A stretch of 64,000 nucleotides of DNA. Source: Mytilus galloprovincialis. Lineage: Eukaryota; Mollusca; Bivalvia; Mytilida; Mytilidae. Under the pieces are notes generated by a model. That model was not told where the DNA came from, did not search any database, and saw only the letters and a program-made list of their open reading frames with translations. A program made the position numbers and the translations under genes. This document shows, in pieces, positions 1-64,000 of the stretch; positions within the stretch are counted from its first letter, which is position 1; the number at the start of each line of letters is the position of its first letter. The DNA lies in assembly GCF_965363235.1 (NCBI RefSeq), contig NC_134851.1, positions 20,922,347 through 20,986,346 on the forward strand, read 5' to 3'.

Positions 1-600
1 TTTTCCCTATTTTACTTTTAAATGGACTTAGATTTTCCGCCAGGAAACAACACTTTCACTCTGTAGTTAAGGTTTTTAAAATTTTAATAACTTCCTTATA
101 CTATTTTGGATTTGTAACAAACTTGGACAGAAGCTTGTTTATGATCAAAAGCTAGAGAAATATTTTTATTGATTTGTTTTCCTCATTTTTGTTGAGCCTG
201 TGATTAACAGCAAAAGTAGGCGAGACACTTGGTTCCGCGGAACCCTTACAAATTTTATATATATATTAAATCTTGGATTACATAAGAAGTGTTATCAAGA
301 TGTAAATACAAATGACTACAAAAAATCAGGGTGTAATACAAGTTCTTGCATCGATTATTACTATTTTTATAAGTGGACTTGACGAAACAACAGATCGTGA
401 TATCGATTTTTACTTAAAGCTTCAAACAGATTATATCAAACTGAACAAATATCAAAACCAAATTTTCTTATCCTTCACGCCATGTGATTGAGACATAAAA
501 TGAACGACCAAGAATCTTTTATAACATTTTCTAGGATACCTACAAATTGTATTATAATTCATATAGTATTTAAACAGATTAGCTGAATGCACACAGTAGG
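1..600. other. Intergenic DNA, no gene seen
   Basis: AT-rich sequence with only short chance reading frames. I see no splice-supported coding exon, RNA gene or repeat that I can name. Confidence 0.5.
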
Positions 601-604
601 GGTG

Positions 605-780
605 TCATCGTGTTATGAGAAAGATGGCATGAAATAGTTATCAACGACTTATGATTAAATAAGCCAGATACGCGTTTCGTCTACTTAACACTTATTAGTG
701 ACAGTCATATCAGAATAGTAAGAAAGTCAAACAAGTACAAAAATGAAGAGTTTAATAGCAGTAATAAAAAAGGCATTGAG
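605..780. repeat. Fragment of mussel-type ACGCGTTTCGTCTAC interspersed repeat
   Basis: Contains the cores ACGCGTTTCGTCTAC and AGTCAAACAAGTACAAAAATG, which recur at about 9.84-10.34 kb, 21.0-21.2 kb, 21.87-21.96 kb and 37.49-37.94 kb, and inverted at 36.43-36.61 kb and 41.40-41.47 kb. I recognise this family as very common in Mytilus genomic DNA. This copy is diverged. Confidence 0.7.
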
Positions 781-1059
781 CGTATCTAGACAATTTTATC
801 TATAATTTAACGAGAGTAGGGGTATAAAATCATCACATCCCTTTGCCACTGCGTTGTAATTTATGGCATGGTTTTTTTTTGAAACCCAATTACAGACTTT
901 AAGTTGCGAAACAACGAAATTATGTATCCACGAGAATGCAATACGCCAGTTAGGATGAAACTACACTAGGGCATTAAGGTGAATCGGGACTATTCGACTG
1001 GTCATAATTTCACACATGAATTACCAAGCACACGAAAAGCTTGTGTCGTAAGTTCACTG

Positions 1060-1435
1060 TTTTTTGTCGAGGCTGTGACCCTTGTCGCAGAAAGCTCGAC
1101 ATAGGGATGGCGATCCTGCGGCTACGGCGGCGGCGGCGTTTGCTAACTACTCAAAAGCTATATTTTTTAGAAGGTGGAAGAGCTGGATGCTTCATACATT
1201 GTTAAAGATGCCTCATGTGACAAAGTTTCCGTCAGTCACATGTCCAATGTCCTTGACGTTGTTATGGTTCAGTGAGTATTTGAAAAAAAATTAGGTTTTT
1301 GTAATGTTAGATTATCTCTTATTGTGAGTAATAGGATAACTATACTTCGTATGTGCGTATCTTGCAAGGTCTCATGACCGTCAGACAATTTACACTTGAC
1401 CTCATTTCATGGATCAGAACAAGCTATATTTTAGC
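1060..1435. repeat. Bivalve interspersed repeat with CTCGACATAGGGATGGCGAT core
   Basis: Includes a GGCGGCGGCGG stretch, then AGAAGGTGGAAGAGCTGGAT and TGACCTCATTTCATGGATCA. The second half belongs to the same TTGACCTCATTTTCATGGTT superfamily as the array at 14.56-15.2 kb. The 70-codon frame at 1082-1294 is repeat sequence and not a gene. Confidence 0.65.
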
Positions 1436-2285
1436 TTTTTATATTACAGTTTTGGACCAAGTGTTACAGACAGTTCTTTTGATATTCCGATAAAAATATG
1501 CCAACACCTCTATTTCCCTATCATTTCATTGAAAAATGATCCCTTTTGCATACCTGTTTAAAAGTAAAATTTTGAGCTTAAATGGTCCGGGACCCCTATG
1601 TTTTTCGACCAGTTTGATTTACTCTCTGTAAAGATTAGAATAACAAAACATAAGGCACTTCTGACAGAAATTTCGAATATTTTGAAAAAAAAAAACAGTT
1701 TTATAGGGTAGACTGCCCACAAGTGATATCGGGGATTATTCTGCCCCATCTATACATAATAATCTAACAAATACTATTTAGAATTTGCTATTCCAACGCA
1801 AAATCTTTTTGTGCTTATGGTCCATACTAGTTATATTAGTACACAATGTTTTTCTCTCACTTAAATTGAACGTAATTGTCTTGAAGAAAGTTAGGAGGAT
1901 GACGTTTCCGTGTGAAAAAACTCCACAGAAATAGGTACCCACGAAAATAAATGAATACACAGTATAACAAACTAAACCAATTTCATAGCGCAAAACAATA
2001 TGTCTTCTTCATGCCATATTAATGTTGCACAAAATAAACTACATAGAAACAATTACATAAATTATCGAGGAAACCAATAATCAAATCTATATTATATTAC
2101 GTATTTAGAAATATCAGTCGAATTTACACAGCAAGTGTGATATCGGGGTTCCGAGGAAGATGGTGTAAAAAGCTGTTATGATCAAAATAACACTTTAAGA
2201 CTTAGCGTATTAAAGCAATTTCTTTTAATGTTTTCTATTTGGGTAGAGGTACAACATCAACACACACTGTACGTTCATTAAGAGT
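1436..2285. repeat. 5' part of the A-block segmental duplication
   Basis: Aligns by eye with 15475-16085 (for example TTTTGGACCAAGTGTTACAG and GATATCGGGGATTATTCTGC in both). It has no convincing exon. In the A copy the alignment is interrupted at about 2279-3575 by a LINE that the B copy lacks. Confidence 0.75.
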
Positions 2286-3580
2286 TTACTTTGGATGGTT
2301 ATAAATTAGAAAAAGTATTAAAATATAAGTATTTAGGTAATATTATAGAGGCTTCTGATAAATTCCATACAGCACATATGGAACTATAAAAAAAAGGCAC
2401 AAAAGTTCTATTCAGTTTGTTTAAATATTTGAATAATATAGAAAATATACCTATAAATATACATAAAAAAACTGTTTGAATCTTTAATAAAACCAATGTT
2501 AATGTATAACTCAGAAATTTGGTAAATGGACTACTATAAAAAAAAATTAAGATCTCAGAGTAGAGCATTAAATAATCATAAAGATTTTGATTTACTAACA
2601 TCAATTGATAATAGCTTTATTGAAAAGGTGAATTTAAAATTTTGCAAATTAATTCTATGTTTAAGTAAAAAAACCAGTAAACATTGCATCAAGGGCAGAG
2701 TTAGGACAATATCCAATAGAGGTATATGTAAAGGTTCAAGCACTAAAATATATGGCAAGAGTATCTAACACCGAAATTAATCCGTTGTTATATGATGCAT
2801 ATTGCACATCTAAACTGTTGGATGAAACAGGAACCTATTCTTGGTATACCTATGTAAAAAATATCACCCATGAAAATAATTTAAATATATCTGATATACA
2901 AAATATGGACTTTATAAAAGAAAAATATAAAATAAATAAACACATGAAAGAGATTATGCAAGAAAACTATAAAAAGCTGTTCTTTAAAAAAATAAATTCT
3001 TTAACAGAAAATAATAAATTATTTATCTATAGTTAATTCAAAAAGAAATATGAAACTGAGCCTTATTTACTTAAAGAGAATTACTTTGAAATAAGGAAAA
3101 AATTCACTAAATTAAGGGTGAGTGACCATATTTTGGAAATTGAAAGGGGTAGATACAAAAATATAAAAAGGGAAGAACGTTTATGTCAACATTGTTGTCT
3201 AAATAAAATAGATGATGAGGAGCATTTTTTATTTACATGTACAAAAAATAAAGATTTGAGATTTGAATTTTTACAGAAAGTTAGAAATATCTATTCCAAT
3301 ATAGATAATATGGATAATTTAGATAAATTGGTTTTATGTCTTTCTTGTCCGTCAATTATGCAGTATGCTGTATAATTTGTTAAAAAGTCATGATCACTGA
3401 GGAGGGTGGACTCACAGCTGCATGATAGATACATATATGTATATAATGTTTTGTTCTTTTGTTGGTTTTTTTTCTGTATGATGTATTGTAAAATTATTAT
3501 GTTGATTTACATGTATGTATGACTTCAACCCATATGGGTAAAAATGTGCATTAATATTCAATAAACATCAATAAACTATA
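2279..3580 (+). mobile_element. 5'-truncated LINE, reverse-transcriptase C-terminal end
   Basis: Broken plus-strand frames read as the tail of a non-LTR retrotransposon polymerase. Near 2290-2360 is the thumb-like stretch KYKYLGNIIEAS. At 3118-3375 is a C-terminal zinc-knuckle-like segment with R-L-C-x2-C, D-E-E-H-F and a later Cys, typical of LINE polymerases. Stops and frameshifts separate the pieces, so it is inactive. A 3' untranslated part runs to about 3580. The equivalent B-block position (16085) has no insertion, so it serves as a presence/absence marker for the duplication. The clade (Jockey, RTE or CR1) was not determined. Confidence 0.75.
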
Positions 3581-3584
3581 AATA

Positions 3585-3780
3585 TTCAATGGATACTAAT
3601 TTTCGTGGATTTCGAGGGTACAGGGAAACCACGAAATTAACGTTCAACGAATAACAATTTATATGAAGGAATGTATGTTAAAACCACGAATGTAAATACC
3701 CAGGAAAACGCTAGTTTTTCTCAATCCACGAAAATTGGTATCCAGGAAAATGAATGAATCCACAGTATACATGAAATTAC
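3585..3780. repeat. Bivalve cacgaaa / GGATTTCGTGGG repeat
   Basis: Has ATTCGTGGATTTC near its left end and CCACGAAA units near its right end, ending in AATGAATCCACAGTAT. Related copies lie at about 900-945, 1915-1965, 4140-4345, 16085-16160 and 16285-16475. Confidence 0.65.
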
Positions 3781-4139
3781 CAACGATTGTATCTGATATT
3801 TATTTCAGCCTGGCTGTCTTTGATTTTTAGATAAATGTAATTAAGGATACAGTGTTTCACACATTGACGTCGGTATAATGAAATTTTATTCGACTGTTAT
3901 ACATGTGAGGTTTTTAGCTAGCTATAAAAACAGGTTTTACCCATCTTTTTCTACATAAAAAATACCTTTATCAAGTCAAAATATCACAATTGTTTTCCAT
4001 TTATTTGGATTTTTTTATTTTGTCATTTGATTAGGAGCTTTACCTTTTCAATTTTCCTTAGTATTCTTTATTTTACATTTTGTTTTAAACAAAACACTTT
4101 AAAATACACATATCAAAAATGCAATTACTTGTCAAAAGC

Positions 4140-4345
4140 TTTATTCATTAATATTCGTGGGATATCAAGTTTTGTGGATTTCGTGGGTAAAGTTGAATCA
4201 CGGATTTAAATGTTCAATAAAATATAGACTTATATGCATACTTAACCTAAACAACGAAATTAAATATCCACGAAAATGCAATAGTTAATGAATCCACGAA
4301 AATAGAGACCCACGAAATTAAATGAATCCACAGTATCATCTCTTT
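4140..4345. repeat. Second cacgaaa / GGATTTCGTGGG repeat copy
   Basis: Runs from TTAATATTCGTGGGATATCA to AAATGAATCCACAGTATCAT, and the B-block homologue is at 16285-16475. The ends are partly reverse-complementary (TTCGTGGG versus CCCACGAA), suggesting a hairpin-forming non-autonomous element. Confidence 0.6.
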
Positions 4346-4403
4346 TTACGTCCGTCCGTCTGTGATATATACACACTAACATATGTTTATCGCTAATTGT
4401 TTA

Positions 4404-5262
4404 AAAAGAGGGACGAAAGATACCAAAGGGGCAGTCAAACTCATCAATCTAAAACAAACTGACAACGCCATGGCTAAAAATAAAAAGACAAACAAACAAC
4501 AGCACACATGACACAACATAGAAAACTAAAAAATAAACAACACGAACCCCACCTAAAAAACTAGGGGTGATCTCAGGTGCTCCGGAAGGGTACGCAGATC
4601 CTGCTCCACATGTGGCACCCGTCGTGTTGCTTATGTGATAACAAATCCGGTAGATAGTCTAATTCGGTAGGTCACATCCATGAACGGGAAGGGGATTGTA
4701 GTTACGACGTAAGGAACATATCCGATATCATTTGTGAAACGGTTATTGCATAACGGTCAACCAACTCGTGATGGCGTCCGTAAAATTTACGAAGGGATGA
4801 TTTCAACTTCACCATTCGGAACTCTTGGTTTAATAGCTTCCTGGTGAGCAGCAACCCTCTATAAAGAAAATCATGATAGGAAATGCAAGCACGGGAATAT
4901 CGTATCAATTGGAAGATGTATACCCCGTGCTGCTGGAATGTTGCTACTTAGAAATGGAAAGTTCACAATTGGAAAGCTGAAATCATCTCTTTTGTCGTAA
5001 AGTTTTATTTTCAACCGACCCTCAGTGTCAATTTATAGATGTAAGTCAAGATATGAGGCCGACTTAACTGTATCTGTAGTATTCTTTATTTCTAGCTCGA
5101 TGGGATAGATGCGTTCTACATAGTCACCAAATTTTGAATTATTTAGTGAAAGAACATCATTTATATAGCGGAAAGTAGAGTTAAAGGATATTGCTAACTT
5201 CTTATCTTTCTTCCTAAGAAGTTGTGCTTGACATATAGTTATAATTGACATCTCATCGATGG
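4404..5262 (-). mobile_element. Degenerate retroelement with reverse-transcriptase fragment
   Basis: Read on the minus strand, 5251-5033 encodes an RT palm piece with the box F-R-Y-I-N-D-V followed by LSLNNSKFGDY, and 4908-4702 encodes IRYSRACISYHDF and LLLTRKLLNQEF. The catalytic box should be Y-x-D-D; here the first Asp reads Asn. A frameshift lies between the two pieces. The strand's 3' tail ends at about 4404 (GGTATCTTTCGTCCCTCTTT). Copies with the same 3' end but different 5' truncation lie at 30934-31443, 50830-51154 and about 57060-57290. I recall related proteins from bivalve genomes and suspect a Penelope-like or other non-LTR class, but cannot fix it. Confidence 0.7.
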
Positions 5263-5269
5263 TTCTAAA

Positions 5270-5545
5270 CTGTTTTAAGTTGTTTTCCGATTACAGATTG
5301 TAACCTAATCATATCTTATGTGTATGTGTATTCCATATCTTGGTTCGATTTTATGTTTGTTTAAAAATACTTAGATTTCGTAATGTGCCACTTGACCAAC
5401 ATCTTTTAAAATGTGCAAGTCTCAATCAATAGAGGACGAATCCCATCTCTTGCTGTTTTGTGAACGCTATGAACAATTACGAACAACATGATTTTATCCG
5501 AGATAAGTACAACATAGACTTAACTTCTCACATCTGAATTCGTCA
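5270..5545 (+). mobile_element. LINE polymerase C-terminal remnant
   Basis: Frames around 5380-5500 encode FRNVPLDQ, then CASLNQ/SQSIEDESHLL and CERYEQLRTT in shifted frames, a C-x2-C...H...C LINE tail. It is broken soon after 5500. The B-block homologue at 16690-16960 is longer and clearer. Confidence 0.55.
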
Positions 5546-6002
5546 GATATCTTATTAAAATTTTATTATTTTCTATATTAATGTTGAAAGTTATTAACTT
5601 CTAAAAATAAAAACGAATAAGTTCCATGCTAGACTGATTTAGTCAGTCAGTGTGATGCATACCTATTGAACAAATATATTGTAAAATGTAATAACGACTA
5701 GAAGTTTAAAACGGTAAGTTATATACTAAGTATTGGTGTTCATCATGCAACTGATTTATTGAATTCCTGTTATACATGTATATATATATATATAAAAGTC
5801 TATAAAAACGACCAACCAGCAAATTTACTATGTACCGGATCGTCTAGAATAGGCGATACTATGCAGATAAGGAAAAAATTATATCAGTCTAAAGATTTGC
5901 ACAACGGTACTGATATAAGATGTTATAATACGAAAATGTTGTTATTAAATCGTGCTGACAAATATTTCGGCTCAACAAATGGCCTTCTTCGGCATCTCAT
6001 AT

Positions 6003-6139
6003 ATAATATTACGGCAACGTCAGGAAATATAAACCTTTTTGTATGAGACTGAGAAACTTGGGGAGGGCGAGGTTCTTCCACAGTTTTGCGCCGAGTACAA
6101 AACAAGTTTATATTTGAATGACATTGACCTGATATTGTT
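6003..6139. mobile_element. Hairpin MITE copy upstream of gene A
   Basis: A degenerate copy of the hairpin element seen intact at 8535-8662: arms around ACGTCAGGAAATATAAACCT and TTATATTTGAATGACATTGA with a GGGCGAGGTTCTTCC core. The homology with the downstream copy continues to about 6325 (ATAGCTATGTTACTATAATT), so exon 1 of A is flanked by two direct repeats of about 320 bp. Confidence 0.65.
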
Positions 6140-6534
6140 TTTTTATACTGCAACTTAAATTAATACATTGATAGCTTTTAATATCGTAACACAAATGTCA
6201 AACTTAGTTTGATACCTTAATGGACCTCTGATTGTGGAGAAAGTGTTCCATGATGAAATTGACATTATACAAAATATAGCTATGTTACTATAATTAGGAA
6301 ATAAACACAACTAGTTGCAGTATAAAAAGATCGATATTTGAAGAAAACAAGAAAGGATTTAATACAATGATCATTGTTTTTATGTTCAACGGTAGATATG
6401 ACAAAACATTTGTGTCAATATAGTTTTATGTATATACCTTACCAGAGATAGACACGTGTCAGATATTTATCTTTCAACCTCACAAGATGTCGTTTCACTG
6501 GAGAGATTTTAATCCTTCTTGATGTCTAGCGCTA

Positions 6535-6625
6535 ATCGTATTAAATAATGCATATTCAGGACATTATATATTAATATACCATGATTTAATTGTATTAGAC
6601 CGACATGCTCCACGATTTTCGATTT
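6535..6625 (+). promoter_or_regulatory. Conserved upstream block of gene A, candidate promoter
   Basis: Contains GCATATTCAGGACATTATAT and, about 30 bp on, TTAGACCGACA. The same order (GCATATTCAAGAC, an AT-rich TATA-like run, then TACTAGATCGA or TTAGACCGA) occurs upstream of C, G, J, E and I. Conservation among otherwise diverged flanks suggests regulation. Gene B lacks this stretch. Confidence 0.45.
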
Positions 6626-6976
6626 GTAACGAGCCATATGCATTTTACAGGGGAACATTTCAATTCAAGATATTTCAACCTAATGAATCAGAATCTTGAA
6701 ACACAAAATTGAAATACCTGTAACTGTCCCATGAAGACATTTAAATCTTACTGACATATTAATCTGACTTTCAAAAAACAGTGTTTGCGCTGGTTTATAT
6801 ATCATACCAACTGAAAAATTTACTAACTAGAATCGGACCGAATGACAAGTGTTTCCGTGTGTTTAAAATTGTATTCATAAAATCATTTTCTCATATTTTT
6901 ATTTACTGTAGGTAAAAAACTACGAATCCGTAAGTCAAAACAGAGGTAGAAATCAAGAAAACCAGCAAGTGTAAAG

Positions 6977-7571
6977 ATGTTCGACTTTGTTTTAATCATT
7001 TTGTCTGGAAGCGTATTTGAAAAGGTTCACCTGTCTTGTATTTTATTTTTACTGGCTTTTGGAATACTCATAATAATATTACATGTATTTGTATCGGTAT
7101 TCTTGAAGTATGATCACAAAAATTCAGTTGGTTTATTTTTTGCTTTAATAATCGGATTTGTTCATCAATGTTTTTTGTCGGCGAACTGGCTAAAATCAAC
7201 ATGTAATCTAAATGGAATAACTGTGTTCGTGACCGATTGGTACACTGTTCCTGTCGTCTGTTTGATATTGACTATTGGTGTGTTGTTCCTCGAAGAATGT
7301 TCAAAAGATGAGTCTAAAACAAAAATATATACGTATGGTGCCTTCATTTCCTTGGTTTTACTATTAGGTTTTGGAATGGGAATTCATGGCATCAGTAACC
7401 AACATGCCAATTACATGAATTATTATAACTTGAAGTTTCACAAAGCTGTATTTGTAGACAATAAGACTTCACTCGTGAGTTTTGCTTTGGAATATCTTTT
7501 GGTCTATGCTCCAGTTTCTGTGACCCTGCTCTGGAATAGGAAGGAATGCGTGCTTATTAACGGTCAACAAG
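6977..7571 (+). CDS. Gene A exon 1: putative seven-pass membrane protein, segments 1-5
   Basis: No known family recognised. The exon encodes residues 1-198 plus the first base of codon 199. Hydrophobic segments lie at about 18-43, 51-70, 89-106, 120-139 and 166-186. Conserved landmarks are W-L-K-S-T (71-75) after segment 2 and E-Y-x-L-V-Y-A-P (172-179) in segment 5. Loops 1 and 3 are positively charged, which places the N-terminus outside; a sequon N-K-T at 162-164 then falls in an extracellular loop. The in-frame TAG at 6947 supports this ATG. The donor AAG|GTAATG follows QQ in phase 1, and an acceptor (TTTACTGTAG, ending near 6911) implies an upstream untranslated exon. Joined to exon 2 at 10431 it predicts 291 residues. 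A receptor-like role is inferred from topology only. Confidence 0.82.
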
Positions 7572-8534
7572 GTAATGTATATATTCTTTGTTATACAAGT
7601 ATAAGGGTCTCGATGTGAGGTACTCATATCTGTATTCTGTTATTTATATGCCATAATTCTCTATTCTGTTATTTATATCCCATCTCTATTCTTGATATAT
7701 GAGTACCCCAATACTGTCTGTCCTTTATATGTTAATTTCTTTTATTTTCTTTCTCATTTTTTGCAAAGACCAATCGTAACAACATCTGATTCAAACATTA
7801 AATAACACTTTTAGATATTTAGATTATATATTGGCTCTTAATAATGACGACTTCAGTATGTACACTTAAGAGATTTGTCCTTCCGAACTGACTTAAAGCT
7901 AATACTAATAATAATGAACACTGTCCTTTCCTGGATCTTAATATCTAATATAGTAAGCTTAATACCAAAATTTATGATAAAAGAGACGATTTTTCATTTC
8001 CTATTGTTAATCATCCATTTTAAGATGGTTAAGTTCCCTTGTCACATTTTATGCTGTTTAAATGTCTCAACTTGTTCGATTAGCTCGTGTATGTAACAAC
8101 TTATTTGATTTCAACCAAAGAATTCTCTGTATTTCTGAAAACTTATTACACCAGGATTTCAATATCACAAACAAGTCAAAACTATAATATCTTATGTTAA
8201 TATTCTGTATCAAGCCGAAAATATCGGTTTTCACCCCAAAGCTAACTAAACCTTTGAACAGACTTATTTATATAGTTACGATACTGTTATCAAAGATTAA
8301 ATATTTTGGTATTAATAATGATTCACTCATAGGGTCTTTGCATCGGAAATAAACACATCTATTCTTAAACCAGTTGTTCATGTTGTTGGCATGATATGTT
8401 CTTCTCATATATTTTTTATGGTATGTTAATAAACCCCTAACGGGAGGGTTTGTACTTGGTTTTCTTTTGCATGTAACTTGTTTAAATTTGATTAATGCGA
8501 ACAGAATATTTTACACATTATGTCATATACATAT

Positions 8535-8662
8535 ACAATATAAGGTGAATGTCAGAAAAGTATACTTTTTTGTATGAGACTTCGAAAATGTACAAGGGCG
8601 TGGTTCATTTTTGCACACAGTACACAAAGGTTTATATTTTTCTGACATTGAGCTAATATTGT
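8535..8662. mobile_element. Hairpin MITE with about 36-bp terminal inverted repeats
   Basis: The left end ACAATATAAGGTGAATGTCA is matched in reverse complement by the right end, which reads ACAATATTAGCTCAATGTCA when inverted. The match continues inward through AGAAAARTATA. Copies lie at 6003-6139, 17341-17487, about 19705-19805 (left arm partly deleted) and 37103-37232. No coding capacity. Confidence 0.75.
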
Positions 8663-9159
8663 CTTTAAACTGCATCTTGAATAAATACGTTGATAGATAT
8701 TTAAATTGTAAAATTCAGTTTAAACTTATTTTTATCCTTTAAGGATCCCCTGTTTGTGGGAAAACTGATCCATTGCACAACATATAGCTGTGTTACTATA
8801 TTTAGGAAATAAACAAAACTAGTTGCAGTATAAACCAGATTATGTAAAAATAGCACGACTATATATTCAATTTCAGTTTGAATAAACATTTCATAGTTGT
8901 AATTCTATTTTTTAATATTCTACTCGTAGGTAAAAGTAAAGATAATTATTTCTCCAGTTCATTTATAAGATTTTAGTTTGGGACAACTTAACGTGTACGA
9001 TTTTTTTTATAGTTTGGTTTAGAAGAAATATCGACATAGCTAGATAATACCATTAATTATCTAATTACTAACACAGTTCTAAATTAAGTAAATTATTATT
9101 GTTGTATTATACATTAAATACCATAATTTCAAACCTGATATCAACACTTTAAAAATTTA

Positions 9160-10345
9160 CCTGTGAAAAAAAAGTAAAATCACAAAAATACTAAACTCAG
9201 AGGAAAATCAATTCGGAAAGTCCATAATCACATGGCAAAATCAAATAAGAAAACGCATAAAAAACGAATGGACAATAGCTGTCATATTCCTGACTTGGTA
9301 CAGGCATTTTCAAATGTAGAAAATGGTGGATTAAACCTGAATTATAGCGCTAACCCTCTCATTTGATGACAGTCTCATCAAATTCCGTTATATTTACAAT
9401 GATGCGTCAACTAAACAGACACAATATATAAAATAGTCAAAATATTGGTACATCAGTCATCATCGTGTAACAATTTCAAAAGGAACAATTTATCAGAACA
9501 CAAAAACATTTATCCACAAACACATTCATTGATTTGCGTGTCTGTCGGCTGAACATTTTATACGTCACATATATTTGTCGTTCAATATACATACAAACAA
9601 TTTTAACATTTCACATAGGCAATGTTAGCATACAGGGTTAAAAAATCAAAAGTATGTAAAAATAAATTTCAGAAATAGACCGAGATTTAAAATAGTCCAA
9701 AAGTTATATAGAATAAAGTGACTTCACTTTTGTAGCGTATCTATCTATCATGATTATTTTGTGCTGTTTAACGTGGTGTTCGTTTTTTATTCTGTATGAA
9801 AGGCTACTCAAGGTTAAAAAAACTCTGTATTAATAGTTATCAAATGTAACAGGATTATAATTTAATACGCCTGACACGCGTTTCTTCTACATAAGACACA
9901 TCAGTGACGCTCAGATCAAAATAGTTATAAAGCCAAACAAGTACAAAGTTGAAGAGCATTGAGGACCCAAAATTCCAAAAAGTTGTGCCAAATACGGCTA
10001 AGGTAATCTATTCCTGGGATAAGAAATTCCTTAATTTTTCATAAAATTCAAAGTTTTGTAGCAGGAAATTTATAAAAATGACCATATAATTGATATTCAT
10101 GTCAACACCGAAGTGCTGAATACCGTACTGGTGATACCCTTGGGGACAAAACGTCCATCAGCAGTGACATTGACCCAGTGGTGTAAATAGTTATCAAAGG
10201 TACCAGTATTATAGTTTAATACGCAAGAAGCGCGTTTCGTCTACATAAGACGCATCAGTGACGCTCAGATCAAAATAGTTATAAATCCAAACAGGTACAA
10301 AATGAAGAGCAATGAGGACCCAAAATTCCAAAAAGTATTAAAAAT
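9160..10345. repeat. Mussel interspersed repeats within the gene A intron
   Basis: 9160-9440 carries the family marked by CACAAAAATACTAAACTCAG and TTGGTACAGGCATTTTC; its frame corresponds to the 123-codon chance frame in the B copy at 20386. 9835-10015 and 10190-10345 are two tandem copies of the CGTTTCGTCTACATAAGACG repeat separated by a GATACCCTTGGGGACAAAAC stretch. Confidence 0.65.
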
Positions 10346-10430
10346 AACGCAAAATATCTGTCGTATTAATATCCATCTACTGTATATGTCTTCTCCTTTA
10401 GATTTCATTTTACTTTTTTAATTTTTTCAG

Positions 10431-10711
10431 GTAATCATGACGAGCAGTGTATCACGTGTGATAATAATAATATGGTGCAACGATATATCTTAATATTTAT
10501 GTTGTTTGTGATTTGGATCGCGAGACCAATTCTTTGCACTATAAACTTTTATTACAATTATTTTACTCAAGATTATATTCCAAGCATGACACTGTGTATG
10601 GTGTATATTTTTTTACTCTTGGATTTTGGTATCTTCTACTTGAAGAACTTTTCATATTCATTTACATGTAACTCTAGGAATCGACAAATTCAAATACCAG
10701 AGAAGTGTTGA
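10431..10711 (+). CDS. Gene A exon 2: membrane segments 6-7 and tail
   Basis: Acceptor AATTTTTTCAG at 10430 restores the phase-1 codon (Gly199). The exon starts N-H-D-E-Q-C-I-T-C-D (200-209), a C-x2-C motif in the predicted third intracellular loop. Segment 6 (about 217-239) contains the family motif I-W-I-x-R-P; here residue 234 is Cys where every other copy has Trp. Segment 7 is about 249-269, followed by a short polar tail ending K-C, with stop TGA at 10709-10711. Compared with B it has 13 amino-acid differences but one silent change by my count. Confidence 0.82.
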
Positions 10712-11029
10712 CTACAATAATTCATTGTTGAGGAACTGATCTAATACAAATGTACTTAAATCTTCACACGAGCAAGTGTAAATATGATGTAATGTGATTT
10801 GCCTCTATTCAATTGTGTGTTTAATCCGAGGTGCGTTATTTTATTTACTGCTATATGATATGAACAATGTTCTGATTTGAAACACTATTTGTGAGCTGCG
10901 TATACTCGCACATTCATACATTGAAACTAATATAGTTTTTGTTGCCAAAACATTCGAAATGCATTCGACATGCATGATATAAAAGTTAACATACCCACTC
11001 CCGTGTTATGTGGTTGCTTGCTTAGTTAA
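10712..11029. other. 3' flank of gene A
   Basis: Closely matches the 3' flank of B (22359-22675). I do not see a strong polyadenylation signal directly after the stop; AATAAA occurs in the AT-rich array beyond. No gene. Confidence 0.5.
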
Positions 11030-11345
11030 ATATATATGATTAATCATATTATTTAAACATTTATTGAATAATATTATTTGTCAAATATATATCAAACATG
11101 TTACATAATATTATTAGTTAAATATATATTATTGATAAATAAAATTATTAGTTAAATATATATTGTAAATAAATAAAATTATTAGTTAAATATATATTAT
11201 TAATAATTGAAATTATTAGTTAAATATATATTAATAATCAATAAAATTATAATTAAAATATATATTATTAATAAACAAAATTATTACATGTAGTTAAATA
11301 TGCATTAAATAAAGTTTAGTAAAATATATAATAAATAAAATTATA
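11030..11345. repeat. AT-rich tandem array downstream of gene A
   Basis: Seven to nine imperfect units of about 36 bp built on ATTAGTTAAATATATATTAT followed by a TAATAAATAAAATT-type spacer. An almost identical array sits at the same distance after gene B, so it was copied with the segmental duplication. Confidence 0.8.
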
Positions 11346-11947
11346 AGACAAATAAAAGCACTATTTACATGATTTATTCATTTCAAAATAAATATTATTT
11401 GACAGTTGTTGTCCATTTGTTTAAAGTGTTTTATCATTTGATTTTGCCATTTGAATAGGGACTTTCCGTTTTGAATTTTTCTCTTAGTTCAGTATTTTTG
11501 TGATTGTACTTTTTTCAGCTGATTTGGAAACGTTTCAGAAATATTAAACTGAGTAATTTAACTGCTTGTTAAGTACAAGTTTCTTTTTACATATATGACA
11601 TATTATGTAAATTGAAATGAAATATGTTATGCATAATTCTGAGCCAACAATCTGTAACAATTACAACAAAAAAGTAGATATTGATTATTATAATGAGTAA
11701 ATTGAGATGTAAAGAAGAAGAAAGATGTAATACGTGCAATTTTTCGTGTAGACTGTATCATCTTTAGTAATCTTTCATAACATATTAAAAAATAAAACAA
11801 AATCGAGTTATTTATCTTTTTTCCAATTAAAAATATCACAAGAAATAAGATTTTTTGAATTTTTGAATTCGTGTTTTTAAACTTTTGCAGAAAATATATA
11901 TTTCAAACTGAAATTTAATACATAATCATGCTAGCTAGATATAGAAA

Positions 11948-12135
11948 GATTTGGTGTGAGTGGCAATGAGAAAACTCTCCATCCAAATAACAATTTATAA
12001 AAGTAAACCATTATAGTTCAATGTATGGCCTTCAACACGGAGCCTTGGCTCACACCGAACAACAAGCTATAAAAGGCCCCAAAATTACTAATGTTAAACC
12101 AATCAAACGGGAAAACCAACGGTCTAATAGCTAGT
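11948..12135. repeat. Mussel GATTGCCAATGAG-type short repeat
   Basis: Diverged copy beginning GATTTGGTGTGAGTGGCAAT, with ATGGCCTTCAACACGGAGCC and AAGCTATAAAAGGCCCCAAA inside. It also occurs at 23588-23775, and inverted at 14065-14280, 29890-30035 and 52960-53285. Better conserved plus copies are at 33176-33400 and 59493-59590. Length and copy number suggest a SINE; I could not identify Pol III boxes. Confidence 0.65.
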
Positions 12136-12483
12136 TTATTTTATATTGTGTATATGAAAACGTGGTACAGTTATTGGCTTTTTTGTTAAAGCGATAAAGT
12201 AGCTTAACCAGTGAAATGAAAACTGGGTCAATAACACACTCAATACTACCTTTGACAGCCCTGTCTTCACCTGTAGAATTGAGATCATTGAAACTTTATA
12301 GGTGAACAGTTGTTAAATTATTGCACGTTAACAACTTTGAATGTAATTTTGAAATCAATTAAGGACCTTTACCTTTACAAAAGCATAGATATGTATTACA
12401 TTTATTTTGTATATTTATAATTTCCTGTTCTGATAATCTATGCATGTAATATTTGCCATTTGACCATAAACCATAATATGTGC

Positions 12484-12660
12484 AGCATGATCTGCATACC
12501 CTTCCGGTGCACCTGAGATCACCCCCGAATTTTTGTAGGGTTCGTGTTGCTATGTCTTCAGTTTTTTATCTTGTGTAGGATTTGTCTTTTAATAGTTTTT
12601 TTGTTTTTGGCTATTGCATTGTCAGTCCGTGTTCGACGTATGAGTTTGTATATCCTTTTG
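12484..12660 (+). mobile_element. 3'-end fragment of the RT retroelement (sense)
   Basis: GCATACCCTTCCGGTGCACC and GATCACCCC...GTAGGGTTCGTGTTG match the reverse complement of the element at 4404-5262. Homology between the A and B blocks ends just before it (B continues at about 24120 into the flank of gene C). Confidence 0.6.
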
Positions 12661-13204
12661 GCATATTTTGCACTTATTTTACTCCATGTGTTACAAGAAG
12701 ATTTGGATGGAGGCAATAATTGACTAAAATATTCAAGCTAAAAATTTACAAATTAAAACTCCAATCCAAAAGTTATCATTATAATGCAAGTACACACCAT
12801 ATAGACCTCATTTCGTTTTATTCATACAAATAATCAGGTCAACTTCTGTATTATATTTATATAAACAAGGTGAAATTCTTTAACTTTTAGGGTTGTAATT
12901 ACAACTGGACAAATGAGATCAAAACTGCAAAAGTTTGTCTGGTGACGGATACATTCCTCAATTATTATTGACGCAGTTCAAGTTCAAGACAGTTGTTTTC
13001 CAGTCATTTGATGTGTTTGAGCTTTTGATTTTGCCATTTGATAATTAACTTTCCGTTTTGAATTTTCCTTGGAGTTCGCTATTTTTTGTTATTTTACTTA
13101 TTCATGTACTAGCTGTATATTTCACCAGCTAGAAGCTGGCAGCCACTTATAGCAGTAAATCAAACCGGCAACAACATATTTCTTAACATCCAAATCATGA
13201 CATA

Positions 13205-14552
13205 TCTAAAACCAAACAAAAAACTTTACAAGACTTAAACGTTCAATAAACATTAAACTCATAGTAAATTGAAATAGCACCTCCTTTGTCAGCTGAAATC
13301 GACATTAACACGTCTTGTCATGATTCTTTTAAGCTGAAATATCCAGTTTTATATGCAAATGATACTAGAAGCCACTTTTTATTCAATACAAAAATGTTCT
13401 ACAATTTGAGATTTTTTTTCTGTTTCATTTTGTCTTGTTTCTATTCCACACAATTAGCAGATTCAGAAACAATTATAAAATAGAAAATTAAATCATATAA
13501 CATGTTTTAAGTACACATGTCATTTTAAATACATGATTTAAGTTTGAAACGAAATATGTTATATGTATAATCCAGAGCCAAGAGGTTGTCACAATTATAA
13601 CAAACAAGCTGTTTATTACAGTTATTAATGTCATTGTTAAAGCAATGAAGGATCTCAACCCCGATCAGAAAAGTGTGCCAATATCACACTTAATTTCAAC
13701 TCTGTCGTCATCTCTAGTAATGATATCAATGAAAAAATATGGATGAATAATTTTCAACTTATTGCACGGAATCATATTTAAATGCCATTGCTAAATCAAT
13801 CAAGGACCATCACAAAAGCATAAGTTCACTTTACATTTAAATTTTCTCGTCCGGATGATATATGCATAACATATTTGTCACTTGACATTAAACAATAATA
13901 TCGTCATCGTTGACCAAGCAATAAAGATATCAAAGTTAAACGTATCGCTTTTGTTGTGTTCAAACTCCTGTATATTCATTCTGATTGAGTCAAGACATTT
14001 CAATTTATATCTTATAGTGTGGCTTTCTATGTTGTAATGTTACACTACTATTTCAGGTAAGGGTAAAGGTTGGCGCCTGTTAAACATTAAAAACCGCTGG
14101 ATTTGTTTGCACCTAGTCATTTTGGGGCCCTTTATAACTTGCTGTTCTGTGTGAGCTACGGCTCCATGTTGAAGACCGTACTTTGACCTATAATTGTTTA
14201 TTTTTTACACATTGTGACTTACATCATGTACATGGAGAGTTGTTTTATTGGCACTCATACCACATCTTCTTACTTCTATAAATATTTTACCAATTATATA
14301 AAAATTATCCTTCACAATTATTTTTATAACACTTTATCATGTTTATATGTAGGTCTTAAGCTACAAAATTTATGATCAATAAATTCCTCGCTCCATCGAT
14401 GTAACAAAGCTGTTGGATTATAAAAATTAGGAAATTAACGTAAAATATGATTTGAATTTGTTCATGGATCATGTGGATGAAAGATCGCAGAACTGTTTAA
14501 AACGGCAAGTTATATAAGTTTGTTAATCTGGCATATGATCGTTCCATTTCTT
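13205..14552 (+). repeat. Subfamily-2 upstream flank with no gene behind it
   Basis: Collinear with 52114-53552, which leads into pseudogene J; its later part also resembles 23.6-24.4 kb before gene C (AATATCGTCATCGTTGACCA and CGCTTTTGTTGTGTTCAAA). The match stops at about 14552, where the tandem repeat array begins, so the gene that should follow is missing. An inverted short repeat occupies 14065-14280. Confidence 0.6.
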
Positions 14553-14559
14553 TTTCTTC

Positions 14560-15240
14560 AGAGCAAGATTGAGTTTTGGTGGTCACGTTTTACTATAAGC
14601 AATAGGTCTAGTATATTTGGTGTATTGATGGACTGAAAAGTGTACATGGCCAACTTGCAGGTGTCATCTGACCGTGACCTTATTTTCATGGTTTAGTGTT
14701 TATACTTTAGTTTTTTATGTTGTTTTGGTCTGTTTTTCTCATGCTGTATGCAAGATGTCTGCTATATTTAGTGTATGAAATTATTGTAAGGTGTACCTGT
14801 CTAGCTGGCAGGTGTCAACTATCCTTGACCTCATTTTCATGGTTCAGTGGTCAAAGTTAAGTTTTTGAGTTTGTCTAATATCATATTCAATAGGTCAACT
14901 ATATTTGGTGTATTGAAATATTTTAAGATCTATATGTCATTCGTGCAGGTTTTATTTGACCTTGACCTCATTTTCATGGTTCATTGCTCAGAGTTAAGTG
15001 TTTGTGTTTTGGTCTGTTTTTCTTTTACTATAATCAATAGGTCAACTTCATTTTTTGTATGGAAGAATTGGTAACTGTACATGTCTGCCTGGTATGGTTC
15101 ATCTGACCTTGACCCTCTTTTCATGGTTCATTGGTTAATATGCAGTTTTCTTGGTTAATGTTAAGTTTATGTGACAGTTGTAATAAAGCTTTATATAGAA
15201 CTATCAACATAATATCAATGATAAGTAAAGAAGGCAAGAT
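14560..15240. repeat. Tandem array of about 150-bp TTGACCTCATTTTCATGGTT units
   Basis: About four diverged units, each with AATAGGTCAACTATATTTGG, GCAGGTTTTATTTGACC and TTGACCTCATTTTCATGGTT. The same family appears inverted at about 50040-50790 and 55430-56190. I recognise it as a common repeat in bivalves and other marine invertebrates. The 75-codon frame at 14847-15074 is part of it. Confidence 0.75.
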
Positions 15241-16689
15241 ATTTTAGAGTGTGCACTCTTGTTTTAATATTTTGATTGATTAAAAATATGTTGAATTATT
15301 GTATTTTTGTCATTAAAAAATTACTATCGTTATTATGTGTATCTGTGAAAGGCTCATAATGATATTTTACATAATTTCACCCTTTTCCCGCCAAAATAGT
15401 GTGTTTTTAGGCAAAATCTTTTTTTTTCTATCGGTGACCTATATTTTTTTATTGCTTAATTTTTGACGCCAAATTTTAGCTTTAATATTACAGTTTTGGA
15501 CCAAGTGTTACAGACAGTTCTTTTGGTATTCCGATAAAAATATGCCAACACCTCTTTTTTCCCTATCATTTCATTGAAAAATGATCCCTTTTGCATACCT
15601 GTTTAAAAAAGTAAAATTTTTAGCTTAAATGGTCCGGGACCCGTATTTTTTTCGACCATTTTGATTTACTCTCTGTAAAGAATAGAATAACAAAAAATAA
15701 GACACGTCTGACAAAAACATCGAATGTTTTTGAGTTTTATAGGGTAGACTGCCCACAAGTGATATCGGGGATTATTCTGCCCAATCTATCCAACAAATAC
15801 TAGTTAAAATTTGCTATTCCAACGCAACATATTTTTGAGCTTATTGTCCATACTAGTTATATCAGTATACAATTTTTTTTTCTCTCAATTAAATTGAACG
15901 TAATTGTCTTGAAGAAATTTAGGAGGATGGCGTTCCCGTCTGAAAAAAAAAGGTGATATCGGGTTCCGAGGAAGATGGTGTAAAAAGCTATTATGATCAA
16001 AATAGCACTTAGCGTATCAAAGCAATTTATTTTACTGTTTCCCATTTGGGTAGAGGTACAACATCAACACACACTGTACGTTCATAAATATTCAATGGAT
16101 ACTAATATTCGTGGATTTCGAGGTTACAGGAAAACCACGAATTCAACGTTCAACGAATAAATCATTTGATTAGGAGCTTTACCTTTTCAATTTTCCTTAG
16201 TATTCGTTATTTTACATTTTATTTTAAACAAAAGACTTTAAAATACATATATTAAAAATGCAATTACTTGTCAAAAGCTGTAATCATTAATATTCGTGGG
16301 ATATCAATTTTTTGTAGATTTCGTGGGTAAAGTTGAATCACAGATTTAAATGTTCAATAGAATATACACTTATATGCATACTTAAGCTAAATAACGAAAT
16401 TAAGTATCCACGAAAATGCAATAGTTTATGAACCCTTGAAAATAGATACCCACGAAATTAAATGAATCCACAGTATCATCTCTTTTCACGTCCGTCCGTC
16501 TGTGATATATACACACCAATATATGTTCATCTCTAATTGTTAAAGTTGTGCTTGACATTAAGTTATAATTGACATCTCATCGATGGTTCTAAACTGTTTT
16601 AAGTTTATTTCCCATTACAGATTGTAACCTAATCATATCCTATGTGTATGTGTATTCCATATCTTGGTTCGATTTTATGTTTGATGAAA

Positions 16690-17165
16690 ACACTTAGATT
16701 TCTTAATGTGCCACTTGACCAACGACTTTGTAAAATGTGCAAGTCTCAATCAATAGAGGACGAATCCCATCTCTTTGTTTTGTGAACGCTATGAACAATT
16801 ACGAACAACATTATTTTATGATATCCGAGATAAGTACAACATAAACGTAACTACGCTACCAGCGAACATCAAATTAAAACATTCATTTTGTAATTACAGC
16901 AAGCATGTTTCTAACTTTATTTTGAACTGTTATACCATCAGACAATCTGTGACCAACTGATAACGTGCCTTGCTATAATTTGCGTGTAAATTTGAACTAT
17001 ATTTATTTATTTATTTTATTTGCAATACTGATACACAATGTACAGTGCATCATAAGCCTATTTGGCTGGCTGAAAATTACTTGTATGTATGAATGTAATT
17101 GTTTGTTATAATTGAGGTTGCACTTTAATTTTAAAATATTCTATTATATTCTATTCTATAAATGC
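16690..17165 (+). mobile_element. LINE polymerase C-terminus and 3' tail
   Basis: Reading FLNVPLDQRLCKMCKSQS, then IEDESHLFVL, then after a frameshift CERYEQLRTTLFYD, to a stop at 16958-16960: a C-x2-C...H...C LINE tail. It is followed by an AT-rich 3' region ending in TTCTATTATATTCTATTCTA. Broken and inactive. Confidence 0.7.
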
Positions 17166-17340
17166 ATTAAGTGTGACGGAACCAGTTTTATTTTATTCTT
17201 TGGAGAAAAGCACCTCCATCGACACAACGTTCGGTATTATTAAGCTTTGACCGACAAATTTTGTTAATTTTTTGAACTACGATGAACAAACCTAACAACA
17301 TGCAACTGATTTATTGAATTCCTGTCATGCATGTACTAGT

Positions 17341-17487
17341 ATATAATATTACGTCAATGTCAAAAAAATATAGACCTTTTTGTATGAGGCTGAGAAACTT
17401 GGGAGGGGGGGGGGGGGCGAGGTTCTTCCACAGTTTTGCGCCGAGTACAAAAAAGTTTATACTTTTATGACATTGACCTAATATTGT
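17341..17487. mobile_element. Hairpin MITE copy upstream of gene B, with a long G tract
   Basis: Homologous to 6003-6139. The GGGAGGGCGAGG of the A copy is here expanded to a run of about 13 G around 17404-17417. The neighbouring frame with a run of prolines on the minus strand is a by-product of this tract. Confidence 0.65.
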
Positions 17488-18133
17488 TTTTATACTGTAA
17501 TTTAAATTAATACATTGATAGCTTTTAATATCGTAACACAAATGTCAAACTTATTTTGATACCTTTATAGACATCTGATTGTGGAGAAAGTGTTCCATGA
17601 TGAAATTGACATTATACAAAATATAGCTATGTTACTATAATTAGGAAATAAACACAACTAGTTGCAGTATAAAAAGATCGATATTTGAAGAAAACAAGAA
17701 AGGATTTAATACAATGATCATTGTTTTTATGTTCAACGGTAGATATGACAAAACATTTGTGTCAATATAGTTTTATGTATATACCTTACAAGAGATAGAC
17801 ACGTGTCCGATATTTATCTTTCAACCTCACAAGATGTCGTTTCACTGGAGAGATTTTAATCCTTTTTGAAATACCTGTAACTGTCCCATGAAGACATTTA
17901 AATCTTACTGACATATTAATCTGGCTTTCAAAAAACAGTGTTTGCGCTGGTTTATATATCATACCAACTGAAAAATTTACTAACTAGAATCGGACCGAAT
18001 GACAAGTGTTTCAGTGTGTTTAAAATTGTATTCATAAAATCATTTTCTCATATTTTTATTTACTGTAGGTAAAAAACTACGAATCCGTAAGTCAAAACAG
18101 AGGCAGAAATCAAGAAAACCAGCAAGTGTAAAG

Positions 18134-18728
18134 ATGTTCGACTTTGTTTTAATCATTTTGTCTGGAAGCGTATTTGAAAAGGTTCACCTGTCTTGTATTT
18201 TAATTTTACTGGCTTTTGGAATACTCATAATAATATTACATGTATTTGTATCGGTATTCTTGAAGTATGATCACAAAAATTCAGTTGGTTTATTTTTTGC
18301 TTTAATAATCGGATTTGTTCATCAATGTTTTTTGTCGGCGAACTGGCTAAAATCAACATGTAATCTAAATGGAATAACTGTGTTCGTGACCGATTGGTAC
18401 ACTGTTCCTGTCGCCTGTTTGATATTGACTATTGGTGTGTTGTTCCTCGAAGAATGTTCAAAAGATGAGTCTAAAACAAAAATATATACGTATGGTGCCT
18501 TCATTTCCTTGGTTTTACTATTAGGTTTTGGAATGGGAATTCATGGAATCAGTAACCAACATGCCAATTACATGAATTATTATAACTTGAAGTTTCACAA
18601 AGCTGTATTTGTAGACAATAAGACTACACTCGTGAGTTTTGCCTTTGAATATCTTTTGGTCTATGCTCCAGTTTCTGTGACCCTGCTCTGGAATAGGAAG
18701 GAATGTGTGCTTATTAACGGTCAACAAG
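18134..18728 (+). CDS. Gene B exon 1: putative seven-pass membrane protein, segments 1-5
   Basis: Near-identical to exon 1 of A with the same length, five hydrophobic segments, W-L-K-S-T and QQ|G phase-1 donor. Four replacements are visible against A (F24I, V94A, S165T, L171F) and about three silent changes. The in-frame TAG upstream of the A start is CAG here, so the frame is open back to the acceptor near 18068, but no Met precedes the one used. The 5' flank lacks about 190 bp that holds the candidate promoter block in A. Joined to 22078-22358 it predicts 291 residues. Confidence 0.82.
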
Positions 18729-20329
18729 GTAATGTATATATTCTTCGTTATACAAGTATAAGGGTCTCGATGTGAGGTACTCATATCTGTATTCTGTTAT
18801 TTATATGCCATAATTCTCTATTCTGTTATTTATATGCCATAATTCTCTATTCTGTTATTTATATCCCATCTCTATTCTTGATATATGAGTACCCCAATAC
18901 TGTCTGTCCTTTATATGTTAATTTCTTTTATTTTCTTTCTCATTTTTTGCAAAGACCAATCGTAACAACATCTGATTAAAAAAACACTTTTAGATATTTA
19001 GATTATATATTGGCTCTTAATAATGACGACTTCAGTATGTACACTTAAGAGATTTGTCCTTCCGAACTGACTTAAAGCTAATACTAATAATAATGAACAC
19101 TGTCCTTTCCTGGATCTTAATATCTAATATAGTAAGCTTAATACCAAAATTTATGATAAAAGAGACGATTTTTCATTTCCTATTGTTAATCATCCATTTT
19201 AAGATGGTGAAGTTCCCTTGTCACATTTTATGCTGTTTAAATGTCTCAACTTGTTCGATTAGCTCGTGTATGTAACAACTTATTTGATTTCAACCAAAGA
19301 ATTCTCTGTATTTCTGAAAACTTATTACACCAGGATTTCAATATCACAAACAAGTCAAAACTATAATATCTTATGTTAATATTCTGTATAAAGCCGAAAA
19401 ATATCGGTTTTCACCCCAAAGCTAACTAAACCTTTAAACAGACTTATTTGAAAAGGATATAGTTACGATACTGTTATTAAAGATTGAATATTTTGATATT
19501 GATAATGATTCACTCATAGGGTCTTTGCATCGGAAATAAACACATCTATTCTTAAACCAGTTGTTGGCATGATATGTTCTTCTCATATATTTTTTTATGG
19601 TATGTAAATGAACCCCTAACGGGATGGCTTGTACTTGGTTTTCTTTTGCATATAACTTGTTTAAATTTGATTATGCGAACAGAATATTTTACACATTATT
19701 TCATATACATTTTTGTATGAGGCTTCGAAAATGTAAAAGGGCGGGGTTCATTTTTGCGCACAATACATAAAGGTTTATATTTTTCTGACATTGACCTAAT
19801 ATTGTCTTTAAACTGCATCTTAAATTTTACATTGATAGCTAATTAAAATGTAAAAATAATTTTAAACTTATTTTCATCCTTTAAGGAACCCCTGATTGTG
19901 GGAAAAGTTACCCATGATGAAATTGACATTGCACAAAATATAGCTGTGTTACTATATTTAGGAAATAAACAAAGCTAGTTGCAGTATAAATCAGATTATG
20001 TAAAACTAGCACGATTATTTATTCAATTTCAGTTAATAATAAACATTTCATAGTTGTTATTCTATTTTTTTTTAATATTCTACTCGTAGGTTAAAGTAAA
20101 GATAATTATTCATCCAGTTCATTTATAAGATTTTAGTTTGGGTCAACTTAACGTATACGGTTGTTTTTTATAGTTTGGTTTAGAAGAAATATCGACATAG
20201 CTAGATACTACAATTAATTATCTAATTACTGACACAATTCTATATTAAGTAAATTATTATTGTTGTATTAAATACCATAGTTACAAAGCTGATATCAACA
20301 TTTTAAAAATTTACATGTGAAAAAAAAGT

Positions 20330-21380
20330 AAAATCACAAAAATACTGAACTCAGGGGAAACTCAATTCGGAAAGTCCATAATCACATGGCAAAATCAAAT
20401 AACAAAACGCATCAAAAACGAATGGACAAGAACTGTCATATTCCTTACTTGGTAAAGGCATTTTCAAATGTAGAAAATGGTGGATTAAATCTGGTTTTAC
20501 AGCGCTTACCCTCTCACTTTGATGACAGTCTCATCAAAGTCTGTTATATTTACAATGATGCGTTAACAGACACAATAAGTAAAATAGTCAAAATATGGGT
20601 ACAGCAGTCATCATCGTGTAACAATTTTAAAAGGAACAATTTAACAGAACACAAAAACATCTATCTACAAACATATTCATTGATTTGCGTGTCTGACGTC
20701 AGAAAATTTTATACGTCACATATATTTGTCGTTCAATGTACATACAAACAATTTTAAAATTGCACATAGGCAATGTTAACATACAGGGTTACAAAATCAA
20801 AAGTATGTAAGTATAAATTTCAGAAATAGACCGAGATTTAAAATAGTCCAAAAGTTATATAGATAAATAAAGTGTTGTCACTTTTGTAGCGTATCTAGTC
20901 GGTGACAATGCATTCTTATTTTGTGTGCTGTCCTATTTTGTTTATATGGTGTTCTTTTTTTATTCTGTATGAAAGGTTACTAAAGGTTAAAAAAAATCCG
21001 TACTAATAGTTATCAAAGGTACCAGGATTATAATTTAATACGTCAGACGTGCGTTTCGTCTACATAAGACTTATCAGTGACGCTCAGATCAAAATAGTTA
21101 TTAAGCCAAACAAGTACAAAGTTGAAGAGCATTGAGGACCCAAAATTCCAAAAAGTTGTGCCAAATACGGCTAAGGTAATCTATTCCTGGGATAAGAAAT
21201 TCCTTAGTTTTTCGAAATATTCAAAGTTTTGTAGCAGGAAATTTATAAAAAATGACCATATAATTGATATTCATGTCAACACCGAAGTGCTGACTACTGT
21301 ACTGGTGATACCCTCCGGGACGAAACGTCCAACAGCAGTGGCATCGACCCAGTGGTGTAAATAGTTATCAAAGGTACCAG
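20330..21380. repeat. Mussel interspersed repeats within the gene B intron
   Basis: 20330-20560 carries the CACAAAAATACTGAACTCAG / TTGGTAAAGGCATTTTC family and 20995-21180 the CGTTTCGTCTACATAAGAC family. The frames of 123 and 80 codons here consist of repeat sequence. An inverted copy of 20.07-21.09 kb lies at 41395-42430. Confidence 0.65.
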
Positions 21381-21387
21381 GATTATA

Positions 21388-21843
21388 TGGGGACGAAGTC
21401 CCCTATTACAGTAGAAAATTCAATAATAAAAAAAAAATCGGGAAAATATCCCGAATTTTTCATTGTACTAATGAACTCAAAATCGTTCAATTTTTTTTTG
21501 TCGCGTTTTTTAATTTCCGGATCTGCGCAGAACACATAACTCTACTTCCTTCTTCCGGTCTTGTTGTCGTGAGTCTTTGATTAGTCTAGTAAAATATAGG
21601 AACTCAAGGAACACAATTCCAATATTTCATTTTTAATCATTCTTTGTCTTTGGTATGAATAAACGTTACCTGATGCATTGCGTTTCTTTGTTTACATTGA
21701 ACATGACGTCATAACTTAAATAACGTCACAAGTAAAATCCCTAACAACAGAACCAAAGTCGGAAACGTTACGATATTTCCGTTTCTTTTTTTTAACAAAT
21801 ATTTAAGTTACAAAAAAATTAATTTAAACAAACTTCGTCCCCA
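21388..21843. mobile_element. MITE with GGGGACGAAG terminal inverted repeats
   Basis: Begins TGGGGACGAAGTCCCC, itself a small hairpin, and ends AACTTCGTCCCCA, giving about 12-bp terminal inverted repeats. It sits between GGATTATA and a short extra stretch before GTTTAATACGC; the A intron reads GATTATAGTTTAATACGC with no insertion. No coding capacity. Confidence 0.7.
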
Positions 21844-22077
21844 TTCACAGGTAATGCCTGCCTCATATTAGTTTAATACGCAAGACGCGCTTTTCGTCTA
21901 CATAAGACGCATCAGTGACGCTCAGATCAAAATAGTTATAAAACCAAACAGGTACAATGAGGACCCAAAAATTCCAAAAAGTATTGAAAATAACGCAAAA
22001 TATCTGTCGTATTAGTATCCACCTACTGTATATGTCTTCTCCTTTAGTTTTTATTTTACTTTTTTACTCTTTTCCAG

Positions 22078-22358
22078 ATGATCATGACGAGCAGTGTATG
22101 ACGTGTGATAATAATAATATGGTGCAACGATATATCTTAATATTTATGTTGTTTGTGATTTGGATCGCGAGACCAATTCTTTGGACTATAAACTTTTATT
22201 ACAATTATTTTACTCAAGATTATATTCCAAGCATGACACTGTGTATGGTGCATATTTTTTTACTCTTGGATTTTAGTATCTTCTACTTGAGAAACTATTC
22301 ATATTCACTTACGTGTTCTTCTAGCAATCAACAAATTCAAATACCAGATAAGTGTTGA
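22078..22358 (+). CDS. Gene B exon 2: membrane segments 6-7 and tail
   Basis: Acceptor CTTTTCCAG at 22077. The split codon becomes GAT, so the junction reads QQ-D-D-H-D-E-Q-C-M-T-C-D. Segment 6 carries I-W-I-A-R-P with the usual Trp after it, and segment 7 and a serine-rich polar tail follow to TGA at 22356-22358. Thirteen residues differ from A (including G199D, N200D, C234W, Y257H and several in the tail) against one silent difference, while neighbouring intron sequence is nearly unchanged. Confidence 0.82.
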
Positions 22359-22679
22359 CTACAATAATTCATTGTTGAGGAACTGATCTAATACAATTGT
22401 ACTTAAATGTTCACACAAACAAGTGTAAATATGATGTCATGGCATTTGCCTCTATTCAATTGTTTGTTTAATCCGAGGTGCGTTATGTTATTAACCGCTA
22501 TATGATATGAACAATGTTCTGATATGAAACACTATTTGTGATCTGCGTATACTCGCACATTCATACATTGAAACTAATATATTTTTTGTTGCCAAAACAT
22601 TCGAAATGCATTCGACATGCATGATATAAAAGTTAACATACCCACTCCCGTGTTATGTGGTTGTTTGCTTAGTTAAATA

Positions 22680-22995
22680 TATATGATTAATCATATTATT
22701 TAAACATTTATTGAATAATATTATTTGTCAAATATATATCAAACATGTTACATAATATTATTAGTTAAATATATATTATTGATAAATAAAATTATTAGTT
22801 AAATATATATTGTAAATAAATAAAATTATTAGTTAAATATATATTATTAATAAATAAAATTATTAGTTAAATATATATTAATAATCAATAAAATTATAAT
22901 TAAAATATATATTATTAATAAATAAAATTATTACATGTAGTTAAATATGCATTAAATAAAGTTTAGTAAAATATATAATAAATAAAATTATAAGA
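22680..22995. repeat. AT-rich tandem array downstream of gene B
   Basis: Near-identical to 11030-11345: ATTAGTTAAATATATATTAT-type units of about 36 bp. Part of the segmental duplication. Confidence 0.8.
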
Positions 22996-24475
22996 CAAAT
23001 AAAAGCACTATTTACATGATTTATTCATTTCAAGATAAATATTATTTGACAGTTGTTGTCCATTTGTTTAAAGTGTTTTATCATTTGATTTTGCCGTTTG
23101 AATAGGGACTTTCCGTTTTGAATTTTTCTCTTAGTTCAGTATTTTTGTGATTGTACTTTTTTCAGCTGATTTGGAAACGTTTCAGAAATATTAAACTGAG
23201 TAATTTAACTGCTTGTTAAGTACAAGTTTCTTTTTACATATATGACATATTATGTAAATTGAAATGAAATATGTTATGCATAATTCTGAGCCAACAATCT
23301 GTAACAATTACAACAAAAAAGTAGATATTGATTATTATAATGAGTAAATTTAGATGTAAAGAAGAAGAAAGATGTAATACGTGCAATTTTTCGTGTAGAC
23401 TGTATTATCTTTAGTAATCTTTCATAACATATTAAAAATAAGACAAAATCGAGTTATTTATCTTTTTTCCAATTAAAAATATCACAAGAAATAAGATTTT
23501 TTGAATTTTTGAATTTGTGTTTTTAAACTTTTGCAGAAAATATATATTTCAAACTGAAATTTAATACATAATCATGCTAGCTAGATATAGGAAGATTTGG
23601 TGTGAGTGGCAATGAGAAAACTCTCCATCCAAAAAACAATTTATAAAAGTAAACCATTATAGTTCAATGTATGGCCTTCAACACGGAGCCTTGGCTCACA
23701 CCGAACAACAAGCTATAAAAGGCCCCAAAATTACTAATGTAAAACCATTCAAACAGGAAAACCAACGTTCTAATAGCTAGTTTATTTTATATTGTGTATA
23801 TGAAAACGTGGTACAGTTATTGGTTTTATTGTTAAAGCGATAAAGTAGCTTAACCAGTGAAATGAAAACTGGGTCAATAACACACTCAATACTACCTTTG
23901 ACAGCCCTGTCTTCACCTGTAGAATTGAGATCATTGAAACGTTATGGGTGAACAGTTGTTAAATTATTGCACGTTAACAACTTTGAATGTAATTTTGAAA
24001 TCAATTAAGGACCTTTACCTTTACAACAGCATAGATATATACTACATTTATTTTGTATATTTATAATTTCCTGTTCTGATAATCTATGCATGTAATATTT
24101 GCCACTTGACCATAAACCATAATATCGTCATCATCATCATTGACCAAGCAATAAACACATCAAAGTTATTATTTTGTTGTGTTCAAATTTATGTATACAT
24201 TTTATTCAAAAAATATTCATCATAAACATTTTTATAACATACAATTTATATATATGAAGGTCTTAAGCGTTCAACTGCGTGATCAATAAATTCCTCGATG
24301 TACCGAAACCTGTTACATTATGAAAATGAGGAAAACAACTTTTTGTAGAATATGATCATAAAACTGATTTAAGACGGCAAGTTAGACAATGTTGTAAACC
24401 TGACACATCACAAATACTCTTTTTTATATAAAATAGTAAAATTTATGTGAGATCCCGGTTGATAATTGTTTGACA

Positions 24476-24790
24476 TACAACATGCACAATGGATAAAATA
24501 TTGTGCATACATATTTATGACATTTATTAAGATAACGTGTAGTAACAAAAAAAAAAAGGTTATGCTTGATTGGGATTTTTTACACTTCCTTTTTCACGAT
24601 AACAGGGATACTGGAATCTACACATCGTATCTTCAACACACAACATGCACAATGGATACAATGTTGTGCATACATATATAACATTTATTAATCTAACGTG
24701 TAGTAACCATACAAATAAATTTAACTAGAAAACTCTATGCTTGAATTTGATTTTGAACACTTCCTTTTTCACGGTACCAGGGATACTGGA
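24476..24790 (+). repeat. 165-bp tandem duplication upstream of gene C, with small hairpins
   Basis: Two copies of a unit running from ACAACATGCACAATGGATA through ACGTGTAGTAAC to CACTTCCTTTTTCACG and GATACTGGAATCTA. Each opens with a hairpin (ATGCACAAT...ATTGTGCAT in the first). The G and F flanks have a single copy. Confidence 0.75.
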
Positions 24791-24824
24791 ATCTATACAT
24801 CTTAATGTCCAGTACGATCAATCT

Positions 24825-24900
24825 CAAATCGTGCATATTCAAGACAACACTATATTATTATTTCGTAATTTGTACTAGATCGAAAGATTACTGTGGATTT
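24825..24900 (+). promoter_or_regulatory. Conserved upstream block of gene C, candidate promoter
   Basis: GTGCATATTCAAGAC, then TATATTATTATTTCG, then TGTACTAGATCGAAAGATTA. The same block is before G (43735-43800), F (mirror image), J (53781-53850), I (62150-62212) and, split by an insertion, E. It lies about 350-420 bp from the start codon. Confidence 0.5.
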
Positions 24901-25251
24901 TCAATGTGTTTGCTTACAAGATAATAATTCTCCGGGAAATATTGGAATCTACTTACTAGCTGACACATTAGTCTTACTCCAAACTTTTCAAAATGTTACT
25001 TTGACTGTAATGAACCAATCGGCAATCCTCGGATGAATCCGGTACTCTCCGTCTGTATCAAGGTACGGAATCAGCCGAGTTGTGACGAATGTGTATGAAC
25101 GTTCTAAAGTAATCAAACGGCAAGAGTTTCCGTGAGCTGGATATTAAAATTTTCAGAGTCTTGAAATCTCCACTGTAAGTTCTGACTTATTGTCTTATTA
25201 AAGTGAAATTAGATCGGTATTCAAGCCATAACAAGAGGGAAAAGAAAAAAA

Positions 25252-25891
25252 ATGTCCGACTTTTCATCAATCATCTCGTCCAGTAGTGTCTTTCAATATT
25301 TCCAACTATCGAGTATTGTTTTGACTATGGTATTTGGAATAATCATATTGATAGCACTTCCGATTAAATTTTTGAAGCAAAATCACAAATTTTCAAACAG
25401 TTTATTTCTTGTTTTGTTAATTGGATTTTTTCATGAAAGCTTTGCGTTCATGAATTGGCTTAAATCAACATATCAATTATATGGAATCAGTCCATTCGTA
25501 TTAGATAGCTACTCATTTCCCGTCGCCTGTTTTATTCTTACACTTGGCGTAATATCTATGACAGAATGGTCAAAAGAGGAATTAAGAACCAGACTCAGTA
25601 CATTTATATATGGAGTTTGCATATCTTTAGTATTGCTTCTAGTTATCGTAATGGGAGTTTGTCACAGCTTTAGCAGCCAGCATCACAACATTGAGTTTCT
25701 CAAGTCTGACTTATTCTATTCTGAATACGCTGTAAGACAAACAAATGAGAATATTCTGAGAGGACTTGTATCTATGGTTAAATACAACAGTTGTTTTGTA
25801 TGCTGTGTTTTGGAATATGTTTTAGTTTATGCTCCTGTCACCTTTATCCTGCTCTGGAACGTAACGATATGCGTGCCTAGTGGTCAACAAG
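25252..25891 (+). CDS. Gene C exon 1: subfamily-2 seven-pass membrane protein, segments 1-5
   Basis: Encodes 213 residues plus one base, beginning M-S-D-F-S-S and sharing with A/B the five hydrophobic segments, W-L-K-S-T (near residue 68), a T-E-W-S-K-E-E cytoplasmic loop, E-Y-V-L-V-Y-A-P in segment 5 and the SGQQ|G phase-1 donor (AAG|GTAACTT). It is longer than subfamily 1 because the loop between segments 4 and 5 has about 15 more residues. The ATG follows an A-rich run (AAAAGAAAAAAAATG). Upstream frame extension is closed by the eighth A of that run, unlike in G. With exon 2 at 28072 it predicts 313 residues. Function unknown. Confidence 0.8.
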
Positions 25892-28071
25892 GTAACTTAG
25901 TGTATAATTACGAGTTTTGTGATTTTGATTTAAAACATATTTTATTCATTAAAATATGAAAGGGATTGAGCAGCATGCGCAGCCTATAAAAGCACTCCCC
26001 AAGTTTTGTTAGGTTGATGACTCGCTCATAATTTGATAAATTTTTCTGATAATCCACAAAGGACTTTACATACTAATAAAGGGGCTTCCTTCAATTGGAA
26101 AAGGCATACATCTTTGCATTTCCTTTAAACTATGTGATGGTTACATGTTGAACTTTAAAACTTTTAGCCTCAAAACCAATTACAAAAAAAATACAAAAAA
26201 AACATACACTTTTTTTTATTCATGCAGAAACTAAATTTTGTTTTAAATAAGACACTTCGTGAAGTAATCTGATTACAAACAGTTTAGCCTATTTAATTGT
26301 TACATGTTGTTTTTAAAGTTCGTAAATAACGTTAAAATCATAAAAAAACACACACACACACAAAACGAACTCCGAGGAAAACTTAAAAGGGAAAGTCCCT
26401 TATCAAATGGCAAAAGCAAAGGCTCAAACATGTCAAATGAAGGATAACAACTGTAATATATTCCTTACTTGGTACAGGCATGTCTTATGTAGAAAATGGG
26501 GGATAAGACCGGGTTGTATAGCTAACTAAACCATTCATTTGTGTGACGGTCGTATGAAATTCCATTATCTTGACAATCCATATAAACATATAGATCCATT
26601 GACTAAAAAGTAAAACCACAAAAAAGAAAAAAACGAACTTAACACTGATCTAACAAATAAGTCATGCCTATTCCAGTGATCATTTAAAAAAGTTTTGTTT
26701 TTGTATTTGGTTATTTGATCACTGTTCACAGCTTATACGGCAAGCTAGAAAAGGGATAGTCCACTAGCATGTGAGAAAAAACTAAGGATTTTGGTTTCCG
26801 GCAAACGTGCCGCTGGCGACAACGGTTGTTGAATGTGTGTTTGTGTCGCATAAATGGAACTGCTTAAGTTAAAAATAGTCACTGATAGTAGCACTGATGC
26901 ACTTATTTTCATGGAGGTTATTTGGTCCTTTGTCAAGGTCTTGTGACGTTTAATATATTTATTTTTTATGATAATATTGAGAGAACTCATATGATTAACT
27001 GTAAACTTTAATAAAAGAAATGAACACACTGTGTTAATAGAAGAAGAGTTTACGTTATGTAGATCAAACACAACCGCTGTTTACGTTATGTTGGTCAAAC
27101 ATAACCGCTGTTTCCGTTGTACTGATCAATAACAGTAATTTGTTTCCTCCTGTTTAGAATCGATAAGGAATAAATGTATATTTTATATTTAGAAAATATA
27201 TTGTGAATCCGAGATATACTGCTTGTATCTACAATTTTATACATAGGAAAATACCTGTACCAAGTCAAGAATATGACAGTTAATATCTATTCGCTTAATG
27301 AGTTTTAGCTTTTGATTTTGCCATTTTATTAAGGACCTTTCTTTTTGAAGTTTCCACCGAGTTTTTGTTTTTTACTTTTCAATGAACTTGATACAAATGT
27401 ACCAAAAACTACACTTCGCTTTTTTTTTTTGTGATTTTGATAGTGTAATACAAATGCATGGAAGTTTACGTTCTCGTTGAGGCGAAACTATGGTCAAGTC
27501 TTTTATATTTCTTTTTCATTCAAGTAATATATACAATTCAATTCAATGATTTATTAAAGTCTCATCTCTCAACAAGTACAATCAATCTTTATACATTGTA
27601 AAATAACACTAAATAAAATGAGAGCCATTCTATACAGAATTATAAGAGACTATTAAAATGCATAGATATAATACACAATATGAAATAAAATCCTATTTAC
27701 AATTATATATAAAATTTCTACGTCTTTTTAAAATCAAATGACAGGTTTTGGCACACTCACGTATCATATTTACATCTGAGAATAAAAACACTAACTTTTG
27801 ATTATCATCTAAAGTATCAAAATTATCATTAAAAGTTTCAGCAACATAATATAAATATACATGTTCTTCTAAATTTATTACATGAAACATGTATTAACAT
27901 AATGTTGATACGTGAATCTTGTACACATCACATCCGCGACAAAATATGTTGCAAGATCGTCAAAAGACTTATGTTTACTAATTTTCCACCAGCAAATATA
28001 TATACAACTACAATGTATGTCCCCATTGTACACTTCTGTACTTTATGTTTATCTTGATTGACCTCTTTCAG
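25892..28071 (+). other. Gene C intron (2180 bp)
   Basis: GT...CTTTCAG intron collinear with that of G. It contains mussel repeat tails (about 26340-26600 and 27240-27380), a CA microsatellite at 26348-26361 and a LINE insertion (27532-27862). The frame at 26745-27071 on the minus strand is a shadow. Confidence 0.65.
27532..27862 (-). mobile_element. 5'-truncated LINE insertion in the gene C intron
   Basis: On the minus strand the last codons read NDNFDTLDDNQKL, then IRECAKTCHLILKRRRNFIY and stop, a typical LINE polymerase C-terminus. Gene G has the empty site (AATATATACATGTTCTTC); in C the insertion is bracketed by AATATATAC and AAATATAC, a plausible target-site duplication. Confidence 0.75.
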
Positions 28072-28373
28072 GCCCGCATCACCATCAGTGTATGACGTGT
28101 GACAATAATAATATGGTACACAGATACACCTTGTTATTCATGATGTGTGTTATTTGGATCGTGAGACCAACTGTTTGGATTATTAACTTCCGATACACTT
28201 TTTTGTCACAAGATATAATTCCAAGCATTACAATGTACATTGTGTATATGACTATACTATGGCATTTTCTACAAGAAGGGTTTGATAAAATCAATGGCAT
28301 CGATCATAGCTGCAATCACAGATTAAATGACTTGTTTGGATTAGAAAAGCAAAAACATCCGATCCTTATATAA
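28072..28373 (+). CDS. Gene C exon 2: membrane segments 6-7 and charged tail
   Basis: Acceptor CCTCTTTCAG at 28071. The split codon gives Gly, then P-H-H-H-Q-C-M-T-C-D-N-N-N, so the C-x2-C motif is preceded by a triple His not present in A/B. Segment 6 has V-I-W-I-V-R-P, segment 7 follows I-I-P-S-I-T, and a 30-residue charged tail ends K-Q-K-H-P-I-L-I before TAA at 28371. The clustered His and Cys next to the splice junction could bind metal, which is inference only. Confidence 0.8.
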
Positions 28374-29334
28374 ACCTATCAATTGTATATTAAAAATATA
28401 AAAAAAAAATTGTAGTTTTTATTTTTACACTTTCCAAAATTTAGTCAGAGGTTGCTTTGACGTCTTATGGACTTTTACGAACTTGTTTGTCTCTTAATGA
28501 CGCTAGAGATCAGTTCAAATCAAACTAAAAATGTGGAAAACTATCCTTCGAGAAGTAGAAGCATCATACATTATTTGAATACTGAAATTAATCTGGGAAT
28601 ATGTAACTTTTATTTGTATCCTGATCCCTGAAGCACAAACACTGTATTTGCATCAATCTACTCATTAAAGATACTATACTCGTATTAATATTATGAAACA
28701 GAGGCTGTACAGATGGCAACACACCGTGTTCTCATTCCTCTTAAAATCAATTGAACGCCAAGAAGGGAAATAACTCTTGGACCGCAATAGTTAGGTTTAT
28801 CATCAGTAAAAACTAATCCGAATTTGAAAATTTTTCCTTTTCAAAAAAAAACCTACTACGAGAAAAAAAGTGAAAATCGTCAATATCAAACTTGACCTCA
28901 ATTATGTCAATAGTAACAACATAATAGATTAATTGTCACAAGTTCGACGATTCATGAGATACTGCTGGAGAAAAAGAAGAACCTATTCCAATTAAATCAA
29001 TCGCCTTTGTGATCTCATGCTAGTATGATCTTCAAGTGTGAAAGGGCGTATTTGGACAAACCAAATACCCGAAAATCGGAATGTGCTGTGTGTCATTAGT
29101 GATGTAAAAGGAGGGGTGTATCGTGCACAAATCAAATCAATAATGTTTTTATAAATGTAAATAATAAAAGTACTGAACTCCGAGGAAAATTCAAAACGGA
29201 GAGTCCCTCATAAAATGGCAAAATCCAATGATAGAACTCATCAAACACATGGTATCGGCTTCTTCTACCATCGCAATGCAGCGTTTAGGAATGTTCGGAT
29301 CGGAATCTGAATATTCCTTTGTATAGAGGTGTCC
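28374..29334. other. 3' flank of gene C
   Basis: Collinear with the flank of G (47515-47935), and further parts resemble 51390-52090 after H and about 60370-60540 before I. A short mussel repeat piece occupies about 29160-29230. No gene seen. Confidence 0.5.
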
Positions 29335-30918
29335 TTCCCATTGTCCCACATTTTAAAATTACAGGTGAAAAAGTAATGACATTATGTGGGACAATCAGAA
29401 ATATGTTTGTGGGATAATTAGGAAGTTTAAATGTGGGACAATTGGAGCTGTTTCTAAAGTGATTAAATTGGTTTTATAGGGTTTTGAAACTAATCAAAAG
29501 TTATTAATCAACATGATCAATGTAAATTATAAAATATAATAAAAATAAGAACAAATAATATTTACATATTTTATTTTACTCGTAGTAGGATCAATTGAAG
29601 TATCATATAATATTATATAATATTATATAATAGTATATGAAGTTTTTAAAAAAAATAGTCTTAGATGCATGTTTTGTTTTCTATGTAGTTTGTATTGGCG
29701 TTGAATAAGCGGTCAGTAACTGCAAGTACTCTCAGATCTGTACTTAGTGTCTTTGTTGTGGTGATGTCACAAGTCAGGAATCTTTATTTCAGTGGTGGTA
29801 GTTTGTTGCTGTGTAACATATTTGTTTTTCGTTCAATATTTTGTACATTAATAATGCTATAAGTTTTCTCATTTGAATTGTTTTAAATTCGTCATTTTGT
29901 GGCTTTTTTTACCTATGTGGTATGGTATTTCCTCATTGTTGAAGGCCATATGGTGACCTATAATTGTTAGTTTATGTGTCATTTTGGTCTCTTTCGGAGA
30001 GTTGTCTCATTGGCAATCATACCACATCTTATTTTTTTATGGAAGTTTGCTCTTCTTTATAGTTGGGGAAGAGTCCTGTGGACTGCAAAAACAATGGTAA
30101 AATTGGAAAAACAGCCTTAAATAGTGCTTCTTGGAAAGGATCTGGCAAAATTCCAGACAGCAGCAAATTTACAGAAAATGGGTGCGGATACCAGAAATGA
30201 TGTTACCAAAAGCATTCAATTTTTTTCTTTTCAAAGTTCTCTTATATGTATTTATTCAATCATTTGTAACAAAGAAGTTGAATAAAAAAGATTTTTGTTC
30301 TAAAAAAGAGAAAAATCTAAAATAGACAAAAAATGACAGCATAGTCAATTTGTCACAAAAAGCAGTAAAATTCTATAAAACTTTCTTATATTAACACCTA
30401 CTTCTAGTATTTCAAGTTAGATCTATTGAGATTGGTCCCATTCTATCTTTATTGAAAGTATGAAAAAAAGTCTAATTGTAAAACTGTGTTTTTTTCATGA
30501 TAATAGGCAAACAAATGGTAAAATGTGATGAAAACTAGGAAAATCATCAGAATTAGGTACTTTCAAATGGCCGTAGCAAAATAAAGTGCACCACCATATG
30601 ATTCTATCGACACCAATTTTTTTTCTAGAGTCATAAAAAAACCCAAAAATCAGGTTAAAAAAAAATTTCAAGACCTTAAAAGATATATTTCATAAATCAG
30701 GAATATTATATTTTTTTAATCAAAAGTGTATAAATATATCAATCTAATGATTTAATATTGAATGTGCAATAATTAATTCTTGTTTATTTAGCAAAACAAA
30801 CAACAGTTAACTTGTTTATCTAAGAACATTTTACTACATAAAATAATGTGGGACAATCAGAGTTTTGTATGTGGGACAATCAGAACTCTAGAATTTTAAA
30901 AAGTGGGACAATGGGGAA
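29335..30918. mobile_element. Non-autonomous DNA transposon with GTGGGACAAT termini (1584 bp)
   Basis: Left end TTCCCATTGTCCCACATTTT and right end, inverted, TTCCCCATTGTCCCACTTTT, then TAAAATT in both: about 26-bp terminal inverted repeats. GTGGGACAAT recurs subterminally near both ends (four further sites). No transposase frame: the 64-codon frame at 30131-30325 matches nothing I know. A short mussel repeat is nested at 29890-30035. The target-site duplication is not clear. Confidence 0.75.
29890..30035 (-). repeat. Inverted GATTGCCAATGAG-type short repeat nested in the transposon
   Basis: Contains TGTCTCATTGGCAATCATAC and TTGAAGGCCATATGGTGACC, the reverse complement of the family seen at 33176 and 59493. 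Confidence 0.75.
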
Positions 30919-30933
30919 TAAACCCGTGTAGAA

Positions 30934-31443
30934 GAGGGGTGAAAGATACCAAAGGGACAGTCAAACTCATAGATTGAAAATAAACTGACAGCGACATGGC
31001 TTAAAAAGAAAAAGACAACCAGACAAGTAAAAGTACACAAGACACAACATAGAAAACTGAAGACTAAACAACACGAACCCCACCAAAAACTTGGGGTGAT
31101 CTCATGTCCTCCGGAATGGTAAGTAGATCCTGCTCCACATGAGGCACTTATCGTGTTGTTTATGTTATTACAAATCCGGTAAATAGTCTAATTCGGTAGG
31201 TCACATTCGTGAAAAGGGAACAGGATTGTAGTTACGACATAAGGAATGTATCCTATATCATTTGTGAAAGATTTATTCCATAACGGTCAACGAACTCGTG
31301 ATGGCGTCCGTAAAAATAACAAAGGGACGATTTCAACTTCACCATTTGAAACTCTTGGTTTAATAGCTTCTTTTTGAGCAGCAGCCCTCTATCAAGAAAA
31401 GCATTATAGGACATATAAGAGTGAAATGGCTCATTGCAGAACA
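30934..31443 (-). mobile_element. 5'-truncated copy of the RT retroelement
   Basis: Minus-strand frame 31444-31253 encodes LDRGLLLKKKLLNQEFQMVK and FYGRHHEFVDRYGI, matching the second RT piece of 4404-5262. The plus-strand left end is GGTGAAAGATACCAAAGGGA. Only the last third of the element is present. Confidence 0.7.
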
Positions 31444-31619
31444 TTATTTTACTTTATGCACAATTGCTTTAAACTATCCAGGTATGAAACAGGGTTCATA
31501 TTTATATAACATTAGTATATATATATATATAAGTTATTGTACCTAATATGCATAAATTTTAGTCGGGTTTTAATTGGATTTAAATAACCTAGAATAATGG
31601 GCGTGCACACTACATGAGC

Positions 31620-32520
31620 AGAGTAAAGTTGCAACAAAATATCAAAAGAAAAAAGTAGGCAAACAATAGAGATGTTGGGTTCTCAAAAAAGAATAGAGGT
31701 AATGGGAAAAGCAAAATTGAGAATAGTGAAAAATTGTCTTAAAAATTAAAAACATTATTAATAAGTACCCCACGGAGGCCCTCATACATGCCAATAGATG
31801 GTAAAATGTATATCAATGTAAAACAAAAATAACATTTTTCGTGTAATTTAAGTCATTTCTAAACATTCTATAAGATCATTCACCCGAAAAAATTATTATT
31901 ATATTTTTATAAATATATTTTTGCTTAAAAATCTGTAGGTGAATAAATTCCATGCTACATCGATTTAAACGTCACGGTCTAGTACAGACTAAACATAATG
32001 GGGAAAAAACTAGTGAACAAAGAATTGATTTAAAGTTATTTTTAACAGGTTATTTATTTATCTAAAACTTGAAACTGATTAATGTAAATATCACCATTTA
32101 TACAGATTTGTACTTTAAGAAAAAATGTGAAAATGATTTCATTGACTGAGGGATTACTGCTTAACGTTCATAGGATTATGTTTTATACCAATTGAGGACG
32201 ATATAATGGGTTAATAGTTTTTGCGGAATGTACTCCAATAGAACGAGACACTACACAAATCAAATATTTATATTCTCTCTCACACTGGAATATTGCACTG
32301 GAACACATTTCAATTTTTGGTGACGCCTAGGGGTAAGTATATTAATAATGCATAAAAAAGAGACATCACATGATGCGTATTTAAGAAATCAATTAAATAG
32401 ACAACATGTTGCACTAGACCGACACGCAGCATGATTCTGATTTTGACATGCAATTTAACAAGGTAATAGTTCATTGTAAGAAATTTCAACCTGTTACGTC
32501 TTGACGTTCAAAAGTTAACA
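31620..32520. repeat. Start of the E/I segmental duplication
   Basis: Collinear with 60600-61510, sharing for example CCTCATACATGCCAATAGA, CATGCTACATCGATTTAAAC and GGACGATATAATGGGTTAAT. The block at 32330-32430 (ATTAATAATGCAT ... ACTAGACCGACACGC) corresponds to the candidate promoter of gene A. Confidence 0.65.
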
Positions 32521-33099
32521 TATCATACATATCCTAGACGACAGCACATGAAGGAATATTCGGAACGGTTACGGCGCCCCTAGAGGCTTTTCAACGTGAT
32601 ATCGCACAAACAATCTCCGTCACAGAGTTATATTCTTTCGTAAATGCTTCGCAAGACTTCACTTTAATAATCGAACATTTTCTACATTTGCCACTTTATA
32701 TAATAAAACATCAAAAAACAGAAATGTGTTCATTATTCTGTTTAAGAAATTGAAGTCAAATTATTGATTGTTTAAAGTATCCATGGCCACTGTCGTAAAC
32801 ATCAAATTTGTGACAATTGTGAAACTTTTTCGAATAATTTCCAAAGAAACTATTTCAATGTGTTTTAAAATTAATACTGTAAAAATACACACTGCATTCA
32901 TCATCAATAATAAAAGAAATATATACTCTTACATTTAATCCCATCGCTTCATAGTTGATTTCCCACACACGCCTTAGGAACATATAAGGCCAACCCCAAG
33001 CCAAGAATTTGTAATACTACTTTAATACTTGCAGTAAAACGAAGTATGGATCGGAACGGATATGAATTATGTGTCGAAGTTTGTCTTGAAATGCAAACG

Positions 33100-34200
33100 G
33101 TCACTGCAAGACACTTCTTGTCGTCCAGTGGTACAATGTCATACATATTCAAGACTGCATAATATTATTATATGAAAAGGAAGATGTAGTATGATTGCCA
33201 ATGAGACATCCTTCCACAAGAGGCCAAAATAACACAGAAATTAACAACTATAGGTCGCCATACGGCCTTCAAAAATGAGCGAAGATCATACCGCATAGTC
33301 AGCTAAAAAAGTAAAAAAGGTCCCGAATTGACAATGTAAAACAATTCAAACGAGAAAACTAAAGGCTTTATCTATAATAGTAAAATAACGAGGTCCAATC
33401 TATCAGCCGTCATCGGGTAAAAACGACAAATCAAAGAATTGAACTTTATATATAGCTAATATAGGATAATGGTGTAGATTAAAAATTACACCACTTCAGA
33501 CCCTGTTCTTTTCCACATAATTAATATTGCCAATAATTAACAAGTTCCGGGTCGAATCCGATACCGATACCAATAGTATATTCACCTGTTACCTATTATC
33601 TTATCTGTACGTTCCGCATCTGACATGTGCACCGTCAAAGTTTAACGGTGTATTTAGGATTTTGCTATATACACGGGTCATAATCACAGGGTTGACACTA
33701 CTACATTCAATCATTGTCAAATTGTTCCCTATTGTAGTATTTTAATCAGTAAGACTTTCTAAGATAACAATACGAATTAATACTTCAAGTAAAATCTGGA
33801 CTTAAATAAGGCGTATAGGTACAGTTTTCAATTTGTTAGCGGGCATAACGTAAAACAGCGATTCAAAGAATTCAACTTATTCATACTTATATAGGACACT
33901 GCTGTTGATTAAAAGATACTCCATTCCAGGACCTTTTGTTTTCCAAATAATTAATATTGATAAGTTCAAGGTCGACTGGTTCAGACAGGAAGAGTTTGAA
34001 AGCAGAGAAAACTGTGTATCTTATAATCGGCATGACTTTATCAGATGACAATACTAATACTAAAATAAGGATTACGCATAGTTATGTACTTTAATTCAGT
34101 CACGGACCCGCGATATGACGGGTGTGTTCTAGTTTATATTAAAAAAAAATTAATATATACCTTGTGTTTTACAAGATCAATACACTACACACGTTAAAAA
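33100..34200 (+). promoter_or_regulatory. Upstream block of the E locus, split by repeat insertion
   Basis: ACATATTCAAGACTGCATAA and ATATTATTATATG end at about 33172 and resume at about 34145 with TATACCTTGTGTTTTACAAG and ATCAATACACTACACACG. The I locus has these parts contiguous (62150-62215). The intervening roughly 970 bp begins with a short mussel repeat (33176-33400) and otherwise shows no gene. Confidence 0.5.
33176..33400 (+). repeat. GATTGCCAATGAG-type short repeat inserted in the E upstream block
   Basis: GATGTAGTATGATTGCCAAT, then AACAACTATAGGTCGCCATA and ATACCGCATAGTCAGCT: a well-preserved copy of the common mussel repeat, absent at the corresponding place upstream of I. Confidence 0.8.
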
Positions 34201-34246
34201 CCACTTTTTTTGTATTTTTTTTGTGTAACTGAAAAAAAAAAAAAAC

Positions 34247-34501
34247 ATGGAGTTCTTTTCTCATCAAAATGGAACACACATATACATTTTACCAACAATA
34301 TTATGGATTCTCACAAACCAACTATTTGCGCTGATCGTAATAACCAATACAAAATCGAACTGGAATGTTAAATTGTATGACAAGTGTTGCAGTTTGTTAC
34401 AAATTGAACTAAAACCGTCTCATTGTTTTAATGTAGCTGATGAACCGATGAATCAGGAAGTCAGAACAGAATTGAAAATAAAAGAAAGCAATCACGATTG
34501 A
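34247..34501 (+). other. Short conserved frame upstream of D/E, possible 5' exon or uORF
   Basis: An 84-codon frame starting M-E-F-F-S-H-Q-N-G-T-H-I. The I locus has a related frame (from 62257) with an 11-residue in-frame length difference and the same T-N-T-K-S-N-W-N stretch, but it ends at a TAG inside the acceptor-like ACTATAG. It might be a leader exon, a uORF or simply flanking DNA. I do not call it a gene. Confidence 0.3.
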
Positions 34502-34690
34502 ATGATGTTTGACATTTTTTCATTCAACTTTTCTGAAAGTTTTGTTGAATATGTTCATTTGTCCTGCATATTATAGTTTCTGGTTTTGGGAATACTCATA
34601 ATTCTATTATTTCTATCAACATTCTAAAAGTAGGAACCACACAAATTCACACAGTTTATTCCTCGCTTTATTAATCGGATTCATTCAAAC
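34502..34690 (+). pseudogene. D: truncated duplicate of exon 1
   Basis: Starts ATGATGTTTGACATTTTTTC as in E and I but reaches a TAG within segment 1 (CATATTATAGTTTCTGG), shows a further frameshift, and breaks off at about 34690 (GGATTCATTCAAACA). The sequence then switches to gene-A-like upstream intron DNA. It is closer to I than to E in several positions. Confidence 0.8.
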
Positions 34691-34965
34691 ACAAAATTGA
34701 AATATCTTTAACAGTCGCATGAAGACATTTAAATCTTACTGATATATTAATCTGGCTTCTTCAAAAGAGAGTCGGTGCTGGTTTATACATCATACTAAGT
34801 AAAAAATCAACAAAGTAGAATAGAACCGAATGACAAGTGTTTCCGTTTGTCTTAAGTTTGTATTCATAAAATCATTTTCTCATATCTTTATTTAATGTAG
34901 GTGAAAAGCCGATGAATCAGGAAGTCAGAACAGAAGTGGAAATACAAGAAAGCCAGCACGAGTGA

Positions 34966-35545
34966 ATGATGTTCGATATTTTTTCATTCAACTTTTCTGA
35001 AAGTTTCGTTCAAAATGCTCATCTGTCCTGCATATTACTTTTTCTGGTTTTGGGAATACTCATATTTCTATTATTTCTATCGATATTCTTGAAGTATGAC
35101 CACACCAACTCTCACGGTTTATTCCTCGCTTTGTTTATCGGATTCATTCATCAAAGTTTTGTGTCAATGAACTGGCTAAAATCAACATATCATCTAGATG
35201 GAATAACTGAGTTCGTGTTCGATCGGTACACTTTTCCTGTTGCCTGTTTTATATTGACTTTTGGAGTGGTGTGTATGACTGAATTTACAAAAGAGGAGTT
35301 TAGAACAAAAATATTTCAAAATGGAAGTTTCATTTCAACTGTTTTATTGCTAGTTTTTGGAATTGGTCTTTACGGTTTCAAACACCAAGATGCAATTTAT
35401 AGCCAAGTAAAGTTTAACAAACCGGAATTAAGCAATATGATAACAATTGTGAGTTATGCTTTAGAATATGTGCTAGTTTATGCTCCACTTACTGTGATCC
35501 TGCTTTGGAACATGAAGGGATGTGTTCTCATCAAAGATCAAAAAG
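34966..35545 (+). CDS. Gene E exon 1: subfamily-1 membrane protein, segments 1-5
   Basis: Encodes 193 residues plus one base from M-M-F-D-I-F. The TGA immediately before the first ATG is in frame, and either of the two adjacent Met codons could be used; the second aligns with A. Five hydrophobic segments, W-L-K-S-T, T-E-F-T-K-E-E-F and E-Y-V-L-V-Y-A-P are intact, and the donor AAAAAG|GTAATT is phase 1. The normal exon 2 is not where expected: the intron reaches the usual pyrimidine tract at 38015, then a 3.2-kb insertion intervenes. The only partner on this strand is 41205-41407, giving a 260-residue product with a shortened segment 7. Intact as an exon, doubtful as a gene. Confidence 0.7.
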
Positions 35546-35591
35546 GTAATTATATGTCAATTTCTTTAGACGCATATATATATAAAGGTCT

Positions 35592-36008
35592 AGATGGTAC
35601 ACAGCTACTTTTGTACAAGTAATCTTGATGAACAATTCTAAAGATGCATATCAAATATTCACCTGTAAAGCTGTATATAAACTGTGGATAGATATCGTAT
35701 TACACAAGGTGGAGTGGTAGTATCTATATGTTTAGCTTATACACAGATTTAAAATTTTGCAGTAAATGTACATTTTTCCAGAGTTTATATACAGCTTTAA
35801 AAATGTACAGTTTATATACAGTTTTCCAGATGTATAGTTTATCTACAGCTTAACATATGTACAGTTTATATACCTCTTTACATATGTACAGTTCTTATAC
35901 AGCTTTACAGCTATACAGTTTATATATAGCTTTACAGATGTACATTTGATATGCATCTCTAGAACTGTTCATCAAGATTACTTGTTCTAAAGTATCTGTG
36001 AACCATCT
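35592..36008. mobile_element. Foldback element with internal tandem repeats, after exon 1 of E
   Basis: Terminal inverted repeats of about 70 bp: AGATGGTACACAGCTACTTT at the left and, inverted, AGATGGTTCACAGATACTTT at the right, then ACAAGTAATCTTGATGAAC in both. Between them are about eight imperfect units around TGTACAGTTTATATACAGCT. The same element lies at 63173-63568 downstream of exon 1 of I. Confidence 0.8.
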
Positions 36009-36429
36009 TAATGTTTTTCAAATACAATAAAAAAAGAAGAGAAAAGTAACAGAAAGGTTCTTGTGTTTCTTTATACATGAAAACAAGGTAAATAAAGCAA
36101 CAGTAGTATGCCGCTGTTCGAAGGTCGCAAATCGATTGAGAGAAAACAAACCTGGGTTACAATCTAAAACTGAAGTAAACACATCAACAATAAAAGCAAG
36201 GGAAACAACGAAACAACATATATATAAGTAAATAACTCGATTTTGCTTATTTGAATATGTCCGACGGATTAAAGAAATCTGTATTAAAAACTAGCGCAAA
36301 TATAATATCAAGCAAATTTTGTTCCCAATATTCTATATGCACCAAATTCTGTGAAACTTACACTAACACTTTTCCCCTACAAACCGATATATATGCATAA
36401 CAAATTTAAGGATTTTCTTACCCCCAGAT

Positions 36430-36615
36430 TTAGTAGATTACCTTAGCCGTATTTGGCACAACTTTTTTGAATTTTGGGTCCTCAATGCTCTTCAACTTTG
36501 TATTTGTTTGGCTTTTTAACTGTTTTGATCTGAGCGTTACTGATGAGTCTTATGTAGACGAAACGCGCGTCTGGCGTATTAAATTATAATCCTGGTACCT
36601 TTGATAACTATTTAC
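36430..36615 (-). repeat. Inverted copy of the GACGAAACGCGCGTCTGGCG repeat
   Basis: Contains TCTTATGTAGACGAAACGCG and TATAATCCTGGTACCTTTGA. This is one of the cleanest copies in the window. Confidence 0.8.
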
Positions 36616-37102
36616 CCAGCATATAAGCTTAAGAATTCTATTGAAAAACTTAATATTGATACTTATATTATAAATTAGGTTTGCATTTATCATCATTACA
36701 CGGACTTCATTCGTAAATATAAATCAACATGCAGACTATCTTATACAATCAGGTATTTCACATCCAATATTTTATGTAAATATTCTTTATAAAGCCGAAA
36801 AATATCGGTTTTCACCCCAAAGCTAACTAAACCTTTGAACAGACTTATTTGAAAAGGATAAAGTTACGATACCGTTATTAAAGATTGAATTTTTTAGTAT
36901 TAATGATGATTCACTCATAGGGTCTTTGCATCGGAAATAAACACATCGATTCTTGGCATGATATGTTCTTCTGATATATTTTTTGATGGTATGTTAATAA
37001 ACCCCTAACGGGAGGGTTTCTACTTGGTTTTCTTTTGCTTATAACTTGTTTTAATTTGATTAATGCGAACAGAATATTTTACACATTATTTCATATACAT
37101 AT

Positions 37103-37232
37103 ACAATATAAGGTAAATGTCAGAAAAGTATAAACTTTTTTGTATGAGGATTCGAAAATGTAAAAGGGCGAGATTCATTTTTGCGCACAATACATAAAGG
37201 TTTATATTTTTTTGACATTGACCTAATATTGT
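37103..37232. mobile_element. Hairpin MITE in the gene E intron
   Basis: Same element as 8535-8662, ends ACAATATAAGGTAAATGTCA and TTGACATTGACCTAATATTG. The surrounding 36780-37450 is collinear with the A and B introns. Confidence 0.75.
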
Positions 37233-37479
37233 CTTTAAACTGCATCTTAAATCTTACGTTAATAGCTTTTTAAATTGTAAAATTAATTTTAAACTTATTT
37301 TTATCCTTTAAGGAACCTCTGATTGTGGAGAAAGTGTTCCATGATGAAATCGACATTGCACCAAATATATCTGTGTTACTATATTTAGGAAATAAATAAA
37401 AACTTGTTGCAGTACAATCCAGATTACGTAAACTAACACGATAATTATTCAATTTCAGTTTGAAATAAACATTTCATAG

Positions 37480-38024
37480 TTGTAATTATAAGACTCATTA
37501 GTGACGCTCAGATCAACAGAGTTATGAAGCAAAACAAATACAAAGTTAAAGAGCATTGAGGATCCAAAATTCCAAAAAGTTGTGCCAAATACGGCCCAGG
37601 TAATCTATTACTGGGATAAGAAATTCCATAGTTTTTCGAAAAATTCAAAGTTTTGTAGCAGGAAATTATTAATAAAAAAAATGACCATATAATTGATATT
37701 CATGTCAACACCGAAGTGCTGACTACTGTACTGGTGATACCCTTGGGGACAAAACGTCCAACAGCAGTGGCATTGACCCAGTGGTGTAAATAGTTATCAA
37801 AGGTTCCAGGATTATAGTTTAATACACAAGAAGCGCGTTTCGTCTACATAAGACGCATCAGTGACGCTCAGATCAAAATAGTTATAAATCCAAACAGGTA
37901 CAAAATGAAGAGCAATGAGGACCCAAAATTCCAAAAAGTATTAAAAATAACGCAAAATATCTGTCGTATTAATATCCATCTACTGTATATGTCTTCTCCT
38001 TTAGATTTTATTTCACTTTTTTAA
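37480..38024 (+). repeat. 3' portion of the subfamily-1 intron at the E locus
   Basis: Collinear with about 9890-10420 of gene A (two CGTTTCGTCTACATAAGACG repeat copies, then TATGTCTTCTCCTTTAGATT), ending ACTTTTTTAA, 11 bp before where A has its acceptor AG. The next base begins foreign sequence. Confidence 0.75.
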
Positions 38025-38407
38025 TGTATCAAAAGAATGAATTTCCTTCTTCATTAGTGAATGAAATGTTTATGAAAAAATGGATTTTGTGTTTGGATTT
38101 TATCTTAATATTATATTTGGGCATATACTTTAATTTTTTTTTTAATTCATGCTCGTCTCTAGATCTGCAAGTGTTGATCGGGAATAAACACGTGTTACAT
38201 TATGATCAAATCGCAGCTTACCGCCCAAAATTCATGACTTAGTTGAATGATTTTCTTCTAGATTTGCAGCTTATTTTGACGTGTATTACATGAACACTTT
38301 TTGTTTATAGGATCAATCGTGTTTTGGTGAGTTGATAGGGATTTTATCTTTTGAAAAGATTTGATTTTTATTTACTTATTTCTTGTCTTATTTTTATTGA
38401 AATATAC

Positions 38408-38866
38408 ACGTCAGTATCATAATTTCTTTACTTTCAACATTGTCCAAAATACTATTCATATCCATATATTGAAGAAAACATTTATTGACCGAATATTTTT
38501 TTCATAAAGGGGGCGGTATGTTCTATTTTGAGAATATTAACTATTTACTTTTCAAAGCCATCCCCCAATTTTTTTTTGTTTAAATTATCACTATTTACGG
38601 TATTCGGAAAATTAGGAATCGTGCAAAACATTAATTTGTCATCTGCTTGACCATACTAATTTTTTTCTCATACAATTTGGGATCAAAATATCTTTTTTTA
38701 GGAGATAGCCATACCCCCCCCCCCTTTTTTGAAGTTAAATGTCTAATCCCTTAGTGTACTGATATGAATAGTATTTTACTGGAAATGTTTGAAAAAAGAT
38801 ATTAATGCTAACGTAAATATTTTGTTCAATAAAAATACAGGAAATATGTCGGTTAACCAAAAAGTT
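38408..38866. repeat. 459-bp direct repeat, left copy
   Basis: From ACGTCAGTATCATAATTTCT to GTTAACCAAAAAGTT, repeated at 42434-42887. It abuts the outer edge of the left palindrome arm. A C tract is 13 long here and 7 in the right copy. Identity unknown. Confidence 0.8.
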
Positions 38867-41183
38867 TCCTAAATTCACGACCGTTTGAAAATATGAGTTA
38901 TTTCTGAATAAAAAATGCATAAATTTCTAGGATACTTATAAAATAAAAAATTACAAATTATTTAACAAAAATACAATTTGTATTTATCTTTTAAAACAAA
39001 AAAAGTTTTGGCTTTCTTTCGAAAATAAAAATACGGCCACAAATTCAAATTTTGAGCAAATATACAAAATTTCGACCTCATTTAACTCAAAAAGTAGCAC
39101 ATGAAAGTATATATTTTTATTACATATTTAATTTAATCATGCAAAAAATAGCCTATATGGAAATTTTCATCAAACTGTAAATACGGGATCAAAACTGTAT
39201 CGTATGCCCTTAATGAATAAAATATGTTTTAAATCAAAATCACAAAACTCGGAATTATACACTAAGTTACCTTGTTGTCCACTAGGCACGCATGTCGTTA
39301 CGTTCCAGAGCAGGATAAAGGTGACAGGAGCATAAACTAAACCATATTCCAAAACACCGCATACAAAACAACTGTTGTATTTAACCATAAATAAAAGTCC
39401 TCTCAGTATATTCTCATCTGTTTGTTTTACAGCGTATTCAGAATAGAATAAGTCAGACTTGTGGAACTCAATGTTGTGATGATGGCTGCTAAAGCTGTGA
39501 CAAACTCCCATTATGATAACTAGAAGCAATACTAAAGATATGTAAACTCCATATATAAATGTTCTGAGTCTGGTTCTTACTTCCTCTTTTGACCATTCTG
39601 TCATAGATATTACGCTAAGTGTAAGAACAAAACAGGCGACGGGAAATGAGTAGCTATCTAATACGAATGGACTGATTCCATATAATTGATATGTTGATTT
39701 AAGCCAGGTCATGAACGCAAAGCTTTCATGAAAAAATCCAAATAACAAAACAAGAAATAAACTGTTTGAAAATTTGTGATTTTGCTTCAAAAATTTGATC
39801 GGAAGTGCTATCAATATGATTATTCCAAATACCATAGTCAAAGCAATACTCGACAGTTGGAAATATTGAAAGACACTACTGGACGAGATGATTGATGAAA
39901 AATCGGACATTTTTTTTCTTTTCCCTCTTGTTATGGCTTGAATACTGATATAATTTCACTTTAATAAGACAATAAGTCAGAACTCAGTTATATCAGTAGA
40001 GATTTCAAGACCCTGAAAATTTTAATATCCAGATCACGGAACCTCTTGCCGTTTGATTACCTTAGAACGTTCATACACATTCGTCACAACTCGGCTGATT
40101 CCGTACCTTGATACAGACGGAGAGTACCGGATTCACCCGAGGATTGCTGATTGGTTCATTACAGTCAAAGTAACATTTTGAAAAGTTTGGAGTAAGACTA
40201 ATGTGTCAGCTAATAAGTCGATTCCAATATTTCCCGGAGAATTATTATCTAGTAAGCAAACACATTGAAAATCCACAGTAATTTTTCGATCAAGTACAAA
40301 GTACGAAATTATAATATGTTGTTGTCTTGAATATACACGATTTGAGATTGATCGTACTGGACATTAAGATGTATAGATTCCAGTCTCCCTGGTACCGTGA
40401 AAAAGGAAGTGTTCAAAATCCAATTCAAGCATAGAGTTTTCTAGTTAAATTTATTTGTATTGTTACTACACGTTAGATTAATAAATGTCATAAATTTTTT
40501 ATGCACAATATTTTACCCATTGTGCATGTTGTATGTCAAGCAATTATCAACCGGGATCTCACATAAATTTTACTATTTTATATAAAAAAGAATATTTGTG
40601 ATGTGTCAGGTTTACAACATTGTATAACCTGCCGTCTTAAATCAGTTTTATAATCATATTCTACAAAAAGTTTTTTTTTTTTTCATTTTCATAATGTAAC
40701 AGGTTTCGGTACATCGACGAATTTATTGATCATGCAGTTGACGCTTAAGACTTACATGCATATAAATTATATGTAATAAAAATGTTTATAATGAATATTT
40801 TTTGAATAAAATGTATACATAAATTTGAACACAACAAAAGCAATTCGTCTAATAACTTTGATGTGTTTATTGCTTGGTCAATGATGATGATGATGATATT
40901 ATGGTTTATGGTCAAGTGGCAAATATTACATGCATAGATTAACAGAACAGGAAATTATAAATATACAAATGTAATATATCTATGCTTTTGTAAAGGTAAA
41001 GGTCCTTGTACGACTTTGCCCCCCGCAGAGCTGAAGAAAAACAGTACATTAACGGGTGTTACACGGACTCTTTTAAGATGACACACAGACTCTTTTTAGT
41101 TGTTACACGGACACTTTTTATGAATAGAATCACTCGTGCATGATCAGTGAGTTCATGGGCACTTTAACTTTCAATTAGATTTG
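38867..41183 (-). repeat. Left arm of a 2.3-kb palindrome
   Basis: Reverse complement of 42888-45200 with only scattered differences (a 4-bp deletion in the right arm near 43988, a variable poly-A/T run, a few substitutions). It contains exon F, its whole 5' flank and a unique 190-bp inner end with three ACACGGACTC-like repeats. The outer edge cuts through the AGGGCATACGATAC MITE. Confidence 0.85.
39271..39910 (-). pseudogene. F: antisense orphan exon 1 of subfamily 2
   Basis: A 213-codon intact exon 1, differing from exon 1 of G by one amino acid (Gly for Cys just before the E-Y-G-L-V-Y-A-P segment). The phase-1 donor AAG|GTAACTT at 39270-39269 is present, but no exon 2 lies further along the minus strand; the homologous intron ends at 38867 inside a MITE. 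Unspliced, the frame continues to a stop at 39170 for a 246-residue product with five membrane segments. The 5' flank with the candidate promoter block is present, so transcription is possible, but a normal seven-pass product is not. The intact frame is best explained by very recent duplication. Confidence 0.75.
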
Positions 41184-41204
41184 TACTTTTTTAATATTTT
41201 TCAG

Positions 41205-41407
41205 GTAATCATGACGAGCAGTGTATGACGTGTGATAATAATAATATGGTGCAACGATATATCTTAATATTTATTTTGTTTGTGATTTGGATCGCGAGAC
41301 CAATTCTTTGGACTATAAACTTTTATTACAATTATTTTACTCAAGATTATATTCCAAGCATGACACTGTATATGGTGTATATTTTTTTACTCTTGAGTCT
41401 TATGTAG
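41205..41407 (+). CDS. Orphan subfamily-1 exon 2, truncated; candidate exon 2 of gene E
   Basis: Acceptor AATATTTTTCAG at 41204 and the phase-1 continuation N-H-D-E-Q-C-M-T-C-D, segment 6 with I-W-I-A-R-P and the start of segment 7. Family homology stops at 41395 (TTTACTCTTG), where an inverted mussel repeat supplies the last residues L-S-L-M and TAG. The cytoplasmic tail is therefore lost. It would complete E by splicing out a 5659-bp intron that contains F on the opposite strand. Confidence 0.55.
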
Positions 41408-42430
41408 ATGAAACGAGCGTAAGGCGTATTAAATTATAATCCTGGTACCTTTGATAACTATTAATACAGATTTGTCTAACCTTTAGTAACCTTTCATACA
41501 GAATAAAAAACCAAAACCACATTAAACAAAATAGGACAGCACATTAAACAGCACATTAAACAGCACAAAATAAGCATGCATTGTCATTGACTAGATACGG
41601 TACAAAAGTGACGTCACTTAATTCTATATAACTTTTGGACTATTTTAAATCTCGGTCTATTTCTGAAATTTATACTTACATACTTTTGATTTTTTAACCC
41701 TGTATGCTAACATTGCCTATGTGAAATTTTAATTTTTTTTGTATGAACATTGAACGACAAATATATGTGACGTATAACATTTTCTGGCGTCAGACACGCA
41801 AATCAATGAATGTGTTTGTAGATAGATGTTTTTGTTTTCTGTTAAATTGTTCCTTTTAAAATTGTTATCAGATGATGACTGCTGTACCCATATTTTGACT
41901 ATTTTATTTATTGTGTCTTTTTAGTTAACGCATCTTTGTAAATATAACGAAATTCGATGAGACTGTCATCAAAGTGAGAGGTTTAGCGCTATCAAACCAG
42001 GTTTAATCAACCATTTTCTACATTTAAAAATGTCTGTACCAAGTCATGAATATGACAGTTCGTGTCCATTCGTTTTGGATGCGTTTTGTTTTTTGATCTT
42101 GCCATGTGATTATGGACTTTCCGAAATTATTTTCCTCTGAGTTCAGTATTTTTGTGATTTACTTTTTTTCACAGGTAATTTTTAAACTGTTGATATCAGA
42201 GTTGTTATTATGGTATTTGATTTATAATACAACAATGATAATTTACTTAATAGAGAATTGTGTTAGAAATTAGATAATTAATTGTATTATCTAGCTATGT
42301 CGATATTTCTTCTTAACCAAACTATCAAAAAAAAAAAAAATCGTACACGTTTAGTTGTCCCAAACTAAAATCTTATAAATGAACTGGATGAATAATTTTC
42401 TTTACTTTTACCTACGAGTAGAATATTAAA
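41395..42430 (-). repeat. Inverted copy of subfamily-1 intron DNA
   Basis: Reverse complement of about 20.07-21.09 kb (gene B intron), from GAGTCTTATGTAGATGAAAC to ACCTACGAGTAGAATATTAA. It forms the centre of the palindrome together with the exon-2 fragment and the right direct repeat. Confidence 0.75.
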
Positions 42431-42433
42431 AAC

Positions 42434-42887
42434 ACGTCAGTATCATAATTTCTTTACTTTCAACATTGTCCAAAATACTATTCATATCCATATATTGAAG
42501 AAAACATTTATTGACCGAATATTTTTTTCATAAAGGGGGCGGTATGTTCTATTTTGAGAATATTAACTATTTACTTTTCAAAGCCATCCCCCAATTTTTT
42601 TTTGTTTAAATTATCACTATTTACGGTATTCGGAAAATTAGGAATCGTGCAAAACATTAATTTGTCATCTGCCTGACCATACTAATTTTTTTCTCATACA
42701 ATTTGGGATCAAAATATCTTTTTTAGGAGATAGCCATACCCCCCCTTTTTTGAAGTTAAATGTCTAATCCCTTAGTGTACTGATATGAATAGTATTTTAC
42801 TGGAAATGTTTGAAAAAAGATATTAATGCTAACGTAAATATTTTGTTCAATAAAAATACAGGAAATATGTCGGTTAACCAAAAAGTT
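42434..42887. repeat. 459-bp direct repeat, right copy
   Basis: Same sequence and orientation as 38408-38866, ending GTTAACCAAAAAGTT, immediately before the right palindrome arm. Confidence 0.8.
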
Positions 42888-43734
42888 CAAATCTAATTGA
42901 AAGTTAAAGTGCCCATGAACTCACTGATCATGCACGAGTGATTCTATTCATAAAAAGTGTCCGTGTAACAACTAAAAAGAGTCCGTGTGTCATCTTAAAA
43001 GAGTCCGTGTAACACCCGTTAATGTACTGTTTTTCTTCAGCTCTGCGGGGGGCAAAGTCGTACAAGGACCTTTACCTTTACAAAAGCATAGATATATTAC
43101 ATTTGTATATTTATAATTTCCTGTTCTGATAATCTATGCATGTAATATTTGCCACTTGACCATAAACCATAATATCATCATCATCATCATTGACCAAGCA
43201 ATAAACACATCAAAGTTATTAGACAATTGCTTTTGTTGTGTTCAAATTTATGTATACATTTTATTCAAAAAATATTCATTATAAACATTTTTATTACATA
43301 TAATTTATATGCATGTAAGTCTTAAGCGTCAACTGCATGATCAATAAATTCGTCGATGTACCGAAACCTGTTACATAATGAAAATGAAAAAAAAAAAAAA
43401 CTTTTTGTAGAATATGATTATAAAACTGATTTAAGACGGCAGGTTATACAATGTTGTAAACCTGACACATCACAAATATTCTTTTTTATATAAAATAGTA
43501 AAATTTATGTGAGATCCCGGTTGATAATTGCTTGACATACAACATGCACAATGGGTAAAATATTGTGCATAAAAAATTTATGACATTTATTAATCTAACG
43601 TGTAGTAACAATACAAATAAATTTAACTAGAAAACTCTATGCTTGAATTGGATTTTGAACACTTCCTTTTTCACGGTACCAGGGAGACTGGAATCTATAC
43701 ATCTTAATGTCCAGTACGATCAATCTCAAATCGT

Positions 43735-43800
43735 GTATATTCAAGACAACAACATATTATAATTTCGTACTTTGTACTTGATCGAAAAATTACTGTGGAT
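43735..43800 (+). promoter_or_regulatory. Conserved upstream block of gene G
   Basis: GTGTATATTCAAGACAACA, then ATATTATAATTTCG, then TGTACTTGATCGAAAAATTA, corresponding to 24825-24900 before gene C. About 360-420 bp before the start codon. Confidence 0.5.
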
Positions 43801-44156
43801 TTTCAATGTGTTTGCTTACTAGATAATAATTCTCCGGGAAATATTGGAATCGACTTATTAGCTGACACATTAGTCTTACTCCAAACTTTTCAAAATGTTA
43901 CTTTGACTGTAATGAACCAATCAGCAATCCTCGGGTGAATCCGGTACTCTCCGTCTGTATCAAGGTACGGAATCAGCCGAGTTGTGACGAGTTATGAACG
44001 TTCTAAGGTAATCAAACGGCAAGAGGTTCCGTGATCTGGATATTAAAATTTTCAGGGTCTTGAAATCTCTACTGATATAACTGAGTTCTGACTTATTGTC
44101 TTATTAAAGTGAAATTATATCAGTATTCAAGCCATAACAAGAGGGAAAAGAAAAAA

Positions 44157-44796
44157 ATGTCCGATTTTTCATCAATCATCTCGTCCAGTAGTGTCTTTCA
44201 ATATTTCCAACTGTCGAGTATTGCTTTGACTATGGTATTTGGAATAATCATATTGATAGCACTTCCGATCAAATTTTTGAAGCAAAATCACAAATTTTCA
44301 AACAGTTTATTTCTTGTTTTGTTATTTGGATTTTTTCATGAAAGCTTTGCGTTCATGACCTGGCTTAAATCAACATATCAATTATATGGAATCAGTCCAT
44401 TCGTATTAGATAGCTACTCATTTCCCGTCGCCTGTTTTGTTCTTACACTTAGCGTAATATCTATGACAGAATGGTCAAAAGAGGAAGTAAGAACCAGACT
44501 CAGAACATTTATATATGGAGTTTACATATCTTTAGTATTGCTTCTAGTTATCATAATGGGAGTTTGTCACAGCTTTAGCAGCCATCATCACAACATTGAG
44601 TTCCACAAGTCTGACTTATTCTATTCTGAATACGCTGTAAAACAAACAGATGAGAATATACTGAGAGGACTTTTATTTATGGTTAAATACAACAGTTGTT
44701 TTGTATGCTGTGTTTTGGAATATGGTTTAGTTTATGCTCCTGTCACCTTTATCCTGCTCTGGAACGTAACGACATGCGTGCCTAGTGGACAACAAG
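44157..44796 (+). CDS. Gene G exon 1: subfamily-2 seven-pass membrane protein, segments 1-5
   Basis: 213 residues plus one base, closely related to C (about 17 substitutions) and nearly identical to F. I start at the Met in AAAAAAATGTCCGAT. The frame stays open 16 codons upstream to 44109, but that extension exists only because the A run is one base shorter than in C, and the corresponding C sequence is out of frame. Five hydrophobic segments, W-L-K-S-T, T-E-W-S-K-E-E and SGQQ|G phase-1 donor. With exon 2 at 47213 it gives 313 residues. It is the only complete gene at the palindrome. Confidence 0.8.
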
Positions 44797-44856
44797 GTAA
44801 CTTAGTGTATAATTCCGAGTTTTGTGATTTTGATTTAAAACATATTTTATTCATTA

Positions 44857-45477
44857 AGGGCATACGATACAGTTTTGATCCCGTATTTACAGTTTGATGA
44901 AAATTTCCATATAGGCTATTTTTTGCATGATTAAATTAAATATGTAATAAAAATATATACTTTCATGTGCTACTTTTTGAGTTAAATGAGGTCGAAATTT
45001 TGTATATTTGCTCAAAATTTGAATTTGTGGCCGTATTTTCATTTTCGAAAGAAAGCCAAAACTTTTTTTGTTTTAAAAGATAAATACAAATTGTATTTTT
45101 GTTAAATAATTTGTAATTTTTTATTTTATAAGTATCCTAGAAATTTAGGCATTTTTTATTCAGAAATAACTCATATTTTCAAACGGTCGTGAATTTAGGA
45201 AAAAAACGTCATTTTTTGCTGTATATTTATCAAAATAAAAAAAATTGCGCTATTTACAGTTTTATAAAATTGAGTCCACATAATCTCCCTGCAAAATGAA
45301 ACAAAATATTGTTTTAAAAAATGGGGGTCCATGCACTCGTTTTCAAATTAAATCAGTTTGAATGATGAAATTCAGTGGAAAAATGCATCTTTTCCCGACG
45401 TCACAGTTTGACGTCGCCAAAATAACATTTTACGTTAGCAACGTCATTACCTCCCTTGTAAATGTATCTTATGCCCT
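44857..45477. mobile_element. MITE with AGGGCATACGATAC termini in the G intron
   Basis: Left end AGGGCATACGATAC and right end GTATCTTATGCCCT (inverted AGGGCATAAGATAC). Gene C has the empty site (TTCATTAAAATATGAAAGG). No coding capacity. The left palindrome arm holds only its first 344 bp. Confidence 0.75.
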
Positions 45478-47212
45478 GAAGATATGAAAGGGATTGAGCA
45501 ACATGCGTAGCCTTTAAAAGCATTCTCCAAGTTTTGTGAGGTTGATTACTCGCTCATTATTTGATAAAACCTAATGAGTAAATTGTTCTGATAATCCACA
45601 AAGGCCTTAACATACTGATAAAAGGACTTACTTCAACGGGAAAAGGCATACGTCTTTGCATTTCCTTTAAACAATGCGATGTTTACATGTTGAACTTCAA
45701 AACTTTCAGCCTTTAAACCAATTACAAAAAATTACAAAAAATGCATACACTTTTGTTTTTATTCATGCAGAAACTAAATTTTGTTTTAAATAAGACACTT
45801 AGTCTGATTACAAACAGTTTAGCCTATCTAAGTGTTACATATTGTTTTTAAAGTTCGTAAATAACGTTAAAATTTTAAAAAAAAAAGCACACACAAAAAA
45901 CGAACTCCGATGAAAATTTAAAAGGGAAAGTCCCTTTTCAAATGGCAAAAGCAAAGGCTCAAACATGTCAAACGAATGAATAACAACTGTAATACATTCC
46001 TTACTTGGTACATGCATGTCTTATGTAGAAAATGGCGGATAAGACCGGGTTTGATAGCTAACTAAACCATTCATTTGTGTGACGGTCGTTTGAAATTCCA
46101 TTATCTTGACAATCCATATTAGCCACAAATATACCGAACTTAACACTGATCTGACAAGTAAGTTATGCCTCTTCCAGTGATCATTTAAAAAAGTTTTGTT
46201 TTTGTATTTGGTTAATTGATCACTGTTCACAGTTAATATGGCAAGCTGAAAAGGGGATAGTCCACTAGCATGTGAGAAAAAACTAAGGATTTTGGTTTCC
46301 GGCAAACGTGCCGCTGGCGACAACGGTTGTTGAATGTGTGATTGTGTCGGGTAAATGGAACTGCTTAAGTTAAAAAGTAGTCACTGATAGTAGCACTGAC
46401 GCACTTATTTTCATAGATATTATTTGGTCCTTTGTCAAGGACTTGTGACGTTTGATATATTTTTTTTTATGATAATATTGAGAGAACTCAAATGATTAAC
46501 TGTCAACTTTAATAAAAGAAATGAACACACTGTGTTCATAGAATAAATGTTTACGTTATGTAGGTCAAACACAACTGCTGTTTCCGTTTGGGCTGATCAA
46601 TAACAGTAATGTGTTTCTTACTGTTTAGAATCGATTAGATATCTATGTATGTATGTTATATTCAAAAAATATATTGTGAATTCGAGATATACTGCTTATA
46701 TCTACCATTTCCTACATAGAAAATGCCTGTACCAAGTCGAGAATATGACAGTTAATATCTATTTGTTTAATGAGTTTTAGCTTTTGATTTTGCCATTTGA
46801 TTACGGACTTTCCTTTTTGAAGTTTCCACCGAGTTTTTGTTAGTGATTTTTCTTTTTAATATACTTTATACCAAAAACTACACCTCGCGTTTTTTTATGA
46901 TTTTGATAGTGTAATACAAATGCATTGAAGTTCACATTCTCGTTGAGGCGAGACTATGGGCAAGTCTTTTATATTTCTTTTTTCATACAAGTAATATATA
47001 CATGTTCTTCTAAATTTATTACATGAAACATGTATTAACAAAATGTTGATACGTGAATCTTATACACATCACATCCGCGACCAAATATGTTGCAAGATCG
47101 GCAAAAGACTTATGTTTACTAATTTTCCACCAGCAAATATATATACAACTACAATGTATGTCCCCATTGTACACTTCATTACTTTATGCTTATCTTGATT
47201 GACCTCTTTCAG
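45478..47212 (+). other. Remainder of the gene G intron
   Basis: Collinear with the C intron without the LINE insertion. It includes mussel repeat tails (about 45890-46110 and 46720-46850). No exon seen. Confidence 0.6.
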
Positions 47213-47514
47213 GCCCGCATCACCATCAGTGTATGACGTGTGACAATAATGTTATGGTACACAGATACGTCTTGTTATTCATGATGTGTGTTATTTGGAT
47301 CGTGAGACCAATTGTTTGGATTATCAACTTCCGGTACACGTTTTTGTCACAAGATATAATTCCAAGCATTACAATGTACATTGTGTATATGACTTTACTA
47401 TGGCATTATCTACAAGAAGGGTTTGATAAAAACAATCGCATCGATCATAGCTGCAATCACAGATTAAATGACTTGTTTGGATCAGAAAAGCAAAAACATC
47501 CGATCCTTATATAA
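47213..47514 (+). CDS. Gene G exon 2: membrane segments 6-7 and charged tail
   Basis: Acceptor CCTCTTTCAG at 47212, then G-P-H-H-H-Q-C-M-T-C-D-N-N-V. Segment 6 has V-I-W-I-V-R-P, and segment 7 follows I-I-P-S-I-T. The tail ends K-Q-K-H-P-I-L-I with TAA at 47512, as in C. Only about eight residues differ from exon 2 of C. Confidence 0.8.
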
Positions 47515-47955
47515 ACCTATCAATTGTATATTAAAAATTAAAAAAAAGAATAGTTTTTATTTTTACACTTTCCAAAATATAGTCAGAGGTTGCTTTGACG
47601 TCTAATGGACTTATACGAACTTGTTTGTCACTTAGTGACGCCAGAGATAAGTTCAAATTAAACTAAAAATGTGGAAAATTATCCTTCGTGAAGTAGAAGC
47701 ATCATACAGCATTGCAATACTGAAATTAATCTGCGAATATGTATCTTTTATTTGTATACTGATCCCTGAAGCACAAAAACTGTATTTGCATCAACCTACT
47801 CATTAAAGATACTACTCGTATTAATATTCTGAAACAGAGGCTGTTAAGATGGCAACACACCGTGTTCTTATTCCTCGTAAAATCAATTGAACGCCAAGAA
47901 GGGAAGTAACTCTTAGACCGCAATAGTTAGGTTTAAAAGTACAACAGATTTAAAA

Positions 47956-48589
47956 ATGTTCATATTTTCATCTGTCATCTTGTTCAGAAGCATCTTTCAA
48001 TATTTTCAACTGTTTGTCATTGCTTTGACTCTGGTTTTTGGATTGCTGATATTGATAGTTCTTCCGTTGAATTTTTTTACGCATAAGCACAAACTTTCAA
48101 ACAGTTCATTTCTTGTTTTGTTAATCAGATTTTTTCATGAAAGCTTTGCGTCCATGACCTGGCTAAAATCAACATATCATTTATATGACATTAGTCCTTT
48201 CATGTTCGATAGCTACACCCCTGTCGCCTGTTTTATATTAACACTTGGTGTAATGTCCATGACAGAATGTTCAAAAGAGGAATTACGAACAAGTACGTTT
48301 GTATATGGAGTTTACATATCTATGGTTTTGCTACTAGATTTTGAAATAGGAATTGTTAACCAACATGCACACCACAGCGTGAAGTTCCACAAATCTAACC
48401 TTTTCTTTACTGATTACGAAGTAAAACGAAAAGGTTGGTCATTTGACAAGATGCTGACAGAACTATTATATGTGTTGAAATATAACAGCTCCTTTGTGTG
48501 TTATACATTGGAATATGTTTTAGTTTATGCTCTTGTCACTGTAATCCTGCTCTGGAACGTAAAGAAATGGGTGACCAGTGGTCAACAAG
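47956..48589 (+). CDS. Gene H exon 1: subfamily-2 member, segments 1-5
   Basis: 211 residues plus one base, beginning M-F-I-F-S-S and keeping all family landmarks (W-L-K-S-T, T-E-C-S-K-E-E, E-Y-V-L-V-Y-A, SGQQ|G phase-1 donor AAG|GTAAATT). A sequon N-S-S lies before segment 5. The exon is intact, and unspliced the frame runs on to a stop at 49000-49002. Its upstream DNA is the 3' flank of G to about 47935, so only about 20 bp of its own 5' sequence (ACAACAGATTTAAAA, shared with J) remain. No promoter block is present and G ends just 441 bp upstream. With its exon 2 broken (50803-51332), H is probably non-functional or expressed only as read-through from G. Confidence 0.6.
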
Positions 48590-50802
48590 GTAAATTAGTG
48601 TATTATTCCGAGTTCTGTGATGTCAGAAATATGTTCATGACTTGCTCGCAATTTGTTAAACACTTAATGTGTATAATTATTGGACTTATCAGAATTCATA
48701 AAAGCCTTCAAATATTGATAGTGGGGTTTCTTTCAATTGGAAAAGGCAAACGTCTTTGTATTTATTTATTTTTTTCGCTATTCGATGTTTACTTATTGAA
48801 TTTTAATATCTTCAGCCTTTTATGGTTTTCATTACCTCTAAAGAGTCATGTTTTTTCAGCTATGATTTTAACATTTTTTTCTTTTATTGGGTTAATAAAC
48901 CACTGTTCACAGTTAATATGGGGAGCTGGGAAGGGGGATAGTTCACTGACATGTGATAAAAGACTAAGGAGTTTTGTGGATTCAACGATTGTAGGAATAT
49001 GAGATTGTGTCTGCTAAATGGGAACCAATTAAGTCATTAATAAGTAGCATTGACCCGCTTATTTTCATGGAGATTAGTTGGTCCTTTCACATAGTCGTTC
49101 TTTACCCTCAGTCAAGGTCATTTGACGTTGAGTTAAATTTAACTTTTCTATGATTATATTGAAATTACACACAGGAGGAACTTATATACGTTATATTATG
49201 TAACATTTGATAAAAAATATGAACACTGTGTTATTAATAGAATTAGAGTTTATTTTCTGTACGTCATACACAACCGATGTTGCCGAAGTACTGATCAATA
49301 CCAATAATTTTAATGTAATGTATTCTATGTTTAGAATCGATTAGAAATAAAAGTATATTTCATATACAGAAAATATATTGTAAATCCTTTGTACACTGAA
49401 TTAAGGAGCCGTTGACACAGAATTATGTTTCGCCTTCAGGTAATTTTGAAAGTGTAATAAAATATTAAAATCAAAAGACCAACCCTGTTAGATATAAATT
49501 ATGCAAAACCTACAAAGTAGATGAATATGATAAACTAATCTTCATAAAACGTGGATATTTCGATGATATGAATATAAATGCATATTATATATTATTGTAA
49601 GAGACTACCCCAGAACTGACCCTTCATGTTAATTATGCAATAGTTTCAAATTCAAGGAACCATGAGCGAGGGACTGGGTTATTAAATCTTCATGGAAATG
49701 ATATGTGCAACACCAATACAACATAAAACCAAATATCATTAATTTTCCATTAATGATTTCCCAAAACTGACTATCACAAACTGTTAAATACTGTTGACGC
49801 CATCGCTCCCACCGGAAACCGGCTTCCATGTTTTTTGTTGAGGAAAGACAAGGATCAAAACCTTTGTATTTGTTCACACTTGTGAAATAAACATATTACT
49901 TTTAATTTATTTAATGCAAAAAAATATTAGCATAATGTGATATGTTGATACATCAATCTTATACACCTCACAATTTTTGCATACGCCAAATACATATTAC
50001 CTATTGCTTATAGTATCTAAGACAAACAACTATTCACGAAAATATCACACTGACAAAGAACCATGAACATGACGTCAAATAACCCTGTCAACTGGTCATG
50101 TACAACTAGAAATCATTCCATATAGCTGACCTACTGGTTACTGTATCCGATAAACGGGACTAATCGGGAAACTAAATATTTACCAGTGAACCATAACAAT
50201 GAGGTCAAGGTCAGATGAACACTACATGCTTGAAATGTACAACTCACACTGATTGCATATACCATATGTAGTTGACGTACTTCTTAAAGAATTAGGGAAA
50301 CTGATCTAATCAAGAAAAATTGATGTTGATTATTGCAATAATGAAATTGAAGTAATGGTAAGATTAACACTGTGGACTATACATGACACATTAAACTTAT
50401 CCCAAACACCACAAAATAGTAGACCTATTGATAAAAGTATCTGACAATAAAATCAAAAAAGTTAAACAGGTTTAAAAGGCCAAAATAAAGTACGAAGTTG
50501 GAGAGCAGAAAGGACCAAAAGTTCCGAAAGGTTTTGCCAAATACAGCTAAGGTAATCTAGATACTTGCCTAATCATGAAAACTTGACAAATGAACCATGA
50601 TAATGCAGCCAGATGAACGCTGTCAAATGGACATGCACACCCTAAAAAATTTTAATGCACAGAATAAAGTAAATCTACTGCTAATAGATTGTGAGTAACC
50701 AACCTTATCATGAAATCTATATAATTTATAAATGAGCCCTGAATTGAGGTCAAGGCAGGATGAATCGTGCTAGACAGACATGTTCCAGATACAATCTATG
50801 GC
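48590..50802 (+). other. Gene H intron region
   Basis: The first part is collinear with the C and G introns to about 49400 (for example TAAACCACTGTTCACAGTTAATATGG versus 46225). From about 50040 to 50790 it consists of inverted copies of the TTGACCTCATTTTCATGG family, which replace the normal 3' end of the intron including its acceptor. Confidence 0.6.
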
Positions 50803-51332
50803 TGACGTGTGACAATAATGTTATGGTATAAAAGAGGGACGAAAGATACCAAAGGGACAGTCAAACTCAATAATCTAAAATAAACTGACAACGCCATGGC
50901 TAAAAATGAAAAAGACAAACAGACAAACAATAGTACACATGACACAACATAGATAACTAAAGAATAAACAACACGAACCCAACCACAAACTAGGGGTGAT
51001 CTCAGGTGCTCTGGAAGGGTAAGCAGATCCTACTTCACATGTGGCACCCGTCGTGTTGCTTATGTGATAACAAATCCGGTAAATAGTCCAATTCGGTAGG
51101 TCACATTCATGAAAGGGAAGGGGATTGTAGTTACGACGTAATGAACATATCCGATGCACAACGGTACATCTTAATAATTATGATGTTTGTTCTTTGGATT
51201 GTGAGACCAATTTGTTGGATCATCAACTTTCGTTTCACTTTTTTGTCACATGATTTAATTCCAAGCCTTACAGTGTACACTGATTTCATTCATCATAGCG
51301 GTAAGCACAGATCACATGACTTTCTTGGATAA
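50803..51332 (+). pseudogene. Gene H exon 2, interrupted by a retroelement
   Basis: TGACGTGTGACAATAATGTT (from 50803) is the conserved C-x2-C region. It breaks at about 50829 and resumes at about 51156 with GCACAACGGTACATC, encoding segment 6 with L-W-I-V-R-P. A deletion then removes most of segment 7 (T-V-Y-T-D-F-I-H-H) before the tail and stop at 51330. The acceptor and the His-rich start are also missing. Confidence 0.75.
50830..51155 (-). mobile_element. 5'-truncated RT retroelement inserted into exon 2 of H
   Basis: Left end AAAAGAGGGACGAAAGATAC and right end ACGTAATGAACATATCCGAT match 4404-4727. It comprises only the 3' untranslated part on the minus strand. Target-site duplication not evident. 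Confidence 0.8.
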
Positions 51333-52113
51333 AAAAGCAGGAATATATTAAAGGTAAAGAAAAGGCAGTTTTTTGTTTTTATACTTTCCAACATTTAGTC
51401 CGACATTGCTCTTATGTAGAATGGCATTTTAAGAACTTGTTTGTGACGTCAGACATCAAAGATAGGTTCATATTTCACTTCAAAGGCAGAAAAGAACCTT
51501 TATGAAGTGAATAAATCATACATCCTTTTACTCCTTTAGTTATATTCTACTCTACAAATATGTAACTTTTATTTACATACTGACCAAAGAAGCACAAACG
51601 GAAAACTTAATTTTTATCAACCTATTCATTGGAACAGTAACTCGTTTTATCCTTCAAAAACAGAGGCTGTCAAAAGAACAGATAACCGGGTTCTTAATAC
51701 ATTATTTAAGTCAATTTGAAGCAAACAAGAAAAATAACTCTCGAACCGCAATAGTAAGGTTTGTCACCAGTAAATATAGATCAAAGTTTAAAAATTCATG
51801 AAGGAACATTCTCATTGTATTGCAGAGAAACGAGTTGAAGTTTCCCTTTTCAATCACACAAGGACCATAACGTTTGAAAAAGAAAAAGGTAAAAATCGTC
51901 AAAATCAAACTTGACCTTAATTTCTTCAATACATGTAGTAACAACATATTAAAATTATAAGCACAGGTTTAAGTGTTCCCAAGAGTATCAAGAGTGCTAG
52001 AGGGCGTAGTGGGTCAAACCAAAGACTTTAAAATTGGTATGTGCTCCTTCTTCGCTACAAATGCGTCATTATAGAGGAAAAGGGAAAGACTTGTCGTGAC
52101 CAAATCAAATCAT
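51333..52113. other. 3' flank of H
   Basis: Resembles the 3' flanks of C and G (TATACTTTCCAACATTTAGTC; AACCGCAATAGTAAGGTTTG). The minus-strand frame at 51711-51947 is not a gene. Confidence 0.5.
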
Positions 52114-53552
52114 AAAACCAAACAAAAAACTTTCCAAGACTTAAACGTTCAATAAACCTTAAACTCATAGTAAATTGAAATATCACCTCCTTTGTCAGCT
52201 GAAATCGACATTAACACGTCTTGTCATGATTCTTTTATGCTTAAATATCCAGTTTTATATGCAAATGATACTAGAAGCCACTTTTTATTCAATACAAAAA
52301 TTTGAGATTTTTTTTCTGTTTCATTTTGTCTGATTTCTATTCCACACAATTAGCAGATTCAGAAATAATAATGAAGTAGAAAATTGAATAATCTAACATG
52401 TTTTAAGTTCACATGTCATTTTAAATACATGATTTATGTAAGTTTGAAATAAAGTATGTTATATGTATAATCCAGAGCCAAGAGGTTCGTCACAATTATA
52501 ACAAACAAGCTGTTTATTACAGTTATTAGTTAACGCAATGACGGATCTTAACCCCGATCTGAAAAGTATGCCAATATCACACTAAATCTCAACTCTGTCG
52601 TCATCTCTAGTAATGATATCAATGAAAAATTATGGATGAATAGTTTTCAACTTATTGCACGGAATCAATTTTAAATGCCATTTCTAAATCAATCAAGGAC
52701 CATCGCAAAAGCATAGGTTCACATTACACTTACATTTTCTCGTCAAGATAATATATGCATTATATATATTTGCCATTTGATATTAAACAATAATATCGTC
52801 ATCGTTTTCGTTGACCAAGCAATAAAGATATCAACGTAAAACGTATCGCTTTTGTTGTGTTCAAATTCATGTATATTCATTTTGATTGAGTCAAGACATT
52901 TCAATTTATATTTTATAGTGTGTCTTTCTATGTTGTAATGTTACACAACTATTTCAGGTTAGGGTAAAGGTTGGCGCCTGTTAAAACGTTTAACACCGCC
53001 GCATTTGTTTGCACCTGTCCCAAGTCAGGAACCTGTTTCAGTGGTTGTCATTTGTTGATGTGGTTCTTAAGTGTTTCTCGTTTCTCTTTTTTATATACAT
53101 ATTCCCTGTTTGAATTGTTTTACACTAGTCGTTTTGGGGCCCTTTATAGCTTGTTATTCGGTGTGAGCTAAGGCTCCACGTTGAAGGCCGTACCTTGACC
53201 TATAACTGTTTACTTTTTACACATTGTGACTTACATCATGTACATGGAGAGTTGTTTTATTGGCCCTCATACCACATCTTCTTATTTCTATAAATATTTT
53301 ACCAATTACAAAATGTATATAAAAATTATCCTTCACAATTATTTTTATAACACACTTATATGTAGGTCTTAAGCTACCATATATGATCAATAAATTCCTC
53401 GCTCCATCGATGTAACAAAGCTGTTGGATTATAAAAATCAGTAAATTAACGTAAAATATAATTTGAATTTATTCATGGATGAAAGATCGCAGAACTGTTT
53501 AAAACGCAAGTTACATAACTTTGTTGATCTGGCATACGATCAATCCATTTTT
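52114..53552 (+). repeat. Subfamily-2 upstream flank leading to J
   Basis: Collinear with 13205-14552, including the inverted short mussel repeat (52960-53285, GAGTTGTTTTATTGGCCCTC). The 66-codon frame at 52971-53171 is repeat sequence. Confidence 0.7.
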
Positions 53553-53780
53553 TTTTATCATAAAATAATGTAAATGACTGATTGTGAATTGCCTGACATC
53601 CTGTTGTGAGGATGTCATGCATATGTAGGAAGATAACGTGTTAATACTATAAGAATACATTTAACTAGAGAAAGACGATGCCTAAATTTGATTTTTAAAA
53701 CTTGCTTTTTCACGGTAAAAGTTCAATGGAATAGTTTTCACCGAACACTTCCTAACGTCTAGCAGAACATATCTCATATG

Positions 53781-53850
53781 GTGTATATTCAGAACAATAT
53801 CATATCAATATACCGTACTTTGTACTAGACTGAAAGCTAACTGTGGATTT
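53781..53850 (+). promoter_or_regulatory. Conserved upstream block retained in pseudogene J
   Basis: GTGTATATTCAGAACAATAT, then TACTTTGTACTAGACTGAAAG and TAACTGTGGATTTTTAACGT, about 200-270 bp before the J start. Also upstream at 53600-53623 is the hairpin TGACATCCT/AGGATGTCA, where C and G have a different hairpin. Confidence 0.45.
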
Positions 53851-54053
53851 TTAACGTGTTTGCTCCAAACTAACCAAATTTAACTTAACTGTTACCGACG
53901 TTCTAAATTAATCAACCAGCAAGAGTTTCCGTAAGCTGGATATAAAACGTGTCAGTGTGTTACAATTTGTACTGATATAACTGTGCTCTGACTTATAGTA
54001 TAAATAAGTTGAAATTAGATCAAGAGGGGGATTGAAAGAACAACAGATTTAAA

Positions 54054-54232
54054 ATGTTCATCTTTTCATCAATCCTATCGTCCAGAAGCGTCTTTCAATG
54101 TTTTCAACTGTCCGGCATTGCTTTGACTCTTGTTTTTGGAATGCTGATATTGATAGCACTTCCGCTGAAATTTTTGAAGCATAATCACAAACTTTCACAC
54201 AGTCTATATTTTGTTTTGTTATATTTTGCAAT
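54054..54232 (+). pseudogene. J exon 1, truncated after segment 1
   Basis: M-F-I-F-S-S-I-L-S-S-R-S-V through K-H-N-H-K-L-S-H-S matches H and C for about 56 codons. After Y-F-V-L-L the family sequence stops and unrelated AT-rich DNA follows, with stop at 54249. Segments 2-5 and the donor are missing. Confidence 0.85.
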
Positions 54233-57200
54233 AATATATATAGACATATAAGCAATGCTTTCAATACAAAATGAAAACATTGACTCCGTCATAAACGAAC
54301 CCGCCGACCAGGAAAAACCAACAACCAAGTTACCTTAGTCGATATGGAAACCTGTGTCCAAACCCTAATGCTCGAAAGCTCGTCTCGAGAGGTGTACTTG
54401 GACAATACTTAAAGTTAGCTTATGTTTACATAAACAAAATATCATCAAAATGTGTAATAGCAAACAAAAATACCAATATATAGTACAAAAACAAGAAAAA
54501 ATCAAACAAAAATGCACCAACATTAAATCTGAACTTGACCAGTTCGAAGTTGGCGAGAGAATGGTCTGATAGGGAAATTATTCCGCGAAAAATGACCATT
54601 CACGTGATACTACAATTAATATCACGTGTCCATACATATATTGAAAGAACCGTTAGTACAATTATAATTTTCCTCTATACTTCGAAACGTGGAAAAATGG
54701 AAATATTATGAGTTTAAAAATCATGCGGTTAATCCTAGGTATACTAAAATAATGAAGTGTTGACACAGAACTATGTTCCGCCTTGATGTATATTTGATAG
54801 TGTAATATAACTGTTGAAATTAAAAGGCAACACTATTAGATATTATAGTAACCAATGTAAACTAAGCAAAACCTACAATGTCAGTAAACCATGACTGAGG
54901 GTGCATGACCAAATAATCTCAATCAAATTGAGATATGTCGATGGTATGAATATAACTGCATACCATGTATTATTTTTTGTTGTAAAAAATTACCCTAAAA
55001 CTGACCAAACAAAGAAATTATGCGAAAATGTCAAAGTCAACGAACCATTAGCGAGAGGTCTTGGTTATATAATCTTCGGGAGATAGAATATACAACAACG
55101 GAACACCAAATCTCATGACTTTACCATGGTGGTTTTTCTAAAACTGACCTTTAACAACCTGAAATAAATCGTTGACGCCACCGCCACTGCCGGAACATAC
55201 CTTGATAGATTCGATGAGGCGAGACAGGGATCAACTTTGAAGTCAATTGTATTTGTCATACTAGTCATATATACATGTTACTCTTAATTTATTTAATGCA
55301 AACATATATTAAGAGAAGGTTATCTGTTGACACATAAATCTTGTACATCTCACAAATATGTATACGCCAAATATAGTTTACCTACCTCTTATAGTATCTG
55401 AGACACTTATTACGAAAAATGAAATTGACAAAGGACCAGGAAAACGATATCAAGGTCATATAACCCTGCCAACTGGACATATACATCTAGCAACTATTCA
55501 ATATCATTGACCTACTGCTTATTGTATCTGATAAACGGACCTAATCGGAAACTACATATCCATCAGTGAACTATAAAAATGAGGTCAATGTCAGATGAAT
55601 ACTGCAAATTTGACATGTACACCTAAAACTCATTCTATACTCCGAATGTTGTTGACGTACTGTTTATAGTATCATAGAAACTGACATAAACAAGAAAACT
55701 TGATGTTGACCATTGGAACAATGAAAATATGAAAATGAAGTAATGGTAAGACGAACACTGTGGACTAGACATGACATATTAAACTTATCCCATACATCAA
55801 ATATAGTAGACCTATTGATAAAAGTATCTGAGAATAAAATAAATAAAAATGTCCAAAGGGCAAAATAAAGGACGAAGTTGAAGAGCAGCTATGGTAACCT
55901 AGATACTGACAAAATCATGAAAACTTAAAATTGACCAACGAACCACAAAAATAAAGACAGATGAACCCTGTCAGATGGACATACACACCTAACGATAATT
56001 TTATGCACACCATAAAGTTGACCTACTACTAATAGATTGTGTGAAACAAACCTTATCATGAAATCTATACATTTATAAATGAACCCTAAATTGAGGTCAA
56101 GGCTAGATGAAACGTGCTGGACAGACATGTACATATTACAAATGTTTAAGACACCAGCTATAGTTGACCTTAAAAGTTCACATAATAATGAAAAAAACAA
56201 ATTGACCACAACTTCAGAGTAAGATTCTTTTAAAACAGAAAACATTAACCTGAAATGGAAACGACTATCCTGAGAATGGACTTATCAGAAGCATAATCCC
56301 ATCCTACTACTGTAAAAGGGGCAAAACGGAAAATCCGATAATAATAAAAATTTTACGCATTGTGGATGTGATATGTTTTTATATTATTAGCAGACTTTAT
56401 TTAGAGAAATTATGAGGGTATTTTGAAATTAAATGAATGTAGCAAAATTCAGCAATCAATGAATTGGAAATTTTGCACAAAAACAACTATGATTAGACAG
56501 ATAAAAGACATTTACTTACCAAGGTTTCAACTCCCTCAGGCAAAGTTGACCTTAAATGGATTGGGCTATTTTTTATGTCCTGTTTAGTAATATAGCTCTT
56601 CACCTGTTTCGGTTCTTATACATCCTTAGCATTCAGCTATTCGGCTGTTAACGTTCCTGGTGCAGGTAAATCCAGAAACGGGCTTCATGAAATCAATATA
56701 TTGTGTATCAATAAATTTAGGTCTTATTTGGGCTATAGTGCGGCATTGCCACATTCAAAAACCAATGAAATAAACCTCCTCGAAAGTTTCCCATCAATTG
56801 TATCATGCATTATGCATTATACCAGAAAAACAAAAAACTGAATAATCTTAGCAAATGGTACCTTAATCATCTAGATTTTGCTTTTGCAGAAATTTCCTTG
56901 AAGTGCCTTGTTTTTCACACATTGTACAATCCCATCAAAATGATGGTGTTTTTGTCAAAGGAACTATCATGCATTATGTTTAATTTAGCTCTATAGTTTC
57001 GGAGAATACAAAACAAAAATGTATTTTTCATCAAGGTTCAGTTACAATGTTTCAATTGCTAAGCGAGAGGCGAAAGATACCAATGGGATATTCAAACTCA
57101 TAAGTCGAACGCAAACTGACAATACCATGGTAAAGAATGGAAAACGACAAACAAACAAACAAACAAACAACAGTATACAAAACATAACATAGAGAATTAT

Positions 57201-57706
57201 AGATTGAGCAACAAAAACCTCGCCTAGAAACGGGAATGATCTCAGGTGCTTTGGAAGGGTAAACAGATCCTTCTGCAAATTTTGCATCCGCGCGAAAGTG
57301 CATTTCGCCCTTTGTAAAGCGTTTCTTGGAGCCAGTGTCTTGCCTAAAATTGCTGTTGTAAGTGCAAAAGTGTAATGTGTAATGTTGACAACTAAAACTA
57401 AGTCCAGTTATGAGTAAAATACACATTTTTTTATTTAGATCGAATTTGTCTTTCAGATGCTATTGGAGAAGCTTCTGCTAAAGTTTCATAACATGTTATG
57501 AAGATTAACAATAAAGCACTTACAACGTATTTTAAGATTGTTATGTTCGGTTTATCGACAAAATGTTGCAAACTCGACAGAAGACCTTATTCTTGAAAAT
57601 GTTAAAGTAGCAAAAATCTTCAATATATATCTACTATATGTTTCTTCTTTGTACAATTTTCTTCTTAATGATAATCTTGAGATACTTTATTTTCAGACGA
57701 GCATCA
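54233..57706. other. Rearranged DNA between the two J exons
   Basis: Contains inverted copies of the TTGACCTCATTTTCATGG family (about 55430-56190), similar to 50040-50790 in H, and a fragment of the RT retroelement (about 57060-57290). Parts near 54750-54900 resemble 49410-49600 in H. No intact exon seen. Confidence 0.55.
57060..57290 (-). mobile_element. 3'-end fragment of the RT retroelement
   Basis: GAGGCGAAAGATACCAATGG, then ACAATACCATGG and GATCTCAGGTGCTTTGGAAG. A diverged copy of the family at 4404, with a four-fold AAAC/CAAA short repeat at 57153-57171. The two minus-strand frames here are shadows. Confidence 0.65.
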
Positions 57707-57952
57707 CGAGCAGTGTATGACGTGTGACAATAATAGTATGGTGCAGCGATACATCTTAATGTTTATGATGTTTGTGATTTGGATTGTGAGACCAATTTGT
57801 TGGATTTTTTTTGGTCACAAGATATAGTTCCAAGCGTTACAATGTACATTTTGTATATTCCTATGCTTTGGTATTTTCTACAGCAAGGTTTCTTTTAAGA
57901 AAGATTCCATTCATCATAGCTATAAACACAGATTCAATGACTTTCTTTGATC
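57707..57952 (+). pseudogene. J exon 2, frameshifted
   Basis: Acceptor TTATTTTCAG at 57706 and D-E-H-H-E-Q-C-M-T-C-D-N-N-S in frame, then segment 6 with V-I-W-I-V-R-P. A deletion after C-W-I shifts the frame and gives an early TAG (57824). The other frame still encodes W-S-Q-D-I-V-P-S-V-T and segment-7-like residues to a TAA. Family sequence fades after GATTCAATGACTTTCTTTGA. Confidence 0.85.
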
Positions 57953-58093
57953 AGAAAAGCAAGAAACCCCAATATGTATGTAAACCTATCAATTATATAT
58001 TAATAAGAAAGAAAAAACAGTTTTTGTTTTTATAGTTTCCATCATTTCGTCCGAGATTTTACTGATGGCCTTTGAAGAACTCAGGCAATGTTA

Positions 58094-58200
58094 AATGTTT
58101 ATGTTTTCTGTGATTTGGATCGTGAGATCATTTTTTTTTGGAGGATTATTAACTTTCATTAAAATTTTGTGTGTCAAGATTTTATTCCTAGCATAAACAT
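58094..58200 (+). pseudogene. K: decayed exon-2 fragment
   Basis: TTTTCTGTGATTTGGATCGT and GAGATCATTT correspond to V-I-W-I-V-R-P of segment 6 with Pro changed, followed by TATTAACTTTCATT and TCAAGATTTTATTCCTAGCA. It is the second exon-2 remnant within 500 bp, with no exon 1 associated. Confidence 0.7.
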
Positions 58201-59490
58201 AGGTTCAAAGAGTTTTTTAAACGAAAAAAAACACGAAAAACAAATCTTTATCTTAATCGATACGGCTTTACATTTTAGAAACAGAAAGAAAAAACTATTT
58301 TTTTCAGTTGTTTTTTTCTTTTTCTTTATCAATGTTTATACATTCCTTCATATGTTTTTTTTAAGTAACAAAACAAGATTTGTCTCATTAAAATTTACAG
58401 CTGCAATATTACTGTATGTGGAACTCCATCCAGAAACCTGTAACTGATCGTTGAAGTGTGATATTTAGATCAAGTTGAAATAATATGTCGGATGGATTAC
58501 CTTTTCACCAAATGCCAACTATTGTTTACATATAATGCATAGATATTCAAAAACAGGCCCTATTCTATACATGCTAAATATCTAACCGCTACACTGGAGT
58601 GTTAAGATGAGGTCAATGCCATTTGACATATAAGACACAGATATACAAGTACTTTTTGCAATTAATCAATTCATATACGAAAAAGTGTTTGAATCTAGGT
58701 GAAAATATGCCAATGAGGATAACGAACACTCGGTTGAATATAGGTTCTTTAATTTAAGGTCTCAGATAACAATCAACATAACGACGTAGTCATAACATAA
58801 ATAGCTTACAATATTATACACAATCATAAACTACTATAAATGCAAGTACAAAGAACGATAACTCTGACATGTCTATGAACAAGTACTTTTGTACAATATA
58901 ACATTCTAAGTATAATGATATTGTCATTGTCATGCACATCTATATTTTCTGTCTTACCTGTATTTGTTTATGCATCTCATCAACTTAATTGCAATACATA
59001 TTCTGTTCCGATCCATATTCATAATTCTACATGAATTCATAAATATTAGTAAATGAAGCAAAAAAATATAGTATTAAAATATCTACATGCAGCAACTATG
59101 AATAGTCTAGAAAGCAAAATAAGCAAATTACTAACTAAATAATAAACTACAAAACACAACTATTCGCTTAACTCAAGTACACTGCTAATTTGAAAGGCAA
59201 ACGATTATATGCAAATATCTAGATCAATCATTTCATGGTAACATCATCAAATACTACCCTGAAAATAAATAAGAATTTATCACTACTGTGTTTAGTGTTT
59301 AACATATGACCTCATAATATAAACACATAATAAACATACAAAATATTTTCCCTTAGATGCTAAAAAAAAGGTTATAAGAATTAGCATTTAAAACTACTTA
59401 TTTCTACACACGAAAACGCTTTCTTTCTGTTTTAATTTTTTTCACTTCATTATAATCTATTCACTACAAACCAGTAAAAGTCTGAAATGT
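58201..59490. other. Intergenic DNA, no gene seen
   Basis: Low-complexity AT-rich sequence. The 92-codon frame starting at 58169 covers a poly-T/poly-A stretch and is not supported by homology to the gene family or to repeats I recognise. Confidence 0.5.
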
Positions 59491-59492
59491 AA

Positions 59493-59590
59493 AAAAGAAG
59501 ATGTGGTATGATTGCCAATGAGACAACTGTCCACAAGAGACCAACAGGACACAGACATTAACAACTATAGGTCACCGTACGGTGGAATGG
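59493..59590 (+). repeat. GATTGCCAATGAG-type short repeat, partial
   Basis: GATGTGGTATGATTGCCAAT then AACAACTATAGGTCACCGTA. The copy stops where the tandem TACTCGAC array begins. Confidence 0.8.
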
Positions 59591-59597
59591 CCTATAT

Positions 59598-59845
59598 CTG
59601 TACTCGACTGTACTGATTTTTATTCGACCAGTCTGAATTGGTCTGAAATTTACTCGATATTACTCGACTGTAGTCTTAACCATACTTAACAGTCTGAACT
59701 TGTACTCAACCTTTACTCGACCAGTACTTAACCATGTGTTTGAACCATACTCGATCAAGTCTGAACCATACTCGACCTAGTTTGAACCATACTTGACCTA
59801 GTCCGAACCATATTTGACCAAGTCTTAACCAACCTTGACCTATGT
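59598..59845. repeat. Tandem array of about 22-bp TCTGAACCATACTCGACCTA units
   Basis: About ten imperfect units; the right half (59740-59830) is regular with TCTGAACCATACTCGACCTA and variants, and the left half is more irregular (TACTCGACTGTACTG, ATTCGACCAGTCTGAA). No coding frame spans it. Confidence 0.75.
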
Positions 59846-60600
59846 CTGTATCTCATCAATTTATGAACTAATTTCAACAACAGTTATTTCCTTTGGCTAG
59901 ATATTTTAACAACAGTTTGAAATCCAAAATGTATTTAATATAGCATTGAAACTAAAAGCATAATATTATCATCATCACAATATATATACAAGGTATATCA
60001 CCTTTAAAATAGAAATTAAAAAAAGGTGATCAAAGAACGTGATTTCTGGTCGGATTAAACAAATATGATGTAATAAATCTGGGATTAGTATAATATTCCC
60101 AAAATAGATTAAAAATTTTGGTTAAATGATTTTTTTTATTACATAATCATGTTCACATTGCATTATGTACATAAAAAAATACTAGAACTTTCGACCATTT
60201 ATATTTAAATATCTTAAATGGTATTCAAAATGTTTTAAATGTTTAAGATATATTTCATAGTTACTGGAAAATTTTCAACAAAAAAGTGTTCACTGCGTTA
60301 TTTACTAAACTCGACTGACACAATTAATACCAAGCTTGAGTTAGTATTGCAAGGAAATAATATAGAGAACAATTTCCAATTAAATCACTCGCTCCTGAGG
60401 TCTCATAGTAATATGATTTCCTCCAGTGCGACAAGACGTAGCGGGTCAAACCAAAGATTTTAAATTTGGTATGTCCTGCTTCGCCGCTATTCATGCGTCA
60501 TTATAGAGGTAAAAGCAATGACTTGTCGTTGCCAGATTAAATAAAAGACCTTAACATTGACATATGCTACTTCTACCATAAGCTCACAGCATTTAGAATA
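59846..60600. other. Intergenic DNA
   Basis: About 60370-60540 resembles the 3' flanks of C and H (GGGTCAAACCAAAGATTTTA; GCGTCATTATAGAGGTAAAA). The 74-codon frame at 60239 is not supported as a gene. Confidence 0.45.
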
Positions 60601-62150
60601 AAGACTAGAAAAAAGAGGCAAAGAATAGAGAAGTGTGGTTATAAAATATAAAAAATAGAGCGTAATAGGCGAAATAAATAAAGGATAGAGAAAAATTGTC
60701 TAAATATATAGAATAATGATATAAAGTACCCCCACCCATACCCTCATATATGTCAATAGACGGTAAATAGATATCCGTGTAAACCGACCGCTTCGACTGT
60801 GTTTTCAGTTTATTTATAAACATTTTTTCGTTATTATAAAATCATCCTTCCGAAAACATTTTTACTTCATTCCATATTTATGTTTAAAGTTATAATTTTT
60901 AATGTGAATAAATCCCATGCTACATCGATCTAAACGTCACAGTCTGATGCATATTTAGCACAATGGGGGAAAAAACTAGTGAATAAAGAATTGATTTTAA
61001 GTTATTTATAACACCTAGATGTTTAAAACGGTAGGTTATTTATTCATGTAAATCTTGCAATCGACTAATGTAAATATCACCATTTATACAGATTTGTACT
61101 TTAAGAAAACATGTGAAAATGATTTGATTGACTGTGGGATCATTGGTTAATGTCCAGTGGATTATGTTTTATACTAATTGAGGACGATATAATGGGTTAA
61201 TAGTTTCTGCGGAATGTACTTCACTAGAGCGAGACACTACACAAGTCAAATATTTATGTTCTCTCGCACAAGGGGATTTTGCACTGGAACACATTTCAAC
61301 CTTTCGTGACGTCTAGGGGTAAGTATATTAATAATGCATAAAAAAGAGACATCACATGATGTGTATATAAGAAATCATTTAAATAAACAACTTGTTGTAA
61401 TAAACCGACACGCAACATGAATCTGATTTAAAACATGCAATTTAACAAGGTAATAGCTCACTGTAAGAAATTTCAACCTGTTTCGATACGTTTACGTTCA
61501 ACAGTTAATATTTCATACATATCCTAGACGACAACATATAAACATGAAAGGTACGTTCGGAATAGTTATGGCGCCCCCGGAGGCTTGTCAACGTGCTATC
61601 GCACAATCAATCTCCGTCACAGAGTTATCTTCTTTCGTAAATGCTTCGCAAGACTTCACTTAATAATCGAATATTTTCTTCATTTGCCCCTTTTTATAAT
61701 TATACATCACAAAACAGATATGTGTGATCTAAATACATAATTATTCTATTTTAGAAATTGCATTGAAGTCGAATGATTGATTGTTTAAAGTATCCATGGC
61801 CACTGTCGTATACATCAAATTTATAACAATTGTGAAACCTTTTCAAATAATTTCCCAAGAAACTTTTTCAATGAGTTTTAAAATTAATACAGCAAAAATA
61901 CACACTGCATACATTCATCAATAAATAAAAATAATAATTATACTCTTACATCTAATCACAGCGCTTCATAGTTGATTTTCCACACGCGCCTTGGGAACAC
62001 ATAAGGCCAACCTAAAACCAAGAAAATGTAACGAAATTTAGATTGGAACGGATATGATCTATGTGTCGGTGATTGTCTTGAACGGCAAACGGTCACTGCA
62101 AGACATTTAACCTACCCGGACACTTCCTGTCGTCCAGAGGTTAAATGTCA
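60600..62150. repeat. 5' part of the I-block duplication of the E locus
   Basis: Collinear with 31620-33150, uninterrupted by the short repeat found in E. It includes the gene-A-like block at 61320-61420 (ATTAATAATGCAT ... TAAACCGACACGC). Confidence 0.7.
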
Positions 62151-62215
62151 TGCATATTCAAGACTACATAATATTATTATACCTTGTGTTTTACTAGATC
62201 GATCCACTACACACA
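62150..62215 (+). promoter_or_regulatory. Conserved upstream block of gene I
   Basis: GCATATTCAAGACTACATAA, then TATTATTATACCTTGTG, then TTTTACTAGATCGATCCACT. It is the intact form of the block that is split at the E locus, about 340-400 bp before the start codon. Confidence 0.5.
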
Positions 62216-62256
62216 TTTAAAACCACTTATCTTTGTGTGAAACTGAACAAACCATC

Positions 62257-62484
62257 ATGGAGTACTTTTCTCATCAAAATGGAACACATATACCTGTGTG
62301 GGTAACAGTCACTTGCAGACATATATATATATTACCGAAAATATTATGGCGTCTCACAAACCAAATTTTTGCGCTGATTGTATCAACCAATACAAAATCG
62401 AACTGGAATCTTAAATTGTATTACAAGTATTGCAGTTTGTTACAAATTGAACTTAAACTGTATCATTTTTGTTATTTACTATAG
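62257..62484 (+). other. Short frame upstream of gene I, counterpart of 34247-34501
   Basis: Reads M-E-Y-F-S-H-Q-N-G-T-H-I then an 11-residue stretch missing in the E copy, then T-N-T-K-S-N-W-N. It terminates at the TAG of the acceptor-like TTTACTATAG before the presumed 5' untranslated exon of I. Leader exon, uORF or noncoding flank cannot be told apart. Confidence 0.3.
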
Positions 62485-62548
62485 CTGATGAACCGATGAA
62501 TCATCGAGTCAGAACAGAAGTGAAAGACAAGAAAGCCAGCACGAGTGA

Positions 62549-63128
62549 ATGATGTTCGACATTTTTTCATTCAACTTTTCTGAAAGTTTCGTTGAAAATG
62601 TACATCTGTCCTGCATATTACTTTTTCTGGTTTTGGGAATGCTCATTCTTATATTATTTCTATCGACATTCTTAAAGTATGACCACACAAATTCACACAG
62701 TTTATTCCTCGCTTTGTTTATCGGATTCATTCAGCAAAGTTTTGTGTCAATGAACTGGCTAAAATCAACATATCATCTAGATGGAATTACTGAGTTCGTG
62801 TTCGATTGGTACACTTTTCCTGTTGCCTGTTTTATATTGACTTTTGGAGTGGTGTGTATGACTGAAATTTCAAAAGAGGAGTTTAGAACAAAAATATTCC
62901 AAAATGGAGTTTTCATTTCAACGGTTTTGTTGCTAGTTTTTGGAATTGGTGTTTACGGTTTCAATAACCAAGATGCAAATTATAGCCAAGTAAAGTTTAA
63001 CAAACCTGAATTAGGCAATATGATAACAATCGTGAGTTATGCTTTAGAATATGTGTTAGTTTTTGCTCCACTTACTGTGATTCTGCTCTGGAACATGAAG
63101 GGATGTGTTCTCATTAAAGATCAAAAAG
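62549..63128 (+). CDS. Gene I exon 1: subfamily-1 membrane protein, segments 1-5
   Basis: 193 residues plus one base, M-M-F-D-I-F start as in E (about 15 substitutions between them). Five hydrophobic segments, W-L-K-S-T, T-E-I-S-K-E-E-F, E-Y-V-L-V-F-A-P and the phase-1 donor AAAAAG|GTAAAT after D-Q-K are present. A short upstream frame overlaps the start at TGATG. Its 5' flank is the most complete of the E/I pair. Exon 2 must lie beyond the window, so completeness cannot be judged. Confidence 0.78.
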
Positions 63129-63172
63129 GTAAATATATGTCGATTTCTTTATACGTATATATATGAAGGTCT

Positions 63173-63568
63173 AGATGGTACATAGCTACTTTTGTACAAG
63201 TAATCTTGATGAACAATTCTAAAGATGCATATCAAATATACATCTGTAAAACTGTATATAAACTGTACACATGTAAAGCTTTATATAAACTGTGGATAGA
63301 TATCGTATTACACAAGGTGCAGTGGTAGTATCTATATGTGTAGCTTATACACAGATTTAACAATGTGCAGTTAATGTACAATTTTACAGAGTTGCAGTTT
63401 ATATACAGCTTTAAAAATGTACAGTTTATATACAGTTTTACAGATGTACAGTTCTTATACAGCTTTACAGCAATAAAGTTTATTTGCAGCTTTACAGATG
63501 TACATTTAATATGCATCTCTAGAACTGTTCATCAAGATTACTTGTTCTAAAGTAGCTATGAACCATCT
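63173..63568. mobile_element. Foldback element with internal tandem repeats, after exon 1 of I
   Basis: Same element as 35592-36008: inverted ends AGATGGTACATAGCTACTTT and, inverted, AGATGGTTCATAGCTACTTT, with TGTACAGTTTATATACAGCT-type units between. Several units differ in number from the E copy. The frames on both strands at 63232-63550 are repeat translations. Confidence 0.8.
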
Positions 63569-64000
63569 TAATATTTTTCAAATACAATAAAAAAAAAAGA
63601 GAAAAGTAACGGAAACGTTCTTGTGTTTCCTTATACATGAAAACAAGGTAAATAAAGGCAACAGTGGTATACCGCTGTTCGAAGGTCATAAATCGATTGA
63701 GAAAAAACAAATCTGGATTACAAGCTCAAACTGAAGTTAACACAATAAGTGGGAGGAAAACAACGAAACAACAGATATATAAATAAATAACTCGATTCTG
63801 CTAATTTGAATATGTCCGAGGGATTAAAGAAATCTGTATTAAAAACTGGCGCGAATATCATATCAAGCAAAATTGTGTTCCCAATATTCTATATGCACCA
63901 ATTCTGTGATACTTGCACCTACACTTTCTCTCTACAAACCGATATATATGCATAACAAATTTACCCAACATTTAAGCTTATGAATTCTATTGAAAAACTT
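63569..64000 (+). other. Start of the gene I intron
   Basis: Collinear with 36009-36430 and then 36615-36650 of E, without the inverted repeat that E has at 36430-36615. The window ends inside the intron. Confidence 0.6.

Follow-up and report, generated by a model that had tools for sequence, protein, structure and literature searches.

A tandem array of two-exon genes in Mytilus galloprovincialis for a seven-pass membrane protein family that may be receptor-like

The 64,000-nucleotide stretch of Mytilus galloprovincialis DNA analysed here (the window) carries a tandem array of genes, each with two coding exons, for a family of seven-pass membrane proteins, and homologous family members were found at five sites of the same genome. 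We give about even weight to the reading that the array encodes unclassified GPCR-like seven-transmembrane (7TM) receptors that lie outside Pfam and would act like G-protein-coupled chemoreceptors or orphan receptors. A more specific version is put forward tentatively: an undescribed GPCR-fold receptor family, marked by outer Asp, Glu, Arg and Asp residues near TM3, TM5, TM6 and TM7, by the R-P of TM6 and, in the third inner loop, by a CxxC, which would predate the split between the members on three contigs (C3, C4 and C14, the last carrying the array) and of which one branch would be growing into a tandem array through recombination of exons and inverted duplication. We infer the receptor function from sequence; seven transmembrane segments and an outside N-terminus are by themselves insufficient to define a GPCR.

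Gene content and rearrangement of the array

Of exon 1 the window has eight complete copies and of exon 2 seven, in line with the original count of at least eight and seven; two further exon-1 copies are decayed. The complete exon-1 open reading frames begin at the first coordinate listed below, except copy E, which begins at 39910 on the minus strand. Product lengths are those expected from the predicted splicing.

6977..7571, plus strand: gene 1 exon 1 (copy A), encoding TM1-5
10431..10711, plus strand: gene 1 exon 2, encoding TM6-7 and the stop; spliced product 291 aa
18134..18728, plus strand: gene 2 exon 1 (copy B)
22078..22358, plus strand: gene 2 exon 2; spliced product 291 aa
25252..25891, plus strand: gene 3 exon 1 (copy C)
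28072..28373, plus strand: gene 3 exon 2; spliced product 313 aa
34502..34685, plus strand: decayed exon-1 fragment with stops in frame
34966..35545, plus strand: gene 4 exon 1 (copy D, J-type)
38865..45202, strand not given: inverted repeat with arms 38865-41191 and 42880-45202, pieces 99-100% identical
39271..39910, minus strand: exon-1 copy E, one amino acid different from copy F; no same-strand exon 2 found in the window
41205..41407, plus strand: gene 4 exon 2, gene-1/2-type, TM7 cut near 41394; spliced product 260 aa
44157..44796, plus strand: gene 5 exon 1 (copy F)
47213..47514, plus strand: gene 5 exon 2; spliced product 313 aa
47956..48589, plus strand: exon-1 copy G
51100..51332, plus strand: diverged exon-2 copy lacking QCMTCD, TM7 short, acceptor uncertain (51100 or 51121); probably decaying
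54054..54221, plus strand: exon-1 fragment (copy I), 56 residues of homology and none beyond
57697..57827, plus strand: exon-2 pseudogene copy with an early stop
62549..63128, plus strand: gene 7 exon 1 (copy J); exon 2 outside the window, from C14:20986647; product 272 aa

Four intact genes lie wholly within the window, and the remaining pieces are chimeric, unpaired or decayed, apart from J. This copy had been taken for truncated, which is wrong: it has a full exon 1 with its donor, and its exon 2 begins ~300 bases beyond the window end, making J a fifth complete gene. In each gene the first exon supplies TM1-5 and the second TM6-7, and the predicted introns are phase 1 and GT-AG, giving joined proteins of exactly the 291 and 313 residues named beforehand. 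All eight complete exon-1 copies carry the donor (CAA/AAA)AG, followed across the exon boundary by GTAA, and six of the seven exon-2 copies have a phase-1 CAG acceptor, the copy at 51.1 kb offering poor candidates only. The position of the intron, between TM5 and TM6, and its phase are common to the C14, C3 and C4 members.

The two interleaved subfamilies that had been proposed are borne out, with genes 1, 2, 4 and J (g1, g2, g4, J) of one type and genes 3, 5 and G (g3, g5, G) of the other, E being nearly identical to F. Gene 4 arose by recombination of two kinds of gene, with a J-type exon 1 and a gene-1/2-type exon 2, the latter cut off at an inversion breakpoint; the inverted duplication is either young or an assembly error. 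The array displays gene birth and death: tandem genes that are nearly identical, a chimera with swapped exons and the inverted duplication (or assembly error).

Topology, conserved residues and extent of the family

Seven hydrophobic peaks occupy common columns of a 12-member alignment, and K+R counts are greater in loops 1, 3, 5 and the C-terminus than in the N-terminus and loops 2, 4 and 6 in all 12 spliced members. From hydropathy and charge counts alone, the N-terminus is therefore predicted to lie outside in 12 of 12, the topology that had been proposed from the window. In genes 1 and 2 an additional but weaker hydrophobic stretch (mean 1.43) adjoins TM1, at residues 1-19. Receptors of the insect OR/GR type have their N-terminus inside, and the charge rule in all 12 members rules against that assignment.

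The motifs originally described at fixed places are conserved to different degrees. W-L-K-S-T and E-Y-x-L-V hold in all eight complete exon-1 copies of the window, but the exact Y-A-P that follows is kept in six (G has YAL and J has FAP), and QC[MI]TCD and IWIxRP are each kept in six of the seven exon-2 copies, the 51.1 kb copy being the exception. When the intact members from C14, C3 and C4 are taken together, 19 residues are invariant in 11 of 11, including E172-Y173, P179, C205, C208, R230-P231 and D246 (gene 2 numbering throughout). Five invariant charges, K73, D87, E172, R230 and D246, fall on the predicted outer side, at sites within the loop between TM2 and TM3, where TM3 and TM7 begin at the outer face, and in the outer third of both TM5 and TM6, and an invariant CxxC lies within the TM5-TM6 loop, which is predicted to be inner.

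Close pairs aside, protein identity among the exon-1 copies of the window is 48-65%, and dN/dS, where computable, is mostly 0.3-0.6. Fisher tests of constraint were significant in six of eight tested pairs (g1-g3, w=0.34, p=3.8e-12, the lowest; g1-J, w=0.42, p=8.6e-7; C3a-C3b, p=0.0003; 39a-39b, p=0.0005), and by these substitution counts the older pairs are under purifying selection. The youngest pairs are not separable from neutral (g1-g2, w=0.77, p=0.37; g3-g5, w=0.67, p=0.19).

Across the 1.38 Gb genome there are 16 exon-2 copies, 13 on C14, two on C3 and one on C4, with a worst family E-value of 6.8e-6 and the next match at 0.9; 11 intact two-exon members were found genome-wide, with conserved splice sites. 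The tandem array is present as proposed, but the family is not solely local to it. Because diverged, collinear relatives occur elsewhere on C14 and on C3 and C4, we consider the family older than the array. Profile matches were controlled with 1212 decoys, some of which reached E 1e-9 because block shuffles retain family words. The C14 profile scored C3a at 71.9 bits and C3b at 63.2 against a best decoy of 24.5, and C4 at 11.2, under some decoys. With the C3 model, C4 (65.0), g1 (50.9) and g2 (46.9) exceeded the best decoy (34.0), and the seven other C14 members, at 32.4 to 8.2, fell under it. The C4 single-sequence model gave C3b 76.4, C3a 69.3, g3 30.4, the best decoy 23.6 and g5 18.3, with no C14 member besides g3 and g5 among the matches listed. 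Therefore, C4 joins the family via C3 and via exon 2. Exon-1 queries from C3 and C4 gave no significant match to C14 (E 0.39 and 0.11) or to one another. In the tree, four of nine inner branches are starred and the C4 branch is long, and we used it for the deep split and the close pairs only.

Homology searches and alternative readings

The description of the family as unrecognised withstood the HMM searches: no family was recognised in Pfam, NCBIfam, PHROG or PDB sequences, all matches being weak and below the cut-off where one exists. In hmmscan, no Pfam GPCR family, including PF00001 and Srw, was listed up to E 10 for eight members and three C3/C4 members, a listing to be read knowing that the HMMER filters discard most weak matches, and three profiles matched no GPCR in the PDB. 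Further weak matches with E below 0.02, to PHO4 (E 0.0032), DUF4006 (0.0076) and VCA0040-like (0.013) in Pfam, all below cut-off, and to SCO7613_CTERM in NCBIfam (E 0.0027) came from one member each, and we rejected the weak library matches because they are likely composition effects. No relatives were found in viral contigs or prokaryote genomes, where an animal gene is hardly to be expected. We recognised no paper on the family in the literature, which is weak evidence since a nameless family is not searchable by name.

The invariant Glu and Arg in the membrane and the inner CxxC could also serve catalysis, transport or metal binding. The family could instead be a non-receptor seven-pass protein, namely an enzyme, a transporter or a channel whose active or gating site would be formed by the conserved charges or the CxxC. 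Acyl_transf_3 (PF01757) points the same way in two of the three C3/C4 members, with E 0.00065 and 19.3 bits in C3a, but this score is under the 31-bit cut-off and the match is absent for C4, and we rejected the assignment. The 12 weak Pfam families among the eight members were each matched by one member only, and the predicted topology places the invariant charges on the outer side, away from the CxxC. We regard this reading as unlikely.

That the family is a branch of the class A (rhodopsin-like) chemoreceptors, so strongly diverged that HMMs miss it and its signature residues are lost, is distinctly unlikely in our view. The hallmarks of class A are DRY, NPxxY, CWxP, a TM1 Asn, a TM2 Asp and a TM4 Trp. 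Inspection of the alignments upheld the original observation that DRY and NPxxY are missing, and the other four are missing as well; the arginine at the end of TM3 (D/E-R-Y/C) is not invariant among the 11 members, TM6 reads IxRP and TM7 lacks NPxxY. The class A branch is consistent with the outside N-terminus by charge, the TM5 proline and the abundance of class A genes in this genome (149 PF00001 matches). It is also consistent with a Cys just before TM3 and another in the TM4-TM5 loop of C3a, C3b and C4, which are the class A disulfide positions; the Cys at the TM3 start is not kept in the window members. Against it stand the absence of any GPCR model from the matches listed up to E 10, a conserved set made of different residues, and the TM5-TM6 intron common to C14, C3 and C4.

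That the array is decaying, the remains of a family that once existed and of which most genes are now silent, is very improbable: at least five pieces in the window have decayed, lack a partner or are cut (the fragments at 34502 and 54054, copy E, the second exon of gene 4 and the copy at 57697) and the youngest pairs are not separable from neutral, but the intact members with conserved splice sites and the constraint in most tested pairs argue against it.

The GPCR-like receptor reading draws on the seven shared segments with their charge pattern, the 19 invariant columns, the two cysteine positions and the N-linked sequons near the N-terminus of the C3 and C4 members, the constraint on the older pairs and the clustered duplication with pseudogenes. 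Against it count the GPCR searches without a listed match, the missing class A residues, the TM3-start Cys not kept in the window members, the youngest pairs and the extra N-terminal stretch of genes 1 and 2. If the proteins are GPCR-like receptors, K73, D87, E172, R230 and D246 might surround a polar pocket that binds a small ligand from outside, and the prolines in TM5 and TM6 might let the helices move. The TM5-TM6 loop on the inner side and its CxxC, together with a cysteine of the C-tail, could serve contact with a signalling partner, lipidation or metal binding. Tandem duplication would diversify the receptors, with duplication, recombination and decay varying ligand preference. The genome would then hold a receptor family missed by profile-based GPCR catalogues; otherwise it holds a 7TM family that is under constraint, lacks annotation and has diverged branches on three contigs. 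The common signature offers a means of finding the family in other molluscs, and the conserved charges and CxxC are concrete sites for testing.

Comparison with known 7TM families

The mussel family is like class A GPCRs (PF00001) in its N-out seven-pass topology by charge and its TM5 proline, but lacks their signature residues and HMM match. Srw (PF10324), described as a 7TM chemosensory family of nematodes and other protostomes and reported in molluscs, is rhodopsin-related and present in Pfam, whereas the mussel family has no Srw match (PMC3963977). GPRch3, a choanoflagellate GPCR family with metazoan homologues, is like the mussel family, as far as its published description goes, in having seven transmembrane segments between short termini and in resembling no described family, a comparison by description only (PMC12716839). 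Among molluscs, AcCRa, AcCRb and AcCRc of Aplysia californica are 7TM candidate chemoreceptors with a short N-terminus; the AcCRb subfamily encodes 319-364 residues, and the genes are chiefly single-exon, AcCRa having one conserved intron (PMC2700072). By that account the AcCRs are of the rhodopsin-like kind and conserve an arginine (ERC) after TM3 (PMC2700072), whereas the mussel family keeps no arginine there, has no rhodopsin match and carries a TM5-TM6 intron. The two have in common that they are molluscan, 7TM and genomically clustered, and the clustered duplication with pseudogenes in the mussel array resembles, by analogy, the clustering described for the Aplysia candidate chemoreceptors (PMC2700072).

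Array of two-exon genes

We searched an assembly of 1,384,861,812 bases in 331 contigs, in which the window occupies C14:20922347-20986346, C14 being contig NC_134851.1. The tandem array of the original prediction was recovered by stop-to-stop ORFs, a motif scan and self-tblastn as eight complete exon-1 copies (TM1-5) and seven exon-2 copies (TM6-7), with two decayed exon-1 copies besides. The donor sequence, (CAA/AAA)AG followed across the boundary by GTAA, is present in all eight complete exon-1 copies, and a CAG acceptor preserving phase 1 in six of the seven exon-2 copies, the one at 51.1 kb offering only poor acceptor candidates. Splicing would give the predicted 291-aa product for genes 1 and 2 and the predicted 313-aa product for genes 3 and 5; gene 4 would give 260 aa. 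Exon-1 copy J, previously called truncated, is instead gene 7, with a 272-aa product whose exon 2 starts ~300 bases past the window end. Exon-1 copy E lies on the minus strand and has a single amino-acid difference from copy F; self-tblastn found no exon 2 for it on that strand within the window.

Copies A, B, D and J each have a TAG resembling an acceptor, together with a pyrimidine-rich run, ~65 bases upstream of the ATG (6911, 18068, 34900 and 62484), hinting at a non-coding first exon farther upstream. The window also holds two other kinds of ORF. A hydrophobic ORF at 57042-57459 (minus strand) has an LPEHLRS theme and then long hydrophobic runs; ORFs of this type recur near several family loci (L035:6499-6729, L041:3380-3646, L062:3780-4103), and are probably a dispersed repeat. 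The 123-aa ORF at 2665-3036 (plus strand) has no Pfam match and may resemble mobile-element ORFs of mussel genomes.

Duplication, exon exchange and an inverted repeat

Genes 1 and 2 form an 11 kb tandem pair with 98% identical exon-1 proteins. By its sequence, gene 4 is a recombinant, exon-swapped chimera, and lies among repeats:

34966-42432, gene 4, J-type exon 1 with gene-1/2-type exon 2
38865-41191 and 42880-45202, arms (~2.3 kb each) of an inverted repeat carrying exon-1 copies E and F, pieces 99-100% identical
38406-38698 and 42432-42724, direct repeat of 293 bases, 100% identical

Over 34888-36408, which takes in gene 4 exon 1 and the start of its intron, identity to the J unit is 85.7%. 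Farther along, the intron has stretches that match genes 1 and 2, and exon 2 shares ~96% DNA identity with theirs over 215-228 bases. This exon ends abruptly at ~41394, so that the product is cut in TM7; beyond the break, which falls in the region of the inverted repeat, gene-1/2-type intron sequence runs in the opposite direction. The inverted repeat (38865-45202) could reflect either a recent duplication or a misassembly. As context, a paper on the Mediterranean mussel (PMC7653742) announces in its title massive gene presence-absence variation that shapes an open pan-genome.

Family members across the genome and their constraint

A self-made exon-2 consensus of 62 residues found at least 16 exon-2 copies genome-wide (13 on C14, two on contig C3, one on contig C4; E 3.2e-18 to 6.8e-6), the remaining four of the 20 listed matches having E 0.9 upward. 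Eleven two-exon members are intact, five of them in or touching the window. Outside it lie:

C14:21.03 Mb, exon 1 divided between two overlapping frames, exon 2 open
C14:39.10-39.13 Mb, three genes, all intact
C14:43.65 Mb, diverged copy, exon 1 open, first part of exon 2 including the CxxC missing behind a stop; probably a pseudogene
C3:28.36 and 28.39 Mb, two genes, both intact
C4:82.97 Mb, one intact gene

The C14 and C3 members are one family: the C14 profile scored 71.9 bits against one C3 member (the highest of 1212 decoys, shuffled or reversed, reached 24.5), and hhalign placed C14 and C3+C4 collinearly over 270 columns with 98.6% probability. In the reverse search, the C3 model placed genes 1 and 2 above every decoy, but not the other seven of nine C14 members. 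The C4 member is linked through C3 (65.0 bits with the C3 model, best decoy 34.0; hhalign 98.4%), the C14 profile scoring it directly at 11.2 bits, lower than some decoys. Intron place and phase are identical among C14, C3 and C4 members, and the tree sets C3+C4 apart from C14.

Exon-1 pairwise dN/dS, where computable, is mostly 0.3-0.6. Of eight pairs compared over the whole CDS, six are depleted in nonsynonymous changes (Fisher p 4.8e-4 to 3.8e-12). The other two, which are the youngest, cannot be told from neutral: genes 1-2 (w 0.77, p 0.37) and genes 3-5 (w 0.67, p 0.19). Thus, protein constraint acted on the family as a whole, whereas each young copy may or may not be in use today. The original observation is borne out; the family is genuine, has been constrained and predates the array.

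Topology, invariant residues and relation to known receptors

The seven predicted hydrophobic segments appear as seven peaks at common columns in the weighted hydropathy profile of 12 spliced members, genes 1 and 2 having an additional weaker stretch at residues 1-19. In 12 of 12, the odd-numbered loops (1, 3 and 5) and the C-tail are richer in K+R than the N-terminus and loops 2, 4 and 6, which places the N-terminus outside, as originally proposed. Nineteen columns are invariant across the 11 intact members (gene 2 numbering):

G29, L53, G60, F61, L72, K73, I81, D87, L129, E172
Y173, P179, C205, C208, L219, I228, R230, P231, D246

By predicted topology, D87 marks the outer start of TM3 and D246 that of TM7, while E172 is in the outer third of TM5 and R230 in that of TM6. 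K73 falls in the loop joining TM2 to TM3, and C205-x-x-C208 in the inner loop between TM5 and TM6. A C-tail cysteine occupies one column in nine of the 11. The C3 members carry a second CxxC, CKQC, in the C-tail, making a four-cysteine metal site conceivable there.

An outer polar pocket with an inner contact loop is the pattern we would expect of a receptor, and an unclassified GPCR-like surface receptor is the most likely mechanism, at about even chances. A seven-pass membrane protein that is not a receptor, a main rival, is rather unlikely. Pfam scans up to E 10 listed a GPCR model for none of eight members, nor for three C3/C4 members; PDB profile searches gave nothing relevant, and no NCBIfam or PHROGs family was matched by two of the eight. 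The PF00001 positive control gave at least 149 matches in the same genome (147 of 1748 candidates scored), though alone it could not reveal weak members; none of the matches listed lay at a family locus. The generally known class A signature residues are absent from the family, and a diverged class A branch, the other main rival, is unlikely. C3 and C4 members do have a cysteine ahead of TM3 and one within the TM4-TM5 loop, the positions at which class A has them; window members lack the one before TM3.

In molluscs it is not rare for a gene family to be lineage-specific and unrecognised. GPRch3 shows that GPCR families resembling none described so far continue to be reported (PMC12716839). 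The Aplysia candidate chemoreceptors are, like the mussel family, clustered 7TM genes, but they are rhodopsin-like and chiefly single-exon, with a conserved arginine after TM3 (PMC2700072).
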